From the NCBI RefSeq assembly GCF_003032475.1, contig NZ_CP028369.1, forward strand, positions 7,378,001-7,442,000: 64,000 bases of DNA. The letters are read 5' to 3'. This document shows, one piece after another, positions 1-64,000 of the stretch. How positions within the stretch are numbered: the stretch's first letter is position 1; every line of letters begins with the position of its first letter. The stretch is from Streptomyces sp. P3 (GTDB lineage: Bacteria; Actinomycetota; Actinomycetes; Streptomycetales; Streptomycetaceae). The notes below the pieces were generated by a model. The model was not told the DNA's origin and ran no database searches. It saw only the letters and a program-made list of their open reading frames with translations. A program made the translations under genes and the position numbers.

Positions 1-102
1 TACGAAGTTAGCGATCGGGGTGTCACCTCGGCGGCCCTCAAGGAGGAGCCGCCGAGGCATTTCGAGCCGCCACTCGCCGACAAGGGCGGTTCGTCCAGGT
101 GA
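1..102 (+). CDS. 3' end of an unidentified gene, cut by the window start
   Basis: The first frame is open from base 1 to a TGA at 100-102, giving the last 33 residues of a protein that begins outside the window. The tail is charged and ends in GGSSR. It is too short to assign to a family. A coding reading is only inferred from the open frame and GC-rich third positions. Confidence 0.35.
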   Translation, partial: YEVSDRGVTSAALKEEPPRHFEPPLADKGGSSR

Positions 103-177
103 AGCACGGCGCAGCGTGCTACATGGGCATCGTCCAAGGGGCCCGTAGACACCGGTACCGCGCCGCAGGACCCGGTC

Positions 178-197
178 GGGACGTCCTGGGACGTCCC
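178..197. promoter_or_regulatory. Putative operator: tandem GGACGTCC boxes
   Basis: Two GGACGTCC boxes lie 10 bases apart (starts 179 and 189). The same arrangement occurs at 56717-56733, and inverted as a pair at 54799-54844 in front of the HTH-DUF5919 regulator gene. It lies about 110 bases before the small ORF at 308. A role as a binding site for that regulator is inference. Confidence 0.45.
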
Positions 198-307
198 ACT
201 GGTTACACGACCATCAGGGCCGAACGACCCAACAACGGTGAGTCGTTGCGGCTGGGCCGTTCCGTCGCTCCCCCCAGACGACCCTGAAATCTCGGGAGGG
301 GACGACG

Positions 308-376
308 ATGCAGGTAGTGGACTCACTACTTCGGTGGAGCATCGCCGGCTTAGTCCTGAGGCAGCTTCTCGCGTGA
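308..376 (+). CDS. Possible 22-residue peptide with strong ribosome binding site
   Basis: An ATG at 308 follows a GGGAGGGGA Shine-Dalgarno-like run by about 7 bases and opens a 22-codon frame ending at TGA 374-376. The peptide is short, hydrophobic and Leu-rich (it ends LVLRQLLA). No family is recognised. Only the strong ribosome binding site and the GGACGTCC box pair upstream suggest that it is expressed. The rest of 103-385 shows no other supported gene. Confidence 0.25.
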   Translation: MQVVDSLLRWSIAGLVLRQLLA

Positions 377-385
377 CTGCGATCA

Positions 386-820
386 TCACGACCTCCTCGT
401 AGGAACGCCGAAGACGCACCACGTCGACCTGCCGTCGGCGCTGACGCCCCAGTCCTGTGCGAGGACGGCAACGAGGAACAGCCCGCGGCCGGAGACATCT
501 TCGTCGTCCGCAACGGTGAGCTTGGCTGGCGCCGGGTTGCCGTCTGTGACTTCGACCCGTACCTCTCCGCAGGAGTAGAGGACCGTCAACTCGATGTCTC
601 CGCAGCCGTGTTCGATGGCATTGGCGACAAGCTCGGAGACGGCGAGCACAATGTTCTCCGCGGTCGGCCCAGGTACTCTCCACAGCCGCAAGTGGGCGGC
701 GGTGATCCGCCGCATGCGTCCGACTCGGGCCTTGTCCGGGGTGAAGGCCACCGCGAAACCGAGGGCGGTTTGGTGCACGAGTTCTGCTGCGACCATGGCG
801 ACGGCCGTGGCGGGGCTCAT
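386..820 (-). CDS. HATPase-type ATP-binding protein (anti-sigma/RsbW-like)
   Basis: A 144-residue GHKL ATPase domain of the HATPase_c_2 type that Streptomyces carries in large numbers. The N-box is seen in the stretch SELVANAIEHG, and the G-boxes in VEVTDGNPAP and DVSGRGLFLV. Proteins of this class usually act as anti-sigma or regulatory kinases that bind partner proteins. The ATG at 820 is chosen because GGTGGGA lies 8 bases upstream; a GTG at 844 would add eight residues. A frameshifted fragment of a related gene lies at 7606-7746, so this type of gene has been copied and lost locally. Partner and target are unknown. Confidence 0.75.
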   Translation of the reverse strand: MSPATAVAMVAAELVHQTALGFAVAFTPDKARVGRMRRITAAHLRLWRVPGPTAENIVLAVSELVANAIEHGCGDIELTVLYSCGEVRVEVTDGNPAPAKLTVADDEDVSGRGLFLVAVLAQDWGVSADGRSTWCVFGVPTRRS

Positions 821-997
821 CGGGGGCCGGTCCCACCGTGCCACTGCGGGCCGACGCCGCCCAGCAGTACGGCGCTCGAGACAGTGGATCTGCCAGTAGA
901 GGAGTTCATGTGGGGGTGCTCCCGCTCGTCGAGTAGCCGGCCTACAAGAGCGAACCGCCTAATCCCGGTGACTGGAATGGGGTCAAGAGATCGGAGG

Positions 998-1019
998 TGG
1001 TCAAGGTGGTCAAAGATCG
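998..1019. repeat. GGTCAA direct repeats, copy A
   Basis: GGTCAA occurs twice with a 9-base period, followed by AGATCG. The same arrangement (GGTCAACGTGGTCAAAGATCG) is present at 5656-5676, just before the HTH-TPR gene at 5700. The stretch 845-1198 around this copy has no convincing gene on either strand. A shared regulator site is an inference. Confidence 0.4.
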
Positions 1020-1198
1020 TCTGCGGACATCGACGCAGCGGGTGGCGTGGTGCGCGCGGGATGGGCACGCATGGCCGCTGCCACGTCAACGTTGTGCGTT
1101 TGGCATGGATCCAGTGCACAGCGGTCTGCGCGGCCAACTCCCGTCGATTGACGACGGGTTCCCGGGTCCATGGTGGTGCTCCCTTGCTGTCGATTGCT

Positions 1199-1206
1199 GG
1201 GCGAAG
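1199..1206. repeat. IS256 element target-site duplication, left copy (GGGCGAAG)
   Basis: GGGCGAAG lies directly outside the left end of the IS256-family element and is repeated exactly at 2635-2642. An 8-bp duplication fits the 8-9 bp usual for IS256. This fixes the element ends. Confidence 0.85.
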
Positions 1207-2634
1207 GGTCATGTCCCGCGAGGTGGTGTAGTCACGGCAGCTGTTTCGGTTCCGGTTGTGGGGTGATCTGCGGTTCGGGTTCGGTTGACTTGGTGGTGAA
1301 GAGCTCGGCCATGGAGGCTTCCGACAGATAGCGGCGGTCGAAGACCTGCCACTCGTCGTGGAGTTCGGCCAGCACCGCGGCGGCGAGCCGGTCCAGAGCG
1401 GCGGGGTTGGGGAAGACCTGGACGACATCGGCCCGCCGTTTGATCTCCCGGTTCAGCCGCTCCAGCGGGTTGGTCGACCAGATCTTCTTCCAGTGGGCCG
1501 GCGGGAAGTCGGCGAATGCGGTGATGTCTGTTGCCGCGTCCAGCAGCATCTTCTTGACCTGCGGGAACTGACGTCCGAGCATGTCGGCGACCACGTTCAG
1601 CTGAGTGCGCACCTGCTCGCCGGTGGTCTGCGCGAAGATGGTGCGGATGGTGGCGGCGACCATCTCCCCGGAGCCCCTCTCGATCACCGAGAACACGTCC
1701 CGGACGAAGTGAACCCGGCACCTTTGCCAGGCCGCACCGAGGAAAACGGTGCGGATCGCGGCCACCAGCCCGCTGTGGCTGTCGGAGATAACCAGCTGGA
1801 CGTTCTCCAGGCCGCGGGCCCGCAGCGAGCGCAGGAACTTCGTCCAGAACGGCTTCGACTCACTGTCGCCGACCATCAGCCCGAGGATCTCGCGGTGTCC
1901 GGTGGCGGAGATCCCGGTGGCGATGACCACGGCCTGGGAGACGATCCGGTGGTTGACCCGGGCCTTGCAGTAGGTGGCGTCCAGGAAGACGTAGGGGAAG
2001 ACGGTGTGGTCCAGCGGCCGCTCCTTGAACGCGGTCAGCTCCTCGTCCAGCTCACCGCAGATGCGGGAGACCTCGGACTTGGAGATCCCGCTGTCCGCAC
2101 CGAGTGCTTTGACCAGGTCGTCGACCGAGCGGGTCGAGACACCATTCACGTATGCCTCCATCACCACGGCGAACAACGCCCGGTCGATCCGCCGCCGGCG
2201 TTCCAGCAGCGACGGGAAGAACGACCCGCTCCGCACCTTCGGGATCTTCAGGTCCAGGTCGCCGGCCTGCGTGGTCAGCAGCCTGTCCCGGTGACCGTTG
2301 CGCCAGGTCGTGCGCGTCTGGGAATGCTCGCGCGGCGCGGCGCCGATCACCTCGGTGGCCTCGGCCTCGATCAGCTCCTGCAGGATGCGCTCGCACACCA
2401 CCCTGATTGCTTCAACTCCATCGGCCTGACGTAGTGACTCAAGCAGCCGCATCAGCTCAGACTGGGACAAGGCCATCGCGTGCTCCTCCGGTCGAACTGC
2501 CCGTTCACCAGAGAGACTTGCGCGATGGCCTGCCCTTGTTCAGGGAGCATGCACCGCCAGCGGTTGCACGCCCCGGGCAGACACCCGCGCGTTCCGGGAC
2601 GCTGCCCGACTACACCACCTGGCGGGACGCCATC
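1207..2634. mobile_element. IS256-family insertion sequence, complete (1428 bp)
   Basis: The element is bounded by an 8-bp direct repeat, GGGCGAAG. Its ends form a 27-bp imperfect terminal inverted repeat with 22 matches. The inner 21 bp (1213-1233 against 2608-2628) differ at one position only. It carries a single intact transposase gene on the minus strand. Both ends and the duplication are intact, which points to a recent insertion. Removing it joins 1206 to 2643; no known gene is rebuilt, so the target appears non-coding or unrecognised. Confidence 0.88.
1232..2476 (-). CDS. IS256-family (mutator-type) transposase
   Basis: A 414-residue DDE transposase of the IS256/mutator family, of normal length. 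The DDE acidic residues fall in the stretches YVFLDATYCK, LVISDSHSGL and STNPLERLNREIK, the last being the family's C-terminal signature. It catalyses cut-and-paste or copy-out transposition of its own element. The ATG at 2476 lies about 150 bases inside the element's right end. No frameshift or stop is seen, so the element may still be active. Confidence 0.95.
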   Translation of the reverse strand: MALSQSELMRLLESLRQADGVEAIRVVCERILQELIEAEATEVIGAAPREHSQTRTTWRNGHRDRLLTTQAGDLDLKIPKVRSGSFFPSLLERRRRIDRALFAVVMEAYVNGVSTRSVDDLVKALGADSGISKSEVSRICGELDEELTAFKERPLDHTVFPYVFLDATYCKARVNHRIVSQAVVIATGISATGHREILGLMVGDSESKPFWTKFLRSLRARGLENVQLVISDSHSGLVAAIRTVFLGAAWQRCRVHFVRDVFSVIERGSGEMVAATIRTIFAQTTGEQVRTQLNVVADMLGRQFPQVKKMLLDAATDITAFADFPPAHWKKIWSTNPLERLNREIKRRADVVQVFPNPAALDRLAAAVLAELHDEWQVFDRRYLSEASMAELFTTKSTEPEPQITPQPEPKQLP

Positions 2635-2642
2635 GGGCGAAG
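2635..2642. repeat. IS256 element target-site duplication, right copy (GGGCGAAG)
   Basis: This is the exact second copy of the 8-bp repeat at 1199-1206. It immediately follows the right inverted repeat. Confidence 0.85.
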
Positions 2643-2798
2643 CACGGTTAGGAGCATGAGGGCCGCGAACCCTCTTGCGTCATTGCGTCGTTGCATGAGC
2701 GGGTATGCATGAGACGCATGGACCGCCGGACAGCGGACATCTAGCGTCTCTAGGCTTGGGCTCCCAGAGCGGAGCGCCAGACGAGCGGGGTACGGCAC

Positions 2799-4409
2799 AT
2801 GGCAACTGGGCAGGTTCGGCACTGCGCCTGTGGCACGCGGTTGGCACGGGACAATTACGCGAACCGGTGCGCCCTCTGCCTCCGTAAGGACCGGGCTCAT
2901 GCTGTGGCCTCCCCGCCCGTTGTGCCCCCGGAGTTCTGGCAGCGGCCCACCATGCGTGAAGCGCTGAGTAGTTGGCACATGGGCCGGGTGTTCTACGCCT
3001 ATCGCACGCATCCGTGGCATGGCCGTGTGCTCTCGCAAGAAGCCATGGCGGTATGGCTCGGACTCAATCAGGCGCAACTAAGCCGTATTGAGAGCGGCAA
3101 ACCTCCGCAAGACCTCAGCAAACTCATGAGGTGGGCGCATAGCCTGCGGATTCCGGCAGACCTACTGTGGTTCAAGTTGCCCAGGTCAATGCAGGAAGTT
3201 TCTACCGAGGCGGTTCCTGTAGTGCCACCACCCGAAGAAACGTCGTCCGCTCAGAAAGAGGCTCCGCAGGTCGGCGTGATGCTGCCGATCGTTATCCACG
3301 GCCGGACAGTCCTGGTGCCGGTAAACGCTGAGACCCTTGCAGCGAGCGGTTTGGGCACGCTACTTGGTCACTCGGCGGACAGCACCGCCACGGACGCACG
3401 CAAGCGAGACCCCATGAGCCCCATAAACCGCCGCGACTTGCTCAGGACTGGCGTAGCAGCTGCCGCGCTGCCTGGCCTCGGGCTGTACGAGCTAGAGCAC
3501 ATTGCGGCTGCGCTGGACGATGCCCGCTACCTCGACGGGCCGGTCGTTAGCTACTTCCGTCGCCAACTCGAACAAGCCAAGCGCGACGACGGGGCGCTCG
3601 GCCCGAAGAAGACGCTGCCGGTTATGCTCGGCCTATTGGGTGCGATTGAGGGCCATGCTCGGGACGTGACGCCGCGTGTGCGCCGTGAACTCCTCGCCGT
3701 CGGTGCGGAAGGTGCAGAGTTCACCGGATGGCTGTACCGAGACATTCAACAGCCGCAGGCGGCCGTCTTCTGGTATGACCGCGCAATGGAGTGGGCGCAG
3801 GAAGCGGACAACGCAGCCATGCAGGGCTACGTACTTCTCAAAAAGTCACAGATGGCGTACGACGAGCGTGATGCCCTGCGCATGCTGACGCTTGCCGAAG
3901 CTGCCAGCAATGCCCGCTGGCAGCTGCCGGTCCGTGTCCGGGCCGAAGTTACGCAGCAAGAAGCGCTAGGTCGCGCCATGCTCGGGGACCCGCTCGACGT
4001 GGTGCGCGGCAAACTGGACACGGCACAAAACCTCTTGGCCAGCGTTCCCGAGGAGGAGCCAAACAGTCTCGGGGCGTACTTCACTGGGCACACGCGCCTG
4101 CTCCGCGATGCAATTACCTACACCGAGGCCGGTAAGCCGAGTCTCGCCGTCGATCTCTTCAGCGACGTACTGAGCACGGGTAGCCTCTCCCGCCGCGACA
4201 CGGGCTTTTTCAATGCACGACGGGCGGCAGCATTGGCGCTCAGCGGTGAGCCTGATGAAGCCGCGAAGGTCGGCAAGGAGTCGGCCGAAGTGGCGCGCGA
4301 AGTGAAGTCAGAGCGCACAGTGCGCGTCCTCGGCGAGGTACTTCTGACCCTTGATAGGTGGCGTAGCCGGCCTGCGGTTCGCGAATTCCGTGAGTTGCTT
4401 ACTGCCTGA
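2799..4409 (+). CDS. HTH (XRE-like) regulator with N-terminal Cys motif and TPR-like C-terminus
   Basis: A 536-residue Streptomyces-type regulator. Residues 9-27 hold C-x-C and C-x2-C pairs that could bind zinc. An XRE-like helix-turn-helix is at about 78-120 (LSQEAMAVWLGLNQAQLSRI). A twin-arginine-like segment, NRRDLLRTGVAAAALPGLG, lies near 208. The C-terminal half is alpha-helical and TPR-like. Such proteins are thought to be DNA-binding regulators with a protein-interaction half; ligand and targets are not known. The gene ends 11 bases inside the convergent alpha/beta hydrolase gene. A related HTH-TPR gene follows at 5700. Confidence 0.75.
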   Translation: MATGQVRHCACGTRLARDNYANRCALCLRKDRAHAVASPPVVPPEFWQRPTMREALSSWHMGRVFYAYRTHPWHGRVLSQEAMAVWLGLNQAQLSRIESGKPPQDLSKLMRWAHSLRIPADLLWFKLPRSMQEVSTEAVPVVPPPEETSSAQKEAPQVGVMLPIVIHGRTVLVPVNAETLAASGLGTLLGHSADSTATDARKRDPMSPINRRDLLRTGVAAAALPGLGLYELEHIAAALDDARYLDGPVVSYFRRQLEQAKRDDGALGPKKTLPVMLGLLGAIEGHARDVTPRVRRELLAVGAEGAEFTGWLYRDIQQPQAAVFWYDRAMEWAQEADNAAMQGYVLLKKSQMAYDERDALRMLTLAEAASNARWQLPVRVRAEVTQQEALGRAMLGDPLDVVRGKLDTAQNLLASVPEEEPNSLGAYFTGHTRLLRDAITYTEAGKPSLAVDLFSDVLSTGSLSRRDTGFFNARRAAALALSGEPDEAAKVGKESAEVAREVKSERTVRVLGEVLLTLDRWRSRPAVREFRELLTA

Positions 4410-5211
4410 GCCACTCGATCACGGTGCGGATGACGAAGGCTTGGTATCCCTGGCTCTTAGGGTTCAAGTATTGCGGGTCATCATGGACAGCGAAACCGTG
4501 CTGCGAGCCCTCAACGGGCACGAGCTCAACCGGTGCCGTGAACTGCTCGACAGCAACGCGCGAGGACTCGTACGGAACGAGCGTGTCAGCCGTGCCGTGC
4601 ACGATGAGAGTTGGTGCTTGAACCTCCCCGAGTGCTTCATGGGGATTAAGCCAAAACACCTCGTTGAGAATGGGCCGCCCGTGGTGGAGCGTTGGCGTGA
4701 ACTGAAGTGCGCCGCGCTCGTTGAGTTCCTGGGCAGCTTCCTCGCTGATGACGTCATCTGTCCAGTACGGCCGACTGTCGATAGTCCGCCGCTTGTAGTC
4801 CAGCTGAGGATTGAACAGCACGAGCCGAGTAACTTCGTTCGGCCGCTTTGCGGCGTAGTAGGCGCAGATACCGCCGCCGAAACTCGCGCCTAGCAACGTG
4901 ATTTGTTCGGCCTGAGTCGCTTTGTGGACGTGCGTAAGCATGATGCGAATGTCGTTGAGGATTGTCGAGAGCGTTAGCTCTTCCTGCCGTCCTTCACTCT
5001 CGCCATGGCCGCGTAGGTCAAACCGGAGTGAGGCGATACCGGCGTCAGCAAGGCCGTCTGCAAGCCGCGTGAAGAAGCCGCCTTCTTCACGGGTGACGCC
5101 TCCGCCGTGCACAAGCACCACGGCCGACGGTGTCGGTTTCTGGGGACGTACCAGGGTGCCCGCCAGGTGCAGGCCGTCAAGGGTGCGAACGCTCACGCTG
5201 TTAGTCGCCAT
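4399..5211 (-). CDS. Alpha/beta hydrolase (serine hydrolase)
   Basis: A 270-residue alpha/beta hydrolase of the dienelactone/prolyl-oligopeptidase-like type. The oxyanion region is VLVHGGG. The nucleophile elbow is GASFGG with Ser in place, the acid is probably the Asp in GTADTLVP, and the catalytic His is in SQHGF. It would hydrolyse a small ester or similar bond in the cytoplasm; no signal peptide is present and the substrate is unknown. It converges with the HTH-TPR gene and overlaps its end by 11 bases. Confidence 0.85.
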   Translation of the reverse strand: MATNSVSVRTLDGLHLAGTLVRPQKPTPSAVVLVHGGGVTREEGGFFTRLADGLADAGIASLRFDLRGHGESEGRQEELTLSTILNDIRIMLTHVHKATQAEQITLLGASFGGGICAYYAAKRPNEVTRLVLFNPQLDYKRRTIDSRPYWTDDVISEEAAQELNERGALQFTPTLHHGRPILNEVFWLNPHEALGEVQAPTLIVHGTADTLVPYESSRVAVEQFTAPVELVPVEGSQHGFAVHDDPQYLNPKSQGYQAFVIRTVIEWLRQ

Positions 5212-5369
5212 GAGGGCAAGCGTAGTTATCAGCTCACGGTGGCAAGGACCTCCGCCGTAGAGTGTTCCTCGTCGACTCCACGCATCCGAACGTCCATCGA
5301 CGGGACTCCTCGATCCAGCTCACGACCGCGGGCGCTCTGGTGCCCGTGGCCTCGATGGTTTGCCGTGTT

Positions 5370-5484
5370 CTGGCGAGCGCGTGCGCAGGCTCTGTACGAG
5401 AAGTGGGGCTATGAGAAGCAGGACGAGGCCAAACCGTCCGACGACTCCCCGCTGTACGCCGTCATGGTCAAGCGTCCGGCCTGA
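5370..5484 (+). pseudogene. C-terminal remnant of a GNAT acetyltransferase
   Basis: The last 36 or so codons before the TGA at 5482-5484 read ALYEKWGYEK and then PLYAVMVKRP. This is the pattern of the final strands of a GNAT acetyltransferase (RALYEKxGF). No acetyl-CoA-binding motif or N-terminal half is visible upstream in any frame, so only a tail survives. It lies alone in the 5212-5699 gap, pointing to deletion or past rearrangement. Confidence 0.55.
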
Positions 5485-5655
5485 GACATCAAGAGGGCCG
5501 CGCCCGGCTCCTCTCCCACCGACCTGAGCCCGGCCGCCTTGAATGACCAGAGGTTGCCCCGTGAGGTGACTTTCTGCCACATGTCGAACGTGGGCGGCTA
5601 GTTGAGTCTAGCGTTGGAGCTGTGGCTGGCCTTGGGCTTCCAGAGAGCGCAGGTC

Positions 5656-5676
5656 GGTCAACGTGGTCAAAGATCG
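5656..5676. repeat. GGTCAA direct repeats, copy B
   Basis: GGTCAACGTGGTCAAAGATCG holds two GGTCAA words with a 9-base period, 24 bases before the ATG at 5700. It matches the pair at 998-1019. This position in front of a regulator gene would suit an operator, but that is inferred. Confidence 0.4.
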
Positions 5677-5699
5677 AGTTCACTGGTGGGGGCGCAAGG

Positions 5700-7091
5700 A
5701 TGGCGCGCGAGCGGAACGAGAAGCTAGCCGCACTGCTGGAGGAAGCTCGCTGGTCACGGGCCCAGGCTGCCGCGGCGTACAACCGAGTCGCCGAGGAGAC
5801 ACTGAGAGGCGAGGTCCGGGAAAACTCCAAGATCGGGCGCTCCCACGTGAGCATGTGGGTGGGAGGCACCCAGCCGACGGGAATCGCACCGGTTATCTTG
5901 TGCCAGGCGCTGTCCCGTCGCTTGAAGCGTGAGATCACGCCACAAGAGATCGGGTTCGCAGCTTCCACCTCACCAGCGCAGGGGGCGCTGGACTGGCGCG
6001 TCGATCCGTTGATCACGCTGAACGACATAGGGAGTGGCGTGGACCCGGACCGGCGCCGCCTGCTGGCAGGCGGAGTGTACTCCGCGGCGGCCCTGATCCT
6101 GCCGGACGAGACGTGGTGGGACGCCATGTCGCGGCCACCAGCCGAAGAGCCGTCGACGGGCAAGCGCGTCGGCCGGGGAGACGTCGAGACCGTACGGGAG
6201 CTGACCCTAGCGTTCTCGCGCATGGACCAGCGGCGTGGCGGCGGGCACGGCCGGCGCGCGGTCGACGAGTACCTGCGGAATGAGGCCCACAACTTCCTCC
6301 GGGGCAGGTTCGCTGACGATGAGACCCGGCGCGCCATGTTCGCGGCCTCCGCCGAACTGGCGTATCTATCGGGTTGGATGGGCTTCGACAACAGCGAGCA
6401 TGCGATCGCGCTCCAGCGCTTCAATACCGCGGTGAAGCTGGCAGCGCGCTCCGGCGACGCACCCCTGATCGGACACATACTGCGGGCCATGGCGCACCAG
6501 GCACTCGACCTTGGTTTCCGACGAGAAGCCCTTCAGATCGCGCAGGCTTCGGTGCACGGCGAGCGGTACGCAGCCGCCACGCCCCGGGAACGTGCTCTCT
6601 TGGGTGTAGTGCACGCGCGGACTCTCGCTGCGAATGACCACAATCAAGAGGCGGTCCGGGCCCTGCTGCGAGCGGAGGACAATCTGTCGAACGCCCATGA
6701 CGGCATCAGGGAGCCGGACCGCACGTTCTTCTTCGGTGAGGCGTCGTTGGCACACGAGACCGCATGCACGCTGCGGGATCTCGGTGATCACCAGAGGGCG
6801 ATCAAGGAGTTCCGGCGCTCCGTGCGCACGCGTGGAACTGCGTTCCGGCGGACGCACGCGGTGACCCTCGGGTACATGGGCGCGACGCAAATCGCACAAG
6901 GTGGCGTCGAAGAAGCCTGCGCGACATGGACCAGCGTCCTGGACGCGATGGAGGACGGGATCTACTCCGGCCGTGCGCGGCAGAGGGTCGTCGAGATGCG
7001 ACGACTTCTGTCGCCCTACCGGAAGCGCGGCATCCCCGCGGTGGGCGTACTCGATGCCCGTGCGTCCGCATATCTGGCCCAAGTAGATTGA
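5700..7091 (+). CDS. HTH regulator with TPR-like C-terminal half
   Basis: A 463-residue protein. Residues 1-90 hold a predicted helix-turn-helix region (SHVSMWVGGTQPTGIAPVIL) with the spacing of Streptomyces HTH-TPR regulators. A short Ala/Leu-rich segment after DPDRRRLLAGG lies near 115-135. A long helical TPR-like region fills the rest. The ATG at 5700 is preferred because homologues start MARERNEKL-like and a purine-rich stretch precedes it; in-frame starts from 5622 would add 26 residues of poor coding quality. Direct GGTCAA repeats lie just upstream. The TrmO-like gene follows after 38 bases and may be co-transcribed. Confidence 0.7.
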   Translation: MARERNEKLAALLEEARWSRAQAAAAYNRVAEETLRGEVRENSKIGRSHVSMWVGGTQPTGIAPVILCQALSRRLKREITPQEIGFAASTSPAQGALDWRVDPLITLNDIGSGVDPDRRRLLAGGVYSAAALILPDETWWDAMSRPPAEEPSTGKRVGRGDVETVRELTLAFSRMDQRRGGGHGRRAVDEYLRNEAHNFLRGRFADDETRRAMFAASAELAYLSGWMGFDNSEHAIALQRFNTAVKLAARSGDAPLIGHILRAMAHQALDLGFRREALQIAQASVHGERYAAATPRERALLGVVHARTLAANDHNQEAVRALLRAEDNLSNAHDGIREPDRTFFFGEASLAHETACTLRDLGDHQRAIKEFRRSVRTRGTAFRRTHAVTLGYMGATQIAQGGVEEACATWTSVLDAMEDGIYSGRARQRVVEMRRLLSPYRKRGIPAVGVLDARASAYLAQVD

Positions 7092-7129
7092 TCGCAAGTG
7101 TCGTTGAGACGGAGTCGAAAGGCTGGGCC

Positions 7130-7603
7130 ATGGCTTTGGAGATCAAGCCGATCGGGGAGGTTGTCGCGGGCCGTACGGAGGTCGCCGATGACTATTGGGG
7201 TGGCGTCGAGTCGGTAATTCAGCTCGATGAGGATGAGTTTCCCCTCGACTCTGTGCAGGGGCTGGAAGAGTTCTCTCATCTGGTGGTCGTTTGGCACTTC
7301 GACCAAGCGTCCCCGAGCGACGTCGAGTACCACGCTCGCAGCCCGCGCGGAAACCCGCAATGGCCGGCAACAGGCACCTTCGCGCACCGCAACCACCGGC
7401 GCCCCAATCAGCTCGCACAGTCATTCCCCCGCCTGATGGGAGTCGACGGCCTCCGTCTGCGGGTGACCGACCTGGACGCCGTGGTCGGCACCAAGATTTA
7501 CGACCTGTCTCCGTTCTTCATCGAGATGGGTCCGCGCGGCCCGGTTCACGAGCCAGCGTGGCCTGGCGAGATGCTGGAGAACTACTGGGCAGAGAAGGAG
7601 TGA
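7130..7603 (+). CDS. TrmO-like SAM-dependent methyltransferase (TsaA domain)
   Basis: A 157-residue protein matching the TsaA/TrmO beta-barrel family, whose known members N6-methylate t6A37 of tRNA-Thr using SAM. Visible family blocks are the start IKPIGEV, GLEEFSHLVVVWHF, the catalytic-region HRNHRRPNQ and LDAVVGTKIYDLSP. The length fits the single-domain actinobacterial form. The ATG at 7130 has GAAAGGC upstream; an earlier in-frame start at 6926 would overlap the previous gene heavily. Whether it acts on tRNA or on a small molecule cannot be told from sequence. Confidence 0.8.
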   Translation: MALEIKPIGEVVAGRTEVADDYWGGVESVIQLDEDEFPLDSVQGLEEFSHLVVVWHFDQASPSDVEYHARSPRGNPQWPATGTFAHRNHRRPNQLAQSFPRLMGVDGLRLRVTDLDAVVGTKIYDLSPFFIEMGPRGPVHEPAWPGEMLENYWAEKE

Positions 7604-7605
7604 TG

Positions 7606-7746
7606 AGGAGCGCAGATCGGCTGGAGTCGGGATGTCGTCAGTGACCTCGATCCGCAACTCGCTGTCCGTGGTGGTGGACCCGGGGTCCCACGTCTCCGGT
7701 CCGGTGCTCGACGGCGTTGGTGACCAGCTCGGAGACGGCGAGTGAC
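7606..7746 (-). pseudogene. Frameshifted fragment of a HATPase-type protein
   Basis: On the minus strand, LAVSELVTNAVEHRTG (the N-box of a HATPase_c_2 protein) is followed, after a reading-frame change near 7690, by SELRIEVTDDIPTPADLR (the G1-box region). Both pieces align in order with the intact HATPase gene at 386-820. Both ends of the domain are missing. This is a decayed copy wedged between the TrmO-like and aminotransferase genes. Confidence 0.6.
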
Positions 7747-7789
7747 CGGGGTTGCCGCAGAAGCGGACGGTCCTGACATGCTGGGCCGC

Positions 7790-8581
7790 ATGGCAACTCT
7801 TGATGGAAAGCCGGTGTCCGCAGACGACTTGCTCCCCCTGGCCCTGACCAACTTCGGTCACTTCACGTCTATGCGCATCGATGGAGATGGCGCCATCCGG
7901 GGCCTCTCCCTGCACATGGAACGGCTCGTACGGGATTGCAAGACCGTGTGGGGCGCGGATCTGGACACCACGCTCGTTCGCGAGTACATCCGCCGGGCCC
8001 TGGAGGGGCAGAGCAGCCCGTGCGTCGCCCGCGTCACGATCTACGACCCAAAGGTGGAGATGGGGCACCCGGCCAACGCTGACGAGCCTCACATCATGGT
8101 GTCCGTGCGGGGTGCCGGCGCTCTGCCCCCGGAACCGCTGCGCGCCATGAGCGTGCCGTACGAGCGCGACCTGCCCGAGGTGAAGCACGTGGGTCTCTTC
8201 GGTGCCCTGCACGCCCGTGGGACAGCACAGCGCGCGGGGTTCGGCGACGCGCTGTTCGTCGGCCGCGACGGTCTCGTGAGCGAGGGCGGCACCTGGAACG
8301 TTGCCTTCATCGATGGCAACGGGACCGTGGTGTGGCCGCAGGCACCTGTGCTGCCCGGCGTGACGATGGCCCTCCTCCAGAAGCACACCAACGTCGTTGA
8401 GCACCGCACTGTCCCCGTGACTCTCGACCAGGCCAAGCGCATGGCGGCGGCCTTCGCGACGAACACCAGCATCGGGGTACGCGCCCTGTCGGCGATCGAC
8501 GACAAGGAACTGCCGACTGTTCACCCCGTGCTGAGCGCGCTCCGCGAGACGTACCTGTCCATCCCCGGCGAGACCCTGTAG
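7790..8581 (+). CDS. Class IV PLP-dependent aminotransferase family protein
   Basis: A 263-residue fold-type IV PLP protein related to 4-amino-4-deoxychorismate lyase, branched-chain and D-amino-acid aminotransferases. The likely PLP lysine is K132 in LPEVKHVGLFG. The cofactor-phosphate region SEGGTWNVAFI is conserved, as is the LPGVTMALL block. The ATG at 7790 gives the normal N-terminus; starts at 7742 or 7778 are possible. Substrate is not determinable. The many substitutions relative to housekeeping members suggest a specialised role. Confidence 0.75.
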   Translation: MATLDGKPVSADDLLPLALTNFGHFTSMRIDGDGAIRGLSLHMERLVRDCKTVWGADLDTTLVREYIRRALEGQSSPCVARVTIYDPKVEMGHPANADEPHIMVSVRGAGALPPEPLRAMSVPYERDLPEVKHVGLFGALHARGTAQRAGFGDALFVGRDGLVSEGGTWNVAFIDGNGTVVWPQAPVLPGVTMALLQKHTNVVEHRTVPVTLDQAKRMAAAFATNTSIGVRALSAIDDKELPTVHPVLSALRETYLSIPGETL

Positions 8582-8718
8582 CTGTACCACCGAGCGGCTG
8601 GCCCTGCGATGCGCGGCTTCCCGGACCGGACGCCCATCCCGGGCGAGTCACGTGCGGCCAGTCCACAGTGCGACCCCCGTTGTCACATGGAGGAGGCGGC
8701 ATACCCGCGCCGCCGGAT

Positions 8719-8736
8719 CACGACTACCTTGCAGGC
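8719..8736 (+). promoter_or_regulatory. Leaderless-type promoter (TACCTT box 6 bases before ATG)
   Basis: CACGACTACCTTGC directly precedes the ATG at 8737, leaving six bases between TACCTT and ATG. TACCTT fits the actinobacterial -10 pattern TANNNT and would place the transcript start at the A of ATG. The identical 14-mer precedes the ATG at 9277. No ribosome binding site is seen at either. Confidence 0.45.
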
Positions 8737-9204
8737 ATGACCTTGGTCCAGCCTTCCAGCCGTCTCGATCGCCTCTCCGATGCGTCTGGCGGGCTGTTCG
8801 TTTACGGCACGCTCCAGTTCGCTGCTGTCCTCGAAGCTCTGTTGGGGCGAGTACCGGCCCACATTCTTGCTTCTGCACCGGGGTGGCGTGCTGCTGCGCT
8901 CGAAGGCCGGGTCTATCCCGGACTTGTTGCCGCGCCCGGAACCGCCGCGGCTGGCCTCCTGCTCACCGACCTGACCGACCAGGAATGGACGCTGCTCGAC
9001 TCGTTCGAGGACAACCGATACGACTTGCGGGAGGTGAGCCTCTCGACCGGCGACCACGGCTTGGCGTACATCTGGCCGGACGGGGAGGTGAGGCCAGAGG
9101 ACTGGGACCGAGCCGAATTCGAGAGTCTGCATCTTCAGGCTTATGCCGCTCGGTGTGCCCGGATCGGCCCGAAGCTGGCCGCAGGCGAGCCCAAGGGCGA
9201 GTAG
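8737..9204 (+). CDS. Gamma-glutamylcyclotransferase-like (AIG2/GGCT) protein
   Basis: A 155-residue member of the AIG2/GGCT fold. The LFVYGTLQ substrate loop is near residues 20-27 and a likely catalytic Glu lies in LLDSFEDNRYDLREV. Relatives release 5-oxoproline from gamma-glutamyl amines or peptides; the real substrate here is open. The ATG at 8737 is preferred over upstream in-frame starts because a TACCTT box lies exactly where a leaderless promoter would. The next gene has the same promoter words. Confidence 0.75.
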   Translation: MTLVQPSSRLDRLSDASGGLFVYGTLQFAAVLEALLGRVPAHILASAPGWRAAALEGRVYPGLVAAPGTAAAGLLLTDLTDQEWTLLDSFEDNRYDLREVSLSTGDHGLAYIWPDGEVRPEDWDRAEFESLHLQAYAARCARIGPKLAAGEPKGE

Positions 9205-9258
9205 GCAGTCCGGCGCCAGGCTGGTCAGGCGTTGCAACCCTCACCAGCACAAGCGGTT

Positions 9259-9276
9259 CACGACTACCTTGCTGAT
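9259..9276 (+). promoter_or_regulatory. Leaderless-type promoter, second copy
   Basis: CACGACTACCTTGC is repeated here immediately before the ATG at 9277, with TACCTT again six bases upstream of the start codon. It supports the 9277 start and separate transcription of the phosphotransferase gene. Confidence 0.45.
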
Positions 9277-10158
9277 ATGACGATCTCGGCTGTACCCGCC
9301 CGTGCCGTATTAGAAGAAGCCTGCGCTCTTGCAGACTTCGACCCCGCAGGCGCCGAGCCTGTCCGCCTCGCCGAGAATGAGATCTGGCGTCTCGCCAGCA
9401 ATGTAATCGTCCGTATCGCCCGCGCTGGCCAGTGGAAGGCAGCCTTGCGTGAGGTCCTCGTGGCCCGGTGGCTCGCCGACAACGGAGTGTCGGCCGTGCG
9501 AGCGTTGCCGTTTGAGCAGCCCATCGAGGCCGGAGGCCAGCCCGTGACCTTTTGGGCCGAGCTCCCGCCGCACGAGATCGCCAACGTCATGAACGTCGTG
9601 ACGCTGCTGAAGCAACTTCACCCATTGCCGGTCCCGGACCTGCCGCTCGACCGGCTGGACCCGTTCGTCCGGGTGTCTGAGCGGATCCAGGCGGCCACGT
9701 CGCTGTCGGCGGACGATCGCGCCTGGTTACGGGACCGGCATGCGGAACTTCGCGAGCAGTGGGAGCGCCGGCCCCAGGGCCTGCCCGAGTGTGTTGTACA
9801 CGGTGATGCGTGGGTGGGCAACGTCGTACGTACGACGGATGGGCCGGTACTGCTGGACTTCGAGCGGGCCTCCGTCGGGCCGCCAGAATGGGATCTGGTG
9901 TCCATCGCGGTCAAGGTGTCCACGACCGGTACTGTCACCGCAGCGGAGTATGCCGAGTTCTGTGCTGCGTACGGCATAGACGTCACGCAGTGGGAGGGGT
10001 ATGACCTCCTCGCTGAAGCCCGTGAGTTGCGCATGACCACCTACGCGGCCCAGCACGCCGCAACGCGCCCGGTGTGGCAAGCCGAGGCACAGTACCGCGT
10101 CGACTGCCTGCGCGGCCGTGCCGAGCCGCGTCCCTGGAGCTGGAAAGGGATCATGTGA
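9277..10158 (+). CDS. Aminoglycoside phosphotransferase (APH) family protein
   Basis: A 293-residue kinase-like protein. The catalytic loop HGDAWVGNV and the metal-binding DFERASVGPPEWDL are intact, so it is likely active. Family members phosphorylate aminoglycosides, choline, homoserine, hydroxyurea or other small alcohols; the substrate here is unknown. The start at 9277 follows a leaderless-type promoter. Its TGA overlaps the ATG of the GNAT gene (TGATG), so the two are probably translated together. A second, frameshifted APH-like gene lies at 12495-13267. Confidence 0.8.
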   Translation: MTISAVPARAVLEEACALADFDPAGAEPVRLAENEIWRLASNVIVRIARAGQWKAALREVLVARWLADNGVSAVRALPFEQPIEAGGQPVTFWAELPPHEIANVMNVVTLLKQLHPLPVPDLPLDRLDPFVRVSERIQAATSLSADDRAWLRDRHAELREQWERRPQGLPECVVHGDAWVGNVVRTTDGPVLLDFERASVGPPEWDLVSIAVKVSTTGTVTAAEYAEFCAAYGIDVTQWEGYDLLAEARELRMTTYAAQHAATRPVWQAEAQYRVDCLRGRAEPRPWSWKGIM

Positions 10159-10724
10159 TGTATTCCATGCATCCGGTCGGACGTTCTGGCCCACGCCTTG
10201 CAGTGCGTGAACTCGCCCATGAGGACGTGGATGCGGTGCTGGCCATCTACGGCAGCCCCGAAGCTACGGAGCACCTGTCGTTCGAACCGCGTAGCCGTGA
10301 AGAGGTGACCCAGATGGTAGCCAGGTCGATCGCCTCGGCGAGGGCGACTCCGCGCATCGAATACGCTCTCGCCGTCATCGAACGAGACACGAACGAGCTG
10401 ATCGGGTTCGGCCGTCTCGCTGCCGATCCGCATCAGCAGCGAGCAGCCACCACAGGCTTCGCGCTGCGTCCAGATGCCTGGGGCGTCGGATACGGCGTGG
10501 ACATGGTGCGGTTGCTGCTCAGCGTCGGCTTCGACGATTTGGGCCTTCACCGCATTTGGGGAGCGCGGTCTCCTCTTAACGACGCTTCGGCCAAGACGAT
10601 GGCGGCTGTCGGGATGATTGAGGAAGGAGTGATCCGCGAGCACGTTTTGAAAGCTGGCAGATGGCGGGACTCCGTAGTGCACGCGATCCTCGATCGAGAG
10701 TGGCAGTCCACCACGCCGGTGTAG
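10158..10724 (+). CDS. GNAT acetyltransferase (RimJ/RimL-like)
   Basis: A 188-residue GNAT protein. The acetyl-CoA-binding region WGVGYGVDMVRLLL follows a beta strand (TTGFALRP). The C-terminal LNDASAKTMAAVGMIEEG is the RimJ/RimL-type motif. It transfers an acetyl group to an unknown amine, perhaps a protein N-terminus or a small molecule. The ATG overlaps the stop of the APH gene, implying coupling and perhaps a shared substrate. Confidence 0.8.
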   Translation: MYSMHPVGRSGPRLAVRELAHEDVDAVLAIYGSPEATEHLSFEPRSREEVTQMVARSIASARATPRIEYALAVIERDTNELIGFGRLAADPHQQRAATTGFALRPDAWGVGYGVDMVRLLLSVGFDDLGLHRIWGARSPLNDASAKTMAAVGMIEEGVIREHVLKAGRWRDSVVHAILDREWQSTTPV

Positions 10725-10859
10725 GACTCCTTCCGAACCCTGGGGTTAGCAAAATGGGAGGCCGCATTGCCGCCCGATGCCGTGGCTCAGACGCGGACGT
10801 CGGCCCGGTCGGCGAACATCCCGGCGTCATCAAAAGCAACCGGACGCTCATCCTCCGGC

Positions 10860-11186
10860 CTACTTTGCGGTCGATTCGTCGGCCACCCACGACAGGTAGG
10901 CGTCGGACCCGCCAACAATTGGCAGGACGACCCACTCCGGAACCTCATAGGTGTGTTCCTGGGCCACCCAAGTCTCAAGCTCCGGCAGACGATCGGAGGA
11001 CGTCTTGTATGAGATCCGCCATTCGCGGGTGGTTTCGATCCTTCCCTTCCACCAGTAGACCGCGGTCAACGGCGGGTCAATGTGGGCACCGGCGGCCAGA
11101 TGGTTCTCGACTGCGCCTCGCGCCAGGACCATCGCTTTGTCCTCGTCGTCGATGGTCGTCTGTGCGACAACGATCTCGTCCGCCAT
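10860..11186 (-). CDS. cutA: CutA1-family divalent ion tolerance protein
   Basis: A 108-residue CutA-like protein, normal for this trimeric ferredoxin-like family. It shows ARGAVENHLAAGAHI, VYWWKGRIETTREWRISYKT and the C-terminal HTYEVPEWVVLPI, the strongest CutA signature. Its role is debated (metal tolerance or signalling in a PII-like fold). The ATG at 11186 gives the family N-terminus (MADEIVVAQTTI). It sits downstream of peptide deformylase and a decayed stretch on the same strand. Confidence 0.88.
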   Translation of the reverse strand: MADEIVVAQTTIDDEDKAMVLARGAVENHLAAGAHIDPPLTAVYWWKGRIETTREWRISYKTSSDRLPELETWVAQEHTYEVPEWVVLPIVGGSDAYLSWVADESTAK

Positions 11187-11290
11187 GCAACTGGCCTGCC
11201 TTCCTTGTCGGCGTACCTCGACACTATCCAGCCCATCTTCCAATCCTCCACGCCTCATGATTCGTAGCACATGCACTCCTTGCGGACGAG

Positions 11291-11829
11291 CTACTCGGTG
11301 CATGTGGCGTGGATCCTGGCTTCGTTCTCGGCTAGGGGCTCGGCGAGCTTTGCGAGTAGTTCCACGTTCTCCTCGAGCGCCACATCGAGCCGAATGCGCA
11401 GTTCGGCCGGGTTGTTGCAGCCGGGCCAATCCTCAACGTTTCCATGGTCCGGATTTGTGTCTGAAGCGAGGCGATTGTCGCCGAGATCCCAGCTCTGCCT
11501 GGGCCGATCGAGCCGGTGACCTACCCGCCCGGCGCCGGTCCGCCGGCCGCCCAGGCTTGAGCGGCCACGAGGTTCGGCGCGGTGCCTTCGGGCACGTATG
11601 CGAAGCCGTCCCAGGGCTCCAGGACCCGCGGTTCCTCCGGCCGCACGGTGGGTGGCCCCGCCGCCGACGGGCCGGTGTCGGCGGTAGACGTCCATCGGTG
11701 CACACCTGCGCCGGTGGTAGGGAGCGAGTGGGTCGTCGGGGTCGATGCTAGGGGCCGCGCGGGACGGCTGGTCCGGCGGTCCGGGAGGGGCGTGCCTGCC
11801 CACGGTGATGCCCTGCCTCTTCTACTCAT
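11291..11829 (-). pseudogene. Degenerate small reading frames after peptide deformylase
   Basis: The minus strand between the deformylase and cutA keeps coding-like character but switches frame. An ATG at 11829 overlaps the deformylase stop and opens 102 codons ending AAGGPAPGG at 11521. A second piece reads NPAELRIRLDVALEENVELL to a stop at 11291; its likely N-terminal part (ATIASLQTQIRTMETL) is in another frame. Both look like small proteins broken by single-base shifts. No family is recognised. They could alternatively be small genes with odd starts. Confidence 0.3.
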
Positions 11830-12397
11830 ATGACCAGGCCCGGCCGGTGGCTTCGGCCGTCTTGCGGTACTCCTCGACGGGGATCGGGGTCATTCCGGGC
11901 CGTATCCGAGTCAGCAGCAGAAGACCGTCAAGGTGATCGATCTCGTGCGCGATGAGCCGGGCTTCGCCCCGTTCGTAGACCGTGGTCGTGGTGCTGCCGT
12001 CCAGCGTCACCGTCTCGACGGTGATCCGCAGGGGCCTGGGAACCAGGGCCCGTACGTCGAAGAACGACAGGCAGCCTTCGAACTTCTCGTCCATCTCGTC
12101 GGATGCGGAAGTGATACGAGGGTTGAGGAGCATGATCGGGTCGGCGCCGGGCGGCGTGACGACGGCTGCGGCCCGGTCGATGCTGATTTGCGGGGCGGCC
12201 AGGCCCAGGCCCTTGCCGGAGAAGTCGTGTGCGCGGCGGATGCGTTCCATGGCGTCGAGGAGTTGACCGACGACGGCGTCGGCCTGCTTCCGCTCGTCCG
12301 GGAGTTCAAAGGAGCGGCCGGGCTCGGCCAGGATGGGGGCGCCGTACTGGACGATGCCGAGGTCGCGCATCTGTTGGCTGGGTCGCACTCGGATCAT
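11822..12397 (-). CDS. def: Peptide deformylase
   Basis: A 191-residue peptide deformylase with all three metal-site motifs: GLGLAAPQ (motif 1), EGCLS (motif 2, metal-binding Cys) and HEIDH (motif 3, two metal-binding His and the catalytic Glu). It removes the formyl group from nascent N-terminal Met. Streptomyces usually has several copies; this one sits among accessory genes and may be a paralogue. Start ATG at 12397. Confidence 0.93.
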   Translation of the reverse strand: MIRVRPSQQMRDLGIVQYGAPILAEPGRSFELPDERKQADAVVGQLLDAMERIRRAHDFSGKGLGLAAPQISIDRAAAVVTPPGADPIMLLNPRITSASDEMDEKFEGCLSFFDVRALVPRPLRITVETVTLDGSTTTTVYERGEARLIAHEIDHLDGLLLLTRIRPGMTPIPVEEYRKTAEATGRAWSYE

Positions 12398-12494
12398 CCC
12401 CCTTCGTGGACGGTCATCGGGATTCTGCCCCGCGGTGTGCTACGAGGCGGCTCGTTTCGGCCTCGACGGCCGGTGACGGGCCCGCGGTTTCACA

Positions 12495-13267
12495 TCATGT
12501 GATGGTGCCGGTGGTGAGGGCCAGGGCGTGTGCCTGGACTTCGGGGTTGGTGGCCAGAGCTGCATCGGCGAGGAGGTGGAGACGCCAGTACAGCTCCAGG
12601 CGTCGCTGGTCGGCTGGAGCGGGCCCATGGGCGAGCACGGGCTGAGGTGAGAGCAGGCGTAGACGTACGGCGAGGCGGGCAAGGTCGGACGTCGGGTCGC
12701 CGAAAGCGGCGAGTTCCCAGTCCAGCAGTACACGTGGGCCCTCTGGGACGCGGACGAGGTGTCCGAGCTGAAGGTCGTGGTGGAGCAGCCGGTGCTCGAT
12801 GTCGAGATTCACTAGGTCGAGGTCTTGGCGGAGGGCTGCTGCGATGGTAGCGAGATCGGGTGCCGTGGCTCTGTGTACAGGTTCAGGCGGTCGTGGAGGT
12901 AGTCGCGCCAGGTGTGGTGGCGGGTGGCTCCGGCGAGGCGCCCGAAGTGCGTTCCGGGGATGGCATGGACTGCGGCGAGGGGACCGGCGAGTTCATCCAG
13001 GAACCGGTCGGCGGGGACGGGCTCGGCCTGGACGACGTTCTGGGCGGTCCAGGCCGGCTGCATTTCGATGTCAGCGTGCAGCAGGCGGGAGCTCGGGACC
13101 CGGTGGTGCGTGAGGAGGGCGAGAGCGGCGGCCTCGTTGGCGGCACGGGCAGGGTCGCTGTTAGTGCTTGAGGATGTACGGCTCGTGCCGCCGATGTGCC
13201 AGACGCGGACGCTGGCCACGGCGGCGGTCAGCAGCGGTGCGCCGATGGGCCAGGCGGTTTTCGTCAC
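12495..13267 (-). pseudogene. APH-family phosphotransferase broken by a frameshift
   Basis: The N-terminal part (GTG at 13267, AAGGGC upstream) runs VTKTAWPIGAP through HTWRDYLHDRLNLYTEP. Near 12855 it shifts into the frame that continues DLATIAAALRQDLDLVNLD and HRLLHHDLQLGHLV, then LLDWELAAFGDPTSDL, the APH catalytic and metal motifs. The catalytic block is HHDLQLGHL rather than HGDxxxxN. Spliced, the length is normal for the family. It is either a recent pseudogene or a one-base sequencing error. It is divergent from the cluster leader at 13271. Confidence 0.65.
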
Positions 13268-13270
13268 ATG

Positions 13271-13385
13271 GCCCTTGCCGCACAAGCCAGATAGACTCGC
13301 CGGAGTCCGGCAACGGGCACCCGGGTCGTCGCGGTCATAGGCGGCAAGTGGATTGATTCGTCGTCCCCTGGGAGGCCCCGTCATG
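13271..13385 (+). promoter_or_regulatory. Conserved cluster leader, copy A
   Basis: About 80 bases (13271-13350) match 27566-27645 at roughly 69 positions, including 28 identical bases from CGGAGTCCGG to CCCGGGTCG. A TAGACT -10-like hexamer sits at 13292. The block ends in a GGGAGGC ribosome-binding-like run before an ATG at 13383. That ATG opens an 80-codon frame (to 13625) with no recognisable product. The radical SAM gene starts at 13720. Copy B precedes the second run of cluster genes. Confidence 0.6.
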
Positions 13386-13719
13386 CTGTCCACGCCGCCC
13401 ACGGCGGACCGTCGGCTACCCAGTGGAATCCGCTCTGCTCACTCGTCGAGTGTGCCGGTGCCTTCTTCACCCTCAAGGCGAGCGTGTGTTCCTCCATCGC
13501 TACAACTCCTAGGCCATCGGCGTCCTCCACATTCGGATGCGCGGGCGTTGCGTATCGCAGTGTTGTCGTCTGTCCGGTTCACACCCAATGGGCTGGCGGT
13601 TCGAGGCCGTCTTCCCAAGCATTGAGCCTTCGGCTCTTCTGAGGATTCGTGACGGCTGCGCCGCGCTTCCGGTCCGCGGGCAGACCCGATTGATCGACCG
13701 GGGATCAAGGGGGCTCCTC

Positions 13720-14832
13720 ATGCCTGAGCGCGCGCTCGACTCGCCGGTGACGGTGAAGGACCTGCGTCGCCGGATCGGTGATCTGTCCTTACAGTTACGA
13801 ACTTCGGGGACGCAGAAGCCGGCGGAGCCTCGGTTCGTCGACTACGACATGATCCGGTTGCCGCACGGTGACGTTGTCGGCCGTAAGAAGGTCATCGTCA
13901 TGTCGGGCGGCTGCTCGGTGCCGACCTGCACGATGTGCCCTTTCACCAATCTGAACAACTACGGCATCCACGGCGGGACCTCGCGCGAGAGTCTGCTGGA
14001 TCAGGTACGTCACACCCTGGAACGGACCGAGTGCGAGCCGTCGTACGAGGTGCTCTCCCTCTACAACGACGGCAGCTTCTTCGCGCCACGGGAGATCCCG
14101 CGGAACGTCCAGGTGGAGATCGCCCGGCTGGTCGCGGCGGCCGGGGTGAAGCGGCTGGTGGTGGAGTCGCTGCCGCAGTTCGTCACCGAGCGAGCGCTGA
14201 CTCCGTTCGTCCAGGCCCTGGGCGAGGTGCGGCTGGAGATCGGGATCGGTTTGCAGTCCGCAGACGCGCTGGTGCGCGAGACGCTGGTGAACACCCGGAT
14301 CTCCCAGGTCTCCTTCGAACGCGCGCTGATGGTGATGGCCGGCCTGGGAGTGGATCCGAAGATCTACCTGATGGTCAAGCCGCCGTTCCTGACCGACGGC
14401 GAGGCGGTGACCGACGTGGTGCAGTCGGTCGACTACCTGACCGGGCTCGGGGTCCAGGGGATGACGCTGTGCCCGACACGGGTGTCGCGGAACACGGTGG
14501 CGTGGGAGCTGTGGCAGGCCGGGCAGTACGTGCCGCCGAACCTGTGGACCGTGGTGGAGGCGATCCGCCGGGTCCATGAGCGGCTCGCGGTGCGGGTGGC
14601 GTGTGTGAACCTGCGGGGGACGGACTTCGAGTCGGTGTTCCCGGATGCCTGCCCTGTCTGCGCGGATCGGGTGGTGGACGCGCTGATGCGGTTCGGAGAA
14701 ACGGGCGAGGCCGACGACCTGCCCGAGGACTGCGCGTGCAAGCCGCCACTGGAGGTGGCCGGGATCGACCACGCGGCCGTCACCGCCCGCGCGGCCCGGC
14801 AGTTGGACGTTCTGGAGCGGTCGGGTGTCTGA
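13720..14832 (+). CDS. Radical SAM enzyme, RaSEA/TIGR01210-like
   Basis: A 370-residue radical SAM protein. The cluster cysteines are C65, C70 and C73 (CSVPTCTMC, spacing C-x4-C-x2-C rather than C-x3-C-x2-C). The blocks YNDGSFFAPREIP, VVESLPQFV, IGIGLQSAD, YLMVKPPFLTDGEA and LWQAGQYVPPNLWTVVEA follow the archaeal RaSEA-type family, which acts on lysine-modified 7-deazaguanine in tRNA. A bacterial member opening a gene cluster is probably a small-molecule enzyme. ATG 13720 has AAGGGGG upstream. It overlaps the P450 start by 8 bases. Confidence 0.8.
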   Translation: MPERALDSPVTVKDLRRRIGDLSLQLRTSGTQKPAEPRFVDYDMIRLPHGDVVGRKKVIVMSGGCSVPTCTMCPFTNLNNYGIHGGTSRESLLDQVRHTLERTECEPSYEVLSLYNDGSFFAPREIPRNVQVEIARLVAAAGVKRLVVESLPQFVTERALTPFVQALGEVRLEIGIGLQSADALVRETLVNTRISQVSFERALMVMAGLGVDPKIYLMVKPPFLTDGEAVTDVVQSVDYLTGLGVQGMTLCPTRVSRNTVAWELWQAGQYVPPNLWTVVEAIRRVHERLAVRVACVNLRGTDFESVFPDACPVCADRVVDALMRFGETGEADDLPEDCACKPPLEVAGIDHAAVTARAARQLDVLERSGV

Positions 14833-16132
14833 GCAGGCCGCCGCGGCGGCCTGCGGGTTACCCCCGCACCACACGGTGCGAAGTTTCGACCTGGACCCGC
14901 TGGGGGCCCTGGAGGAAGGACATCGTCGGCACGGGCCGGTCTTTCGGATGGCGGTCGACGGGCAAGAGACGGTGCTGGTGGGCACCTGGGCGGGGCTGGT
15001 TGAGCTGTTCGCCGGCGAGCGCGGTTGTCTGGAGGTGCTCAACACCCCGCTGGTGCATGACCTGTTCGGCCGCGCCCTGTTCAACCTCACTGGTGAGGGG
15101 CACGCAGAGGCCCGGCGCAGGCTGCGGCCGGCGCTGTCGGGCCGGGCGCTGCCTGGCTACTTGCCAGCCCTGCTGGAGGTGACGGACCCGGTGGCAGCCC
15201 GGTGGGCGCAGCATGGCGTGGGAGATCTGTACACGGAGGTGCGGGCGCTCACCGGCTCTTTGAGCGCTCGGGTACTGCTCGGCATCGCTCCCGAGACGGC
15301 GGACTCGGCCGTGTTCGCCGCCGTGTTCGAGCCGTTCGTCGCCGGGTCCGGCGCTCCGCCGGGACGGGACCGGTTCATGACCGGCCGGTACTGGGCGGGG
15401 CGTGCAGCCCGTCGGCGGTTGCACGCCCTGTTCACCCGCCGGGCGGCTGCGGCTGTCGCCGAGCCTGGTACGGACTCGGCGTTGGCAGGTCTGGTGGCCG
15501 CGTTCGCGGATGCGTCACAGGCGGTGGGCCCGCTGCCGGATCACCTGTTGGCTCTGCTGATCGCGGCGAGGGAGACGACGGCGAGCCTGATCACCTGGTG
15601 CCTGGTCGAGTTGGCCGGCAACCAGCAGCACGCGGTGCTCGCGCAGACGGAGGCGCACATGGCCGTGGCTACGCCGGAGGTGCTGGCGCGGCGGGATGCC
15701 GTGCCCGTTTTGCGGGCGGTCCTCGCCGAGGCTCAGCGTCTGCACTCGCCGAACCTGCTCTCGTTGCGGGAGGCGGTGTGCCCGGTGGACCTGGGCGGCT
15801 ACCGGATCCCGGCCGGTACCCGGGTGGCGTACTCCACGTCGGCCGGGCACTTCGACCCCGAGGTCTTCCCGCAGCCGCATACGTTCCGGCCGCTGCGGTT
15901 CCTGGACGGCGAGGCCCGCGGGGCGCGGCTGTGGGCATTCGGCGGCGGCGCGCACGCCTGCCTGGGCCGGCCGCTCGCCGAGTTGATGGCTCTCACCGTC
16001 ATGGCCTCGGTCCTTCACCAGGGCGTGCCGCGGCTGCCCGGTGGGGCGCCCAGCCGGATCCGCTACCGGCCGGCCAAGGCCCCACTCACTGCGGTGCCGC
16101 TCATCCTCGACCGTCAGGAGATCGCTTCGTGA
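14825..16132 (+). CDS. Cytochrome P450
   Basis: A 435-residue soluble bacterial P450. The heme-thiolate loop FGGGAHACLG puts the Cys at about 379. The K-helix ExxR is EAQR. The I-helix oxygen motif is AARETTAS near 246-253, with Glu-Thr-Thr where AGxET is common. It would hydroxylate or couple a cluster intermediate using a ferredoxin partner, which is not seen nearby. The GTG start at 14825 overlaps the radical SAM stop, and the TGA overlaps the next GTG. Confidence 0.92.
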   Translation: MSEQAAAAACGLPPHHTVRSFDLDPLGALEEGHRRHGPVFRMAVDGQETVLVGTWAGLVELFAGERGCLEVLNTPLVHDLFGRALFNLTGEGHAEARRRLRPALSGRALPGYLPALLEVTDPVAARWAQHGVGDLYTEVRALTGSLSARVLLGIAPETADSAVFAAVFEPFVAGSGAPPGRDRFMTGRYWAGRAARRRLHALFTRRAAAAVAEPGTDSALAGLVAAFADASQAVGPLPDHLLALLIAARETTASLITWCLVELAGNQQHAVLAQTEAHMAVATPEVLARRDAVPVLRAVLAEAQRLHSPNLLSLREAVCPVDLGGYRIPAGTRVAYSTSAGHFDPEVFPQPHTFRPLRFLDGEARGARLWAFGGGAHACLGRPLAELMALTVMASVLHQGVPRLPGGAPSRIRYRPAKAPLTAVPLILDRQEIAS

Positions 16133-17412
16133 CCCGCACCCCACCCGACGCGCTTACCGCCTTGCGGCAGGCGGCAGCCCACCACGACGCTGCCCGGCAC
16201 CGGCTGCATCTGGTGCCGAGCGAGAATGGGCTGTCGCTGGCCGCCCGGGTGCCGCACCTGACGGAGGCCGCCGTGCGGTACGCCTTTCCCGGCCCCGACG
16301 GCGGAGGCGAGAACTGGGCGTGGCCGGGACGGCAGGATCTGGTCGATATCGAGCGTGCCGCGGCCGTGCGGCTCGGCGCGCAGCTGGGCGCGCGCCACGT
16401 GAACCTCAAGCCGGTGTCGGGGGTTTCGGCGCTGACGGTGGCGCTCTCCGCGCTGGCCCGCCCCGGGGCGAGGGCGTTCAATCTGGCGGAGCGCGACGGC
16501 GGACACGGCTCGACCCGCTTCATCGGTACCCGGCTGGGCCTGCAGATGGAAGATCTGCCGGTCGACCCGGCCACGTCCACCCTCGACCTGGACGCCCTCG
16601 CCCGTCTGCTGGGTGGCCAGCCGGAGCCCGAATTGGTGTACCTGGACGCGTTCATGTGCCTGTTCCCCGTGGACTTGTCCGGGCTGCGCGAGGTGGTCGG
16701 CCCCGACACGTTGATCCACTACGACGCCTCCCACACGCTGGGCTTGATCGCGGGCGGCGCGTGGCAGAACCCGCTCGCGGAGGGCGCGGACAGCCTCGGC
16801 GGCTCCACCCACAAGACCTACCCGGGCCCGCACAAGGGACTGCTGGCCACCAACGACGCCCAGCTCGCGGCCCGGCTGGATGAGCACGCCTCGCACTTCG
16901 TCTCCCATCACCATCCGGCCGACGTCGTCGCCCTGGCCGTGGCCGCCGCTGAGATGGACGCCCGCGGCACCGTGTACGCGGCGGCCACCGTCGCCAATGC
17001 CCGCCGTATGGGAGCGGGGTTGGCCGAGCGCGGCTTCGCGGTGTGCGGGGAGAAGGGCGGGTTCACCGACTGCCATCAGCTGTGGATCGACATCGCCCCG
17101 CTGCTGGCCGCCGAGGAAGCCTCCCGCCGGCTGTTCGAGGCGGGGATCGTCGTCAACGCGATCCCGCTGCCGCACATCACCGCCCCGGCGGGGCTGCGCC
17201 TGGGCCTGCAGGAGGTGTCCTGGGCCGGGATGGACGCGGCAGGGATCGACGAGCTCACCGAGATCTTCACCGCCGTGCTGCGCGACGGCCGCGACCCGGC
17301 CTCCGTGGCGGCGCGCACGCGCGCCCTGGTGGAGGCGCACCAAGGCGACGGGGCCGACGAGCAGGTCCTGCGCGTTGCTCTGGCGACCGTCGGAGCCGGG
17401 GGTGGCGTGTGA
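16129..17412 (+). CDS. Serine hydroxymethyltransferase-like PLP enzyme
   Basis: A 427-residue fold-type I PLP protein of the SHMT family. Visible blocks are LVPSENGLS, the substrate-binding YAFPGPDGGGENW, and DASHTLGLI, where the Asp pairs with the PLP ring. The Schiff-base Lys is about 229 in STHKTYPGPHKG. SHMT relatives in clusters include threonine transaldolases that build beta-hydroxy amino acids, so making or cleaving such an amino acid is the likely job (inference). It is divergent from housekeeping GlyA. GTG 16129 overlaps the P450 stop; the stop overlaps the next gene. Confidence 0.8.
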   Translation: MTRTPPDALTALRQAAAHHDAARHRLHLVPSENGLSLAARVPHLTEAAVRYAFPGPDGGGENWAWPGRQDLVDIERAAAVRLGAQLGARHVNLKPVSGVSALTVALSALARPGARAFNLAERDGGHGSTRFIGTRLGLQMEDLPVDPATSTLDLDALARLLGGQPEPELVYLDAFMCLFPVDLSGLREVVGPDTLIHYDASHTLGLIAGGAWQNPLAEGADSLGGSTHKTYPGPHKGLLATNDAQLAARLDEHASHFVSHHHPADVVALAVAAAEMDARGTVYAAATVANARRMGAGLAERGFAVCGEKGGFTDCHQLWIDIAPLLAAEEASRRLFEAGIVVNAIPLPHITAPAGLRLGLQEVSWAGMDAAGIDELTEIFTAVLRDGRDPASVAARTRALVEAHQGDGADEQVLRVALATVGAGGGV

Positions 17413-18584
17413 GTCCGGAGCAACTCCCTTTGCGGGGCGCCTTCTTGGGCCCCGTGCACACCGTGGACACGTTCGAGATCCGCCCGGACTGTCGGCACTT
17501 CGCCGGCGAGAGGCCCTGCCGGCACTGGCGGCCGTGCCACGGCTGCCCGCATCACGACCCCGTCGACCACCGGGTCCTGATCGTGATGCTCGGCCTGCTG
17601 GGGGACATGCTGATCGCCTCCCCGCTTCCCGCGCGGATTCGCGCCGAGAAGCCCGGCGCTCACATCACCTGGCTGGTGGACGAGGCGTGCGCGCCGATCC
17701 TGCGGATGAACCCGTACGTGGACGAAGTCCTCGTCCACGACTGGGAGGCCGCCGCCCAGCTGCCGTCGCGCCGTTTCGACGCGGTGTACTCCTTCGAGCG
17801 GACTCCATCCGCGGCGGCACTGGTCGACCGCATCGACGCCGGGCACAAGGCGGGGCTCGCCTTCGGCGGCCCCCACCACGCCCTGTATCCGATGGGTGAG
17901 GCGGCGATGCAGTTCTTCCGGCAGAACACCTGGAACGACTACCGCACGATCGGCAACCAGCAGACGTGGACGGAGCTGTACTTCGCCGTCGCCGGCTACC
18001 CGTACGCGGGCGAGCCGTACGTCCTGGAAGTGCCCGAGGCCGCCCGGCGGCGTGTGGCCGGGCTTCTCGGAGAGCGGACCGGTCCCAGGGTGTGCCTGAA
18101 TCTAGGCGGGTCGCTGCCGACGAAGCTGTGGCCGGCCCGGCACTGGGCCGAGCTCGCCGACGCCCTCATCGACCACGGGGCGCAGCTGGCCGTCCTCGGC
18201 GGCCCGAGCGACCGCGACGCGTGCGAGGCCCTGGTGCGGCACCTGCGGCTGCGGGGCGCCGACGAGTCCCGGGTGGCGTACGCGCCGCTCAGCCTGGAGG
18301 AGGCCGCCGCGCTGCCGGGCCTGGTCGACGTGGTGGTCACCGGGGACTCCTTCGGCTTTCATCTCGCCCTCGCACACAAGAAGCCGGCCGTGCTGCTGCT
18401 CGGGCCGAGCAACGGCGCGGAGGTCATCCCTAAGCACGTGACGAACGTGACCGCCCTGCGCTCGACGCTGGTGTGCTCGCCGTGCGCCCACCAGGTCGCC
18501 TGCGGCGGGGTCGGCGGCTGCATGGACACCATCAACGTCCCCGCCGTCTTCAAGGCCACCCTCGGCCCCCTGACCACTGACTGA
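17409..18584 (+). CDS. Glycosyltransferase family 9 (heptosyltransferase-like)
   Basis: A 391-residue GT-B glycosyltransferase of the ADP-heptose:LPS heptosyltransferase family. It has VLIVMLGLLGDMLIASPL at the start, LNLGGSLPTKLWPARHWAEL (nucleotide-sugar region) and VVTGDSFGFHLALA. Because the ADP-heptose genes are adjacent and there is no LPS in Streptomyces, the acceptor is presumably the cluster product. Cys-rich pieces lie at the N-terminus (CRHWRPCHGC) and near the end (CSPCAHQVAC), perhaps a metal site. GTG 17409 overlaps the previous stop (GTGTGA). Confidence 0.85.
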   Translation: MSPEQLPLRGAFLGPVHTVDTFEIRPDCRHFAGERPCRHWRPCHGCPHHDPVDHRVLIVMLGLLGDMLIASPLPARIRAEKPGAHITWLVDEACAPILRMNPYVDEVLVHDWEAAAQLPSRRFDAVYSFERTPSAAALVDRIDAGHKAGLAFGGPHHALYPMGEAAMQFFRQNTWNDYRTIGNQQTWTELYFAVAGYPYAGEPYVLEVPEAARRRVAGLLGERTGPRVCLNLGGSLPTKLWPARHWAELADALIDHGAQLAVLGGPSDRDACEALVRHLRLRGADESRVAYAPLSLEEAAALPGLVDVVVTGDSFGFHLALAHKKPAVLLLGPSNGAEVIPKHVTNVTALRSTLVCSPCAHQVACGGVGGCMDTINVPAVFKATLGPLTTD

Positions 18585-18632
18585 CCCGCCTCGCGCCGCG
18601 GGGTGTTGGGCGACTGCGAGAAGGAGCACACG

Positions 18633-20357
18633 TTGGCAACCGTGCTGGGACTGGGAGGCCCGTACTACCACGATGCCTCCGCCTGTCTGGTCATCGACGG
18701 CCGCATCGTGGCCTTCGCCGAGGAGGAGCGGTTCTCCCGCCGCAAGCACCACAAGGACTCCCGCTCCTGCGCGGTGGCCGCGGCGTACTGCCTGTCCGAG
18801 GCCGGCATCACCCTCGACCAGGTCGACGAGATCGCCATCGCGTTCAACCCCGCCTGGCCCGAGCCGAGCGACACGTGTACAGACATGGAGCTGATCGCCG
18901 AACTCCTCGACCCCAGCCTGTTCGGCCATCACCGGCCCCGGCAGGTCACCGTGATCGAGCACCATCTCGCGCACGCTGCCTCGGCGTTCCACCCTGCCGG
19001 GTTCGACGAGGCCGCCGTGCTGGTGGTCGACGGTTCCGGCGACGGCATTTCCGCCACCCTCGCCCACGGCACCACCAGCGGGCTGAAGGTCCTGCGCCAG
19101 TTCCCCTTCTCCCAGTCCCTGGGCTGGTTCTACGAGACGGTCGCCGAACACCTCGGGCTCGGGGACTGGACCAGCTCCGGCAAGCTCATGGGCCTGGCCG
19201 GCTACGGCAACCCGAACCGCTACCAGCTGGACTTCCTCACGCCCCAGGCCGGGGGCTACCACCTGGACCTGTCCCGCTACGGGATCCGCCCCGACGAACC
19301 GGTCGAGGACCAGTACACCGACCTGCGCTACTACCGGCGTCTGAAGGCCGCGTATGCCGCCGCGTACACCGGCCTCGGCATCCCGCCCCACCGTCGCGCC
19401 CGCACCTACAGCAGGGGACGCGTCGTGCCCGACACGGGCTTTGGGCCCGAGCACGCCGACCTTGCCGCCTCGGCGCAGCACCTGCTGGAGCAGTGCCTGG
19501 CCGAGCTGGCCCGCGAAGTCCTCACGCTCACCGGGTCCCGGCGTCTGTGTGTCGCGGGCGGGGTCGGCCTGAACTGCTCCGCCAACGGCCGCCTCGCCGC
19601 CCTGCGCGGCGTGGACGAGCTGTTCGTCCAGCCGGCCGCCGGGGACGCCGGGTGCGCCATCGGCGCCGCCCTTGAGGTCGCGGTGCGCCGCGGCGACCTG
19701 ACGCTGCCCGGTGAGGCGATGACCACCGCCGCTCTCGGCCCTGCGTTCGACCTGGCCACTATCCGCGCGACCCTCACCGACTACGGTCTGGCCTTCCGCG
19801 ACCATGGCGACGACCTTCCGGCCGTGGTGGCCGGGCACCTGGCGCTCGGGCGCACCGTCGGCTGGTTCCAGGGACGCATGGAGGCCGGACCCCGCGCGCT
19901 CGGCCAGCGCAGCATCCTTGCCGATGCCCACCACACCCGGGCCCGCGACCACATCAACGACCGCATCAAGCACCGGGAACCGTGGCGGCCCCTCGCCCCT
20001 GCCCTCCTGGAGGAGGCCGCGTCCGACCTGATCGGTACGAGCGTCCCCCACCCGTTCATGATCGTCGCCCGGCAGGCGACCGAGGCCGCGCAGCGGGTGA
20101 TCCCGGCCGCCGTCCACACCGACGGAACGCTGCGCCCGCAGACCGTCGCCCGCGACGACGCCGACCCGTACGCGCGCCTCCTCGCCTCGTTCGCCGAGCA
20201 GACCGGCCGGCCGCCCGCGCTGCTGAACACCTCGTTCAACCACGAGGCCGAGCCGATCGTGTGCACCCCCCGCGACGCAGTCGCCACCTTCGCCGCCAGC
20301 CCCCTGGACGCACTCGCCATCGGCCCGTTCCTCGTACTCAAGGAGCAGCCGAACTGA
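18633..20357 (+). CDS. O-carbamoyltransferase (NodU/TobZ family)
   Basis: A 574-residue carbamoyltransferase of normal length. The N-terminal Kae1-like domain has HHLAH (His 110, 111, 114), the iron and carbamoyl-adenylate site of TobZ, then VVDGSGDG and CVAGGVGLNCSANG. The C-terminal YrdC-like domain has GRMEAGPRALGQRSILAD and LLNTSFNHEAEPIV. It makes carbamoyl-AMP from carbamoyl phosphate and ATP and carbamoylates a hydroxyl, here probably on the heptose. The TTG at 18633 is chosen because AAGGAG lies six bases upstream; a GTG at 18603 is the alternative. Confidence 0.92.
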   Translation: MATVLGLGGPYYHDASACLVIDGRIVAFAEEERFSRRKHHKDSRSCAVAAAYCLSEAGITLDQVDEIAIAFNPAWPEPSDTCTDMELIAELLDPSLFGHHRPRQVTVIEHHLAHAASAFHPAGFDEAAVLVVDGSGDGISATLAHGTTSGLKVLRQFPFSQSLGWFYETVAEHLGLGDWTSSGKLMGLAGYGNPNRYQLDFLTPQAGGYHLDLSRYGIRPDEPVEDQYTDLRYYRRLKAAYAAAYTGLGIPPHRRARTYSRGRVVPDTGFGPEHADLAASAQHLLEQCLAELAREVLTLTGSRRLCVAGGVGLNCSANGRLAALRGVDELFVQPAAGDAGCAIGAALEVAVRRGDLTLPGEAMTTAALGPAFDLATIRATLTDYGLAFRDHGDDLPAVVAGHLALGRTVGWFQGRMEAGPRALGQRSILADAHHTRARDHINDRIKHREPWRPLAPALLEEAASDLIGTSVPHPFMIVARQATEAAQRVIPAAVHTDGTLRPQTVARDDADPYARLLASFAEQTGRPPALLNTSFNHEAEPIVCTPRDAVATFAASPLDALAIGPFLVLKEQPN

Positions 20358-20444
20358 CTGTCCGACACCACCCGTTCACGGCCGGTAGGTTGAGGGCCGG
20401 CCCCGTGGCCATCATCCGCATCAAGCGAACAGGACCGATTCGCG

Positions 20445-21827
20445 ATGACCAGCACCACCCCTGCCCCTTCCGAACTGCCGGCAGCCGACCGGCTGCGCGC
20501 CCAGCACGGCACGGCGCTCACCCTCGGCGAGGACTGCGACCTGCCCGACGACCTCGTAATCGAGCTCGACACCGGCGCCCACCTGACAATCGGCGACCGG
20601 GTCTGCATCCGGCGCGGGTCCACCATCCAGGTCCACCGCGGCGCCACCGTCACCATCGGCAACGACGTCGCCATCGGGGAGCACACCTTCATCTCCGCCA
20701 TGGCCGGCATCAGCCTCGGCGACGGCGCGGCCCTGTCAAACATGGTCGACCTCCACGACCACAACCACCGCGTACGCACCGCCGCGAACGTGCCCACCGG
20801 GCAGCTCGTGCCGTGGGCGTCCGGATTCGAGGCCGCGCCGATCATCATCGAGCCGGGCGCAACCCTGTCGAACAAGGTCACGGTCACAGGCGGCGTCCGC
20901 ATCGGGGCGAACGTCCTGGTCGGGGCCAACGCGGTCGTCGCCCACAGCATCGCCCCCGACACGGTCGCCGCCGGCGTCCCGGCCGCAGTGCGCCGCCACT
21001 TCGACGGCGCCCCCGTCGCGAGCGAGGACCGGCGCACCCTGACCGTGGGGTTCTTCGGGACGAGCATCATGGAACACCTCGAAGCGTTCAACGCGCAGAT
21101 GACCACCCAGGCCAACCTGCCCGAGGTCGGCTCCAAGGTCACCGTCGAGGGCTGGCATCAGCGCGGCTGGGTGCACCGCCTCACGCTCTCCCTGCGCGCC
21201 GCCCACGCCCACATCGGCTTCGACATCCGCAACCACGGCGAGGGCGGTGCCACGAGCCGGGACATCGCCTCCCTCGTGGAAGCTGACAGGGCGACCACCG
21301 GCACCGACTACGACCTCGTGTTCCTCGGCTGCGGCATCAACGATGTCTGGCGTCGTTTCCAAAACCGGCTGTCCGAGGCGGTCGACCTCGATGAGTACAC
21401 CCGGCACATCACCACCATGCTGGAACAGCTGACCGGCTACTCCCGCCAGATCGTAGTCATCAGCGAGACCCCCTTCGGCCCGATCGAGGACCCCGGGACC
21501 GTTGCCGCCATGAACACCGAACTCGCCCTCTACAACGAGGCTGCCCGCAAGGCCGCCACCGCTCACGGCGCACTGTTCCTGGACGTGTGGACCCCGTTCA
21601 CCGCTGTCGCCCGTCACCTGCCCGCCGACGATCAGGCAGGCGGCGTGTGGAGCGACGGCGTCCACCTCACCGAACTCGGCGACACCGTGCTGCTCCAGCA
21701 CGCCGAGCGCCTCCTCGCCGAACATCGCATCGTCGACAAGCTCCTGAACTATCCGCTCTTGGAGCGCGACAGCGCACTGACCGCGTACGGCCCGCTGTTT
21801 GCCCGCTACCGGCCCGCCGCGTCCTAA
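20445..21827 (+). CDS. Fusion of hexapeptide-repeat acyltransferase and SGNH hydrolase
   Basis: A 460-residue two-domain protein. Residues about 25-190 form a left-handed beta-helix of the maltose/xenobiotic O-acetyltransferase type (repeats such as LTIGDRVCI, VTIGNDVAI; the acceptor His region DLHDHNHRV; IIIEPGATLSNKVTVTGGV). Residues about 200-430 are an SGNH/GDSL esterase: FFGTSIMEH (Ser block), GCGINDVW (Gly/Asn block) and DGVHLTELG (Asp and His). One chain could therefore add and remove, or transfer, an O-acyl group on the sugar or scaffold. It follows the carbamoyltransferase after 87 bases. Confidence 0.82.
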   Translation: MTSTTPAPSELPAADRLRAQHGTALTLGEDCDLPDDLVIELDTGAHLTIGDRVCIRRGSTIQVHRGATVTIGNDVAIGEHTFISAMAGISLGDGAALSNMVDLHDHNHRVRTAANVPTGQLVPWASGFEAAPIIIEPGATLSNKVTVTGGVRIGANVLVGANAVVAHSIAPDTVAAGVPAAVRRHFDGAPVASEDRRTLTVGFFGTSIMEHLEAFNAQMTTQANLPEVGSKVTVEGWHQRGWVHRLTLSLRAAHAHIGFDIRNHGEGGATSRDIASLVEADRATTGTDYDLVFLGCGINDVWRRFQNRLSEAVDLDEYTRHITTMLEQLTGYSRQIVVISETPFGPIEDPGTVAAMNTELALYNEAARKAATAHGALFLDVWTPFTAVARHLPADDQAGGVWSDGVHLTELGDTVLLQHAERLLAEHRIVDKLLNYPLLERDSALTAYGPLFARYRPAAS

Positions 21828-21835
21828 GCCCTCAG

Positions 21836-21867
21836 GGTGCTGGCGCTGGTCGGCGAGCGCCAGCACC
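21836..21867 (+). terminator. Perfect 12-bp hairpin inside the cluster
   Basis: GGTGCTGGCGCT and AGCGCCAGCACC form a perfect 12-bp stem with an 8-base loop just after the stop at 21827. No T-run follows, as is common in high-GC bacteria. It lies 50 bases before the GTG of the three-domain heptose gene, so it would end or attenuate transcription between the two. Confidence 0.65.
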
Positions 21868-21916
21868 TCAGCAACCGCCCCGACGCTGTCTACTTTGTCC
21901 TTCGAGGGAGTTGATC

Positions 21917-23878
21917 GTGCCCCAGCTGGGCCGCGCGCACATACAGGCGCTCGCCGTTGCGTTACCCCTGCTTGATGTCGCCCGCCTCCAGGCATGGGGC
22001 CGCCTCCTCGCCAGCCGACTGCCCGCGGGCGGGCGACTGCTCGTCGCGGGCAACGGCGGCTCGGCGGCCGAGGCCCAGCACCTCACCTCCGAACTCGTCG
22101 GCCGCTTCCGCGCCGAGCGGGTGCCCATGTCTGCCATCGCGCTGCACGCAGATTCCTCTTCGGTGACCGCCATCGCCAACGACTACGGCGCCCAGGAGGT
22201 CTTCGCCCGGCAGGTCCGCGCACACGGTCGCCCCGGCGACGTCCTACTCCTGATCTCCACCTCCGGCGCCAGCCCCAACGTGCTCGCCGCAGCCCAGGCG
22301 GGCCGGGAACTCGGCCTCACCGTCTGGGCGCTGACCGGCCCCGCACCGAACCCGCTTGCCGAGGCCAGCGATCAGGCGGTGTGCGTGGACGCCGAGCAGA
22401 CCGCCACTGTCCAGGAGTGCCACCTGGTGGTCGTGCACCTTCTTTGCGCGGCCATCGACGCTCACCTCGCCGGGCCAGCCGCGTCCAACGATGAACAGCT
22501 GGACGGCATGCGCCGGCTCGTGGTGGTTGGTGACGTGCTGCTGGACCGCGACATCACAGGCACGGCCGACCGCCTCTCACCGGAGGCCCCTGTACCGGTC
22601 ATCGCCGACACGCAGGCCATCGACCGTCCGGGCGGCGCCGGACTGGCCGCCGTCCTGGCCGCCCGGGAGCCGGGCTGGGGCGTCACCCTGGTGTGCGGTC
22701 TTGGACAAGACACCGCTGGGGCCCGGGTTCGCACTCTGCTCGACCAAGCAGGCGTTGAGGTCGTCGACCTGGCCGCCGCCGGCACCACCCCGGTCAAGAC
22801 CCGTATCCGCGTCGCCGATCGCACCCTGCTCCGCTTCGACACGGCCACCACCCCGCTGCGGCTCGGCCCGCTTGCGGACATCGCCCGCGCCCGGCTGGAC
22901 GAGGCTGCGGCCGTGCTGGTGTGTGACTACGGGCGTGGCATCGGCGCACACGACGAACTCCGCCAGGCCCTCACCGACGCGGCCCGCCGCTGCCCGCTGG
23001 TGTGGGACCCGCACCCCAAGGGGGCCGAGCCGGTCCTGGGGACGGCCCTGGCCGTCCCGAACGCGGACGAAGCCCGGGCCCTGACCGGGGACAGTGGGCC
23101 GCGGGAGCTCGGCGACGACGTCGGGCGGGGCGTGCGGCTTCTGGCCGCGTGGCCGGTCAAGCAGGTCGCCGTCACTCAGGGGCGCAACGGCGCGGTCCTG
23201 ATTGCAGGCCCTGACTCCCACCCCCTGGTCGTCCCGGGCCGCCCGGCCGCTGGGGACACCTGTGGGGCCGGTGACCAGCTGGCGGTCACCGCAGCCGTGA
23301 TGCTCGGTGCCGGACGGCTGCCGTCACACGCCGTGGCCGCGGCCGTCGAGGCTGCGACCAGCTACGTCCAAGCAGGCGGCCCCGCCAGCCTGTACGTCCC
23401 GCAGTCCGATGGCCCGTCGGCGCCACTGGAGCTGGCCGCGCGGGTACGAGCGCGCGGCGGGAAAGTCGTGGGAGCAGGCGGCTGCTTCGACCTGCTGCAC
23501 GCCGGACACCTCTCCCTCCTGCACCAGGCTCGCCGCCTGGGAGACGTCCTGGTGGTGTGTATCAACAGCGACGACTCCGTCCGCCGGCTCAAGGGGCATG
23601 ACCGCCCAGTCGTCGGTGAACGCGAGCGCGCCGCGCTGCTGGAGGCGCTGGACTGCGTGGACGGCGTGCTCGTCTTCGGTGAGGAGACCCCCGAGAAGGT
23701 GCTGGCCGAGCTCCGCCCCGACATTTGGGTCAAGGGCGGCGACTATGCGGGCCAGCGGATCACCGAAGCCGACCTCGTGGAGAGCTGGGGCGGCGAGGTC
23801 GTCGTGGTGCCCTACCTGGACGGTCACTCCACCACCAACCGCATCGACCAGCTCACCCAACAGGCAGGTCCCCGATGA
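21917..23878 (+). CDS. Three-domain ADP-heptose enzyme: GmhA-HldE fusion
   Basis: A 653-residue polypeptide joining three activities. About 1-195 is a SIS-fold phosphoheptose isomerase (GNGGSAAEAQHLTSELVGRF at 45-64). About 196-505 is a PfkB-type heptose 7-phosphate kinase (VVVGDVLLDRDITG; GDTCGAGDQLAVT). About 515-653 is an adenylyltransferase (GGCFDLLHAGHLSLL, the HxGH motif near 528, then INSDDSVRRLKG). E. coli has GmhA separate from bifunctional HldE. It turns sedoheptulose 7-phosphate into ADP-heptose with GmhB, encoded two genes on. The GTG at 21917 has GAGGGAG upstream. The stop overlaps the next ATG. Confidence 0.9.
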   Translation: MPQLGRAHIQALAVALPLLDVARLQAWGRLLASRLPAGGRLLVAGNGGSAAEAQHLTSELVGRFRAERVPMSAIALHADSSSVTAIANDYGAQEVFARQVRAHGRPGDVLLLISTSGASPNVLAAAQAGRELGLTVWALTGPAPNPLAEASDQAVCVDAEQTATVQECHLVVVHLLCAAIDAHLAGPAASNDEQLDGMRRLVVVGDVLLDRDITGTADRLSPEAPVPVIADTQAIDRPGGAGLAAVLAAREPGWGVTLVCGLGQDTAGARVRTLLDQAGVEVVDLAAAGTTPVKTRIRVADRTLLRFDTATTPLRLGPLADIARARLDEAAAVLVCDYGRGIGAHDELRQALTDAARRCPLVWDPHPKGAEPVLGTALAVPNADEARALTGDSGPRELGDDVGRGVRLLAAWPVKQVAVTQGRNGAVLIAGPDSHPLVVPGRPAAGDTCGAGDQLAVTAAVMLGAGRLPSHAVAAAVEAATSYVQAGGPASLYVPQSDGPSAPLELAARVRARGGKVVGAGGCFDLLHAGHLSLLHQARRLGDVLVVCINSDDSVRRLKGHDRPVVGERERAALLEALDCVDGVLVFGEETPEKVLAELRPDIWVKGGDYAGQRITEADLVESWGGEVVVVPYLDGHSTTNRIDQLTQQAGPR

Positions 23879-24852
23879 TCCCCGGAGGCAACGTATTGGT
23901 CACCGGGGCTGCCGGGTTCATCGGCCGACACACAGTGGACGCCTTCCGCCTCGCTGGACACCAGGTCACCGCCATCGACTTGCGCCCAGCTCCCGACCAC
24001 CTTGCCCGCAAGGCCCGCTGGCAGCGCGGCGACTTCGCCTGCCCGGCTCTCCTCGGCGAGATCTCGGCCGGCCGCTACGCCACCGTTGTGCACCAGGCCG
24101 GCATCAGCGACACCCGCGCTCCGCACGGACCTGAGCTGGACGAGACCAACACCCTCGGCCCGCTCCGGCTGGCCGACGCTTGCCGCACCGGCGGCGCCCG
24201 CCTGATCTACGCCTCCTCGCACTCCGTATACGGCACCCTCCACCACCGCACACCGATCGCCGAGGACGCGGACTCTGACTTCTCTCGCTGCTCCGGGCCG
24301 CTCAACCCGTACGCCGCCTCCAAGCTCGTCCTCGACCAGCAGATGCGCGCCCGCCACGTCACCGGCCTCGATTGGGTGGGGCTGCGCTATACCAACGTCT
24401 TCGGCCCCGATGAAGCCGACAAGGGCCCGATGGCCTCGATCCTGTCCCAGCTCCTGCGCCAATCCGCTCGCATTGGACAGATCCGCGTCTTCGACGACTC
24501 CCTGACCGCCGCCCGCGATTACATCCCCGTCGAGACAGTCACCGCCACCATCGTCCAGCTCGCCGAGCAGCCGCCGGTGCCGGCTGGGGTCTACAACTTC
24601 GGTGGCGGTTACGCGACGTCCTTCGCAGACGTGGCGCAGTGGTGCGCCCGCTTGCACCGTGAGGCCACCGGCCGACCCCTGCTCGCCGAGCTGGTACCGA
24701 ACCCGGACACGGCCGCTTACCAGTACTTCACCTGCGCTGACATGACCGCTCTCGACAATGCCCTGCCCAACCGGCCGACCATCTCAATCGAATCCATCGA
24801 AGCCCGCGCCGCCGAGATATTCGCTACCTTCCGCAGCAGTGAGACAGAATGA
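23875..24852 (+). CDS. NAD-dependent sugar epimerase, HldD-like
   Basis: A 325-residue extended SDR. The nucleotide-binding GAAGFIGRH is at the N-terminus; the active site has SSHSVYG and NPYAASK (Tyr and Lys present). RYTNVFGPDEADKGPMASI parallels the HldD block RYFNVYGPREGHKGSMAS, so it most likely epimerises C6 of the ADP-heptose made by its neighbours. Bleomycin-type clusters carry a similar epimerase. It overlaps the upstream fusion gene by ATGA and the downstream phosphatase by 14 bases. Confidence 0.87.
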   Translation: MIPGGNVLVTGAAGFIGRHTVDAFRLAGHQVTAIDLRPAPDHLARKARWQRGDFACPALLGEISAGRYATVVHQAGISDTRAPHGPELDETNTLGPLRLADACRTGGARLIYASSHSVYGTLHHRTPIAEDADSDFSRCSGPLNPYAASKLVLDQQMRARHVTGLDWVGLRYTNVFGPDEADKGPMASILSQLLRQSARIGQIRVFDDSLTAARDYIPVETVTATIVQLAEQPPVPAGVYNFGGGYATSFADVAQWCARLHREATGRPLLAELVPNPDTAAYQYFTCADMTALDNALPNRPTISIESIEARAAEIFATFRSSETE

Positions 24853-25444
24853 ACCGGCGCCGTCCGCCCCGACAACAGGCGCTGGTCGGCCGCGCCGACG
24901 GGCGGTGTTCCTCGACCGCGACGGCACCCTCACCGAGCCGCGCCACTATCCCTCCCACCCCGACGAGCTGGTCCTACAGCCGGATATCGGCTTGCCATTG
25001 CGCGCCCTCCAGCACGCTGGCTTCGCCCTGGTTGTCGTCACGAACCAGAGCGGGCTGGCGCGGGGGCTGTTAAACACGGCAGCGTTGGACGCGATGCACC
25101 ACCGACTCCGCGCTCTCCTCGCCCGACACGGGGTCCGGCTCGACGGCATCTACGCCTGCCCCCACCATCCGGACGGCACGGTGCCCCGATACCGCAGGGT
25201 CTGCTCATGCCGGAAGCCCGCCCCCGGCATGCTCCACCAAGCCGCCCACGAGCTCGATCTCGACCTCTCCGCATCGTGGATGGTTGGCGACTCCTCCTGC
25301 GACATCAACGCCGGCCACAGGGTCGGAACCCGTACCGCACTCGTCGGCTCCCAGCCGCTGCCCGATGTGACGCCGGGCGTGCATCGAGCGACGACCTCCG
25401 ACACTCTCTACCAAGTGCTTCGCTGCTTCCTCGCTGGCCGCTAG
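24839..25444 (+). CDS. gmhB: D-glycero-D-manno-heptose 1,7-bisphosphate 7-phosphatase
   Basis: A 201-residue HAD phosphatase of the GmhB/HisB-N type. It has FLDRDGTL (nucleophile Asp), VVTNQSGLARG, the zinc-binding CPHHPDGTVPRYRRVCSC, and RKPAPGML with WMVGDSSCDI. It removes the 7-phosphate of heptose 1,7-bisphosphate between the kinase and adenylyltransferase steps. The GTG at 24839 lies inside the epimerase gene, so translation is coupled. This is the last gene of the first cluster run; 25445-25593 is empty. Confidence 0.9.
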   Translation: MRQNEPAPSAPTTGAGRPRRRAVFLDRDGTLTEPRHYPSHPDELVLQPDIGLPLRALQHAGFALVVVTNQSGLARGLLNTAALDAMHHRLRALLARHGVRLDGIYACPHHPDGTVPRYRRVCSCRKPAPGMLHQAAHELDLDLSASWMVGDSSCDINAGHRVGTRTALVGSQPLPDVTPGVHRATTSDTLYQVLRCFLAGR

Positions 25445-25593
25445 CGAGAAGGCGCCTCGTGCCACCGCGGCACCGAGCTCGGAGAACGTGCGCGAGTGGT
25501 GAGCACGGGCGACCTCCTTTCAGGACGCGCTCTGTCAGCCAGTCCTCGCAGGCAGGATGGTCCTTGGCCATCCACTGGTGCGGCCCGCGCCAC

Positions 25594-26238
25594 TCACGCC
25601 GCCAGTTCCTCCAGCCACGGATGCCCGGGATGTACGAGCGTCAGCCACCCACTAAGGACATCCCGCCGCGCCCGTCCCAGCAGCGGCAGAACTCCGGCGA
25701 AGTCCGCCTGATCCTTGGGGCGTGTCGCCTTGGCTTTGAACAGCAGCACCAACTCCGGTATCAGGTACGGGACTCCGTCTGCCGTTCGCTCAATGATCGC
25801 GTCGTACGGCAGCCGCAGCCTCTCGTCCCGCCGGAAGAGCCACGTCTCGCCTTCGTGCGGCTCGCGGAAGACGTCGAACAGGAACTGGCCGCTCGCTGGA
25901 TCCCGCAGCCAGGTCTGGTGCGTGGCCGCCAGCGCCTCGGCTCCCGCCCCTGACCAGACCCGCCCGGAACCCACCGGGTCAAACACGTACTCGGGGAAGC
26001 GGTGCCGAATCTCCGGGAACCTGGCCGCGGGCACCGCGATCTCCAGATCGCCGTGCGGCCGAGACTGTTCCCCGCGAAACAGATCCAGCGCCCACCCTGC
26101 CGCGATGCACCAGGGCGCGCCGACCCCGTCCAACCGCTCAGCGACTTGTTCCGGACGCCAGGCATCCGCCCAACGGGCCTCCACTTCGTCCACATCGAGC
26201 ACGGCGCCACCGGGCGGCAGGGATTCGGTCATCGGCAC
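25594..26238 (-). CDS. Nucleotidyltransferase, aminoglycoside 2''-adenylyltransferase-like
   Basis: A 214-residue protein of the ANT(2'')-like nucleotidyltransferase group. It has CIAAGWALDLF, then RPHGDLEIAV, the metal-binding D-x-E pattern, and a C-terminal FKAKATRPKDQADF helix. Relatives adenylylate aminoglycosides; many actinobacterial copies have no proven substrate. It is transcribed against the cluster and splits its two runs. It might give self-protection or be unrelated. An alternative start is ATG 26232. The gap 26239-26555 has no clear gene, only a short coding-like tail ending at an in-frame TAA near 26475. Confidence 0.7.
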   Translation of the reverse strand: MPMTESLPPGGAVLDVDEVEARWADAWRPEQVAERLDGVGAPWCIAAGWALDLFRGEQSRPHGDLEIAVPAARFPEIRHRFPEYVFDPVGSGRVWSGAGAEALAATHQTWLRDPASGQFLFDVFREPHEGETWLFRRDERLRLPYDAIIERTADGVPYLIPELVLLFKAKATRPKDQADFAGVLPLLGRARRDVLSGWLTLVHPGHPWLEELAA

Positions 26239-26555
26239 AACCTACTGCCGCAACCCCACCCGGGTACGGCCTTTTGTCGGCACTGGAACCAGGCCCGCTA
26301 CTAGGACGGATACGCCTGCATCGCTTGATCTCCTTGGTCACTTTGGAAGAACCGATCCCTACCCTGTGACTTCCCGCGCTGGCCATGCCCGGAGGCGTTG
26401 CTCGGGGAACTGTCGCGTACGCGGAAGGTCAGAGCACGCTGTGGCGCCACCAGGCCGACGTTCTGTGCAATTAAGTCGCCGTGTCGAGCCCCGCGTCGGC
26501 GCTTTCCTCTACGCGCACTGTGGTCGTAATTTTCGGATCATTGTGCTGAAACCCC

Positions 26556-27182
26556 CTAGCACCGAATGGGACCAAGGTCCCGGGGGAGGGCGGCAGCATT
26601 CTCCTCAGCTATCCGCTGCTGGTCCCGGTGCAGGGCGTCCGCTCGGTCCGCGGGAGTGACGGCCTCGCCGAGGGCGATCGCCGTTGCGCTGGTGACGGGA
26701 GTCAGCGAGTACCGGACGGGAGAGCGGCTGGACCGCGTCGGTAGGTGCAGGCGGGCGACACCGGCAGGGAGCTCGGCACGCAGGGCACCGTGCCAGCGGA
26801 TCCACAGGGCGGGGCGCCCCCGGAGGGCCTCGTCGCGGAGCTTGTCCACGGCGGTGCTGTCGTCCTCGCGGTCGATCTCCACGGCGACCGGAGGGCCCTC
26901 CTTGCGCACAAGGCGGAGATCCAGGTAGGCGGACCAGGGCGGCGACCAGTAGATGCGGCAGCCCCCGTTCATCTGGCGAGGCGGGTCGATGTAGCGCATT
27001 GGCGCTTCCCATCTGCTCCGCCAGCCTGACGCCTTCGCCCACCCTGCCACTGCGCGGGTGATGCACAGGGTTGCCTCCTTTCCCGTCAGACCGGTGAAGG
27101 CGAATCGGGTCTCGGACAAGTACGCGCGTAAGGCGGCGGCGAGGATCTCGGACTCGCCGGCCGCCGTCAGTTCGAGGGCCAT
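26556..27182 (-). CDS. Unrecognised protein, possible nuclease-like fold
   Basis: A 208-residue protein of no family I can name. It shows a helical N-terminal half, then beta-rich YLDLRLVRKEGPPVAVEIDRED, and LRDEALRGRPALWIRWHG. The alternation of strands ending in E-x-D followed by a helix recalls PD-(D/E)xK-like folds, but no firm catalytic set is visible. The ATG at 27182 is taken as the start because coding quality drops upstream. It lies with the nucleotidyltransferase between the two cluster runs. Confidence 0.5.
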   Translation of the reverse strand: MALELTAAGESEILAAALRAYLSETRFAFTGLTGKEATLCITRAVAGWAKASGWRSRWEAPMRYIDPPRQMNGGCRIYWSPPWSAYLDLRLVRKEGPPVAVEIDREDDSTAVDKLRDEALRGRPALWIRWHGALRAELPAGVARLHLPTRSSRSPVRYSLTPVTSATAIALGEAVTPADRADALHRDQQRIAEENAAALPRDLGPIRC

Positions 27183-27565
27183 CCGCTGATTCTCCGCCCG
27201 GGCACTGACAACGACCGGGGCGCAGCTGCCGAACAGCGGGACCGCGTACGGACGTCGTTGCTCAACCGGTCGTGGGTGGTGGTTCTCCGGAAGCACACCC
27301 TCCCGATCACTGGGCGTACCTAGGGGCCTCTGCAACGCGGCGAGCTGCGGTACCGGAGGCGAGAGCCAGGCAAGACCCGGAAGGGACCAAGACGTTGGTG
27401 TGCTGGACGGCGTTGAGGAGCAGCTTGTTTCGGACAGCAGGGAACGCACGCCTGGCCAGCCAGAACTGCAGCCGTGGCACCTCTTGCTGGTTGGATAGGA
27501 CGCGCCGAAGACTCCGAAGAACTACTACAACGAGTGGAAGTTGCGACAACACGGCCTCGCCCAAC

Positions 27566-27681
27566 GCCCTTACTGCGCAGGCTAGATAGACTCATCGGAG
27601 TCCGGCAACGGGCACCCGGGTCGCTGCGGTCACAGGCGGCAGGTGGAGTGGATTCTTCATGCCCCGGGAGGCTCTGTAATG
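27566..27681 (+). promoter_or_regulatory. Conserved cluster leader, copy B
   Basis: This is the near-repeat of 13271-13385. The TAGACT box is at 27587, followed by the 28-base identical core, and a GGGAGGC run sits 6-7 bases before the ATG at 27679. It stands before the first NUDIX gene. The stretch 27183-27565 upstream has no convincing gene; only a short tail reading DAPKTPKNYYNEWKLRQHG, stopping at 27586, looks coding. Confidence 0.65.
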
Positions 27682-28320
27682 CCGTTTGCGTCCGCTTCTG
27701 CGCTTCGCCCGCGCGACGGAACCTTCTCCGTTCCTGCGCCCACCAAACCGGCGCTCTGGCTCGCGACGGAGGCGCATGCTCTTCAGCGGTCCCGCCTCTG
27801 GGAAGCCGCCTCTTCGCTTCCGGCACTGTCAGCCCTCCTCCGCCCGTTGCGACATGCCGGCACGGAGAATCCGTTGCCGTATCGCTCCGTGATCGGGCTT
27901 CACTTGGTGTTGGTCCAGGAAGACCGGGTGCTGCTCGGCCTCCGTGCTGGCACCGCCTGGTGCGACGGCTGGTGGCACGTCCCCGCGGGCCATCTCGAAG
28001 ATGGCGAATCCTTCCTCGCGGGCATGGTCCGTGAGGCTCGCGAGGAACTGGGCATCGCCCTCGCCGAGGAAGACCTGGTGCTCGCGCACACCGTCCATGA
28101 CCACAACCCCAAGACTCGCGAGAGCCGTCTCCAAATCTTCTTCACTGCCACGCAGTACGCCGGGCGGCCGTACGTCGCAGAACCGGACAAGTGTGCGGAG
28201 CTGCGATGGTGGTCGCTCTCGGCTCTGCCGGAGAAGCTGGCGCGTTACACACGCCAAGCCCTGGTCTGCATTCAGCGGGGTCAGAGCGCGAGCACGGTGG
28301 GGTGGCCCGATGCCTGCTGA
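27679..28320 (+). CDS. NUDIX hydrolase, first of three in the cluster
   Basis: A 213-residue protein with a NUDIX domain at about 75-200. The box is GHLEDGESFLAGMVREAREELGI with the Glu pair intact. NUDIX enzymes cleave nucleoside diphosphates linked to another group (NDP-sugars, ADP-ribose and others). Next to ADP-heptose genes, a role in processing a nucleotide-activated intermediate or clearing a toxic nucleotide is plausible. The ATG at 27679 is chosen over 27643 because of the GGGAGGC ribosome binding site. It overlaps the next gene by 11 bases. Confidence 0.85.
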   Translation: MPFASASALRPRDGTFSVPAPTKPALWLATEAHALQRSRLWEAASSLPALSALLRPLRHAGTENPLPYRSVIGLHLVLVQEDRVLLGLRAGTAWCDGWWHVPAGHLEDGESFLAGMVREAREELGIALAEEDLVLAHTVHDHNPKTRESRLQIFFTATQYAGRPYVAEPDKCAELRWWSLSALPEKLARYTRQALVCIQRGQSASTVGWPDAC

Positions 28321-29440
28321 CGACGGGCGCGAACCTGCAGGACTGATGGCGCCGCAGGACTATGCGCGCTCACGCGCGGCCTTCTGGGGCGGCGCCGCGG
28401 TGCTGTTCACCGATACGGAGGGCAAAGTCCTGGTCCTCGATCCGGCGTACCGGCCGGGCAAGCTCCTGTTGCCCGGCGGAGGTGTGGACCAGCCGGAGCT
28501 GCCCTCGGACGCGGCGGTGCGAGAGGTGGCCGAGGAGCTTGGGTTGTCCGTCCGCGTACACCAACTGTTGGCAGTCGACTGGGTCAGCAAGGCCAATCCG
28601 GAGTGCGGGACGGTATGTGGCTTTCCTGGTGAAACGGTCTCCATCTGGGACGGTGGGGTCCTGGAGGAGAGCGACATCGCCCGGATTCGCTTGCCCGAGA
28701 ACGAGATCACCTCGTTCCACTTCCTTCCGCCGACGCAGGCCGCACGCCGGATGCGTCCGATCGAGAGGCGGCGGATGCTCGCTGCCTTGCGTGCCCGGAT
28801 CGACCGTGCCGGACCTGCCGTGCTGGAGGACGGTGAGACCATCGGGCTCGGACAGGCACTGCAGCGATTGGACGTCGTCCCGCGTACTGCGATCGGCTAC
28901 CAGGACATTGCCTGGCACCCGGCCATGGAGCCCGCTGCCGGCCTTCCCGTGAGGCAAGCGTGGGTGTGGGCTTTCGACCCGCTCGGCCGGGTCGTCGTCC
29001 TCGTGGATCCGCGCGACGGCCATGTCGTCCTGCCCGGCGGAACGGTCGAAATGGACGACGACGGGCCGAAGGCGGCGGCACTGCGTGAAGCCGCCGAAGA
29101 GGCGGCTCTGCGCCTTCACGATGCCGCCTACCTCGGCTACCTCCTCGATCCGGACGGTGCGGTCTACGGCCCAGGCACCGGGGCGAACGCCCGGGCACGG
29201 TACATCGCACGCATCGACTCCTTGGGGCCGGCGGCACCGGATGTCGCGACCGGCATCACCTACAGTCGGCTGCTGGTCAGCCCGGTGCAGGCGAGCGAGC
29301 TGCTCGGCCTTGGACGCGCCGGAGCCGAACAGGCCGAGCACGCGGCCCGAACGGCGGCAGCCCGCTGGGGAATTCCGCTGAGTCCGCCGCAGGCCGCGAT
29401 CGAGATCCCCCACACGGGTATGGCGGCGCTCCTGTCTTGA
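28310..29440 (+). CDS. Tandem double-NUDIX protein
   Basis: A 376-residue protein with two NUDIX domains. The first (about 25-150) has GGGVDQPELPSDAAVREVAE followed by ELGL, a good box. The second (about 215-340) has GGTVEMDDDGPKAAALREAAE followed by EAAL, where the late Gly is lost and the insert is longer; it may bind rather than cut. The ATG at 28310 overlaps the first NUDIX stop. Fusion of two NUDIX domains within a third-gene run is unusual. Confidence 0.8.
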   Translation: MPADDGREPAGLMAPQDYARSRAAFWGGAAVLFTDTEGKVLVLDPAYRPGKLLLPGGGVDQPELPSDAAVREVAEELGLSVRVHQLLAVDWVSKANPECGTVCGFPGETVSIWDGGVLEESDIARIRLPENEITSFHFLPPTQAARRMRPIERRRMLAALRARIDRAGPAVLEDGETIGLGQALQRLDVVPRTAIGYQDIAWHPAMEPAAGLPVRQAWVWAFDPLGRVVVLVDPRDGHVVLPGGTVEMDDDGPKAAALREAAEEAALRLHDAAYLGYLLDPDGAVYGPGTGANARARYIARIDSLGPAAPDVATGITYSRLLVSPVQASELLGLGRAGAEQAEHAARTAAARWGIPLSPPQAAIEIPHTGMAALLS

Positions 29441-29526
29441 CGTCCGCACGTGACGCGCACCTTCGTGCCGGAGTCCTGCCGGCGCGACGCCCTGCACCGC
29501 CTTTCTGGCCCTGGAGGAGGACTCTC

Positions 29527-30096
29527 ATGTCCGGCGAACCTGACACCACCGAACAGACGGTCGGCAGCCCTGACCGCGTGGTCACCGACGAGCAGCGGGC
29601 GTACTGGGCCCAGGTTGAGGCGCCGATGGCCTCGTGCACTGCCCTGATCACCGATGCCGACGGCCGGATTCTCGTGGTCGACCCGACCTACAAGGACGGC
29701 TTCGACATGCCCGGCGGCATGGTGGAGGCCGGCGAAACGCAGATCGAGGGCCTGGAACGTGAACTGGCCGAGGAACTCGACCTGACCGGCGTGCCGATCG
29801 GCCGGTTCCTCGTCCTGGACCAGGTCCCCGCTGCCCGGTACGGGCGGGCCATGGTCGTCACGGTGTTCCACGTGGGTCCCCTCACCGACCAGCAGACACA
29901 GTCCCTGCGATTCGCGGACGGGGAGATCGGCGCCGCCGAGTTCCTCCCCGTAGAGGAGGCCCTCGCGCGGCTGCCGCACCGCCTCGCCCGCCGCATCAAG
30001 GCGGCGCACGCCGCGCTCCTCGCTGGTGTGCCGGCCGTTCTGATCGACGGCAAGTCCCACGTCCTGTCCGGCTCGGCCGTGTCGGAGGCGTGGTGA
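29527..30096 (+). CDS. NUDIX hydrolase, third in the cluster
   Basis: A 189-residue protein with one NUDIX domain. The box GGMVEAGETQIEGLERELAE followed by ELDL is intact, and an acidic N-terminal 30-residue extension precedes it. GGAGGA lies seven bases before the ATG at 29527. Its end overlaps the ABC exporter start. The sequence resembles the first half of the double-NUDIX protein (VLDPAYRPGK against VVDPTYKDGF), so these probably arose by duplication. Confidence 0.85.
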   Translation: MSGEPDTTEQTVGSPDRVVTDEQRAYWAQVEAPMASCTALITDADGRILVVDPTYKDGFDMPGGMVEAGETQIEGLERELAEELDLTGVPIGRFLVLDQVPAARYGRAMVVTVFHVGPLTDQQTQSLRFADGEIGAAEFLPVEEALARLPHRLARRIKAAHAALLAGVPAVLIDGKSHVLSGSAVSEAW

Positions 30097-32084
30097 AGCG
30101 GCTCCTGAAACGGGTCTGGAAGACGGAACAGACCGTCTCCGAGTCCGAGGTCGCGCTCTTCGGCGGGGCGCTGCGCTACGACTTCGGCTGGGTGCGCCAC
30201 GAGTACGCGCGGCTGGACACCAAATTCGGGCAGGCCGCCCGGATGGTGCCGACGCTGGTGGGCAGCACCCTGCGCCTGGCCTGGCAGGCGGACCGCCGTG
30301 CCCTGTTGACCATCGGGATCGCCGAGGTGGGCCAGAGCATCACCCAAGCCGCCGGGCTGCTGGTCACCAACCAGGTGATCCAAGCCCTACTCAAGGACGG
30401 GGACAACGTCTCCCGGCTGCACGCCGCGCTGCCGGCCCTGATCGTCGGCTGCATCATCGCCGTGGTCGGCACCATCCTGGCCTGCCTATCGACGGCGGGC
30501 ACCGGGCGGCTGGAACCGAAAGTCGAGAGGCTGGCCACCGAACAGTTCCTGGAGGGCGCCGCCCGCGCGGAACTCGAGGCCATCGAAGACGGCGAGTTCC
30601 GCACGCTCCTGGACTCCGCGTACTTCGGCGCCCAGTCCTCCCGCACCATGATCGGCGTCTGCGTTGCCGTGGTGAACGGCGTGTTCTCCCTCGTCGCCGC
30701 GGCCGGCGTGGTCACGGTCCTCAGCCCCGTCCTGCTGCCACTGCTGCTGCTCATCGCGCTGCCCCGTGGCTGGGGTGCCATGCATGTGGCCCGGCGCCGC
30801 TACGCCTCCCGGATGCAGTGGATCGAGCACGAGCGGGCCAAGCGCCTGGTCAACAACCTCATCACCGCCCGGGAATCTGCCACGGAGATCCGCGTTCACC
30901 AGGTCGGCCCCTTCCTGCTCGATCACTTCCACGAGATGGGCCAGACCGCCGAGGCCGAACAGACCCGCCTTGCCGACGGCCGCGCGGTCACCGAACTGAT
31001 TGCCGCGGCCATGGCCGGCCTCGCGTCGGCGGCCACGTTTGCCGGCCTGGGCGTTCTGTGGCTGACCGGCCACATGAGCGCCGCCACCGTGGCCACGGCC
31101 GCGCTCGCGATCCGTACCGGCTCAGCAAGCCTCGGCGCCCTCGTCGACAACATCCTGCGGCTGCACGAGGAGTCCCTCTACGTCCGCGACCTCGACCACT
31201 TCCGTGACGAAGCCGAACGCCGGGCCATCCCCACGGGCGGCCAGCCCGTGCGCGACTTTCCCGACCAGGTCACCTTCGAGAACGTGTCGTTCACCTACCC
31301 CGACCGCGACACCCCCGCTCTGCAGGAGGTAACCCTGACTTTCCCGCGCGGGGCCGTCATCGCCTTGGTCGGCGCGAACGGCAGCGGCAAGTCCACCGCG
31401 GTGAAGCTGCTCGCCGGCCTGCACCGGCCCACGGCCGGCCGCATCCTGTGGGGGCAGACCGATCTTGTCGAGGCCGACCGGGTGGACATCTTCCGGCACG
31501 TGGCCGCTCTCGATCAGGGCTTCCAGCGCTGGCCCTTCACCCTGCGGACCAACATCCAGATCGGCCAGCCGGAACGCAACGCGGACGACGACATCGCCCG
31601 CGCTGCCGCCTACTCTGGCGCCGACAAGCTCGCCGACGCTCTTCCCCGCGGTCTCGGCACCCTGCTGGCCCGGCAGTTCCGCGGAGGCCAGGAACTGTCC
31701 GGGGGACAGTGGCAGACGGTCGGGCAAGCCCGGCTGCGGCACCGGCAGGCGAGCCTCGTCATCGCCGATGAGCCCACCTCCGCCCTCGACCCCGAGGCCG
31801 AGATCGAGTCCTTCGAACGCATCCGCCGCCTGGCCGACGAAGGCAAGACCGTCGTGCTGGTCAGCCACCGCATGGCCGGCGTCCAGCACGCCGACATCAT
31901 CTATGTCCTGGACGAGGGACACCTCGTGGAGAGCGGTTCCCACCAGGAGCTCATGGCGCGGCCTGATTCCCAGTACCGGCGCATGTACCTCATGCAGGCC
32001 AACCAGTACGGCACCGCCGCGCCACTGGTGCTACCGACTCCCTCGGCCAACGGCGAATCACATGCCGCCAGCACCCACGACTGA
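30090..32084 (+). CDS. ABC exporter, fused membrane and ATPase domains
   Basis: A 664-residue half-transporter. Several hydrophobic segments between about 65 and 370 form the exporter-type membrane domain. The ATPase domain then has GANGSGKST (Walker A), ELSGGQWQ (signature) and LVIADEPTSALD (Walker B), with VLVSHRM as H-loop. It would work as a dimer in the membrane to export the product or an intermediate. GTG at 30090 or 30093 overlaps the NUDIX stop; the GGAGG spacing favours 30093. A small membrane protein overlaps its end. Confidence 0.9.
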   Translation: MVKRLLKRVWKTEQTVSESEVALFGGALRYDFGWVRHEYARLDTKFGQAARMVPTLVGSTLRLAWQADRRALLTIGIAEVGQSITQAAGLLVTNQVIQALLKDGDNVSRLHAALPALIVGCIIAVVGTILACLSTAGTGRLEPKVERLATEQFLEGAARAELEAIEDGEFRTLLDSAYFGAQSSRTMIGVCVAVVNGVFSLVAAAGVVTVLSPVLLPLLLLIALPRGWGAMHVARRRYASRMQWIEHERAKRLVNNLITARESATEIRVHQVGPFLLDHFHEMGQTAEAEQTRLADGRAVTELIAAAMAGLASAATFAGLGVLWLTGHMSAATVATAALAIRTGSASLGALVDNILRLHEESLYVRDLDHFRDEAERRAIPTGGQPVRDFPDQVTFENVSFTYPDRDTPALQEVTLTFPRGAVIALVGANGSGKSTAVKLLAGLHRPTAGRILWGQTDLVEADRVDIFRHVAALDQGFQRWPFTLRTNIQIGQPERNADDDIARAAAYSGADKLADALPRGLGTLLARQFRGGQELSGGQWQTVGQARLRHRQASLVIADEPTSALDPEAEIESFERIRRLADEGKTVVLVSHRMAGVQHADIIYVLDEGHLVESGSHQELMARPDSQYRRMYLMQANQYGTAAPLVLPTPSANGESHAASTHD

Positions 32085-32271
32085 CACCCACCACCCGCCG
32101 CGCACCGCCCGGCCCGGTGCGCTGCGGCCTAGCAAGTGGGCCGCCGACCCGTTGTGGAGCACGCTGCGCGACCTGCTGGGCTGCCTCGGCGTGATCGCGG
32201 CCGGCCTCGCCATCACCACGATCGTCACCCTCCTCACCTCCCACTTCCCCGACCACAGGATCCGTCCGTGA
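32062..32271 (+). CDS. Small single-pass membrane protein
   Basis: A 69-residue protein starting inside the ABC gene (ATG 32062) and ending in a TGA that overlaps the GTG of the hemC-like gene. After a Pro/Arg-rich start it has one predicted membrane helix, LLGCLGVIAAGLAITTIVTL, and a short basic-His tail. The two overlaps and unbroken frame support a real gene. No family is recognised; an accessory of the exporter is possible. Confidence 0.55.
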   Translation: MPPAPTTDTHHPPRTARPGALRPSKWAADPLWSTLRDLLGCLGVIAAGLAITTIVTLLTSHFPDHRIRP

Positions 32272-33221
32272 CCCACCTCCCGCCCAAGCTCGTCATCGGA
32301 ACCCGCGACTCCGACTTGGCCCTGGTCCAAGCAGCCCACGTCGCCGGACTACTCGAACACGCCTTCCCCCAAGTCGCCGTCCACGTGACCCCGATGAAAG
32401 CCGCCGGCGACCTGCACCAGGGACCTCTCGCGGAGATCGGCGGCAAGGCCGCCTGGGTACGCGAGCTGGACCGGGCGCTGGCCACCGCACGCGTCGATGT
32501 CACCGTCTCGTGCGCCAAAGACCTCCCCGGCCCCCACGAGCGCGGCACCGACGCCACCATCGGCGCCGTCCTGCCCCGCGAAGACGCCCGGGACGCCCTC
32601 GTCCTCCCGGCCGGACAGCCCGCAGCCACCCTGGACGACCTCCCATCCGGAAGCGTCCTCGGCACCAGCGCGCCCCGCCGCATCGCCCAACTCCGCACCC
32701 GCTACCCCCACCTCACCATCCAGCCGGTGCGCGGCAACCTGATCCCCCGCCTCGCCCGTCTCGATGCCGGCGAAGGCGACAAGCCGCTCGACGCCCTCGT
32801 GGTCTCCTATGCCGGACTGTGCCGGGTGTCCCAGGCGGACCGTGCCACACAGCTCATCCCGGCCTTGGTGCTGGCCCCGGCCACCGGTGCGGGCATGCTC
32901 GTCGTCGAGCAGCGAAGGGGCGACACCATCGCCGCCCACCTCCTCGACGCCATCAACGACCCCGCCACCGCCCGGCTGCTGGCCATCGAGCGTGGCGTCC
33001 TCGCCCAGCTCAAAGGCAACTGCCAGACCGCCTGCTCAGTCCACGCCTACTACACCGACAAACCCCACCGGATCAGAGTCGACGCTGCCGTCTTCCACCC
33101 CTCCCACGGCGACGCGATCCGCGTCGCAGCCACCGGACCGGCCGATGACCTCGGCGGCCTCGTGGAGAACATCACCCAGCTGCTGCACGGCGAAGGCGTC
33201 GAACGGTTCCTGCCGCGTTGA
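32268..33221 (+). CDS. Porphobilinogen deaminase (HemC) homologue in a gene cluster
   Basis: A 317-residue hydroxymethylbilane synthase-family protein. Key residues are kept: GTRDSDLAL near 11-19, Lys84 and Asp85 in SCAKDLP (catalytic Asp), Arg137/138 in GTSAPRR, Arg155 in VRGNLIPRLARLD, and a Cys at 252 in KGNCQT where the dipyrromethane cofactor attaches. It departs from housekeeping HemC at many other sites, and no other heme gene is near. It could make a tetrapyrrole-related unit, resupply heme as self-protection, or do new chemistry. The GTG at 32268 overlaps the membrane peptide stop. Confidence 0.82.
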   Translation: MTHLPPKLVIGTRDSDLALVQAAHVAGLLEHAFPQVAVHVTPMKAAGDLHQGPLAEIGGKAAWVRELDRALATARVDVTVSCAKDLPGPHERGTDATIGAVLPREDARDALVLPAGQPAATLDDLPSGSVLGTSAPRRIAQLRTRYPHLTIQPVRGNLIPRLARLDAGEGDKPLDALVVSYAGLCRVSQADRATQLIPALVLAPATGAGMLVVEQRRGDTIAAHLLDAINDPATARLLAIERGVLAQLKGNCQTACSVHAYYTDKPHRIRVDAAVFHPSHGDAIRVAATGPADDLGGLVENITQLLHGEGVERFLPR

Positions 33222-33319
33222 CCCGTGCGGCCCCGGTCGCCAGCGGGAGCCCAACACGGGACGAGACACCGCATGGCGGGGACGTAACAGCCATACCTAC
33301 GAGGGGGAGTTCGCAGAAC

Positions 33320-34099
33320 GTGCCGCACCGATCCGGACCCCACGCCCCAGGAAGCCTGTGGCGAGACAGAGACTTCCGGCACTATGCCGTCGCCCAGGGC
33401 ATCAGCGTTACCGGGAGCGGCGTGACCACGATCGCGCTGTCCGTCTTGGCCGTCGTCGAACTGCACGCCTCCACCTTCAACGTCGCGCTGATCGCCTTCG
33501 CCTCCAAACTCCCACCCCTGCTGCTGTCCCTCCACGCCGGGGTCCTGGCCGACCGCCGACGCAAACGTCCCCTGATCATCACCTGCGATCTGCTCTGCGC
33601 CGCTGTCCTCCTGACCCTTCCCACCGCACAGTTTCTCGCCCGCATCACCCTGATCCATCTCTACGCGGTCGCCTTCACGGTGGCCGCCCTGCAGGTTATC
33701 GGCAGTAACGCGTCCATCAGCTTCCTGCCCTCCCTCCTTGGCCCGGAACGAATCAAGGACGGCAACGCCAAGATGGGCGCCGGTAACTCCCTGGCCGACC
33801 TCATCGGCACCAACTCCGGCGGCGCCCTCGTCGTGGCGCTCGGCGCCGCCCGCGCCATCACCGTGGATGCCGCCTCCTACCTGGCCAGCGCCCTGCTCTT
33901 GTGGCGCATCAAGCACCGTGAAGACCCGCCGCCACCCCGAAAGGCCGGCACCAGCCAATGGGCCGAGATCCGCGAGGGCCTCACCTACACCCTCAACACT
34001 CCCGTCGTACGGTCCATCGTGCTGTCCAACACGGCCACATCCTTCGTCCTGGCCGCCAGCAGCGCCCTCTGGTCGCTGTACCTGCTTGTTCCCGCTTAA
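33320..34099 (+). pseudogene. MFS exporter, N-terminal part, cut by the Tn554-like element
   Basis: The first 255 codons of a major facilitator exporter, with about six membrane segments and the loop GVLADRRRKRPLI. Coding sense runs to 34084 in ALWSLYL, then the frame enters the transposon and stops at 34099. The C-terminal part resumes in the same phase at 52931; joined they give about 429 residues, a normal length. GTG 33320 has GAGGGGGAG upstream. The exporter is inactivated unless the element excises. Confidence 0.85.
34080..34086. repeat. Transposon core repeat, left (ACCTGCT)
   Basis: ACCTGCT marks the left junction of the Tn554-like element and recurs at 52926-52932. Keeping one copy rebuilds the MFS reading frame as Tyr-Leu-Leu-Arg. 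Another copy of ACCTGCT lies inside the element at 34134-34140. Confidence 0.8.
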
Positions 34100-34186
34100 C
34101 GACGGTGTTGCTTACTGCCTGATGTGCCACCTGACCTGCTCGTTTGTGTGTTGCACTCAGCCGGGTTGCATTGATACTCATCGGCC

Positions 34187-35647
34187 ATGCACCAATCGAC
34201 GTACTCATCAGCAGGCTGGGAGTCCTGGGGACTTGCGTTCAGGCCGGCGATCCCGGAGGGGATGCCGTTGCTGTTCGACGACGACCTTCTCTTCGAGGAC
34301 AGCAACGGTGTCCGTCCCACAACCGTGATCAACTGCTGGGCCTGCGAGCTGCCAGCGAATGGATGCCCATCGCCGAATTCGTGGCCCTACTACGTGCGTA
34401 CGGTGCGTGAGTGGCTGGAGTTCATATCCGAGCACGGAGTCGCCCTGTTCGACACGCGGCGTCGTCTGAAGGCGGCGTTGGGCGCGTACTCCGTCTATCG
34501 CGCCCAGGGCCCCATCAAGCATCGCTTCGAGGCGTCCACGTGGAACCAGAACATGGGGATTCTGGCGGGGTTCTACAAGTGGGCGAAGGATGAGGAGTAC
34601 GCCGACTCCGAGCCGTTCACGTACCGGCAGGCGGTCTGGGCCTTCAAGGGGCAAGTCCGTCGCGGACGGGTCAACCAGTCACGGCGGCGCCAAGCCAAGC
34701 CTCATGTGACGATCAAGTATCTCGACGACGACTTCACGGACATGTTCCTGAAGGGGTTGGCGGGCCTGAGCCCCGACGGGGAGCGGGATCTGCGCTACCG
34801 AGGACGGGAGTTGGCCCGGAACTCGGCGGTCGGCCGAATGATCGTCTCCAGCGGACTACGCAGCCAGGAGTACACATACCTGCTGGTCTGCGAGGTGCCC
34901 CTGCTTCCCTCGCGACGGACCGCGGTGCCAGTGTCGTTCCCAGTCCCTTCCGGAATCACCAAGGGAAGCAAGTACCGCGAGTCGTGGATCGACTACGACT
35001 CGCTGGTCGAGCTGCACTCCTACATCTCGCTCGACCGGGCAGCGGCAACGTTCGGATCGTCGTGGCGTCCGCCGGCCCGCTGGGGAGAGCCGCTGTTCGT
35101 GACGGACGCCGATCAGCGGGGCGGACGCGTCAACGGGGTCCGTGTGCAGTGGAGTTCGCTCGGGCCTGACGAACGGCGGCGTCTGGTCGCCCCGGAGGGC
35201 GGTTCGATGCTGCTCTCGGTGTGGGGCCAGGGACGTCCATTCACCGGATGGGCCACGGTTTTCGCCAGGACCTCTGACCGCATCCGCGAGCGTTACGAGC
35301 CGCGCTTCCCGCACGTCAATCCGCACCGGCTACGTCACACCATGGCCATGGCGACCATGGCGCGGCTGATGCGTGGCTGGTACGAGCAGGCTGCACGACA
35401 GGTCCGCGACACCGACGACGATGCCGCCCTGGCGCACTACCTGCGGACCCAAGAGCCGCTTCTGATTCTGCGCGATCTGCTCGGACATACCAGTTCACTG
35501 ACCACGGAAGCGTACCTCCACCGCCTGGACGTGCTCCGCCTGTTCACCTCCCTGTATCGGCGGGTCGGCAAGGAGTACGGGCTGCTGGACGAGGAGGCCG
35601 AGCTGGAGCTCGAGACTGAGTTCGACGACGAACTGGCGGTGGTCTGA
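34187..35647 (+). CDS. Tyrosine recombinase, TnpA-like, first of the trio
   Basis: A 486-residue integrase-family protein with a complete catalytic set: Arg in SSGLRSQEY, HxxR in NPHRLRHTMA, the His in LLGHTSSLTTEAYLHRLD and its Tyr. An N-terminal SAM-like core-binding part precedes (about 60-150). It would cut and rejoin the element ends. The ATG at 34187 is 100 bases inside the left end, with the stop touching the next ATG (TGATG). Confidence 0.85.
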   Translation: MHQSTYSSAGWESWGLAFRPAIPEGMPLLFDDDLLFEDSNGVRPTTVINCWACELPANGCPSPNSWPYYVRTVREWLEFISEHGVALFDTRRRLKAALGAYSVYRAQGPIKHRFEASTWNQNMGILAGFYKWAKDEEYADSEPFTYRQAVWAFKGQVRRGRVNQSRRRQAKPHVTIKYLDDDFTDMFLKGLAGLSPDGERDLRYRGRELARNSAVGRMIVSSGLRSQEYTYLLVCEVPLLPSRRTAVPVSFPVPSGITKGSKYRESWIDYDSLVELHSYISLDRAAATFGSSWRPPARWGEPLFVTDADQRGGRVNGVRVQWSSLGPDERRRLVAPEGGSMLLSVWGQGRPFTGWATVFARTSDRIRERYEPRFPHVNPHRLRHTMAMATMARLMRGWYEQAARQVRDTDDDAALAHYLRTQEPLLILRDLLGHTSSLTTEAYLHRLDVLRLFTSLYRRVGKEYGLLDEEAELELETEFDDELAVV

Positions 35648-37425
35648 TGCCGGCCACCGTCACCCTTGACCCGCTGGGTGTGCACTGCGTCTTCAGCGAC
35701 GGGTCGGAGTACCGCCGTCCCCTGCGTGTGCGGCGACGAGTGGAGCTCCCGGGGCTGGCACGCACTCTGCTGGAAGGCGTTACGGATCTTGTCCATCCGC
35801 ACGGGCAGGTCGACAGCGCGGGAGGGATCGACCTCTACCTCACGGCCGTCCGCGGCTTCACCGACTGGCTGGTCGAGTTCGGGTTCTCCGGCGGGGCCTC
35901 CGACCTGACGCGCGCGCTCCTCGCCCGGTACTGGCGGCAAGGGGTGCGATCCTCCCAGGAGAGCGCGCTGCGGGCGATGTTGCGTTGCGCCGACGACCAG
36001 GATCAGATTCTGGCGCCGGACGTGCGCGCGTTCGTCGATGGCCGGCTGTTCAACACGGGCGAGCGGTACGGCTCGCACCAGCCGTACAGCGAGGCCGAAT
36101 GGGCCCGGCTCATCCGTACCTGCCGCGACGAGGTCGATGGCGCGTTCCGCGCGTTCTGCGCGGCCCGTGAGCAGGCTTCGTCAGCTGACGGGCCAGGGGC
36201 TGCGCTCCGTGAGCGCACTGCCCATCACTGGCTGGTGCTTCACCACGGGCCCGACCCGCTCGTCAACGAGATGGCAGACCGCGGCTCGTTCCCCTTCCGG
36301 CAGAGATACGGGGTCGGTCTTCGCGCGGTGCTGGATCCGCTGATCCCGACCCTGGACGTGATCATCGCCTATCAGCTGCTGTTCGGCGCCTACACCGGGG
36401 TCGTGCCGGACGGGATCGCGGACCTGGGACTCGACGACATCGAGTGGGCGGGTGACGAGAAGATCCTCCTCAGCTACGTCAAGGGCCGCACAGCGGCGGA
36501 GAGCCTTGCTCTGTCACGTCAGGCCACTCGCCTGCTGGAGCAGTGGCTCGATCACTCTGCGGTGGCCCGCCGCTTCGCGCCCGAGGAACTGCGCCCCGAG
36601 CTCTGGGTGCGTTTCACGCCGAGTGGCACATGGGCGGGAGAGCGATGGCTGGCCAAGCCGGCCACGCGCCTGTCCATATGCGCCTGGGTGGAGCGGCGCC
36701 AGGCCGTCGACGAGGACGGGCGCCCCGCGCAGATGACCGGTGACGACGGTCTCCCCCTGGCCCTTCACCTGCACCGCATCCGCACTACTCACGACGCGCT
36801 GCAAGACCGGTCGCACTGGCGCGGCAGCCGCCGGTCCACGCTGGATCCGAACCGGTCCCCCGGCATCGAGGGTGATCACTATCTGACGAACACGACGCCG
36901 TCTCAGCGTGAGGCGGTGGAAGACATCATCGTCCAGGCGCAGGAGGACCTCGTTCGCCGGGCGCTGCCGCCCTTGGTGCTGGCCACCGCTGAAATGGCCG
37001 ACCTGGTGGAGAACTATCCCGAGCACATGAAGCGGCTCGGCCTGGATGACAACGCCTTGGCGCAGCTCCTGTCCGGGCAGCGCGACGTATTCACTGCGGC
37101 ATGTGGAGATCAGATGTCGGGACTTCACGGGCCGAAGGGCAAGCCCTGTCCGGCACGTCCGTGGGTGTGCCTGCTGTGTCCGCTGGCCTTGTTCGCCCCC
37201 CGCCATCTGCCGAACCTGCTGCGACTACGGGCGTTCTTCTCCCGTCAGTGGGAGCAGATGACCACCGCCGAGTTCATCCCCGTCTTCGGCCCGTACGCCC
37301 ACCGTCTCGACGAGATCCTGACCCCCGACCGGTACTTCTCCGAGCACGCGCTGCGGGCAGCCGCTGCCGAGGTCACCGACTCCGATGTCGAGCTTCCCCT
37401 GCGACCTGAGGAGCACACCGTATGA
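35647..37425 (+). CDS. Second gene of the recombinase trio, catalytically doubtful
   Basis: A 592-residue protein with the two-domain plan of large Tn554-type recombinases. A HRIRTTHDALQ segment resembles an HxxR box, but I see no clear GHxx...Y block. The C-terminal part has a Cys set, CGDQMSG, CPARPWVCLLCPLALF, typical of the larger recombinases of such trios and maybe a zinc site. It is flanked by tight overlaps (TGATG before, ATGA after), so all three proteins are made together. A structural role in the recombination complex is inferred. Confidence 0.7.
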   Translation: MPATVTLDPLGVHCVFSDGSEYRRPLRVRRRVELPGLARTLLEGVTDLVHPHGQVDSAGGIDLYLTAVRGFTDWLVEFGFSGGASDLTRALLARYWRQGVRSSQESALRAMLRCADDQDQILAPDVRAFVDGRLFNTGERYGSHQPYSEAEWARLIRTCRDEVDGAFRAFCAAREQASSADGPGAALRERTAHHWLVLHHGPDPLVNEMADRGSFPFRQRYGVGLRAVLDPLIPTLDVIIAYQLLFGAYTGVVPDGIADLGLDDIEWAGDEKILLSYVKGRTAAESLALSRQATRLLEQWLDHSAVARRFAPEELRPELWVRFTPSGTWAGERWLAKPATRLSICAWVERRQAVDEDGRPAQMTGDDGLPLALHLHRIRTTHDALQDRSHWRGSRRSTLDPNRSPGIEGDHYLTNTTPSQREAVEDIIVQAQEDLVRRALPPLVLATAEMADLVENYPEHMKRLGLDDNALAQLLSGQRDVFTAACGDQMSGLHGPKGKPCPARPWVCLLCPLALFAPRHLPNLLRLRAFFSRQWEQMTTAEFIPVFGPYAHRLDEILTPDRYFSEHALRAAAAEVTDSDVELPLRPEEHTV

Positions 37426-39602
37426 CCACCCTGCACCGGCCCGCGGGCCTCGCGGCTGCCTTTTCGCGTTCCGTCTTTCGAGGTGAAGACGTGTGCGCTG
37501 CGGCCGGTCTGCCGGTTCACGGTGCGGGCCCGCATCCTCACTTCGACGACGCAATCTGGGACTTCACTGGTGTCATCGGGCTGCCGCGGTACCTTGCGCG
37601 GTACGCGCGGATCTTGTCCTTCGTCGAGATCCTCAATCCCCAGTGGAGGGAACTCGCGAAGGAGTTCGTCTTCGCCCGGCTTGCACCGGACCACCGCGCT
37701 GTGCGGGAACTTGCTCACGCCTATCGAACGCCGGTGCTGATTGCCACGGTGCACGGGCGGCTGACCGTGCTGACCGGCTGGCTGAACTGGCTCACCGAAC
37801 AGGGCGTGGACAGTCTCGGGGAGGTCACCCAGCAGCACTGTGCTGCCTACCTGGAGCTTCGCAAGAAGGTACGGGACAAGCACGGCGTCGTGATCCGCGA
37901 CAGCAGCCCCGGCTACCGCATGGACGTAGTGGCGGTCATCCAGGAGCTGGGCTACTACAAGGAATTGTTCTCAGCAGACGGCTACGTGTCGGCCTTCCGT
38001 CCGTGGGGGCGACGCACGGCGTACTCCGTCGCCGGGATGGTCCGTCGGACGGGCAACACGACACCGCCGCTGAGCAACGACGTCTTCCAACCGCTCGTCG
38101 CGGCGGCCCTGTACGTGGTGGAGGTGCTGGCGCCGCACGTCATGGAGCTGCAGCAACAGTTGCAGGAGATGGTGCCGAACCGGCCGGGCCGCAACAACCG
38201 AGAGCGTCCGGACTGGAGGGTCGAGGTCGCGCAGGCCATCGACCGGCACATACAAGAGGGCGATCCGTTGGATGTCGCCCTCGATCACGTCGTGTCCCAG
38301 CGGCTGGCGGACGGCTGGGATCCGGACGATCCGCTGCTGCGGGTGAATCTGATCTCCCTCGCCCACGAGACCGGACGGCATGCCTTCCACTCCAGGTGGC
38401 TGCCCACCCTGCGCGGCCACCTGGAGAAGGCCGTCCGGGAAGTCGGCCTGGCCAAACGCTGGGGCCGGACGGCCGCCCTGGTCGAACGCGCGGACGGACG
38501 GGGCAGTGTCCCCTGGACCCTGCCGATGAACACCACCGAGGCCCGACTGCAGCTCTCCCGGGCCCGCACAGCGTGCGTCATCGCGCTCGCCGCACTGACG
38601 GGGATGCGGAAGAGCGAACTGGCCGAGCTGACCCACGACTGCCGCCTGCCTCCCGAGCAGCTCGGCGAGGGCCGCCTCCGCTACCGCCTGAAGGGCAAGG
38701 TCATCAAGGGCCGGAAGCTGGGTGGTGAACACGATCAGTGGGTGACCATCAAGCAGGCGTACGACACCGCCGGCGTGGCCGCCTCGCTCGCCGACCCGGT
38801 GAAGAACACCGGTCACCTGTTCAAGTCGCTCTCCTTCTTCACCCCGTACGAATGGTTCCTGACCTGGGTCAATGGCCCAGACGGCCGTCGCCTTGGGCTG
38901 GCGCCGATCCCCGAGGAGCCGGTCAGTCTGCGGATGCTACGGAGAACCCTCGCGGTGGAAATGGCGCACCGGCCCGGTGGTCTGCTGGCCGCCAAGATCC
39001 ATCTCAAGCACATTTCCGTGGTCACCACGGAGGGCTATGCGGACCGCCCCGGTGGGGCCCAGTCGGTGCTGATGGCCGAGTTCGGCCAAGAGGAGCGGGA
39101 GCACAAGTTGCGCGTCGCCCTCGACGCTTTCCACGACTACCAGAACGGTATCCGGCCTGCGGGGCCTGGCGCCAGTGACCTCCTGGACTTCTTCGCGTTC
39201 GTCGACGAACAGCTGGATTCCTCCGGGGCGCCGAACATCAAGCGCAGCGACCAGGAGATGACGAACCTGCTCGCCAAGCGGGCCAAGGCCCTGCACCTGG
39301 GGCCGGCGAACTACTGCTGGTTCCTCGATCCGTCCAAGGCGCTGTGCCTCAAGCTCGCAGGGGCCCACGCCCGCGGGGCGACAGAGCCCTTGATCGGCAT
39401 GTGCGATTCGGCGCGGTGCCCCCAGGCCACCCACCATGCCGGGCATCGCCCGGTATGGGCGGCCAGTGCCGAGAGCAAGAAGGTCTTCATCGCCACCATC
39501 GGACGCGCGCAGCGGACGGAGAAGGCCCGGCTGGGTACGGAACTCGCCCGCGATGAACGGGTGCTGGCCGAGATCGACGCCCGCTCCGGAACGGGGGCAT
39601 GA
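37422..39602 (+). CDS. Large tyrosine recombinase, TnpB-like, third of the trio
   Basis: A 726-residue recombinase. The catalytic core includes TGMRKSELAEL (Arg I), LRMLRRTLAVEMAHR (Arg II region) and HLKHISVVTTEGYAD (His and Tyr). A long C-terminal extension has NYCWFLDPSKALC and CDSARCPQATHH, a possible metal site. Length fits Tn554 TnpB-like proteins (about 630) with additions. It overlaps the second gene by 4 bases and is followed by the small coiled-coil gene. Confidence 0.8.
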   Translation: MTTLHRPAGLAAAFSRSVFRGEDVCAAAGLPVHGAGPHPHFDDAIWDFTGVIGLPRYLARYARILSFVEILNPQWRELAKEFVFARLAPDHRAVRELAHAYRTPVLIATVHGRLTVLTGWLNWLTEQGVDSLGEVTQQHCAAYLELRKKVRDKHGVVIRDSSPGYRMDVVAVIQELGYYKELFSADGYVSAFRPWGRRTAYSVAGMVRRTGNTTPPLSNDVFQPLVAAALYVVEVLAPHVMELQQQLQEMVPNRPGRNNRERPDWRVEVAQAIDRHIQEGDPLDVALDHVVSQRLADGWDPDDPLLRVNLISLAHETGRHAFHSRWLPTLRGHLEKAVREVGLAKRWGRTAALVERADGRGSVPWTLPMNTTEARLQLSRARTACVIALAALTGMRKSELAELTHDCRLPPEQLGEGRLRYRLKGKVIKGRKLGGEHDQWVTIKQAYDTAGVAASLADPVKNTGHLFKSLSFFTPYEWFLTWVNGPDGRRLGLAPIPEEPVSLRMLRRTLAVEMAHRPGGLLAAKIHLKHISVVTTEGYADRPGGAQSVLMAEFGQEEREHKLRVALDAFHDYQNGIRPAGPGASDLLDFFAFVDEQLDSSGAPNIKRSDQEMTNLLAKRAKALHLGPANYCWFLDPSKALCLKLAGAHARGATEPLIGMCDSARCPQATHHAGHRPVWAASAESKKVFIATIGRAQRTEKARLGTELARDERVLAEIDARSGTGA

Positions 39603-39603
39603 C

Positions 39604-40101
39604 GTGGCCCGCATCAGCGACGAGACCCGTCGGGACAACGAGGCGGCCATTCGGCACGTCATGGAGCGGCTCCTTGCCGGTGACGTTCCCGCGGGCAGCA
39701 AGTGCGACATCAAGACCCTCGCGGCCCAAGCCGGGGTCGCACGCACCGGCTTCTATCCCAAGAAGAACCGCGACGGCTCGCCGCGGCCAGGTCCCTATCA
39801 ACACCTGGCGGAGGAGTTCGAGCGCCGGTTGACCGAGCTTCGGGAAACGGGCGTGATTCCAGACCCGCGGGCTGCACAGATCGAGCGCCTCAAAGAACAG
39901 GTCTCCGGGCTGAAGGAGCGCCTCGCCGCGCGTGACGCGCAGATCGATGGGCTCACTGACTTCAGGGAGCGGGCTCTGTCGCAGATCGCCGCCCAGCGGA
40001 TGGAGATCGAGCGGCTGCGGGAACAGGCGGCCGCCGTCGGCAACGTCCGTCGGCTGCCTGCCGCCCGCGGTGGTCCGGCGCCGTACGGGTCTTGCAGTTG
40101 A
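39604..40101 (+). CDS. Small HTH/coiled-coil protein, TnpC-like (DUF6262 type)
   Basis: A 165-residue protein. A short helix-turn-helix-like start (IKTLAAQAGVARTGFYPKKN) is followed from about 75 by heptad-patterned helix IERLKEQVSGLKERLAARDA and more. Tn554-type elements encode such a small third protein that helps orientation and frequency of transposition. The GTG at 39604 has a GGGGGC stretch upstream and begins one base after the large recombinase stop. Confidence 0.7.
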   Translation: MARISDETRRDNEAAIRHVMERLLAGDVPAGSKCDIKTLAAQAGVARTGFYPKKNRDGSPRPGPYQHLAEEFERRLTELRETGVIPDPRAAQIERLKEQVSGLKERLAARDAQIDGLTDFRERALSQIAAQRMEIERLREQAAAVGNVRRLPAARGGPAPYGSCS

Positions 40102-40143
40102 CAATGCTGCGGGCGGTCTTTTGCCACCACCGGGCCCGGAGGG

Positions 40144-41520
40144 TCAGGTGCCGATCTCCCGGTGGACGCCGCCGGCGGCGGTGTTGACGCCCTCGGCGAG
40201 GGTGGGGTGGATGTGGATGGCGCGGGCGATGTCGCTGTAGGTGGCGCCGCAGGTCATGGCGATGACGGCCTCGTGGACGAGGTTCCCGCCGTCGGGGCCG
40301 GCGATGTGGCAGCCCAAGATCTTGTCGGTTGAGGCGTCGACGACGAATTTGATCAGGCCGCGGGTGTTGCCGATGGCGCGGGCCTTGACGACGCCGGTGA
40401 AGTCCTGGCGGCCGATGAGGACCTGGTGTCCGGCGGCGCGGGCGGCGGGTTCGGTCAGTCCGACGGAGCCGACCTCGGGGTCGGTGAACACCGCGTGCGG
40501 CACGATCCGCCCGTTGGTGGAGCGGTTCTGGCCGCGGTAGGTGGTGCGGTAGGCGATGTCGGCGTCGTCGCGGGCGGTGTGGGTGAACATCGGCCCGCCG
40601 CGGATGTCGCCGAGCGCCCACACGTCCTCGGCCGCGGTGCGCAGCAGGTCGTCGACGGGCAGGAAGCCGCGCTCGTCGGGGGCCAGCCCGAGGTGTTCGA
40701 GGCCGAGGATGTCGGTGTTGGGGGTGCGGCCGGTGGCGATGAGGAGGTGGCTGCCGTTGATCTCGCCGGTCTCGCTGCCCTGGCAGCCGGCCCGGATGTT
40801 TCCGGGGCGGCCGTCGACGGCGGTGCAGGTGGTGCCGGTCAGGACGGTGATGCCGTCGGCGGTGAAGCCGTCGGTGACGGCAGCGGAGATGTCGGGGTCC
40901 TCGGCGGGCAGCAGTCGCTCGGCGCGCTGGATGAGCGTCACGCGGGAGCCGAAGCGGGCGAACATCTGGGCGAACTCGCAGCCGATGTAGCCGCCGCCCA
41001 CCACGATCAGGTGCTCGGGCAGGTCGGTGAGGTCGAGCAGGGTGCGGGAGGTGTAGTACGGGGTGGTCTCCAGGCCGTCGATGGCGGGGATGGTGGTGCG
41101 CAGGCCGGTGACCAGGAAGATCTTGTCGGCCTCGATCTCGGTGTGGTCCACGCGCAGCCGCCGGGGCGCGGTGAAGCGTCCCTCGGCGGGATAGAAGTCG
41201 ATCTGGTCGGCCTTGCCGACCGTCTTGTATGAGCCGGAGCGGATCGTCTCCACGATCGCGTTCTTGCGCGCGACCACGGCGGCCAGGTCCACGCTGGGGG
41301 CGGGGACGTGGACGCCGAACTCGGCGGCCCGGCGCACCTGGTGGGCCACCGCTGCGGAGGCGATCATCGTCTTGGTGGGGATGCAGCCGCGGTTGAGGCA
41401 GGTGCCGCCGAGTTTCTCCTTCTCCACGAAGGCGACCCGGCCGTGTCTTGCTGCGCGCAGGGCCAGGGGCAGGCCGGCCATGCCGCCGCCGATCACCAGG
41501 GTGTCGTACCGCTCGGCCAT
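40144..41520 (-). CDS. Flavin disulfide reductase (MerA/Lpd-like, no C-terminal CC)
   Basis: A 458-residue class I pyridine nucleotide-disulfide oxidoreductase. It has VIGGGMAGLPLA (FAD), the redox-active GTCLNRGCIPTK, VVGGGYIGCEFA (NADPH) and VWALGDI. It lacks the vicinal Cys pair that MerA has at its end; it finishes at GGVHREIGT, and the HIHPTLAEGV block keeps the His-Pro of the dimer active site. It would reduce a disulfide or metal-thiol substrate, perhaps mycothione-like. It ends the long minus-strand operon that starts with arsR at 45085. Confidence 0.8.
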   Translation of the reverse strand: MAERYDTLVIGGGMAGLPLALRAARHGRVAFVEKEKLGGTCLNRGCIPTKTMIASAAVAHQVRRAAEFGVHVPAPSVDLAAVVARKNAIVETIRSGSYKTVGKADQIDFYPAEGRFTAPRRLRVDHTEIEADKIFLVTGLRTTIPAIDGLETTPYYTSRTLLDLTDLPEHLIVVGGGYIGCEFAQMFARFGSRVTLIQRAERLLPAEDPDISAAVTDGFTADGITVLTGTTCTAVDGRPGNIRAGCQGSETGEINGSHLLIATGRTPNTDILGLEHLGLAPDERGFLPVDDLLRTAAEDVWALGDIRGGPMFTHTARDDADIAYRTTYRGQNRSTNGRIVPHAVFTDPEVGSVGLTEPAARAAGHQVLIGRQDFTGVVKARAIGNTRGLIKFVVDASTDKILGCHIAGPDGGNLVHEAVIAMTCGATYSDIARAIHIHPTLAEGVNTAAGGVHREIGT

Positions 41521-41592
41521 GAGAGGACTCCTTCTGTGTCTCTGCCTGTCCAGCCCGGTGCGGACGGTGCGTACTGGGGCGTGTGAAGATCC

Positions 41593-42081
41593 TCAGCCGT
41601 GCGGGCCGGTGGGGCCGGAGGGGCGGGGCTGTTCGGGTGATCCGGGCGGCATGCGGCGGCTGCGGCAGGTGGAGGTGCGGTGGCGGCGGTGCCACAATGC
41701 GGCGGCGGTGAGCAGGACGGCTCCGGCTGTCCAGAAGGGCCAGGTCACAGGGGTGACGGAGGCGGCGGCCCCGGTGGCTGCACCGCCTGCGGCGGCGGTG
41801 GCCAGGGCTGGGCCGGTGCAGCACAGGCCGATCATGGACAGCCCGGCGCCGAGGGCCGTGCCGAGGGCCCCGAGCGCGGCGAGCGTGGCCGTCAGCAGGT
41901 GGCCGAGCACCCGGCGTAGCCGGGCGGGGGCGCTGTGTGCATCGGCTGGACTCCAGGGGCCGGGGCGGGCAGGGGTGAGGGTGTGGCCGACTGCCGCTCG
42001 GGGGGATGCGGCAGCCGACCGCCCTCCCGGCTCCCACGGGGGTTGGCGGCCGGGGCTTCGGGGGCTGGGGGTCAGGCCCAC
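41593..42081 (-). CDS. Membrane protein with CC motif, possible mercury transporter
   Basis: A 162-residue protein if it starts at GTG 42081, which overlaps the VKOR stop. A long Pro-rich head leads to two membrane helices: LTATLAALGALGTALGAGLS with IGLCCTGPA following, and WPFWTAGAVLLTAAALW. The Cys pair in the first helix is how MerT/MerF-type proteins take up mercury. It resembles the protein at 46649-47023. The start is uncertain; a later GTG near 41918 would remove the head. Confidence 0.55.
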   Translation of the reverse strand: MGLTPSPRSPGRQPPWEPGGRSAAASPRAAVGHTLTPARPGPWSPADAHSAPARLRRVLGHLLTATLAALGALGTALGAGLSMIGLCCTGPALATAAAGGAATGAAASVTPVTWPFWTAGAVLLTAAALWHRRHRTSTCRSRRMPPGSPEQPRPSGPTGPHG

Positions 42082-42707
42082 AGGGCGCTGCCCCACCTGG
42101 TCAGGATCAGCAGCGCGATGATGCCGATCCACAGGACGGGTACGGCCCAGTGGAACTCGGCGACAGTGCAGCGTACCCGGTCGGGGGCGGGGATGAGCCC
42201 GTGCTGGATGTTGTGCACGGTGGTGTACCAGAAGATGAGGATCGTCACGGCCCATACGAGGGTGCACCACAGGCACAGTGCGCCGATGGCATACAGCGAG
42301 GAGTACTGCAGCCAGGTGATGAGGCCGATGCCGAAGACGGTGCCGGCCTGCAGGCCCAGCCAGTGCCAGCGCCGGTAGCGGGCGCCAGCCAGCAGTCCCG
42401 CGCCGATGGCGATGACGGCGGGGAAGGCGGCCCAGCCGATGAAGGGGTTGGGGAAGCCGAAGGTGCTGGCCTGCCAGCTCTTCATGATGTTGTTGCAGGA
42501 CAGCACCGGGTTGATGCTGCACGCCGAGACGTAGTCCGGGTTGGCGAGCAGTTCCATCTTGTCGTGCGTGAGCACGGCCGAGGCGAGCAGGCCGAGGGAG
42601 CCGCCCAGGATCAGTAGGAGGGCGAGCGTCCGGCTGGCGCCGAACGTCGCGTGCCTGCTCTTGTGCACGGCTGGGGTGGCCGTCTCGCGGGCTGCTGGCA
42701 TGGTCAT
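42072..42707 (-). CDS. Vitamin K epoxide reductase (VKOR) family protein
   Basis: A 211-residue membrane protein with four or five helices. VKOR residues are visible: the outer Cys pair in SACSINPVLSC and the catalytic CxxC in GALCLWCTLVW. Bacterial VKOR oxidises a thioredoxin-like partner and passes electrons to quinone. Here it sits with a Trx-like lipoprotein and CcdA, suggesting one periplasm-side thiol system. ATG 42707 is taken; ATG 42727 is an alternative. Confidence 0.85.
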   Translation of the reverse strand: MTMPAARETATPAVHKSRHATFGASRTLALLLILGGSLGLLASAVLTHDKMELLANPDYVSACSINPVLSCNNIMKSWQASTFGFPNPFIGWAAFPAVIAIGAGLLAGARYRRWHWLGLQAGTVFGIGLITWLQYSSLYAIGALCLWCTLVWAVTILIFWYTTVHNIQHGLIPAPDRVRCTVAEFHWAVPVLWIGIIALLILTRWGSALWA

Positions 42708-42778
42708 GGAGCAGTGTCCGTTCTGCATGCCTGCGGCCGGGGCTTTATCCGTTTCCCGGCCGCAGAGATGGGGCGTGG

Positions 42779-43735
42779 TCAGCAGCAGTGGCCGGGATTG
42801 TCGCGGTCCGGGGCGGCGGCCGGGGTGGGGACGGGCTGGGGCGCACAGCAGTCCGCCTCGGCAGAGGGGGCTGCCCCGGTGGGAGCGGCGTTGCGGGCGG
42901 CCTGCCGCCTGCGGTGGCGCAGGGCGGCGGCGGTGACGGCGAGGACGACCACGAGAGCGGTGACGGCGATGGTGGTGGTGTGGCCCTGGATCCAGGCGGT
43001 CGCGGTGGCGGACCAGGCGGCGAGGCCGCCGCCGGGGGCGGCGGTGGCGGGGCCGCCGGTGGCGGCGGGGTACCAGTACCAGGCCAGGTAGGCGCCGGTG
43101 AGGACGAGGACGGCGGCGGTGATGCGGGTGCCGTGCCGGGCCAAGGCGGTGATCTTGCGGGTGAGGGCGGCGCCTGCGGCGGCGGTGGTGACCGCGACGA
43201 GCAGCAGCACGGCGGCCGATCCGGCGGCGTAGGCGGCGAAGACCGCGAGGAGCCCGGCGAAGCTGGCGGTGGCCTGGGCCTGGGCGATGACGGCGAGCAG
43301 CACACCGAAGGTGCAGGACAGGGACGCGGCGGCGTAGCCGGCGCCGAAGACCACCATGCGCCGGGCGGTCGGCGGGCCCGCCGACCGGCGGGTACCGGTG
43401 GGCAGGTTCAGCCGCAGGCTGAGCGCGCGGCCGGTGAGCATGAAGGCGCCGAGGAGCAGCAGGATGATGCCGGTGGCCAGGCCGAGCCAGGGGGCGGCAC
43501 GGATCAGGGCGCGGGCCCCGGCGCTGACGATGAGCCCGGCAGCGGCGAGGGTGCCGGCGAAGCCGAGGGTGAGGGCGGCGCCGGAGCGCAGGGCGCGGGT
43601 GAGGCGTACCGGCAGCGGGGAGGTGTCGTTTTCGCCGAGGGCGGAGGTGATCCAGGCGGGCAGCAGGGCGAAGCCGCATGGGTTGACCGGGGCGAGCATC
43701 CCGGCGGCGAAGGCGAGGGTGAGCAGGCCGTTCAT
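42779..43735 (-). CDS. CcdA/DsbD-type thiol-disulfide transporter
   Basis: A 318-residue protein with six or more membrane helices. The membrane Cys pair is in VNPCGFALLPAW and SLSCTFGVL, as in CcdA, which moves reducing power across the membrane. The C-terminal tail is Pro/Ala-rich and ends in two Cys pairs (EADCCAPQ and PGHCC), unusual for CcdA and possibly metal-binding. Its ATG overlaps the Trx-lipoprotein stop (ATGA). Confidence 0.85.
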   Translation of the reverse strand: MNGLLTLAFAAGMLAPVNPCGFALLPAWITSALGENDTSPLPVRLTRALRSGAALTLGFAGTLAAAGLIVSAGARALIRAAPWLGLATGIILLLLGAFMLTGRALSLRLNLPTGTRRSAGPPTARRMVVFGAGYAAASLSCTFGVLLAVIAQAQATASFAGLLAVFAAYAAGSAAVLLLVAVTTAAAGAALTRKITALARHGTRITAAVLVLTGAYLAWYWYPAATGGPATAAPGGGLAAWSATATAWIQGHTTTIAVTALVVVLAVTAAALRHRRRQAARNAAPTGAAPSAEADCCAPQPVPTPAAAPDRDNPGHCC

Positions 43736-44295
43736 CACGCGCCCGCCTTCTTCAAGGCGGCCTGGATCTGGTCGGCCGACGGGTCGGTGGCCCGGTAGGT
43801 GACCTTGCCCTGGGGGTCGACGACGATCAGCGTGGACAGGGCCGAGACCTGGTAGCGCAGGGACAGGGCGGCGCCCTTGTCGACGGTGGTGGCCAGTCCG
43901 GGCGCCTTGATGTAGTCGAGGAACTGCATGATGGTCGTCTTCGACTCGCTCGGGTCCATGTCCACCGCGAGGAAGGTGGCCTTGTCCCCGAACGCCTTGG
44001 CAGCCTTGTCCAGCGACTTGGCACCTCCGGCGCACTCGCCGCAGCCCACGGAGAAGAAGAACAGAGCGGCGGGCTTCTTTCCGGGCACCGCCAGCGTGGT
44101 GTCGTCGAGGAGGGTGACGGTGTCCGTCTTGGCTGCGGCGGAACTGCCGCTGACGGTGTCAGTCTTGGCCGTGGAGCCGGTGGTGGCGGTGCCGCAGGCG
44201 GACAGGGTGAGTACGGCGGCGGTGGCGGCGGCGAGGGCCAGGACTGTGCGGCGGCGCAGGCGGGTGCGGCGGGCGGTGGGGGACGGGGAGGTCAT
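43735..44295 (-). CDS. Thioredoxin-like lipoprotein (TlpA/ResA-like)
   Basis: A 186-residue secreted protein. The Arg-rich signal peptide ends in the lipobox LSAC with the lipid Cys near 34. The thioredoxin fold has FFFSVGCGECAGGAK (CxxC as CGEC) and a cis-Pro-like region SALSTLIVVDPQG. It would be reduced by the CcdA protein encoded just downstream, on the outer face of the membrane, and could act on metal-thiol complexes. GAGGAAGG lies 11 bases before the ATG. Confidence 0.85.
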   Translation of the reverse strand: MTSPSPTARRTRLRRRTVLALAAATAAVLTLSACGTATTGSTAKTDTVSGSSAAAKTDTVTLLDDTTLAVPGKKPAALFFFSVGCGECAGGAKSLDKAAKAFGDKATFLAVDMDPSESKTTIMQFLDYIKAPGLATTVDKGAALSLRYQVSALSTLIVVDPQGKVTYRATDPSADQIQAALKKAGA

Positions 44296-44399
44296 GGTGG
44301 TGCGGGCCTTCCTCGGAGGCGGGACGGGAGTTTGTCCCGGTCGGCGGCGGAGCGGGCGGGCGGATACGCGTGTCGTGGCGGTGCCGGTCGCCGACCTGC

Positions 44400-44702
44400 T
44401 CAGGGCTTGCGGAGCAGGTCGCGGTCGTGCTGGTCGGTGCGGGCGGGCAGCGGGCAGCAGGAATCGCCGCTGCCGGTGGGGCGGCGGCGCAGCCACCAGA
44501 GGAGACCGCCGGCCAGCAGGACCGCGGCCGGGGCCAGCAGCCAGGGACTGACCAGGGCCCCGCCGAGTCCGGCCAAAGCGCCGCCGGCCAGCAGTACCGG
44601 CCCGGCGCAGCACAGGACGGGCAGCAGCACGACGCCGACCATTCCGAGGGTGCCGAGCAGACCGCCTCGGCGCTCGCCGGGCTGGGTGGGCGGGCGCGTC
44701 AT
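44400..44702 (-). CDS. Small MerT/MerF-like membrane protein, module 1
   Basis: A 100-residue protein with two helices. The first carries LLPVLCCAGPVLLAGGALAG, the CC pair and GP of mercury uptake proteins. A second Cys pair is in SGDSCCPLPA after the second helix. It likely moves Hg(II) inward to MerA. The ATG overlaps the stop of arsR1, so expression is coupled. A close relative lies in module 2 at 48264-48587. Confidence 0.75.
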   Translation of the reverse strand: MTRPPTQPGERRGGLLGTLGMVGVVLLPVLCCAGPVLLAGGALAGLGGALVSPWLLAPAAVLLAGGLLWWLRRRPTGSGDSCCPLPARTDQHDRDLLRKP

Positions 44703-45085
44703 CGCGGGTCCCCCTTTGCGGGGATGCGGGGGCAGCAGTCCAGGGCGGCGGCGTTGTCGGCGGCCAGGGACCGGGCCAGCATGATCAGATCCGCGACGCG
44801 GGGGTCGCCGACGGAGTAGCGCAGTTTCTTGCCGTCCCGGCGGGCGGTGACGTAGCCGCAGTCCACGAGACAGGACAGGTGCACCGACACCCTCGGCTGC
44901 GAGATCCCGGCGTGCTCGACGCATTCGGCCGAGGTGCGCTCGCCGCGCTGGATGAACTCCAGCAGCTTCAGCCGGGTGGGGTCCGCGAGCGCGCGGAAGA
45001 ACCGGGCTGTGGTGTCCAGATGGATGCACGGCACCTCGGCCGCGGCGGCCGTGTCCGGTGAGCCGGCAAGGGCAGGGGTTTTCAT
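44699..45085 (-). CDS. ArsR/SmtB-type mercury regulator, module 1
   Basis: A 128-residue winged-helix repressor. FFRALADPTRLKLLEFI is the ArsR signature and ISQPRVSVHLSCLVDCGYV the recognition region. Cysteines at PCIH, ECVEH, CLVDC and DCC could sense the metal. Streptomyces mer operons use an ArsR-family regulator called MerR. It is divergent from merA1, with an inverted repeat at 45109-45128 between them. ATG 45085. Confidence 0.85.
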   Translation of the reverse strand: MKTPALAGSPDTAAAAEVPCIHLDTTARFFRALADPTRLKLLEFIQRGERTSAECVEHAGISQPRVSVHLSCLVDCGYVTARRDGKKLRYSVGDPRVADLIMLARSLAADNAAALDCCPRIPAKGDPR

Positions 45086-45108
45086 AGGCAGAGCCTTTCC
45101 ACAAGCAG

Positions 45109-45128
45109 CTATTCGCTTGTCCGCATAG
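45109..45128. promoter_or_regulatory. ArsR operator, module 1
   Basis: CTATTCG, six bases, CGCATAG: a 7-bp inverted repeat with one mismatch, between divergent arsR1 and merA1. The perfect form occurs at 49020-49039 in module 2. A TAGTAT -10-like box overlaps its right edge, so a bound repressor would block the merA promoter. Confidence 0.7.
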
Positions 45129-45212
45129 TATGGTGGCCGTCTGCCATTCGGCAAGCCGCATAGGAAACGGGTTCGGCGGGAGCGTCCGGCCCCCACTGAG
45201 GGAGGTAGTGCT

Positions 45213-46646
45213 GTGCTTCAGGCACACACCGGTTATGACCTGGCGATCATCGGTTCGGGAGGTGGCGCGTTCGCCGCGGCCATCGCCGCCCGCAGCAAGG
45301 GCAGGAGCGTGGTGATGGTCGAGCGCGGCACCACCGGCGGCACCTGCGTGAACGTCGGCTGTGTGCCGTCCAAGGCGCTGCTGGCCGCCGCCGAGGCCCG
45401 CCACGGCGCCCGCGCGGCCAGCCGGTTCCCCGGCCTGGAGGGCACCGAGCCCGCGGTCGACTTCCCCGCACTGATCGGCGGCAAGGACACGCTGGTGGAG
45501 CAGTTGCGGGCGGAGAAGTACACCGATCTGGCCGCCGAGTACGGCTGGCAGATCGTGCACGGCACCGCCACCTTCACGGCGAACGACGACGGCCCCGCCC
45601 TGGAGGTCGCGCTCAACGACGGCGGCACCGCCACCATCGAGGCCGCCCACTACGTGATCGCCACCGGCTCCGCCCCGTGGGCGCCGCCCATCGACGGACT
45701 GGTGGAGGCCGGCTACCTGACCTCCACCTCCGCCATGGAACTGGATGAGCTCCCCGAGCACCTGCTGGTGCTCGGCGGCGGCTACGTCGGCCTGGAGCAG
45801 GCCCAGCTCTTCGCCCGCCTCGGCAGCCGCGTCACCATCGCCGTCCGCTCCCGCCTGGCCTCCCAGGAAGAGCCGGAGATCTCCGCCGGCATCGAGGCCG
45901 TCTTCCGCGAGGAGGGCATCACCGTCCACACCCGCACCCAGGCCAGCGCCGTACACCGCGACGGCGACGGCATTCTCACCACCCTCACCGGCCCCGACGG
46001 CGAGCAGCAGATCCGCGCCAGCCACCTGCTGATCGCCACCGGACGCCGCCCGGTCACCGACGGCCTCGGCCTGGAGCGGGTGGGCGTGAAGACCGGCGAG
46101 CGCGGCGAAGTCGTCGTCGATGAGCACCTGCGCACCGGCAACCCCCGCATCTGGGCGGCCGGCGACGTCACCGGGCACCCCGACTTCGTGTACGTGGCCG
46201 CCGCCCACGGCACCCTGGTCGCCGACAATGCCCTGGACGGGGCGGAGCGCACCCTGGACTACACCGCGCTGCCGAAGGTCACCTTCACCAGCCCCGCCAT
46301 CGCGTCGGTCGGGATGACCGACGCCCAGCTGGCCGAGGCCGGGATCGCCTGCCAGTGCCGCACCCTGCCGCTGGAGTACGTACCCCGCGCCCTGGCCAAC
46401 CGCGACACCCGCGGCCTGGTCAAGCTCATAGCCGAACGCGGCACCGGAAAGCTGCTGGGCGCCCACGTCCTGGCCGACGGCGCGGGCGACATCATCACCG
46501 CCGCGACCTACGCCATCACCGCCGGACTGACCGTCGACCAGCTCGCCCACACCTGGCACCCCTACCTGACCATGGCCGAAGCCCTCAAACTGGCCGCCCA
46601 GACCTTCACCTCGGACGTCGCCAAGCTCTCCTGCTGCGCCGGCTGA
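45213..46646 (+). CDS. merA: Mercuric reductase, module 1
   Basis: A 477-residue MerA without N-terminal metal-binding domain. It has IIGSGGGAFAAAI (FAD), GTTGGTCVNVGCVPSKAL (redox Cys pair), VLGGGYVGLEQAQ (NADPH) and the C-terminal vicinal pair KLSCCAG that delivers Hg(II) to the active site. It reduces Hg(II) to volatile Hg(0) with NADPH. GTG 45213 has GGGAGG eight bases before. A second, closely similar copy is at 49117. Confidence 0.93.
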   Translation: MLQAHTGYDLAIIGSGGGAFAAAIAARSKGRSVVMVERGTTGGTCVNVGCVPSKALLAAAEARHGARAASRFPGLEGTEPAVDFPALIGGKDTLVEQLRAEKYTDLAAEYGWQIVHGTATFTANDDGPALEVALNDGGTATIEAAHYVIATGSAPWAPPIDGLVEAGYLTSTSAMELDELPEHLLVLGGGYVGLEQAQLFARLGSRVTIAVRSRLASQEEPEISAGIEAVFREEGITVHTRTQASAVHRDGDGILTTLTGPDGEQQIRASHLLIATGRRPVTDGLGLERVGVKTGERGEVVVDEHLRTGNPRIWAAGDVTGHPDFVYVAAAHGTLVADNALDGAERTLDYTALPKVTFTSPAIASVGMTDAQLAEAGIACQCRTLPLEYVPRALANRDTRGLVKLIAERGTGKLLGAHVLADGAGDIITAATYAITAGLTVDQLAHTWHPYLTMAEALKLAAQTFTSDVAKLSCCAG

Positions 46647-46658
46647 ACTCAGCCGGCG
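46637..46658. terminator. Bidirectional terminator hairpin
   Basis: CGCCGGCTGA and TCAGCCGGCG are perfectly complementary, with two bases between them. The repeat spans the stop of merA1 and the stop of the convergent membrane gene at 46649, as expected for a shared terminator. Confidence 0.6.
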
Positions 46659-47023
46659 TCCCGCCCGCCCTGTCTGCGGAGATCCTGGCCGATAGCGCCC
46701 TCGCCATGGGCGCGGTGATCGGGCGGGGTGGGCTTCGGCAGGCGGTAGTCCCGACGGGCCGTCCGCCGACGCCGCACGAACAGCGCGGCAGTGATCAGCG
46801 TGGCCCCGGCCGTCAGCAACAGCCACGGCCAGGGGCCCAGCACGGCGGCGCCCGTGGCGGCCGTGCCCGCACCCGCCGCGGCCAGAGCGCCACAGCAGAG
46901 GCCGACCAGCGACAGCCCCGCGCCCAGCGTGGCGGCCAGGGCACCGAGACCGGCAAGGGTGACTTCCAGCAGTCTCCGAGCGGCCCGGCTCAGCACTATG
47001 CGCTGCCGGGCCGGTGTGGACAA
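46649..47023 (-). CDS. CC-containing membrane protein
   Basis: About 124 residues from TTG 47023; the true start may be a GTG ten codons later. Two helices are seen: LAGLGALAATLGAGLSLVGL followed by CCGALAA, and WPWLLLTAGATLITAALFV. It is similar to the protein at 41593-42081 and carries the same GLCC pair. A metal-transport role is inferred from the pair and context. It lies downstream of the MerR gene at 47166 on the same strand. Confidence 0.5.
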   Translation of the reverse strand: MSTPARQRIVLSRAARRLLEVTLAGLGALAATLGAGLSLVGLCCGALAAAGAGTAATGAAVLGPWPWLLLTAGATLITAALFVRRRRTARRDYRLPKPTPPDHRAHGEGAIGQDLRRQGGRDAG

Positions 47024-47165
47024 GGCGGCGGCTGGCTTCGTTCACTTCAAGCGACAGCGTTTGTCCATCGGTTCGGGCGTCGGTTGGCGGTCGACAGCGG
47101 CCTGAATGTTCACGAGGAGAAATGACCTCACTGCATGGGGCAGCCCGCCGTCTGTGACAGCTCCC

Positions 47166-47573
47166 TCAAGCCTCTTCGATGATCGAGCAGACCGTGGAAG
47201 GCTCTCCGGTGGGGCGGTCGCCAGCGGCCTCGCGAGTCTCGGTGAGGGTCTGCCGCAGGGCCAAGAGATCAACGACGGTGGCATCGATCTCAGCAATGCG
47301 GGCGTCGAGGAGGTCACGGACGGCGTCGCAGGGCGGGGTGCCACCGCGGCGAATCTCCAACACTTCGCGGACGTCATCAAGGTGGAGTCCCAGAGCGCGG
47401 GCCTGGCGGATGAAGGTCAGCAGCTTGACATCGGCCAGAGTGTAGAGCCGGTAGCCGGCCATGCTGCGCTCTGCCTCAGGCAGCAGGCCCCTGGCCTCAT
47501 AGACCCGGACCGCCTTGCGCGTGAGTCCTGCAGCGCGGGCAGTCTGCCCGATGGTCATGCCGTGCAACGCCAT
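47166..47573 (-). CDS. MerR-family metal-responsive regulator
   Basis: A 135-residue MerR protein. The winged HTH IGQTARAAGLTRKAVRVYEA is at the N-terminus, then a dimer helix and C-terminal metal loop candidates (GGTPPCDAV and PSTVCSII). It is divergent from the metallothionein-like gene, whose promoter has the 20-base spacer and dyad of MerR-controlled promoters. It therefore probably activates that gene. ATG 47573, or 47558 (MTIGQ). Confidence 0.85.
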   Translation of the reverse strand: MALHGMTIGQTARAAGLTRKAVRVYEARGLLPEAERSMAGYRLYTLADVKLLTFIRQARALGLHLDDVREVLEIRRGGTPPCDAVRDLLDARIAEIDATVVDLLALRQTLTETREAAGDRPTGEPSTVCSIIEEA

Positions 47574-47599
47574 GATCGCTCCCTTCCTCCTCTCCAGTG

Positions 47600-47631
47600 T
47601 TGACCTTGCCCCAGGGGCCAGGTTCTAGCGT
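47600..47631 (+). promoter_or_regulatory. MerR-type promoter before the metallothionein gene
   Basis: TTGACC (47600-47605) and TAGCGT (47626-47631) are 20 bases apart, longer than normal. The spacer holds a dyad, ACCTTGCCCC and GGGGCCAGGT. Long spacers with a central dyad are the mark of promoters twisted into use by MerR-family activators. Confidence 0.65.
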
Positions 47632-47674
47632 CGCTCGCGTAGGACAAAAACGCGAGAACAAGGAGGTGAGCGCG

Positions 47675-47824
47675 GTGCCATTCCGTGAGGGTGAGGTTTA
47701 CCGCTGCCCGGACGAGAACTGTGGGTGCGAGCTGACGGTGACCAAGGGCGCCCCAGCGACCTGTGGTGGCCAGCAGAACCCGACCTGCTGCTGTGGGAAG
47801 AAGATGACCAGGGTCGGCCAGTAG
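47675..47824 (+). CDS. Metallothionein-like Cys-rich protein
   Basis: A 49-residue protein with eight Cys and no membrane segment: RCPDENCGCELTV, then ATCGG and PTCCCGKKM. The pattern follows small bacterial metallothioneins, which hold metal ions in thiolate clusters. GTG 47675 is preceded by a near-perfect AAGGAGGTGAG site. It is driven by a MerR-type promoter and followed by a hairpin, making it a single-gene unit in the mercury island. Confidence 0.8.
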   Translation: MPFREGEVYRCPDENCGCELTVTKGAPATCGGQQNPTCCCGKKMTRVGQ

Positions 47825-47834
47825 CTCCTCAGGG

Positions 47835-47862
47835 TTGCCCCGGCTGGCGTTGCCTCCGGGGC
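47835..47862 (+). terminator. Hairpin after the metallothionein gene
   Basis: TGCCCCGG and CCGGGGCA form an 8-bp stem with a 12-base loop, 11 bases after the stop codon. It is a likely terminator without a T-run. Confidence 0.5.
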
Positions 47863-47953
47863 AGCCCCGATGCCGTCCTGGCAAGCCCCCCGCTGCCTTC
47901 GAAACGATTCGTGAACAAAGCCAGGCGGCCATCGGTGGATTCCTCCCCGCGGT

Positions 47954-48241
47954 TCAGCAGCACCGCCTGCGGCGCCGGCCGGCCTGGCCGTGCGCGGATG
48001 CGGCGTCGCTGTGGACGCGGCGGCGCACGAGCACGGTGACGACGGCGGCGATGGCCAGGACGACCGCGGCGTCGACCACCCACGCGATAGACAAAACGGC
48101 GCCGATCCCGGCCAGGACAACGGCCGCGAGCAGGAACGGACCGGCACCGCGGACAGTCGACAGCAGCCGGACGAAGCCTGCGGCACCGCGGTCACCGGAC
48201 CGTTGCAGCTGACGGCGTGAGGGCTGGGGAGGGGCATACAT
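47954..48241 (-). CDS. Small membrane protein, module 2
   Basis: A 95-residue protein. It has two hydrophobic stretches, FLLAAVVLAGIGAVLSIAW and AAVVLAIAAVVTVLVRR, and a basic end closing in CC. It resembles the MerT-like neighbour (48264) but lacks the CC pair in the first helix (GAGPFLLAA in place of CCAGPVLVL), so transport by that pair is not possible. ATG 48241 has AGGAGA at ideal distance. It follows the neighbour by 22 bases in the same operon. Confidence 0.65.
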   Translation of the reverse strand: MYAPPQPSRRQLQRSGDRGAAGFVRLLSTVRGAGPFLLAAVVLAGIGAVLSIAWVVDAAVVLAIAAVVTVLVRRRVHSDAASAHGQAGRRRRRCC

Positions 48242-48263
48242 AACGGTCTCCTCGGGGTCGGAA

Positions 48264-48587
48264 TCAGCGGTCATGCGGGCCGCCTCGCTGCTGTGGTGCC
48301 CGGCGTCGCCTTGCGGCGCTGCCGGAGGCACCCCCGGGCGGGCAGCAGTCGTCGCGGCGGGCGCGGCGGCGTACGAGGACGGTGACGGCCGCGACGGCCA
48401 GGACCACGGCTGCGGCGATCACCCACGGATTGGCGAGCCAGGCGCCGATCCCGGCGAGGGCACCGGACAGGACCAGGACGGGACCCGCACAGCAGACGAT
48501 CATCAGCAGGACGATCCCGATGCCCGGGGCAGCGCCCGTGGCGGGCCGGTCCTGTTCGCGGCGTGGGGGCTGGTCAGAGGTCGGCAT
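48264..48587 (-). CDS. Small MerT/MerF-like membrane protein, module 2
   Basis: A 107-residue protein with two helices. The first carries VLLMIVCCAGPVLVLSGALA, nearly the same as in module 1. A second pair follows the second helix (RDDCCPPGG). It presumably imports Hg(II). ATG 48587 has AAGGA seven bases before and overlaps the end of arsR2. Confidence 0.75.
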   Translation of the reverse strand: MPTSDQPPRREQDRPATGAAPGIGIVLLMIVCCAGPVLVLSGALAGIGAWLANPWVIAAAVVLAVAAVTVLVRRRARRDDCCPPGGASGSAARRRRAPQQRGGPHDR

Positions 48588-48996
48588 GGCGATTCCTTCC
48601 GAGAGTCGGTCCCGGCTGGGCGCGATCACCAGAGCAGCGGTCCGGGACGCCGTCGTGGTCCGCGGCGACGGCGCGGGCGAGGACGACCAGGTCCGCCACC
48701 CGGGGGTCGCCGACGCGGTAGCGCAGCCTCCTTCCGTCCCGGTGGCCGGTCACATACCCGCAGGCCGTCAGACAGGCCAGATGGACCGAGACCCGCGACT
48801 GGGATACCCCTGCATATCCGACGCACTCGGCACAGGTGCGCTCCCCGCGAAGGATGAACTCCAGCAGCTTCAGCCGGGTGGGGTCCGCAAGCGCGCGGAA
48901 GAACCGGGCCACGGTGTCGGTGTGCGAACACCCGGCGTCGGCCTGGCGGGCGGACGCTGCGGCCTCAGTGCGGACCAGAACAGGTGCGGAGCCCAT
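48574..48996 (-). CDS. ArsR/SmtB-type mercury regulator, module 2
   Basis: A 140-residue repressor, paralogue of the one at 44699. The same FFRALADPTRLKLLEFI and VSQSRVSVHLACLTACGYV blocks are present, and Cys sites include AGCSH, RTCAECV and CLTAC. It is divergent from merA2, with a perfect operator-like palindrome between. ATG 48996. Confidence 0.85.
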   Translation of the reverse strand: MGSAPVLVRTEAAASARQADAGCSHTDTVARFFRALADPTRLKLLEFILRGERTCAECVGYAGVSQSRVSVHLACLTACGYVTGHRDGRRLRYRVGDPRVADLVVLARAVAADHDGVPDRCSGDRAQPGPTLGRNRHADL

Positions 48997-49019
48997 GACA
49001 GCCCCTCTCCCACATGCAT

Positions 49020-49039
49020 CTATTCGCCTACTCGAATAG
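49020..49039. promoter_or_regulatory. ArsR operator, module 2
   Basis: CTATTCG, six bases, CGAATAG: a perfect 7-bp inverted repeat followed directly by a TAGTAT box. Position and sequence match the module 1 site at 45109-45128, so both regulators probably bind both sites. Confidence 0.75.
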
Positions 49040-49116
49040 TATGGCGGGGTTCGGGTATTCGGCAAGGCATATAGAAAGCGGGCCGGTACCCGTTCCATCC
49101 AAGGGAGGTGGTGGCT

Positions 49117-50541
49117 GTGAGCACGCAGCGCAGCCGGTTCGATCTGGCGGTCATCGGCTCGGGCGGGGCAGCGTTCGCCGCCGCGATCGCCGCACGGAAC
49201 AAGGGCAAAAGCGTGGTGATGGTCGAGCGCGGCACCACCGGCGGCACCTGTGTGAACACCGGATGCGTGCCCTCCAAGGCGCTGCTGGCCGCCGCCGAGG
49301 CCCGCCATGTGGCCCTCGCCCAGCCGTTCCCCGGTATCCGCACCGAAGCGGGCCCGGTGGACTTCCCCGCCCTGATCAGCGGCAAGCAGGCCATGGTGGA
49401 GGCGATGCGGGCGGACAAGTACGAGGACCTGGCCACCGAGTACGACTGGCCGATCCTGGCCGGCACCGCCCGCTTCGCCCCCGGACCCGAACTGGAAGTC
49501 GCCCTGGGCGACGGCGGCACCACCACCATCGAGGCCGCCCACTACGTCATCGCGACCGGCTCCGCCCCGTGGGCACCGCCCATCGACGGACTGGACGAGG
49601 CAGGCTACCTGACCTCCACCACCGCCATGGAACTCGACCGCCTGCCCGAGTCGATGCTCGTGGTGGGTGGCAACGCCATCGGCCTGGAGCAGGGCCAGCT
49701 CTTCGCCCGGCTCGGCACCCAGGTCACCGTCGTCGAGGCGCTGGACCGGCTCGCCCCGTTCGAGGAGCCCGAGGTCTCCGCGATGATCGAGGACGTCTTC
49801 ACCGGCGAGGGCATCAGCGTGCACACCGGCGTCACCATCACCGCCGTGCGCCGCGACACCGGCGGCTACAGGCTCACCGCCGCCCGCGCGGGCGACGTCT
49901 TCGAACGGAAGGCGGAGCAGTTGCTGGTCGCCACCGGCCGCCGCCCGGTCACCGACGGCCTCGGCCTTCAGACGGTGGGGGTCAAGACCGGGGAGCGCGG
50001 CGAGATCGTCGTGGACGAGCACCTGCGCACCGGCAACGAACGGATCTGGGCGGCCGGGGACGTGACCGGGCATCCGCAGTTCGTCTATGTCGCCGGGGCC
50101 CACGGCACGCTGGTCGCCGACAACGCCCTGGACGGGGCCGAGCGCACCCTGGACTACCACCACCTGCCGCGGGTCACCTTCACCAGCCCGGCCATCGCCG
50201 CCGCCGGTCTCACCGACGCCCAAGTCATCGCGCAGGGCATGGCATGCGACTGCCGCGTCCTGCCCCTGGAGTACGTACCCCGGGCACTGGTCAACCGCGA
50301 CACCCGCGGCCTGATCAAACTCGTCGCCGAACGTGGTACCGGGCGGCTGCTCGGCGCCCATGTCATCGCCGAGAGCGCCGGTGATGTGATCGCCACCGCC
50401 GTCTACGCGCTGGCGAACCGGATGACGGTGCACCAGATGGCCGACCTGTGGTGCCCGTACCTGACCATGGCCGAGGGCCTCAAGCTCGCCGCCCAGACCT
50501 ACACCCGGGACGTGAGCAAACTGTCCTGCTGCGCCTCCTGA
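49117..50541 (+). CDS. merA: Mercuric reductase, module 2
   Basis: A 474-residue MerA with GTTGGTCVNTGCVPSKAL and the C-terminal KLSCCAS. It is very similar throughout to the copy at 45213 (for example, the APWAPPIDGL and RDTRGL blocks are shared). NADPH site VVGGNAIGLEQGQ has Asn in place of Gly. GTG 49117 is chosen because GGGAGG lies 8 bases before; GTG 49108 would overlap that site. Two merA genes in one element imply module duplication. Confidence 0.92.
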   Translation: MSTQRSRFDLAVIGSGGAAFAAAIAARNKGKSVVMVERGTTGGTCVNTGCVPSKALLAAAEARHVALAQPFPGIRTEAGPVDFPALISGKQAMVEAMRADKYEDLATEYDWPILAGTARFAPGPELEVALGDGGTTTIEAAHYVIATGSAPWAPPIDGLDEAGYLTSTTAMELDRLPESMLVVGGNAIGLEQGQLFARLGTQVTVVEALDRLAPFEEPEVSAMIEDVFTGEGISVHTGVTITAVRRDTGGYRLTAARAGDVFERKAEQLLVATGRRPVTDGLGLQTVGVKTGERGEIVVDEHLRTGNERIWAAGDVTGHPQFVYVAGAHGTLVADNALDGAERTLDYHHLPRVTFTSPAIAAAGLTDAQVIAQGMACDCRVLPLEYVPRALVNRDTRGLIKLVAERGTGRLLGAHVIAESAGDVIATAVYALANRMTVHQMADLWCPYLTMAEGLKLAAQTYTRDVSKLSCCAS

Positions 50542-50636
50542 CCCACCACCGCACAGCGATCCGCACCCCTGGGAGTGAGGTACCGCGAAGATGAAGAAAG
50601 ACCACGGACCTGCTCGAGGACCTCGCCATCGCGCCG

Positions 50637-51101
50637 GTGGCCGGCGGGCTGGCCACCAAGGCTATGGAGCCGGTGAGCACCACGCTCTACCAGCTCGAAT
50701 CCGAACCAGACCGGGCCCGCGAGGACGCCGCCCGGCCCGGCCCGCCGTACCGGATCGCCGCCGACAAGACCCTGCGCCTGCTCGGCATCCACCCCGGCGA
50801 CCGCGCCCTGGACCGGGCCGGGCTGGCCTTCCACTACGGACTGGCGATCAGCTGGGCACCGGTCTACGCCCTGCTGCGCCGCACCACCGGCCTGAGCCCC
50901 GTCGCGGCCGGGCTGGCCTCGGGCGCGGCCATGTCGCTGATCGTGGACGAGGGCATCACCCCGCTGGCCGGATTCTCCGCCCCCAACCGGGTCTACCCCG
51001 CCGCCACGCACCTGCGCGGCCTCGCCGCCCACCTCGTCTACGGGCTGGCCGTGGCCGCCGTCACCGAGACCGCCTGGGCCCTGCGCCACCGGCGGCCGTG
51101 A
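50637..51101 (+). CDS. Membrane-associated protein of unknown function, start broken by one base
   Basis: About 154 residues from GTG 50637, with membrane-like segments FHYGLAISWAPVYALL, GLASGAAMSLIVDEG and LVYGLAVAAVTETAW, similar to YagU/DUF1440-type proteins. Its natural start seems to be ATG 50591 after GGGAGTGAGG, but ATGAAGAAAGACC puts the next codons out of frame; with one A fewer it reads MKKTTDLLEDLAIAPVAGG into this gene. So it is either a mutation or a sequencing error. Confidence 0.6.
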   Translation: MAGGLATKAMEPVSTTLYQLESEPDRAREDAARPGPPYRIAADKTLRLLGIHPGDRALDRAGLAFHYGLAISWAPVYALLRRTTGLSPVAAGLASGAAMSLIVDEGITPLAGFSAPNRVYPAATHLRGLAAHLVYGLAVAAVTETAWALRHRRP

Positions 51102-51173
51102 CGCCTCCTCCGCCCCGACAATCATCGGCATGGCCACCACCCGACACTCACCGCAAGAAACCCGGAGGTTCCT

Positions 51174-51617
51174 GTGACCGGCGAGCGGCCCGCACGGCCG
51201 ATGACCATCGGCGAACTGTCCCGGCGCACCCACGTGACTGTCAAGGCACTGCGCGCCTACACCGACTGGGGCCTGATCTACACTGCGGGCCGCAGCCCGG
51301 CCAACTACCGCCTGTACGACTCCGACGCCCTGTGGTGCGTACGGCTGATCGGCGAACTGCGCAGCCTCGGCCTCACCCTGGCCGAGATCCGCGACCTCCT
51401 CAGCACCTACGCGGAAACCGGCGACCGGGCCCTCGGCCCCTCGCTGGCCGAACGCCTGCGCACCGCCCGGGCGCGCATCGAGACCAGGATCGCGGACCTG
51501 GAGAAGACACGGCGCCGCATCGACGCCTTCGAAGCCGCCCACCAGGCCGAACTCGCCGAAGGCAGCGGAACCGGCCTGTGGGCGGATGATCCGAGGCAGT
51601 GCGCCCAGTGCACTTGA
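51174..51617 (+). CDS. MerR-family regulator before merB
   Basis: A 147-residue MerR protein with MTIGELSRRTHVTVKALRAY as winged HTH and a long dimer helix. The C-terminus ends DDPRQCAQCT, a CxxC that may bind metal. GTG 51174. Its stop overlaps the -35 of a MerR-type promoter (51614) that leads to merB, so it likely controls merB expression. Confidence 0.85.
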   Translation: MTGERPARPMTIGELSRRTHVTVKALRAYTDWGLIYTAGRSPANYRLYDSDALWCVRLIGELRSLGLTLAEIRDLLSTYAETGDRALGPSLAERLRTARARIETRIADLEKTRRRIDAFEAAHQAELAEGSGTGLWADDPRQCAQCT

Positions 51618-51645
51618 CTCTGTCCCCGGGGGCAGACCCTACGGT
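51614..51645 (+). promoter_or_regulatory. MerR-type promoter before merB
   Basis: TTGACT (51614-51619) and TACGGT (51640-51645) are 20 bases apart, with a CTGTCCCC/GGGGGCAG dyad in the spacer. This is the architecture of MerR-activated promoters. merB starts at 51723. Confidence 0.65.
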
Positions 51646-51722
51646 CGACCAGGCACCCCCTCCGGACGCGCGGCGGCCGACCGCCCGCCACCTTCGCAAA
51701 GCGACGACAAGGAATCCCGACC

Positions 51723-52370
51723 ATGGACACCTCCGCCCAGAAGCTCGCCGACCGCCTGACCGCCGCCCTGGGCGGCGGCGAAAACGTCACCGGCCAGCCC
51801 TGGCTGTGGCGCCCGCTGCTCCAGCTCCTGGCCACCGGCCGGCCCGTCACCACCGGCCAGCTCGCCACCGCCACCAGCCACACCGAAGACGACGTCCGCC
51901 ACGCCCTGGCCGCCATGCCCGACACCGAATACGACGAGACCGGCCGCATCATCGGCAGCGGCCTGACCCAGCGCCCCACCCCCCACCGCTTCGAAGTCGA
52001 CGGCAAGCAGCTGTACACCTGGTGTGCCCTGGACACCCTCGTCTTCCCAGCCGTCCTCGGCCGCACCGCCCACGTCGAATCCCCCTGCCACGCCACCGGC
52101 ACCCCGATCAGGCTCACCGCAGCCCCCGACGGCGTTACCGGCCTCACCCCGGCCGACGCCGTCGTCTCGATCGTCACCCCCGACGACCTGACCTCCGTAC
52201 GCTCGGCCTTCTGCAACCACGTCCACTTCTTCGCCAACCCAGCCGCCGCCCAGGACTGGCTCACCGACCACCCCGGCATGACCGTCCTGCCCGTCGCCGA
52301 CGCCTACCAGCTCGGCCGCCCCCTCACCCAAAACCTCCTCGACGGGACGACCCCGGAGTCCTGCTGCTGA
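51723..52370 (+). CDS. merB: Organomercurial lyase
   Basis: A 215-residue alkylmercury lyase. The catalytic set is present: Cys and Asp in LYTWCALDTL (C96/D99 of E. coli plasmid MerB) and the second Cys in SAFCNHVHFF (C159). It cleaves the carbon-mercury bond and hands Hg(II) to MerA. The C-terminus ends SCC. ATG 51723 has AAGGAA close upstream. Its presence makes this a broad-spectrum mercury island. Confidence 0.93.
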   Translation: MDTSAQKLADRLTAALGGGENVTGQPWLWRPLLQLLATGRPVTTGQLATATSHTEDDVRHALAAMPDTEYDETGRIIGSGLTQRPTPHRFEVDGKQLYTWCALDTLVFPAVLGRTAHVESPCHATGTPIRLTAAPDGVTGLTPADAVVSIVTPDDLTSVRSAFCNHVHFFANPAAAQDWLTDHPGMTVLPVADAYQLGRPLTQNLLDGTTPESCC

Positions 52371-52379
52371 ATCGCGCCC

Positions 52380-52415
52380 AGCCTTGACCTTCTACCCTGC
52401 TGGAAGGTCAAGGCT
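52380..52415. promoter_or_regulatory. Perfect 13-bp palindrome, MerR operator
   Basis: AGCCTTGACCTTC and GAAGGTCAAGGCT form perfect 13-bp arms around a 10-base centre, ending 7 bases before the MerR gene ATG at 52422. Such sites are typical for MerR/SoxR-type dimers and suggest self-control. Confidence 0.7.
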
Positions 52416-52421
52416 GGAAAC

Positions 52422-52763
52422 ATGAGCATCAGCACCCTCGCCACGGTCACCGGCCTGACCGCCAAGACCATTCGCTACTGCGAGCAGAGCGGACTGCTGC
52501 CCGCACCGCCCCGGACTGCGGGCGGTTACCGCGACTACCCGCCCGAGGCCCAGCCCCGGCTCACCTTCATCCGCGACGCCCAAGCCGCCGGACTCACCCT
52601 CGCCGAGATCCGCGGCGTACTCGCCCTGCGCGACAGCGGCCAAGCCCCCTGTCCCCACGCCGCCGCACTCATCGAGGCCCACCTGCGCCACATCGACGAA
52701 CGCATCACCGCCCTCGCCCGCACCCAAGCCGCGCTACGCCAACTCACAGCCCGAGGCGCCTGA
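52422..52763 (+). CDS. MerR-family regulator, last cargo gene
   Basis: A 113-residue MerR protein. HTH region: TGLTAKTIRYCEQSGLLP. Metal loop candidate: DSGQAPCPHA. A strong palindrome lies right before the ATG. A leaderless or very short-leader transcript is likely because TACCCT lies in the palindrome centre. Target beyond itself is unknown. Confidence 0.82.
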   Translation: MSISTLATVTGLTAKTIRYCEQSGLLPAPPRTAGGYRDYPPEAQPRLTFIRDAQAAGLTLAEIRGVLALRDSGQAPCPHAAALIEAHLRHIDERITALARTQAALRQLTARGA

Positions 52764-52925
52764 TCGACCCCAGGCGCGCCTCGGAATCCGCTACAGTGTG
52801 GCGTTCGTCACGAGGAGTGCTGGAGATAGCGACACGGTGAACCGTTCGAATGCGACACCGGCCAGGTCTTCGTCCCCCATGTAAAGCGACACGACCTGCG
52901 GGGGACACAGTGTCTGCGGAAACAA

Positions 52926-52932
52926 ACCTGCT
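52926..52932. repeat. Transposon core repeat, right (ACCTGCT)
   Basis: This is the second copy of ACCTGCT, directly after the inverted end GCGGAAACAA. The following codons CTG CGC GAG continue the MFS frame left at 34084. Confidence 0.8.
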
Positions 52933-53455
52933 GCGCGAGCTGCACTGGAGCCCGACAGCCCTCGGCATCGTCATGGGCGCCGGCGGTGCCGGCGGCATCC
53001 TCGGCGCCCTGGTCTGGCAGCCCCTGGAACGACGCTGGGGCCCAGGCCCGGTGATGCTCGGAGCGCTCTCCCTCAACCCACTCGCCCAAATCCCTCTGGT
53101 TCTCGTCGGACCCGGACTTGGCGGGCAGATCGCCATCGGCATCGGCATGGTCATCCAAACCGGCGCTGCGGTGTGCCACGGCGGACTCCAGAGGGCGGTC
53201 CGCCAGGAACTCGCCCCCGACGAACTCCAAGGACGGGCCCAGGCCACCGGAGCGTGGCTCGCCTTCAGCCTGCGACCCTTCGCCGCCCTCGCCGCTGGCG
53301 GCCTCGGCACGTGGCTAGGGCTGCACCTCACCCTCACGCTCATCACCGTGGCCCTGGTCATCCCGTTCCTTGTGCTCTGGAACTCACCCGTGCGGGACAT
53401 GAGGACGGTCGCCCCCGCTGCCCTGACTGTTACCGAGGAGCCCGCGAATCCGTGA
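52931..53455 (+). pseudogene. MFS exporter, C-terminal part
   Basis: The last 174 residues of the exporter begun at 33320: LLRELHWSPTALGIVMGAGG and four to five more membrane segments such as VMLGALSLNPLAQIPLVLV. The stop at 53453-53455 overlaps the methyltransferase GTG, the same overlap style as the rest of the cluster. An apparent in-frame start inside the transposon end could allow a fragment to be translated, but half an exporter would not work. Confidence 0.85.
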
Positions 53456-54021
53456 CGATCAACAACCCGGCCACGTACTGGGATCCGCTGTGGACATCAG
53501 GGCGCCGCTACCGCCGCCTCAGTCTCGAAGAGCAGCAGCTGACCGGCCAGTTCCTCGGCGCCGGCCACGGCCGGCCCGCGCTCGACGTCGGCTGCGGCGA
53601 CGGTGTCCTTGCCCGGTATCTACATGGTGACCTGGGATTCCGCACCACAGCGATCGACTGTTCCTCCGCCGCGCTGAAGATCGCCCAGGCCGAGCAGGAC
53701 ACGTCCGACGGTCCGCATTTTCAGCGGCTGGACTTCGAGACCGAGGACATCCGAGCGTTGCCGGAGGCGGCCTACGCCGCCGTCACCTGCCGCTTGGTGT
53801 TCGCCTTCATCAAGGACAAGGCGGCCTTCCTCGCCCGCGTCCGATACCTTCTCCCACCCGGCGGGACGTTCTGGGTCGTCACCCCGCTCGCTGAACGCCT
53901 CCCGGACGAACGGAAGTCCATCGGGATCAGCCCGCAGCACGCCGAATTGCTGACCGCGTCCTGGTCCTCGGTCCACAGCGAAGATCTGGACACGCTGCGC
54001 TGCTACGCGTTGCGCCCCTGA
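53452..54021 (+). CDS. Class I SAM-dependent methyltransferase, last cluster gene
   Basis: A 189-residue methyltransferase. SAM motif I is ALDVGCGDGVLARYL, the acidic motif II is TTAIDCSSAALKIAQ, and a post-motif LLPPGGTFWVVTPL follows. The type suits small-molecule O- or N-methylation. The GTG overlaps the MFS stop, so it belonged to the same operon before the transposon landed; its expression now depends on a promoter in or at the end of the element. Confidence 0.85.
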   Translation: MTINNPATYWDPLWTSGRRYRRLSLEEQQLTGQFLGAGHGRPALDVGCGDGVLARYLHGDLGFRTTAIDCSSAALKIAQAEQDTSDGPHFQRLDFETEDIRALPEAAYAAVTCRLVFAFIKDKAAFLARVRYLLPPGGTFWVVTPLAERLPDERKSIGISPQHAELLTASWSSVHSEDLDTLRCYALRP

Positions 54022-54061
54022 CCCGGTCACCGGTCTCTGGTCCCGGAGCTCTGTTGTCCAC

Positions 54062-54751
54062 TCAGGTCAGGACTTCCCGCAGGAGGGTCAACAAGCCCTC
54101 CGTGTCGGTCAGATCAGGGACGACGGCGTCGGCCCCAGCAGCGTGGAGTTCTGCCACCGAGTGGATCCCGGAGGCGACGGCGATGCAGTGTGCCTGGGCG
54201 TCATGCGCGGCGCGCACATCGCGGGGCGTGTCCCCGATCAGGACGGTCGGCGAGACGAGTGGGATGCCGTAGGCGGCATGGATACGGGCACGGGCGGCGT
54301 CGACGAGACGCGCTCGATCGTTGCTGTCCTCGCCGTACCCGCCAACAGCCATGTCGAGCAGGCCATCAAGCCCGAACGCCCGCAGCTTGACGTGGGCATT
54401 GGCCGAAATGTTGCCGGTGAGGACCGAGGAACAGATAGTTGGGTCCGCCGCGAGTGCCTTCAACGCGTCCTCGACACCGGGCAGGGCATGACCTCGCCGT
54501 CGCAGATCTTCCTCGCTGCAGCGGCCGGCTTCCTCCAGTGCCTGCTGCGCCCGCTCCCAGTCAGGATCCGGCAGACCGTGCCGGATGAACATCTCGCGCA
54601 TGATCGCCCGGTCCGTACGTCCCTCCGTTGGAGCAGGCAATTCGGCCGCACGCCCAGCTAGTGCCTTGAAGGCGCTGGCGTAGATCTCCTTGCTCACACC
54701 GGAGTTTTCTACAAGGGTGTGGTCCACGTCCCACAACACAATTCGCTGCAC
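54062..54751 (-). CDS. HAD-superfamily phosphatase
   Basis: A 229-residue HAD hydrolase of the phosphoglycolate phosphatase type. It has LWDVDHTLVENSG (nucleophile Asp), SVLTGNIS (motif II) and PTVLIGDTPRDVRAAHDA (motif IV). A helical cap lies at about 20-100. The substrate is unknown. It is divergent from the HTH-DUF5919 gene, so the 46-bp palindrome between them could control both. Confidence 0.83.
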   Translation of the reverse strand: MQRIVLWDVDHTLVENSGVSKEIYASAFKALAGRAAELPAPTEGRTDRAIMREMFIRHGLPDPDWERAQQALEEAGRCSEEDLRRRGHALPGVEDALKALAADPTICSSVLTGNISANAHVKLRAFGLDGLLDMAVGGYGEDSNDRARLVDAARARIHAAYGIPLVSPTVLIGDTPRDVRAAHDAQAHCIAVASGIHSVAELHAAGADAVVPDLTDTEGLLTLLREVLT

Positions 54752-54798
54752 GGGACCAGGGTAGGCAGCGTGAACTACCTGTTAAAAGTGGCCTTGTG

Positions 54799-54844
54799 GG
54801 ACGTCCTGGCGTCCCGCAAGATCTTGCCGCGTCCCAGGACGTCC
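54799..54844. promoter_or_regulatory. 46-bp palindromic operator
   Basis: The sequence is symmetric about 54821/54822. The centre is GCAAGATCTTGC (54816-54827), and each outer arm is GGACGTCCTGG running inward. Each half repeats the GGACGTCC motif of 178-197 and 56717-56733. It lies 13 bases before the ATG at 54857, so a protein bound here would block that gene; self-repression by the HTH-DUF5919 protein is the simplest reading. Confidence 0.65.
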
Positions 54845-54856
54845 TGCGAGGATGCG

Positions 54857-55609
54857 ATGGTGAACGAGCGGTTGCGTACGGTGATGCTTCAGCGGCAGAT
54901 CACTCCAGAGGAGCTCGCGGCCTCGTGCCAAGTTGATGTCAAGACGGTGGAGCGCTGGATCAGCATCGGCCGGCAGCCGCTCCGGCGGCACCAATGGGCG
55001 GTTGCGAAGCATCTCGGTGTGGACATGTCGTACCTGTGGCCGCCTGAGGAGGACGAGGCGCAGGGGCAGCCGGCCGAGCAGACTGAACTGGTCGCTGCCT
55101 TTCCGAACCGCGCGAGCTTCCCGCAGAAGTCCTGGGTCCGTCTCCTGAAGACCGCTCAGGAGCACATCGACGTACTGGTGTTCAGCGGCACGTTCTTCGC
55201 GCAGACCAACCCGCGCGTTGCGGCGATGCTTGCCGAGCGCGCCGACGCCGGAGTGCAGGTCCGCCTCTGTTTCGGTGACCCATTGGGCAAGGCGGTCGCC
55301 GTCAGGGACGAGGAAGAAGGCATCGGCGGCACCCTCTCAGCAAAGATCAGGGCGTCCCTCACCTACTACCGCAAGCTGATCGGCACGCCTGGGTGTGAGG
55401 TGCGCCTCCACGATACGACCCTCTACAACAGCTTCTTCCGCTTCGATGATGTGCTCCTGGTCAATCCGCACGTCTGGGGGCAGCCCGCCAGCGCAAACCC
55501 CCTGTTCGAGCTGCGGCGCCTGGAGGAAGACGGCTGGTTCGACCACTACACCGGCAGCTTCGACGCGGTCTGGGAGACTGCAAAGCCCTGGTCACCCGAG
55601 TCCATGTGA
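54857..55609 (+). CDS. HTH regulator with PLD-like DUF5919 domain
   Basis: A 250-residue protein. An XRE-like HTH is at about 12-60 (ITPEELAASCQVDVKTVERW). The C-terminal part, from about 90, looks like a phospholipase D-type fold used for ligand sensing (SWVRLLKTAQEHIDVLVFSG; ADAGVQVRLCFGDP; no HKD pair seen). The ATG at 54857 lies just after a 46-bp palindrome. The NUDIX gene follows 15 bases on, a pairing common in Streptomyces. Confidence 0.8.
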   Translation: MVNERLRTVMLQRQITPEELAASCQVDVKTVERWISIGRQPLRRHQWAVAKHLGVDMSYLWPPEEDEAQGQPAEQTELVAAFPNRASFPQKSWVRLLKTAQEHIDVLVFSGTFFAQTNPRVAAMLAERADAGVQVRLCFGDPLGKAVAVRDEEEGIGGTLSAKIRASLTYYRKLIGTPGCEVRLHDTTLYNSFFRFDDVLLVNPHVWGQPASANPLFELRRLEEDGWFDHYTGSFDAVWETAKPWSPESM

Positions 55610-55624
55610 GGAGCACGGCCCGCG

Positions 55625-56095
55625 ATGGGACGTACGGAGTACTGGTACGACGAGAACGCACCCAAGCCGAACACGTTGATCCCGGCGTGCAACATGCTGG
55701 TAGTCCGGGAGGCGGACGGGGCGATCCTCCTGCAGCGGCGTCGCGACACGGGGCAGTGGGCTCTGCCCGGGGGAGCCATGGACATAGGGGAATCCCCGTC
55801 GCAGTGCGCAGTCCGGGAATGCAAGGAAGAGACCGGAATCGACGCCGAACCCACCGGGCTCCTCGGCGTGTACTCGGTCCCTGAGCATGTGGTGGCCTAC
55901 ACGGACGGGGAGATCCGGCAGGCGTACGAGGTCACCGTGATCGGCCGGCCGGTCGGAGGCGAGCCCACGATCAACGACGAGGCCGATGGCGTCCGCTGGA
56001 TCCTGCCCGGCGAACTGGACTCCTACGACATCCACCACTCCATGCGGAAGCAGATCGCCCACTACCTGCACGGGATGTTCCCTCACGTCGACTGA
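55625..56095 (+). CDS. NUDIX hydrolase
   Basis: A 156-residue NUDIX protein with box GGAMDIGESPSQCAVRECKE followed by ETGI, all key residues present. It lies 15 bases after the HTH-DUF5919 gene and is probably co-transcribed. The substrate could be an oxidised or signalling nucleotide; not determinable here. It is not close in sequence to the three cluster NUDIX genes. Confidence 0.87.
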   Translation: MGRTEYWYDENAPKPNTLIPACNMLVVREADGAILLQRRRDTGQWALPGGAMDIGESPSQCAVRECKEETGIDAEPTGLLGVYSVPEHVVAYTDGEIRQAYEVTVIGRPVGGEPTINDEADGVRWILPGELDSYDIHHSMRKQIAHYLHGMFPHVD

Positions 56096-56110
56096 GCACC
56101 GTGCCCTCCC

Positions 56111-56668
56111 TTACCGCTCTGCCAAGATCAGCCGGGCTTCGACTCTGTGTACAGCAGCTCGCAGATCCTCATCGGCTCGGCGGATGAATCGGCCGACGAC
56201 GCTGTCGTGGTCATACCGAGTGAGGATCTCCGCCAGCCGGGCATCCACAGTGGTGGGGGTACCGTCCGGGGTGGTGGTCATATCGCAGTACATGAGAGCA
56301 TCCACCAGCCCGGCGTGGTCGAGGATCGGGAACTCGTCCTCCAGCTCTTCCCGCAGCCCGCGCTCTTCCGCCTCCAACAGCGCGTACGAGTGGTTGGCGA
56401 CCAGCCGTACCAGGCGCTCGTCCGCGGCCGAACGGTCGCGCAGGTAGCGGGCGCCGTCCAGCGGATGGAACCCCGTCGTGGCGAGCGACGGCGTGTAACC
56501 AATGTCGTGCAGCATCGCCGCGGCCCACAGGAGTTCCGCATCGTCGCCCAGGATCCCTGCCAGGGACTGGGCCCTTGCGGCAACGCCCTGAGAGTGTGCC
56601 CAGCGCCGAGGCAGGGGCTCCGCGAGGAGGGACCTGGCCAGGTCGCGGGCCCAAACGGTGAGATCCAT
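56111..56668 (-). CDS. HD-domain phosphohydrolase
   Basis: A 185-residue HD protein. The first His is in RRWAHSQGV, the HD pair in AAAMLHDIGYTPSLA, and the last Asp in LVDALMYCDM. HD enzymes hydrolyse phosphate esters, often of nucleotides. A GGACGTCC pair sits 49-65 bases before the ATG at 56668. A broken copy of a nearly identical gene lies at 59500-59700. Confidence 0.83.
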   Translation of the reverse strand: MDLTVWARDLARSLLAEPLPRRWAHSQGVAARAQSLAGILGDDAELLWAAAMLHDIGYTPSLATTGFHPLDGARYLRDRSAADERLVRLVANHSYALLEAEERGLREELEDEFPILDHAGLVDALMYCDMTTTPDGTPTTVDARLAEILTRYDHDSVVGRFIRRADEDLRAAVHRVEARLILAER

Positions 56669-56716
56669 GCTCGGCAGACTATGACGTAGGGCGCGGGGGC
56701 CGAGCGGTGATCGGCC

Positions 56717-56733
56717 GGACGTCCCAGGACGTC
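56717..56733. promoter_or_regulatory. GGACGTCC box pair, third locus
   Basis: GGACGTCCCAGGACGTC lies between the divergent HD and gpsA-like genes. Its reverse strand reads GACGTCCTGGGACGTCC, identical to the core of the site at 178-197. It is 49 bases from the HD start and 174 from the gpsA start, so control of the HD gene is more likely. Confidence 0.5.
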
Positions 56734-56906
56734 TACCGTTCTGATCCCCCGCCGGGCGGACGTCAGGTCGGGAAGGGCCGTCGAGCCGTCCGGCTGACCG
56801 TGCGGCGCCCCACGCGTGTTCGGCCCGGGCCTGGCACGGCCGATAGGGTGTCCGGGCCCGGCCGCCGTCCCGGTGACGGGCCCGCGTCCGGTGAGAGGAC
56901 CCCGCA

Positions 56907-57920
56907 GTGAGCCAGCACCGTTCCGCCCGTGCGGCGGTGTTCTCGGCCGGGTCCTGGGGTACCGCAGTCGCCAAGATCCTGGCCGACGCCGGTACCGACG
57001 TCTCCGTGCACGCCCGCAGAGACGAGATCGCCGACGCGATCAACACGGTTCACCGCAACCCCGGCTACTTCCCGGACGTAGAGCTGCCCGCCTCCCTGAC
57101 GGCTACGACCGATCCGGCCGCCGCGCTTCGCGGCGCGGACTACCTTGTGCTGTCCATCCCCGCGCAGTCCCTGCGGACCAACCTCGCCGCGTGGACGCCG
57201 CACATCGGGCCCGACACCGTGATCGTGTCGCTGATGAAGGGCATCGAACTGGGCACCGGGGAACGGGCGAGCCAGGTCATCACCGAGGTGACCGGCGTGA
57301 ACGCGAACCGGGTCGCAGTGCTGTCGGGCCCGAACCTCGCCCGCGAGATCATGGACGGCCAGCCCGCCGCTGCCACCGTCGCCTGCCCCGACGAGGACGC
57401 CGCCCGTCGCTTCCAGCAGGTATGCCACACCACCTACTTCCGGCCCTACACCAGCACCGACGTGACCGGCTGCGAGCTGGGCGGCGCCGTGAAGAACGTC
57501 ATCGCCCTGGCGGTCGGCATCGCCTCAGGCATGGGCCTGGGCGACAACGCCTCGGCGATGCTCATCACGCGCGGGCTGGCAGAGACCACCCGGCTTGCTG
57601 TGGCCATGGGCGCCCACCCGGCCACCCTCGCCGGTCTGGCCGGCCTCGGCGACCTAGTGGCCACCTGCTCGTCTCCGCTTTCCCGTAACCGCACCTTCGG
57701 CACCCACCTCGGCCATGGCCTAAGCGTCGAACAGGCGACGGCCGCCACCCGGCAGACCACCGAAGGCGTCAAATCCGCCGAGGCGGTTCTCGCCCTCGCT
57801 CATGCCCACGGCGTTGAGATGCCGATCACGGAAGTGATCTCTGCCCTGCTGCACGAGAAGGTCACCCTCGACGAGGCCGCCGCCGCGCTGATGCAGCGGC
57901 CCTCCAAGCCCGAGCGCTGA
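56907..57920 (+). CDS. gpsA: NAD(P)H-dependent glycerol-3-phosphate dehydrogenase
   Basis: A 337-residue GpsA. The nucleotide-binding start is [12 protein letters not shown] (Ser where most have Gly), then [17 protein letters not shown], the catalytic Lys in [14 protein letters not shown] and [11 protein letters not shown]. It reduces dihydroxyacetone phosphate to sn-glycerol 3-phosphate. Being in accessory DNA with altered first Gly, it may be a second copy with a special job. GTG 56907. The stretch 57921-58182 has no gene. Confidence 0.9.
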
Positions 57921-58182
57921 CCCCCGGTGCCCGGTCACGGGGCCGTCCTCATCACTTTGCCCATTACCTTCGTTGTAGAGCCCGGTTCGGGCTCGTGGCC
58001 TTCGGGGCCGGTATGACTCGTTGCCCCTGTCCTTGATGATCCGGGGGTGCTGTCGCCGGTCCTGACGGCGCCGGATGGTCGCTGATGGAAGCGTGTCCGC
58101 CGACAGGCAGGGCTGCGTGATGTGGCTGTCGATCTCCGGTGCCCGGGCGGGCCAGATGGTGACTCCGGGGAGGGACAGCCCG

Positions 58183-59393
58183 GTGACCAGCAACGACTTC
58201 ACCTCGATCGATGTGTTCTGAGCCCTGGACGTGGGCAAGTCCGCCCATCACGGCACGGCCCTGCTGGCCGACGGCCGTACCGTCTTCGACAAGCCGCTGC
58301 CCGACGGCGGGCCCCAGCTGCGGGAGCTGTTCGCCCGCCTGGGACGGCGGGGGAAAGTCCTGGTCGTGGTCGACCAGCCTGCGTCCGTGGGGACCTTGGC
58401 GGTGGCCGTGGCGCGCGCCAGCGGATGCGAGGTGGCCTACCTGCCCGGCCTGTCCATGCGCCGCCTGGCCGACTGCCATCCCGGCACCGGCAAGACCGAC
58501 GCCCGCGACGCCTACGTCATCGCCGATGCCGCCCGCACCATGCCCCACCTGCTGCACAGCATCGACCCCGCCGAGGGCGTGCGGGCCGAACTGACCATGG
58601 TCTGGGCTACGACGACGACCTCGCCCAGGACGCCACCCGCACCTCCAACCGGCTGCGCGGCCTGCTCACCTCGATCCATCCGGCCCTGGAACGTTTCCTG
58701 GGACCGCGGCTGCGTCACCCGGCGGTCCTGGCCCTGCTGCAGACCTTCGGCTCCCCGGTCCAACTCGCCCAAGTCCGCACCGAGGAGCTCATCGAGGTCA
58801 TGACCGACGCCGCCCCACGGATGCGGAACCCGCGGGAGCTGGCCGGACAGATCCATGCCGCCCTGGCCGAGCAGACCGTCCAGGTCCCCGGCACCGGCTC
58901 GGCCGGCGAGATCATCTCCGGTCTGGCCGAGTCCCTCGCCGTGCTCCTCAAGCGCCGCGAGATCCTGGAGACCTGCATGACGGCCCTGCTTCAGGCCCAC
59001 CCTCTCGCGAAGGTCCTGACCTCCATGCCCGGGGTCGCGGTCAGGACCGGCGCCCGCATCCTGGCCGAGGTCGGCGACGCTAGCGCGTTCCCCACCGCCG
59101 CCCACCTGGCCTCCTACGCGGGACTGACCCCCACCACACGTCGTTCGGGAACCTCCATCCGCGGCGAAGGACCGCCCCGCAGCGGCAACAAGACACTCAA
59201 ACGGGCCCTGTTCCTGGCCTCGTTCGCCTCGCTGAGCAGCCCCGAATCGCGGGCCTACTACGTCAAGAAACGGGTGGAGAACAAGCGCCACAACGCCGCC
59301 CTCATCTGCCTCACCCGCCGCCGCGTCGACGTCCTGCAAGCCATGCTCAAACACCGCACCCCCTACCAGCCCGGGCACGAACAAGCAGCCTGA
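58183..59393 (+). pseudogene. IS110-family transposase, inactivated
   Basis: The frame starts GTG 58183 (VTSNDFTSIDVF), meets a TGA at 58219 where homologues have Trp or similar, and continues ALDVGKSAHHG with the DEDD domain and KTDARDAYVIAD. Near 58607 it shifts frame into DDDLAQDATRTSNRLRGLL and the C-terminal transposase_20 part (LTSMPGVAVRTGARILAEVG, GNKTLKRALF, Ser nucleophile region). One stop and one frameshift make it dead unless recoded. It sits in an HD gene remnant. Confidence 0.82.
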
Positions 59394-59499
59394 CCAAGCC
59401 CGCAGAGCTTGACCGAACAGATAGAAGCACCCCCCACCCGGAGGCACCTGCCTATGCACGTGTCCGCTATCCAGACCGCCGTCGCCGCTGCCCCCAACC

Positions 59500-59700
59500 T
59501 CTCGTCCGCAGCTATGTGATCGCGGAGGTACCGGGCACCATCGAGCGGATGGAACCCGGTGGTGGCCAGCGAGGGCGTGTAGCCGATGTCGTGCAGCATC
59601 GCTGCCGCCCGGAGCTGTTCTACATCCCTGCCCAAGATCCCTCCGAGCGACTGAGCATTGGCGGCAGGGTGGTGATCAGTCAACTTCCCAGGAAGTCTGG
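59500..59700 (-). pseudogene. HD-domain gene remnant beside IS110
   Basis: The minus strand reads NAQSLGGILGRDVEQLRAA and MLHDIGYTPSLATTGFHPLD, then ARYLRDHIAADER, nearly the same as the HD gene at 56111. Homology starts abruptly at about 59500, at the right end of the IS110 copy, and the N-terminal start is not intact. The element seems to have cut this second HD gene. From 59701 to 60590 I see no supported gene; one stretch near 60020-60300 looks weakly coding. Confidence 0.7.
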
Positions 59701-60591
59701 CGCGCGTTCCACTCGGCGTGCCGGAGGACGCCTGGTACGGCTTCAGCTCATGGCAGACGAGAAAGAGCCCCAAGGGACTGGAACCTGCTCCGGGACCATG
59801 TCAACGTACAACGGTCCGGGAAAACACCAGGTCAGCAAGGAGTTTCGGGCTTCCGGGCCGACAACAGACAGGTCGGCCATGGCGGCAGCCGGTACCTCAG
59901 CTCATACTGCTCGGCCTCCTCGCCGAGGCCCCGATCCAAGGAGTGCCACCTGCGGAATGCCCCTCTCCGAGCCGCTCCTTATCACCGCTCCTCACCGCTT
60001 GGCGCCCGGAACGCATGGCCCGCTCAGGAGCGAGAGGACTACGCCGCCATCTCCACGGCGCTATCTCTCTGCGTCCGTACGGCCGGGCTGTTCGGCGAGG
60101 ATTGCAACAACGCGGCTACCACCGGGACCGAGAAATCCTCGCGCACATGGCGGCACAACCCGAGCCAATCCGAAACGTCGCCCGGGTTGCAGGTGCTCCT
60201 GAACACCTCGTGGCAGGCGAAACTGCCGGCTCACCGCTACGAGCCCCCGGCGCTCGTAACGGACGGCGCGACGCCCGCTCTCCGGCCGTACTGGCTGGTC
60301 TCCTGAGCTACGTCTACGAACCCCTGCGCGCGCCCGCAACATAGACCACGATCGTCGGTTAGCCAAACCGGCGATCCTGACGACCATTGAGGGCGTTCGC
60401 ATGCGGCTGCGCTTGGCGGTGGAGCAGTAGCGGATGCAGTAAGTGGCGCCGCAAACCCGTAGAGAACGGCACCGTCTGCTGGTGCCTTGATGGCCGCGGC
60501 GTCGCTTCCCTGAAGCGTTGCGGCCCTCCGCCAATGTGGAATTTTCATGGCCTAAGGAGAGTGAGTAACCCTGTCCGATCCGATCAAGAAG

Positions 60592-61767
60592 TTGCCACCG
60601 AACGCGAAGGGGCAGATCCGGTACCGGTTCGTGGTCGATGTGGGCATCGACCACGCCACCGGGAAGCGCAAGCAGATAACTCGTACATTCGGCACGCTGA
60701 AGGAAGCGAAGGCCGAGTATGCCCGCATCACCAACCGTCGCCAGGAAGGCACGCTCGCACCGCCGAATAAGGTCACCTTGAATGAATGGCTCGACCAGTG
60801 GCTGGCCATGAAGGCTGACGACTTGGAAGAAACCACTATTTACAACTACCGCATCACCCTGGACCGGGTACGGGGGAAATTGGGCCACATCCGTCTTCAG
60901 GAGCTTACTGAAGAGGACGTAGAAGGGTGGATGCACTGGGCTCTGAAGCACGGGCGCGTACGCGGTGGAAGGGCCGGAACTCCGCTCGGAGTGACGAGCG
61001 TGGACATGAGCCTTGCTCGGCTGAAGGACGCTCTCAACCGAGCCGTGACGCGTCGGCTGGTGACCATGAACGTGGCCCAGCACGTGACCATTCCGCGAAG
61101 GGCGCGAAAGGAAGAACGGAAGAAGAAAGAGGAGGTGAAGCCCTGGAACGTCCAGGAGGTTCAGAGATTCGTTCAGGGCGTCAAGGGGGAACGGCTCTAC
61201 GCTCCGCTCCTGCTGTCCCTCATTGGTCTACGTCCGGCTGAAGTCTGTGGGCTCCGGTGGGAAGACGTCGACCTGGACAATGCCACGATCATCATAGCCA
61301 ATACGCGGACCATGATGGGCAATCGCTACGTCGTGGAGAAGGACACCAAGTCTCTGGCCGGTGAACGGGAACTCCCGTTGCCGGCTCCGGTGCTGGCTGC
61401 GCTCAGGTCGTTCAAGGCCCTCCAGGCCAAGGAGAAGCTGGCTCTGGGTGAGGCATACGCAGAGTCCGGCTACGTCCTGGTGCACGAGACCGGAGAAGCC
61501 TTCACCATCAAGCAGCTCCGCCGACGCGCGTACCGGCTCATGGTGATCCTTGGTCTCCGCCGAGTTCGTCTTTATGACGCTCGTTCGTCGTGCCTCACGT
61601 ACCTGGCCAACAACGGCGTGCCGGATCACATCCTTGCGCGGTGGGCTGGACACACGAATGTGAGGACCACCAAAAAGTGGTACGTGAAGCCCGACGTAGA
61701 GGATCTTCGCGAAGCCGCCACCACGTGGGATGGCCTGCACGGTGCTGCGACTGAGGGGCAAGCCTGA
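60592..61767 (+). CDS. int: Phage/ICE-type tyrosine integrase
   Basis: A 391-residue integrase of the kind used by actinomycete integrative elements. AP2-like N-terminal arm (RYRFVVDVGIDHATGKRKQ), core-binding domain (about 60-170), then catalytic Arg in LIGLRPAEVCGLRW, YDARSSCLTYLA (Tyr where HxxR usually has His), GHTNVRTTKKWYVKP with His and Tyr. The TTG at 60592 is nominal; a CTG at 60571 reads LSDPIKKLPPNAKG, and AAGGAGA at 60554 precedes a GTG in another frame, so a small frame error at the start is possible. No att site or tRNA was found. Confidence 0.85.
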   Translation: MPPNAKGQIRYRFVVDVGIDHATGKRKQITRTFGTLKEAKAEYARITNRRQEGTLAPPNKVTLNEWLDQWLAMKADDLEETTIYNYRITLDRVRGKLGHIRLQELTEEDVEGWMHWALKHGRVRGGRAGTPLGVTSVDMSLARLKDALNRAVTRRLVTMNVAQHVTIPRRARKEERKKKEEVKPWNVQEVQRFVQGVKGERLYAPLLLSLIGLRPAEVCGLRWEDVDLDNATIIIANTRTMMGNRYVVEKDTKSLAGERELPLPAPVLAALRSFKALQAKEKLALGEAYAESGYVLVHETGEAFTIKQLRRRAYRLMVILGLRRVRLYDARSSCLTYLANNGVPDHILARWAGHTNVRTTKKWYVKPDVEDLREAATTWDGLHGAATEGQA

Positions 61768-61805
61768 GTCAGGCGGCCCACCGACCGAGCGACCTGCCCA
61801 GCCGT

Positions 61806-62225
61806 ATGGCAGCCAAGATCGAGGTGGACCCGGAGACCGGCTGCTGGCTGTGGACCGGTAGCTGCAACGGGAAGGGGCAGTCAGGCTACGGCCAAGTCTC
61901 CTACGAGGGAAAGACACAGCTTGTCCACCGTGTGGTGTTCAGGTTGTTGGTCGGTGAGATTCCGGAGGGCTTCCAGGTGCGTCATGCCGATCCTTGGGGA
62001 CGGCACTTTACGCTTTGCTGCAACCGGGACCACCTGGAAGCCGTGCCGAAGAAGGAAGCTCTGCGGCGCAGGGACTGGGAGCGCGCGCGAGCCAGGAGGA
62101 CGCACTGTCCCCACGGCCACGCGTACACGCCAGAGAACTCGTATCTGGATCCCCGAGGGTTTCGGCAGTGCCGGACGTGCTGCGCCGAGAGGGTAAGGAG
62201 CCGCCGGGTTCCCATGACCGTGTGA
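61806..62225 (+). CDS. HNH endonuclease-like protein
   Basis: A 139-residue protein. The start ETGCWLWTGSCNGKGQSGYG and VHRVVFRLLVGEIPEGFQV match phage HNH_3 endonucleases. The region that should hold the second His and Asn (VRHADPWGRHFTLCCNRDHLEAVP) keeps H..C.NxDHL in altered form. A zinc-finger-like CPHGHAYTPENSYLDPRGFR with CRTC follows. It accompanies the integrase, as on prophage ends. Start ATG 61806 has no clear ribosome binding site. Confidence 0.65.
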   Translation: MAAKIEVDPETGCWLWTGSCNGKGQSGYGQVSYEGKTQLVHRVVFRLLVGEIPEGFQVRHADPWGRHFTLCCNRDHLEAVPKKEALRRRDWERARARRTHCPHGHAYTPENSYLDPRGFRQCRTCCAERVRSRRVPMTV

Positions 62226-62255
62226 GATTTCGTGAGACGTGAGAGGGTCTGGGGC

Positions 62256-63584
62256 GTGAGTGAGACACCACCGAACCCCCTGCAATACCGCTTTGACGGG
62301 CCAGAAGACGCTCCGGTCCTGATCTTGGGTCCCTCACTGGGTACCACATGGCACATGTGGGACCGTCAGGTTCCCGAGCTGGCCCAGCAGTGGCGGGTGT
62401 TCCGCTTCGACCTGCCGGGCCACGGCGGCGCACCCGCCCACCCGGCGGGCTCGGTCTCGGACCTCGCCGAACGGCTGCTCGTCACGCTGGACAGGCTCGG
62501 GGTGCAGCGCTTCGGCTACGCGGGCTGCGCCTTCGGCGGCGCGGTCGGCGTGGAGCTGGCGCTGCGCCACCCCGAGCGCGTCGCCTCGCTCGCGCTGATC
62601 GCCGCGTCGCCCCGGTTCGGCACGGCCGACGAGTTCCGCCAACGCGGCGTGATCGTGCGCACCAACGGCCTCGACCCCATCGCCCGCACCTCGCCCGACC
62701 GCTGGTTCACCAGCGGATTCGCGGCCGCGCAGCCGGCGATCACCGAGTGGGCCGTGCAGATGGTGCGCACCACCGACCCGGGTTGCTACATAGCTGCCTG
62801 CGAGGCGCTAGCCGCGTTCGACGTACGGGCCGAGATCGGTCTCGTCGGCGTCCCGACGCTGGTCCTGGCCGGCTCGGACGACCTGGTCACCGGCCCCGCC
62901 GAGGCCCGCACCCTGGTGGCCGGCATCCCGGACGCCCGCCTCGCGGTCGTACCGGGCGCCTCGCACCTGGTGCCGGTGGAGCAGCCGGCCGCCGTCACCG
63001 ACCTGCTGGTCCGCCACTTCTCCACCGCGTGGCAGCCCGTCTACGACACGGTCACCGGGCAGACGGCCGTCCCGGGCATCCCGGTCAGGGCGATGCCGAC
63101 CGTGCCGTCGCAGTCCTCGCAGCCCTCGCAGTCGCCGCAGCCGGTGGCCGTCGCGGAGATCGCGCCCGCCCCGGTCCTCCAGCCGCCGCAGGTCATGGGC
63201 CGCCCCGACCCCATAGACGCCGGGCTGAAGGTGCGCCGGGAGGTCCTGGGCGACGCCCACGTGGACCGCACGCTGTCGCAGGCCGACGACTTCGCGGGGG
63301 ACTTCCAGGAGTTCGTCACCCGCTACGCCTGGGGCGAGGTCTGGGACCGGCCGGGCCTCGACCGCCGCACCCGCTCCTGCGTCACGCTCACCGCGCTGGT
63401 CGCCGGCGGCCACCTCGAGGAACTCGCCGTGCACACCCGGGCCGCGCTGCGCAACGGCCTCACCCCGGACGAGATCAAGGAGGTGCTGCTCCAGGCGGCC
63501 GTGTACTGCGGTCTGCCGGCGGCGAACGGCGCGTTCAGGGTGGCGCAGCAGGTCGTCCGTGAGGAGACCACCCCCACCGAGTGA
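62256..63584 (+). CDS. pcaL: PcaDC fusion (beta-ketoadipate enol-lactonase / CMD decarboxylase), PcaL-like
   Basis: A 442-residue fusion. About 1-260 is an alpha/beta hydrolase like 3-oxoadipate enol-lactone hydrolase (GTTWHMWDRQVPEL; FDLPGHGGA; VLAGSDDLVTGP; GASHLVPVEQP). A Ser/Gln/Pro linker lies near 285-300. About 320-430 is 4-carboxymuconolactone decarboxylase (RTRSCVTLTALVAGGHLEEL; EVLLQAAVYCGLPAA). The nucleophile elbow is GCAFGG, with Ala where Ser is normal, so the lactonase part may be inactive. GTG 62256 preferred over 62232. Confidence 0.82.
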   Translation: MSETPPNPLQYRFDGPEDAPVLILGPSLGTTWHMWDRQVPELAQQWRVFRFDLPGHGGAPAHPAGSVSDLAERLLVTLDRLGVQRFGYAGCAFGGAVGVELALRHPERVASLALIAASPRFGTADEFRQRGVIVRTNGLDPIARTSPDRWFTSGFAAAQPAITEWAVQMVRTTDPGCYIAACEALAAFDVRAEIGLVGVPTLVLAGSDDLVTGPAEARTLVAGIPDARLAVVPGASHLVPVEQPAAVTDLLVRHFSTAWQPVYDTVTGQTAVPGIPVRAMPTVPSQSSQPSQSPQPVAVAEIAPAPVLQPPQVMGRPDPIDAGLKVRREVLGDAHVDRTLSQADDFAGDFQEFVTRYAWGEVWDRPGLDRRTRSCVTLTALVAGGHLEELAVHTRAALRNGLTPDEIKEVLLQAAVYCGLPAANGAFRVAQQVVREETTPTE

Positions 63585-63618
63585 GCCCGGCGGCCGGCGC
63601 GGAGGCAGGATGGGAGGC

Positions 63619-64000
63619 ATGACGGCACTGAAGCTCACGAAGAAGGCGCACGCGTGCGTGCGCCTGGAGAAGGACGGGCGCACGCTCGTCGTCGACCCGG
63701 GCGGGTTCAGCGAGAGCGACGCCGCGCTCGGCGCGGACGCGATCCTCGTCACCCACGAGCACCCCGACCACTTCGACGAGGGACGACTGCGCGCCGCCCT
63801 GGAGGCCGACCCGGCGGCCGAGATCTGGACCCTGAGGTCGGTGGCCGAGAAGATCTCCGCGGCCTTCCCGGGCCGCGTCCACACCGTCGGCCACGGCGAC
63901 ACGTTCACCGCGGCGGGCTTCGACGTCCAGGTGCACGGCGAGCTGCACGCCGTCATCCACCCGGACATCCCGCGCATCACCAACGTCGGCTATCTGATCG
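63619..64000 (+). CDS. MBL-fold metallo-hydrolase, 3' end beyond window
   Basis: The first 127 residues of an UlaG-like metallo-beta-lactamase-fold protein, cut by the window end. The metal motif HEHPDHFD (HxHxDH) is present after VVDPGGFS and AILVTHEH. GGGAGG lies two bases before the ATG at 63619, with an earlier GGAGG also near. The substrate is unknown. It belongs to the core-looking block that follows the integrase. Confidence 0.8.
   Translation, partial: MTALKLTKKAHACVRLEKDGRTLVVDPGGFSESDAALGADAILVTHEHPDHFDEGRLRAALEADPAAEIWTLRSVAEKISAAFPGRVHTVGHGDTFTAAGFDVQVHGELHAVIHPDIPRITNVGYLI

Follow-up and report, generated by a model that had tools for sequence, protein, structure and literature searches.

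Composition of the locus

The 64,000-nucleotide stretch of Streptomyces sp. P3 DNA analysed here (the window) raises the question of whether the genes between positions 13271 and 54021 belong to one pathway, and what that pathway makes. The preliminary description treated this range as a single 40-kb cluster for a carbamoylated, heptose-derived product. This is not borne out. The range contains three separate things: a heptose cassette, a NUDIX-ABC-HemC-MFS-methyltransferase module and a mercury-resistance element. The cassette makes up 29% of the range and the mercury element (34088-52925), which the preliminary description does not mention, makes up 46%. The module occurs without the cassette in the relative G079, and the cassette occurs without the module on plasmids pFRL3 and pFRL5; these records speak against the inclusion of the exporters, NUDIX, HemC and methyltransferase genes among the members of the cluster. 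We favour, with modest confidence, the reading of 13720-25444 as a nine-gene cassette that is autonomous and horizontally mobile and that directs the synthesis of a small carbamoylated heptoside.

The original family assignments are recovered by HMM scans with one exception. Recognised in the range are cytochrome P450, an SHMT-like enzyme, GT9, a NodU/TobZ-type carbamoyltransferase, a hexapeptide acetyltransferase-SGNH/GDSL hydrolase, a SIS-PfkB-nucleotidyltransferase, an HldD-like epimerase, a GmhB-like HAD phosphatase, three NUDIX proteins, an ABC transporter, HemC, MFS and a methyltransferase. The exception is the radical SAM gene, which has no match in the Pfam scan and matches TIGR01210/RaSEA below the cut-off. 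The gene families agree with the claim that a heptose-using, carbamoylating gene set is present.

Genes of the cassette

All nine cassette genes lie on the forward strand (+). They were first described as mostly overlapping, which is true of four of the eight junctions; the other four have positive gaps (in order, -8, -4, -4, +18, +87, +89, -4 and +52). The reported absence of NRPS, PKS and RiPP genes holds inside the conserved cassette borders, where HMM scans of the nine genes find no NRPS/PKS assembly-line gene.

The first gene (13720..14832) encodes a RaSEA-like radical SAM enzyme with a CX4CX2C motif and four C-terminal cysteines. Its TIGR01210/RaSEA score of 165.8 bits is under the cut-off of 212.15, and a PDB profile search with this enzyme gives no match. 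By sequence, the enzyme is related to RaSEA and is not a member of that family. C65, C70, C73, C311, C314, C338 and C340 are invariant across 25 aligned homologues. The closest relative with a name, RaSEA, uses preQ0-lysine bound to tRNA as its substrate (excerpts of PMC11298593).

A conserved 33-nt motif in the putative leader or promoter region (13651..13683, +) precedes this gene and is present as a single copy in the window. Locus comparison finds it in 6 of 15 scanned loci (L003, L004, L005, L011, L138 and L139), with 0 to 4 mismatches and each time approximately 70 bases upstream of the radical SAM start. The leader has no match in an Rfam search, and its covariation in RNAalifold is not convincing (covariation term +0.3). 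A precursor peptide ahead of the radical SAM gene was rejected because no ORF of 20-110 aa is common to all 16 stretches of 700 bases upstream of that gene. The only small ORF that recurs in several upstream regions beyond close relatives, of approximately 104 aa (L004, L011, L138 and L139), lies inside a regulator gene called or annotated there. Some short ORFs common among the Nocardia upstream regions lie inside preceding cassette genes.

The P450 gene (14825..16132; PF00067, E 9.6e-37, scanned from 14948) overlaps the radical SAM gene by 8 nt, as it does in the pFRL5 and pFRL3 annotations. It is followed by the SHMT-like PLP enzyme (16129..17412), which is over the Pfam SHMT cut-off (52.8/27). 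In NCBIfam this enzyme scores 214/650 bits with the fluorothreonine transaldolase model and 185/335 with the SHMT model, both under cut-off. The motif alignment places RYAFPG..ENWAWPG where an YAEGYPGRRYYGG-type motif and its glutamate would stand. YAEGYPGRRYYGG is present in two of the genome's own SHMTs, which are the two of three copies that can be aligned, and a bona fide folate-dependent SHMT was rejected on this loss. The HKT PLP lysine and GLR are retained, and a profile search matches 7k34, a 'threonine aldolase', with E 8.7e-72. By resemblance only, the protein is probably a non-folate threonine transaldolase or aldolase.

The GT9 heptosyltransferase (17409..18584; PF01075, E 1.5e-22) is the sole GT9 match in the whole genome. 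It has two cysteine groups (C21, C30, C36 and C39; C349, C352, C358 and C364, numbered from 17430) that are invariant in 25 sequences, and the best-matching solved structures (3tov, E 7.4e-30; WaaF; WaaC) are remote relatives. The next protein (18603..20357) exceeds the cut-offs of both PF02543 and PF16861 and matches TobZ (3ver) with 423 bits, which identifies it at the sequence level as an O-carbamoyltransferase of the NodU/TobZ type with both domains present. The sixth gene (20445..21827; Hexapep and Lipase_GDSL_2) encodes a left-handed-helix O-acetyltransferase fused to an SGNH hydrolase. Its top NCBIfam match is the WbbJ O-acetyltransferase, at 68.8 bits with a cut-off of 243.

The last three genes encode heptose supply enzymes. 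The first is a tridomain NDP-heptose synthetase (21917..23878) made up of a GmhA isomerase, a kinase and an adenylyltransferase (SIS_2, PfkB and CTP_transf_like). Actinobacterial tridomain NDP-heptose synthetases have reportedly been treated by Tang et al. 2022. The adenylyltransferase domain scores 184.8 bits with TIGR02199, above the cut-off of 181.5, and is classed by this match as an HldE-type domain of ADP-heptose biosynthesis. Scores below the curated cut-offs are obtained for GmhA (161.5/209.45), the kinase (126.3/345), the HldD-like ADP-heptose 6-epimerase (23875..24852; TIGR02197, 175.3/274.6) and the GmhB-like heptose bisphosphate phosphatase (24905..25444; PRK08942, 156/178, scanned from 24758). 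The GmhB-like protein has a histidinol-phosphatase domain over cut-off, and its gene is called in only part of the relatives' loci. Fusion of isomerase, kinase and nucleotidyltransferase is one described HENase type (excerpts of PMC11573728 and PMC11461863). NTP-promiscuous HENases (STTR5) carry a (F/L)XXGRSTT motif (PMC11573728, in the part available). The synthetase of the window reads YLDGHSTT at this site and lacks the arginine, and an STTR5-type promiscuous adenylyltransferase was dropped.

Distribution of the cassette

The preliminary description proposed a search for the same families in a fixed order, and the order of a six-gene core recurs. Of 20 related loci, which range from Streptomyces to Nocardia, 19 have the core order radical SAM-P450-SHMT-GT9-carbamoyltransferase-acetyltransferase; the twentieth is a 3,966-base contig with three of the genes. 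When near-identical copies are collapsed, 13 of 14 distinct loci have the core order. The tridomain synthetase and epimerase genes directly follow the core in 9 loci and precede it in 10. Plasmids pFRL5 and pFRL3 carry the same block with 81.7% DNA identity. Where overlapping contig pieces were joined for the neighbourhood maps, they agree exactly.

The GT9 gene is rare: among 295 genomes of the genus and among 394 of the class, a single genome has it, in both cases that of the window itself. In a rough contig-level matching, with 8000 candidates scored per protein search, at least 43 of the 56 GT9 contigs of 10 kb or more are also among the listed SHMT or radical SAM matches. GT9 homologues with approximately 51-53% identity exist outside the locus comparison, for example in S. 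canus.

There is no generally conserved neighbour; non-core families occur in at most 4 of 15 neighbourhoods (approximately 10 kb on each side of GT9). On pFRL3 and pFRL5, nothing related to the NUDIX, ABC, HemC, MFS or methyltransferase genes of the window is found within 15 kb of the cassette. Ten cassette genomes have a relative of the ABC exporter, and in 6 of them it is no more than approximately 41 kb from the radical SAM start. Outside the window, approximately 20.6 kb upstream of its radical SAM gene, is an FxLD lanthipeptide cluster. NUDIX/ABC genes and the FxLD cluster are close to the cassette more frequently than expected by chance, with the plasmids and the Nocardia genomes as exceptions. 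This placement is non-random, so wider partners are possible in the genomes concerned.

The cassette is small, sharply bounded and present in several actinomycete genera, and can be cloned whole. The cassette-free G079 and the plasmid-borne copies are ready comparisons. Tools keyed to NRPS, PKS or RiPP core genes may overlook the cassette.

The adjoining module

The module is divided between 27928..34087 (+; three NUDIX genes, the ABC exporter, a small ORF, HemC and the N part of the MFS gene, from HMM scans and collinearity with G079) and 52926..54021 (+; the C part of the MFS gene and the methyltransferase, from homologue alignment). Positions 27864-34087 are collinear at 93% with G079, where the order NUDIX-NUDIX-ABC-HemC-MFS-methyltransferase is present and the cassette is absent. 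The G079 MFS gene is uninterrupted (429 aa). Aligned to an uninterrupted homologue, the N part of the window's MFS covers residues 17-260 and the C part residues 259-417.

Approximately 130 kb separate the HemC-bearing module of S. filamentosus from the cassette, and in this species a second NUDIX/ABC/MFS/methyltransferase set, without HemC, begins approximately 19 kb past the cassette end. A HemC paralogue (E<=1e-50) is present in 11 of 295 genus genomes, compared with one of the same 295 for GT9. Besides the module copy, two more HemC genes are present in the genome. The proposal of a pyrrole unit in the product falls, since this HemC copy sits in a module found without the cassette, and HemC or pyrrole chemistry in the heptose product was rejected on both grounds. 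Because the module is present in G079 without the cassette and the plasmid cassettes are without the module, HemC, NUDIX, the methyltransferase and the exporters probably lie outside the heptose pathway and do not serve its product.

Proposed product and alternative explanations

From the gene families, their order, borders and co-conservation and the loss of the folate-SHMT motif, all directly observed, we infer the following reaction steps and their order. The tridomain synthetase, the GmhB-like phosphatase and the HldD-like epimerase would convert sedoheptulose 7-phosphate to ADP-heptose. The radical SAM enzyme and the P450 would yield an aldehyde or oxidised precursor. GT9 would attach the heptose, the carbamoyltransferase would carbamoylate a hydroxyl group and the fused acetyltransferase-SGNH protein would add, and perhaps also remove, an acetyl group. 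The most likely product is a heptoside, carbamoylated and acetylated, whose aglycone would be of the amino-acid type. If so, an amino-acid glycoside route would be added to the few known natural-product uses of heptose. No exporter or resistance gene conserved with the cassette was found in the compared neighbourhoods, which is odd for an antibiotic and counts against this explanation. A more speculative extension, which we put forward only tentatively, is a new natural-product class: beta-hydroxy amino acids that are heptosylated, carbamoylated and acetyl-masked, and that are produced entirely by eight or nine plasmid-borne genes with neither an assembly line nor a precursor peptide. The RaSEA-like enzyme might then give an unprecedented aglycone, and the acetyltransferase-SGNH protein might act as an on/off self-protection mask.

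Decoration of a surface glycan or other polymer with a carbamoylated, acetylated heptose is unlikely. It would fit the best model of the acetyltransferase, a lipopolysaccharide O-acetyltransferase under cut-off, and the Streptomyces cluster of loci L136 and L137, where heptose genes, two GT9 genes and a carbamoyltransferase are combined with glycosyltransferases that by eye look like GT4 and GT2. Within the conserved borders, however, HMM scans and locus comparison reveal neither a polymerase or flippase nor a second glycosyltransferase, and the radical SAM, P450 and PLP enzymes, conserved in 19 of 20 loci, have no obvious polymer role. Tailoring of the ribosomal peptide of the neighbouring FxLD cluster is quite unlikely, and the genomic linkage, which is non-random but not general, bears on it in both directions. 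FxLD precursors over cut-off occur in 7 of 14 cassette genomes, and in five of the seven the precursor shares a contig with the cassette and precedes the radical SAM gene by 11-21 kb; G301, one of the remaining two, has a cassette contig of just 17.7 kb. The chance of three or more of five lineages is 4e-6, or 0.004 with tenfold clustering allowed, and in Catenulispora the lanthipeptide genes, NUDIX, ABC and cassette are co-directional without a large gap. Against this, neither of the two whole plasmid records (pFRL3 and pFRL5) nor S. filamentosus has an FxLD precursor, none is over cut-off in Streptomyces sp. A 4/2 or five Nocardia genomes, and G079 has FxLD genes without the cassette.

A single pathway that includes the heptose cassette, NUDIX, ABC, HemC, MFS and methyltransferase is very unlikely. 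The cassette and module adjoin in the window and in Streptomyces sp. MNU76, NUDIX relatives accompany the nearby ABC relatives in the six genomes mentioned above, and in Catenulispora ABC/NUDIX relatives directly precede the cassette, with a HemC relative 24.7 kb upstream. The separate occurrences in G079 and on the plasmids, the 11 to 1 difference between HemC and GT9 among the genus genomes and the distant HemC module of S. filamentosus argue against it. In the two Kitasatospora genomes, the ABC/NUDIX/methyltransferase relatives adjoin the FxLD genes and are 30-41 kb away from the cassette, a position that points to a role with the lanthipeptide. Modification of a nucleic acid such as a tRNA base is the most improbable reading; it is prompted by the TIGR01210 match and by preQ0-Lys in tRNA as the RaSEA substrate, whereas HMM scans detect neither an ArcS- nor a TGT-like gene in the set of nine and P450, acetyltransferase-SGNH and GT9 fit poorly. 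PADLOC defence models match none of the nine proteins, and an anti-phage defence role was likewise rejected.

Comparison with known systems

A small carbamoylated heptoside remains the favoured product of the cassette, and several known systems share parts of its gene content. Every activity of the ADP-heptose pathway (GmhA, HldE, GmhB and HldD) is encoded in the cassette, which adds the radical SAM, P450 and PLP enzymes, GT9 and the carbamoyltransferase. The sugar modules of bleomycin-type clusters contain a GT9-like transferase and a NodU-type carbamoyltransferase, and a parallel had been drawn with them. This parallel is weak. The cassette has ADP-heptose synthesis, with an adenylyltransferase domain that passes the corresponding cut-off, and no NRPS/PKS genes, and the combination of GT9, carbamoyltransferase and heptose genes also occurs in another kind of Streptomyces cluster. 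The two examples examined (L136 and L137) share heptose supply, GT9, GmhB and a carbamoyltransferase that is 36-37% identical to that of the cassette. In these, GmhA and HldE are separate genes, there are two GT9 genes and, by eye, further glycosyltransferases, and none of the genes called is related to the radical SAM, P450 or SHMT-like gene.

Compared with the gene sets for septacidin/spicamycin and hygromycin B, the cassette has no recognised nucleoside or aminocyclitol gene and has the radical SAM-P450-PLP trio and GT9. The likeness is heptose use in an actinomycete; these natural products take their heptose from sedoheptulose 7-phosphate (excerpts of PMC10948575). Capuramycin-type clusters (A-503083) are a precedent for pairing an SHMT-like transaldolase (LipK/CapH) with a carbamoyltransferase (CapB) in one pathway, as in the cassette (PMC6384614, in the part available). 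Unlike them, the cassette lacks the nucleoside-5'-aldehyde dioxygenase and NRPS and has heptose genes and GT9. A characterised cluster of the same composition, raised earlier as a counter-case, was not found in the full-text literature among the matches listed, parts of which were available; the clusters of Tang et al. 2022 lie outside this comparison.

Inserted mercury-resistance element

The element at 34088..52925 is 18.8 kb long and was delimited with HMM scans and G079. It contains two MerA genes (648.5 and 602.7 bits; cut-off 454.45), MerB (295.6 bits; cut-off 193), two MerR genes, VKOR and ArsR, and by these matches carries a mercury resistance operon. It splits the MFS gene and separates the two ends of the supposed cluster. 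In G079 the sequences on either side are joined, with the bases ACCTGCT shared at the junction. A recombinase-like trio (34187, 35647 and 37422) gives weak XerC/XerA-type matches for the first gene alone and none for the other two. Recombinase motifs can be read in the trio by eye, and the genes may correspond to the three tyrosine recombinases of a Tn554-like element.

Gene content and layout of the reported range

The host genome is a single contig of 9.85 Mb, in which the window occupies positions 7378001-7442000. Gene calling relied on codon usage; Pfam scans covered most genes between 13271 and 54021, and NCBIfam scans a subset of them. All gene families named in the preliminary description are present in this range. 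They do not form the single cluster proposed there; comparisons with a cassette-free relative from the same genus (G079), with plasmids and with S. filamentosus divide them into three separate things.

The heptose cassette (13720-25444) contains nine genes, all on the + strand, in the order radical SAM, P450, SHMT-like enzyme, GT9, carbamoyltransferase, acetyltransferase-SGNH fusion, GmhA-HldE fusion, HldD-like epimerase and GmhB-like phosphatase. The intergenic gaps are, in order, -8, -4, -4, +18, +87, +89, -4 and +52 bases, and the genes probably form one operon. The separate module (27928-34087 and 52926-54021) is made up of three NUDIX genes, an ABC exporter, a small ORF, HemC, an MFS gene and a methyltransferase. 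The inserted mercury element (34088-52925) combines a trio of recombinase-like genes with a set of mercury-resistance genes. It makes up 46% of the reported range and the cassette 29%. The cassette is genuine and well delimited, an orphan biosynthetic gene set that spans less than was first reported.

The mercury element contains two MerA and one MerB above curated cut-offs; MerR, ArsR and VKOR are also found. G079 has an intact MFS gene of 429 aa, in which the counterparts of flanks 34087 and 52926 join at the shared bases ACCTGCT. In Streptomyces sp. MNU76, the recombinase trio lies inside the same MFS gene with other cargo behind it, which suggests that the trio stays in place while the cargo following it is swapped.

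Separation of the cassette and the module

In G079, whose listed completeness is 78% and whose compared stretches abut, FxLD lanthipeptide genes are followed by NUDIX-NUDIX-ABC-HemC-MFS-methyltransferase, with neither heptose cassette nor mercury element between them. The counterparts of these FxLD genes lie left of the window in the window's genome. There is no GT9 match anywhere in G079. Conversely, the cassette is present on plasmids pFRL5 (Streptomyces sp. F8) and pFRL3 (Streptomyces sp. FR1), at 81.7% DNA identity, with a helix-turn-helix gene directly 5' of it on both. Within 15 kb of either plasmid cassette, gene calling gave no relative of the NUDIX, ABC, HemC, MFS or methyltransferase genes of the window. 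The pFRL3 cassette lacks the GmhB-like gene. In S. filamentosus, approximately 130 kb separate the cassette from the HemC/NUDIX/ABC/MFS module. The HemC paralogue (E<=1e-50) is found in 11 of 295 genus genomes, whereas GT9 (E<=1e-20) is found in one of the same set. Since the module exists without the cassette (G079) and the cassette without the module (pFRL5, pFRL3), the exporters, NUDIX, HemC and methyltransferase genes are probably not parts of the heptose cluster; this independent module and the mobile mercury element were wrongly counted into it.

Counter to this separation, the cassette adjoins the module in MNU76, as in the window; MNU76 and the window are collinear over 13208-26304 (97%) and 26599-39045 (95%). 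ABC exporter relatives (E<=1e-60) are present in 10 of the 14 cassette genomes. In six of these, a non-random set picked for FxLD, HemC or ABC matches, the ABC relative is no more than about 41 kb from the radical SAM start, together with NUDIX relatives (window, +16.4 kb; MNU76, +17.9; S. filamentosus, +41.2; Kitasatospora sp. MBT63, -36.5; K. phosalacinea, -41.2; Catenulispora, -3.8). In the two Kitasatospora genomes, the ABC, NUDIX and methyltransferase relatives adjoin FxLD genes, all on one strand. The module is therefore better read as a companion of the lanthipeptide than of the heptose cassette. The NUDIX-ABC-HemC-MFS arrangement at 27928-33221 also occurs in loci L073 and L157; the window's genome has a third copy of HemC. 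A PIMT-like gene (by eye) is also present in L157 and, together with the Kitasatospora arrangement, indicates that the module may belong to a lanthipeptide cluster.

The FxLD precursor of the window's genome (7370972-7371091) is located 6.9 kb to the left of the window, beside PIMT-, LanB- and LanC-like genes (named by eye). FxLD precursors score above cut-off in seven of the 14 cassette genomes; in five of the seven the precursor shares a contig with the cassette and precedes the radical SAM gene by 11-21 kb. Such proximity in at least three of five lineages has a chance probability of p = 4e-6 under uniform placement, or 0.004 if clusters crowd tenfold. However, the precursor is on neither plasmid, none scores above cut-off in S. 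filamentosus, Streptomyces sp. A 4/2 or the five Nocardia genomes searched, and G079 has lanthipeptide genes without the cassette. These absences make a shared pathway less likely than a shared genomic neighbourhood.

Four genes to the right of the reported range (54062-56668) match, at 55-69% identity and in reversed arrangement, the genes that immediately follow the cassette in Kitasatospora sp. MBT63, a further neighbourhood common to both. A peptide deformylase gene (11822-12397) lies 1.3 kb 5' of the window's cassette, and a 66%-identical one lies about 4.3 kb 5' of the cassette on pFRL3 (L139:10169-10672). The deformylase is unlabelled across the 20 GTDB cassette loci.

Conservation and distribution of the cassette

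These 20 loci came from searching GTDB representative genomes with an alignment of GT9 sequences. The order radical SAM-P450-SHMT-GT9-carbamoyltransferase-acetyltransferase is kept in 19; the remaining one is a contig of 3,966 bases. GmhA/HldE-HldD directly follow this core in nine loci (Streptomyces, Kitasatospora, Sphaerimonospora, Catenulispora and another streptomycete) and directly precede it in ten, from Nocardia. Six Nocardia loci are 99.97-100% identical, as are two Catenulispora loci, which leaves 14 distinct loci (13 complete). The near-identical Nocardia loci (17-21 kb compared) come from six differently named species records and represent either recent transfer or mislabelled or contaminated assemblies.

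The GmhB-like gene is called in seven of the nine non-Nocardia loci, and one of the two exceptions stops at a contig end. In three Nocardia types the cassette is followed by a different HAD-like gene (motif by eye). Beyond the cassette, every gene family is confined to four or fewer of the 15 neighbourhoods compared (the window plus 14 loci, ~10 kb to either side of GT9), and exporters are not conserved. Protein matches also come from Frankia, Amycolatopsis and Dactylosporangium. The cassette is rare (1/295 genus genomes and 1/394 class genomes, the window's own both times). A 33-nt motif 5' of the radical SAM gene (13651-13683) is nearly identical in Streptomyces and Kitasatospora sp. MBT63.

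Cassette enzymes and proposed pathway

The nucleotidyltransferase domain of the GmhA-HldE fusion scores above the curated ADP-heptose synthesis cut-off. The other heptose enzymes are family matches, all below cut-offs. The NTP-promiscuous type carries an (F/L)XXGRSTT motif, as described in PMC11573728; the motif of this tridomain synthetase, YLDGHSTT, does not fit it.

The GT9 is the genome's sole GT9 match; its invariant cysteines form two groups of four. It may be linked to the iron-containing heptosyltransferase TibC. Among solved structures, TobZ is closest to the carbamoyltransferase by sequence (423 bits). The radical SAM enzyme is a relative of RaSEA, not a member (below cut-off).

In the SHMT-like enzyme the PLP lysine and the GLR region are retained, but the YAEGYPGRRYYGG motif present in two of the genome's own SHMTs is missing. 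Its profile matches the M. jannaschii SHMT 4bhd at 308 bits and the 'threonine aldolase' 7k34 (ObiH) at 245 bits. The enzyme scores above the broad Pfam SHMT cut-off but below those of the NCBIfam SHMT and fluorothreonine transaldolase models, which makes non-folate aldol chemistry likely. It may be a transaldolase. PMC5490192 places L-threonine transaldolases in a clade apart from SHMTs.

From the observed families, order, borders and motif loss, we infer a pathway in which every reaction is putative. ADP-heptose would be produced on site. The radical SAM enzyme, P450 and PLP enzyme would form a hydroxylated, amino-acid-type aglycone, onto which GT9 would transfer heptose. The carbamoyltransferase and acetyltransferase-SGNH protein would complete the molecule. 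The combination of a transaldolase-like enzyme with a carbamoyltransferase is plausible, since SHMT-like transaldolases and carbamoyltransferases co-occur in the capuramycin-type clusters described in PMC6384614.

Other heptose clusters

No published cluster of this composition was recognised in the portions available of full-text literature on heptose, carbamoyl, transaldolase and radical SAM clusters; Tang et al. or the 2018 septacidin/hygromycin B work may mention the gene order. Tridomain homologues (E<=1e-60) occur in 108 of 295 genus genomes. Most of the genomes listed give two matches, with GmhA and HldE apart. Among those listed, five genomes (the window's own, G187, G165, G038 and G172) have an undisrupted full-length tridomain protein.

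Another Streptomyces cluster (two loci examined, L136 and L137) contains two GT9 genes, a 36-37% identical carbamoyltransferase and, by eye, more glycosyltransferases. In two further Streptomyces loci (L134 and L135), the neighbours of a 56-58%-identical tridomain heptose synthetase are, by eye, luciferase-like genes, a large ABC gene and small peptides resembling leaders; this may be a system for heptosylated peptides. In a third context (L132 and L133), the synthetase neighbours ABC-transporter-like genes (by eye), together with a gene of 455-463 aa that is ~25-27% similar to L134/L135 genes.
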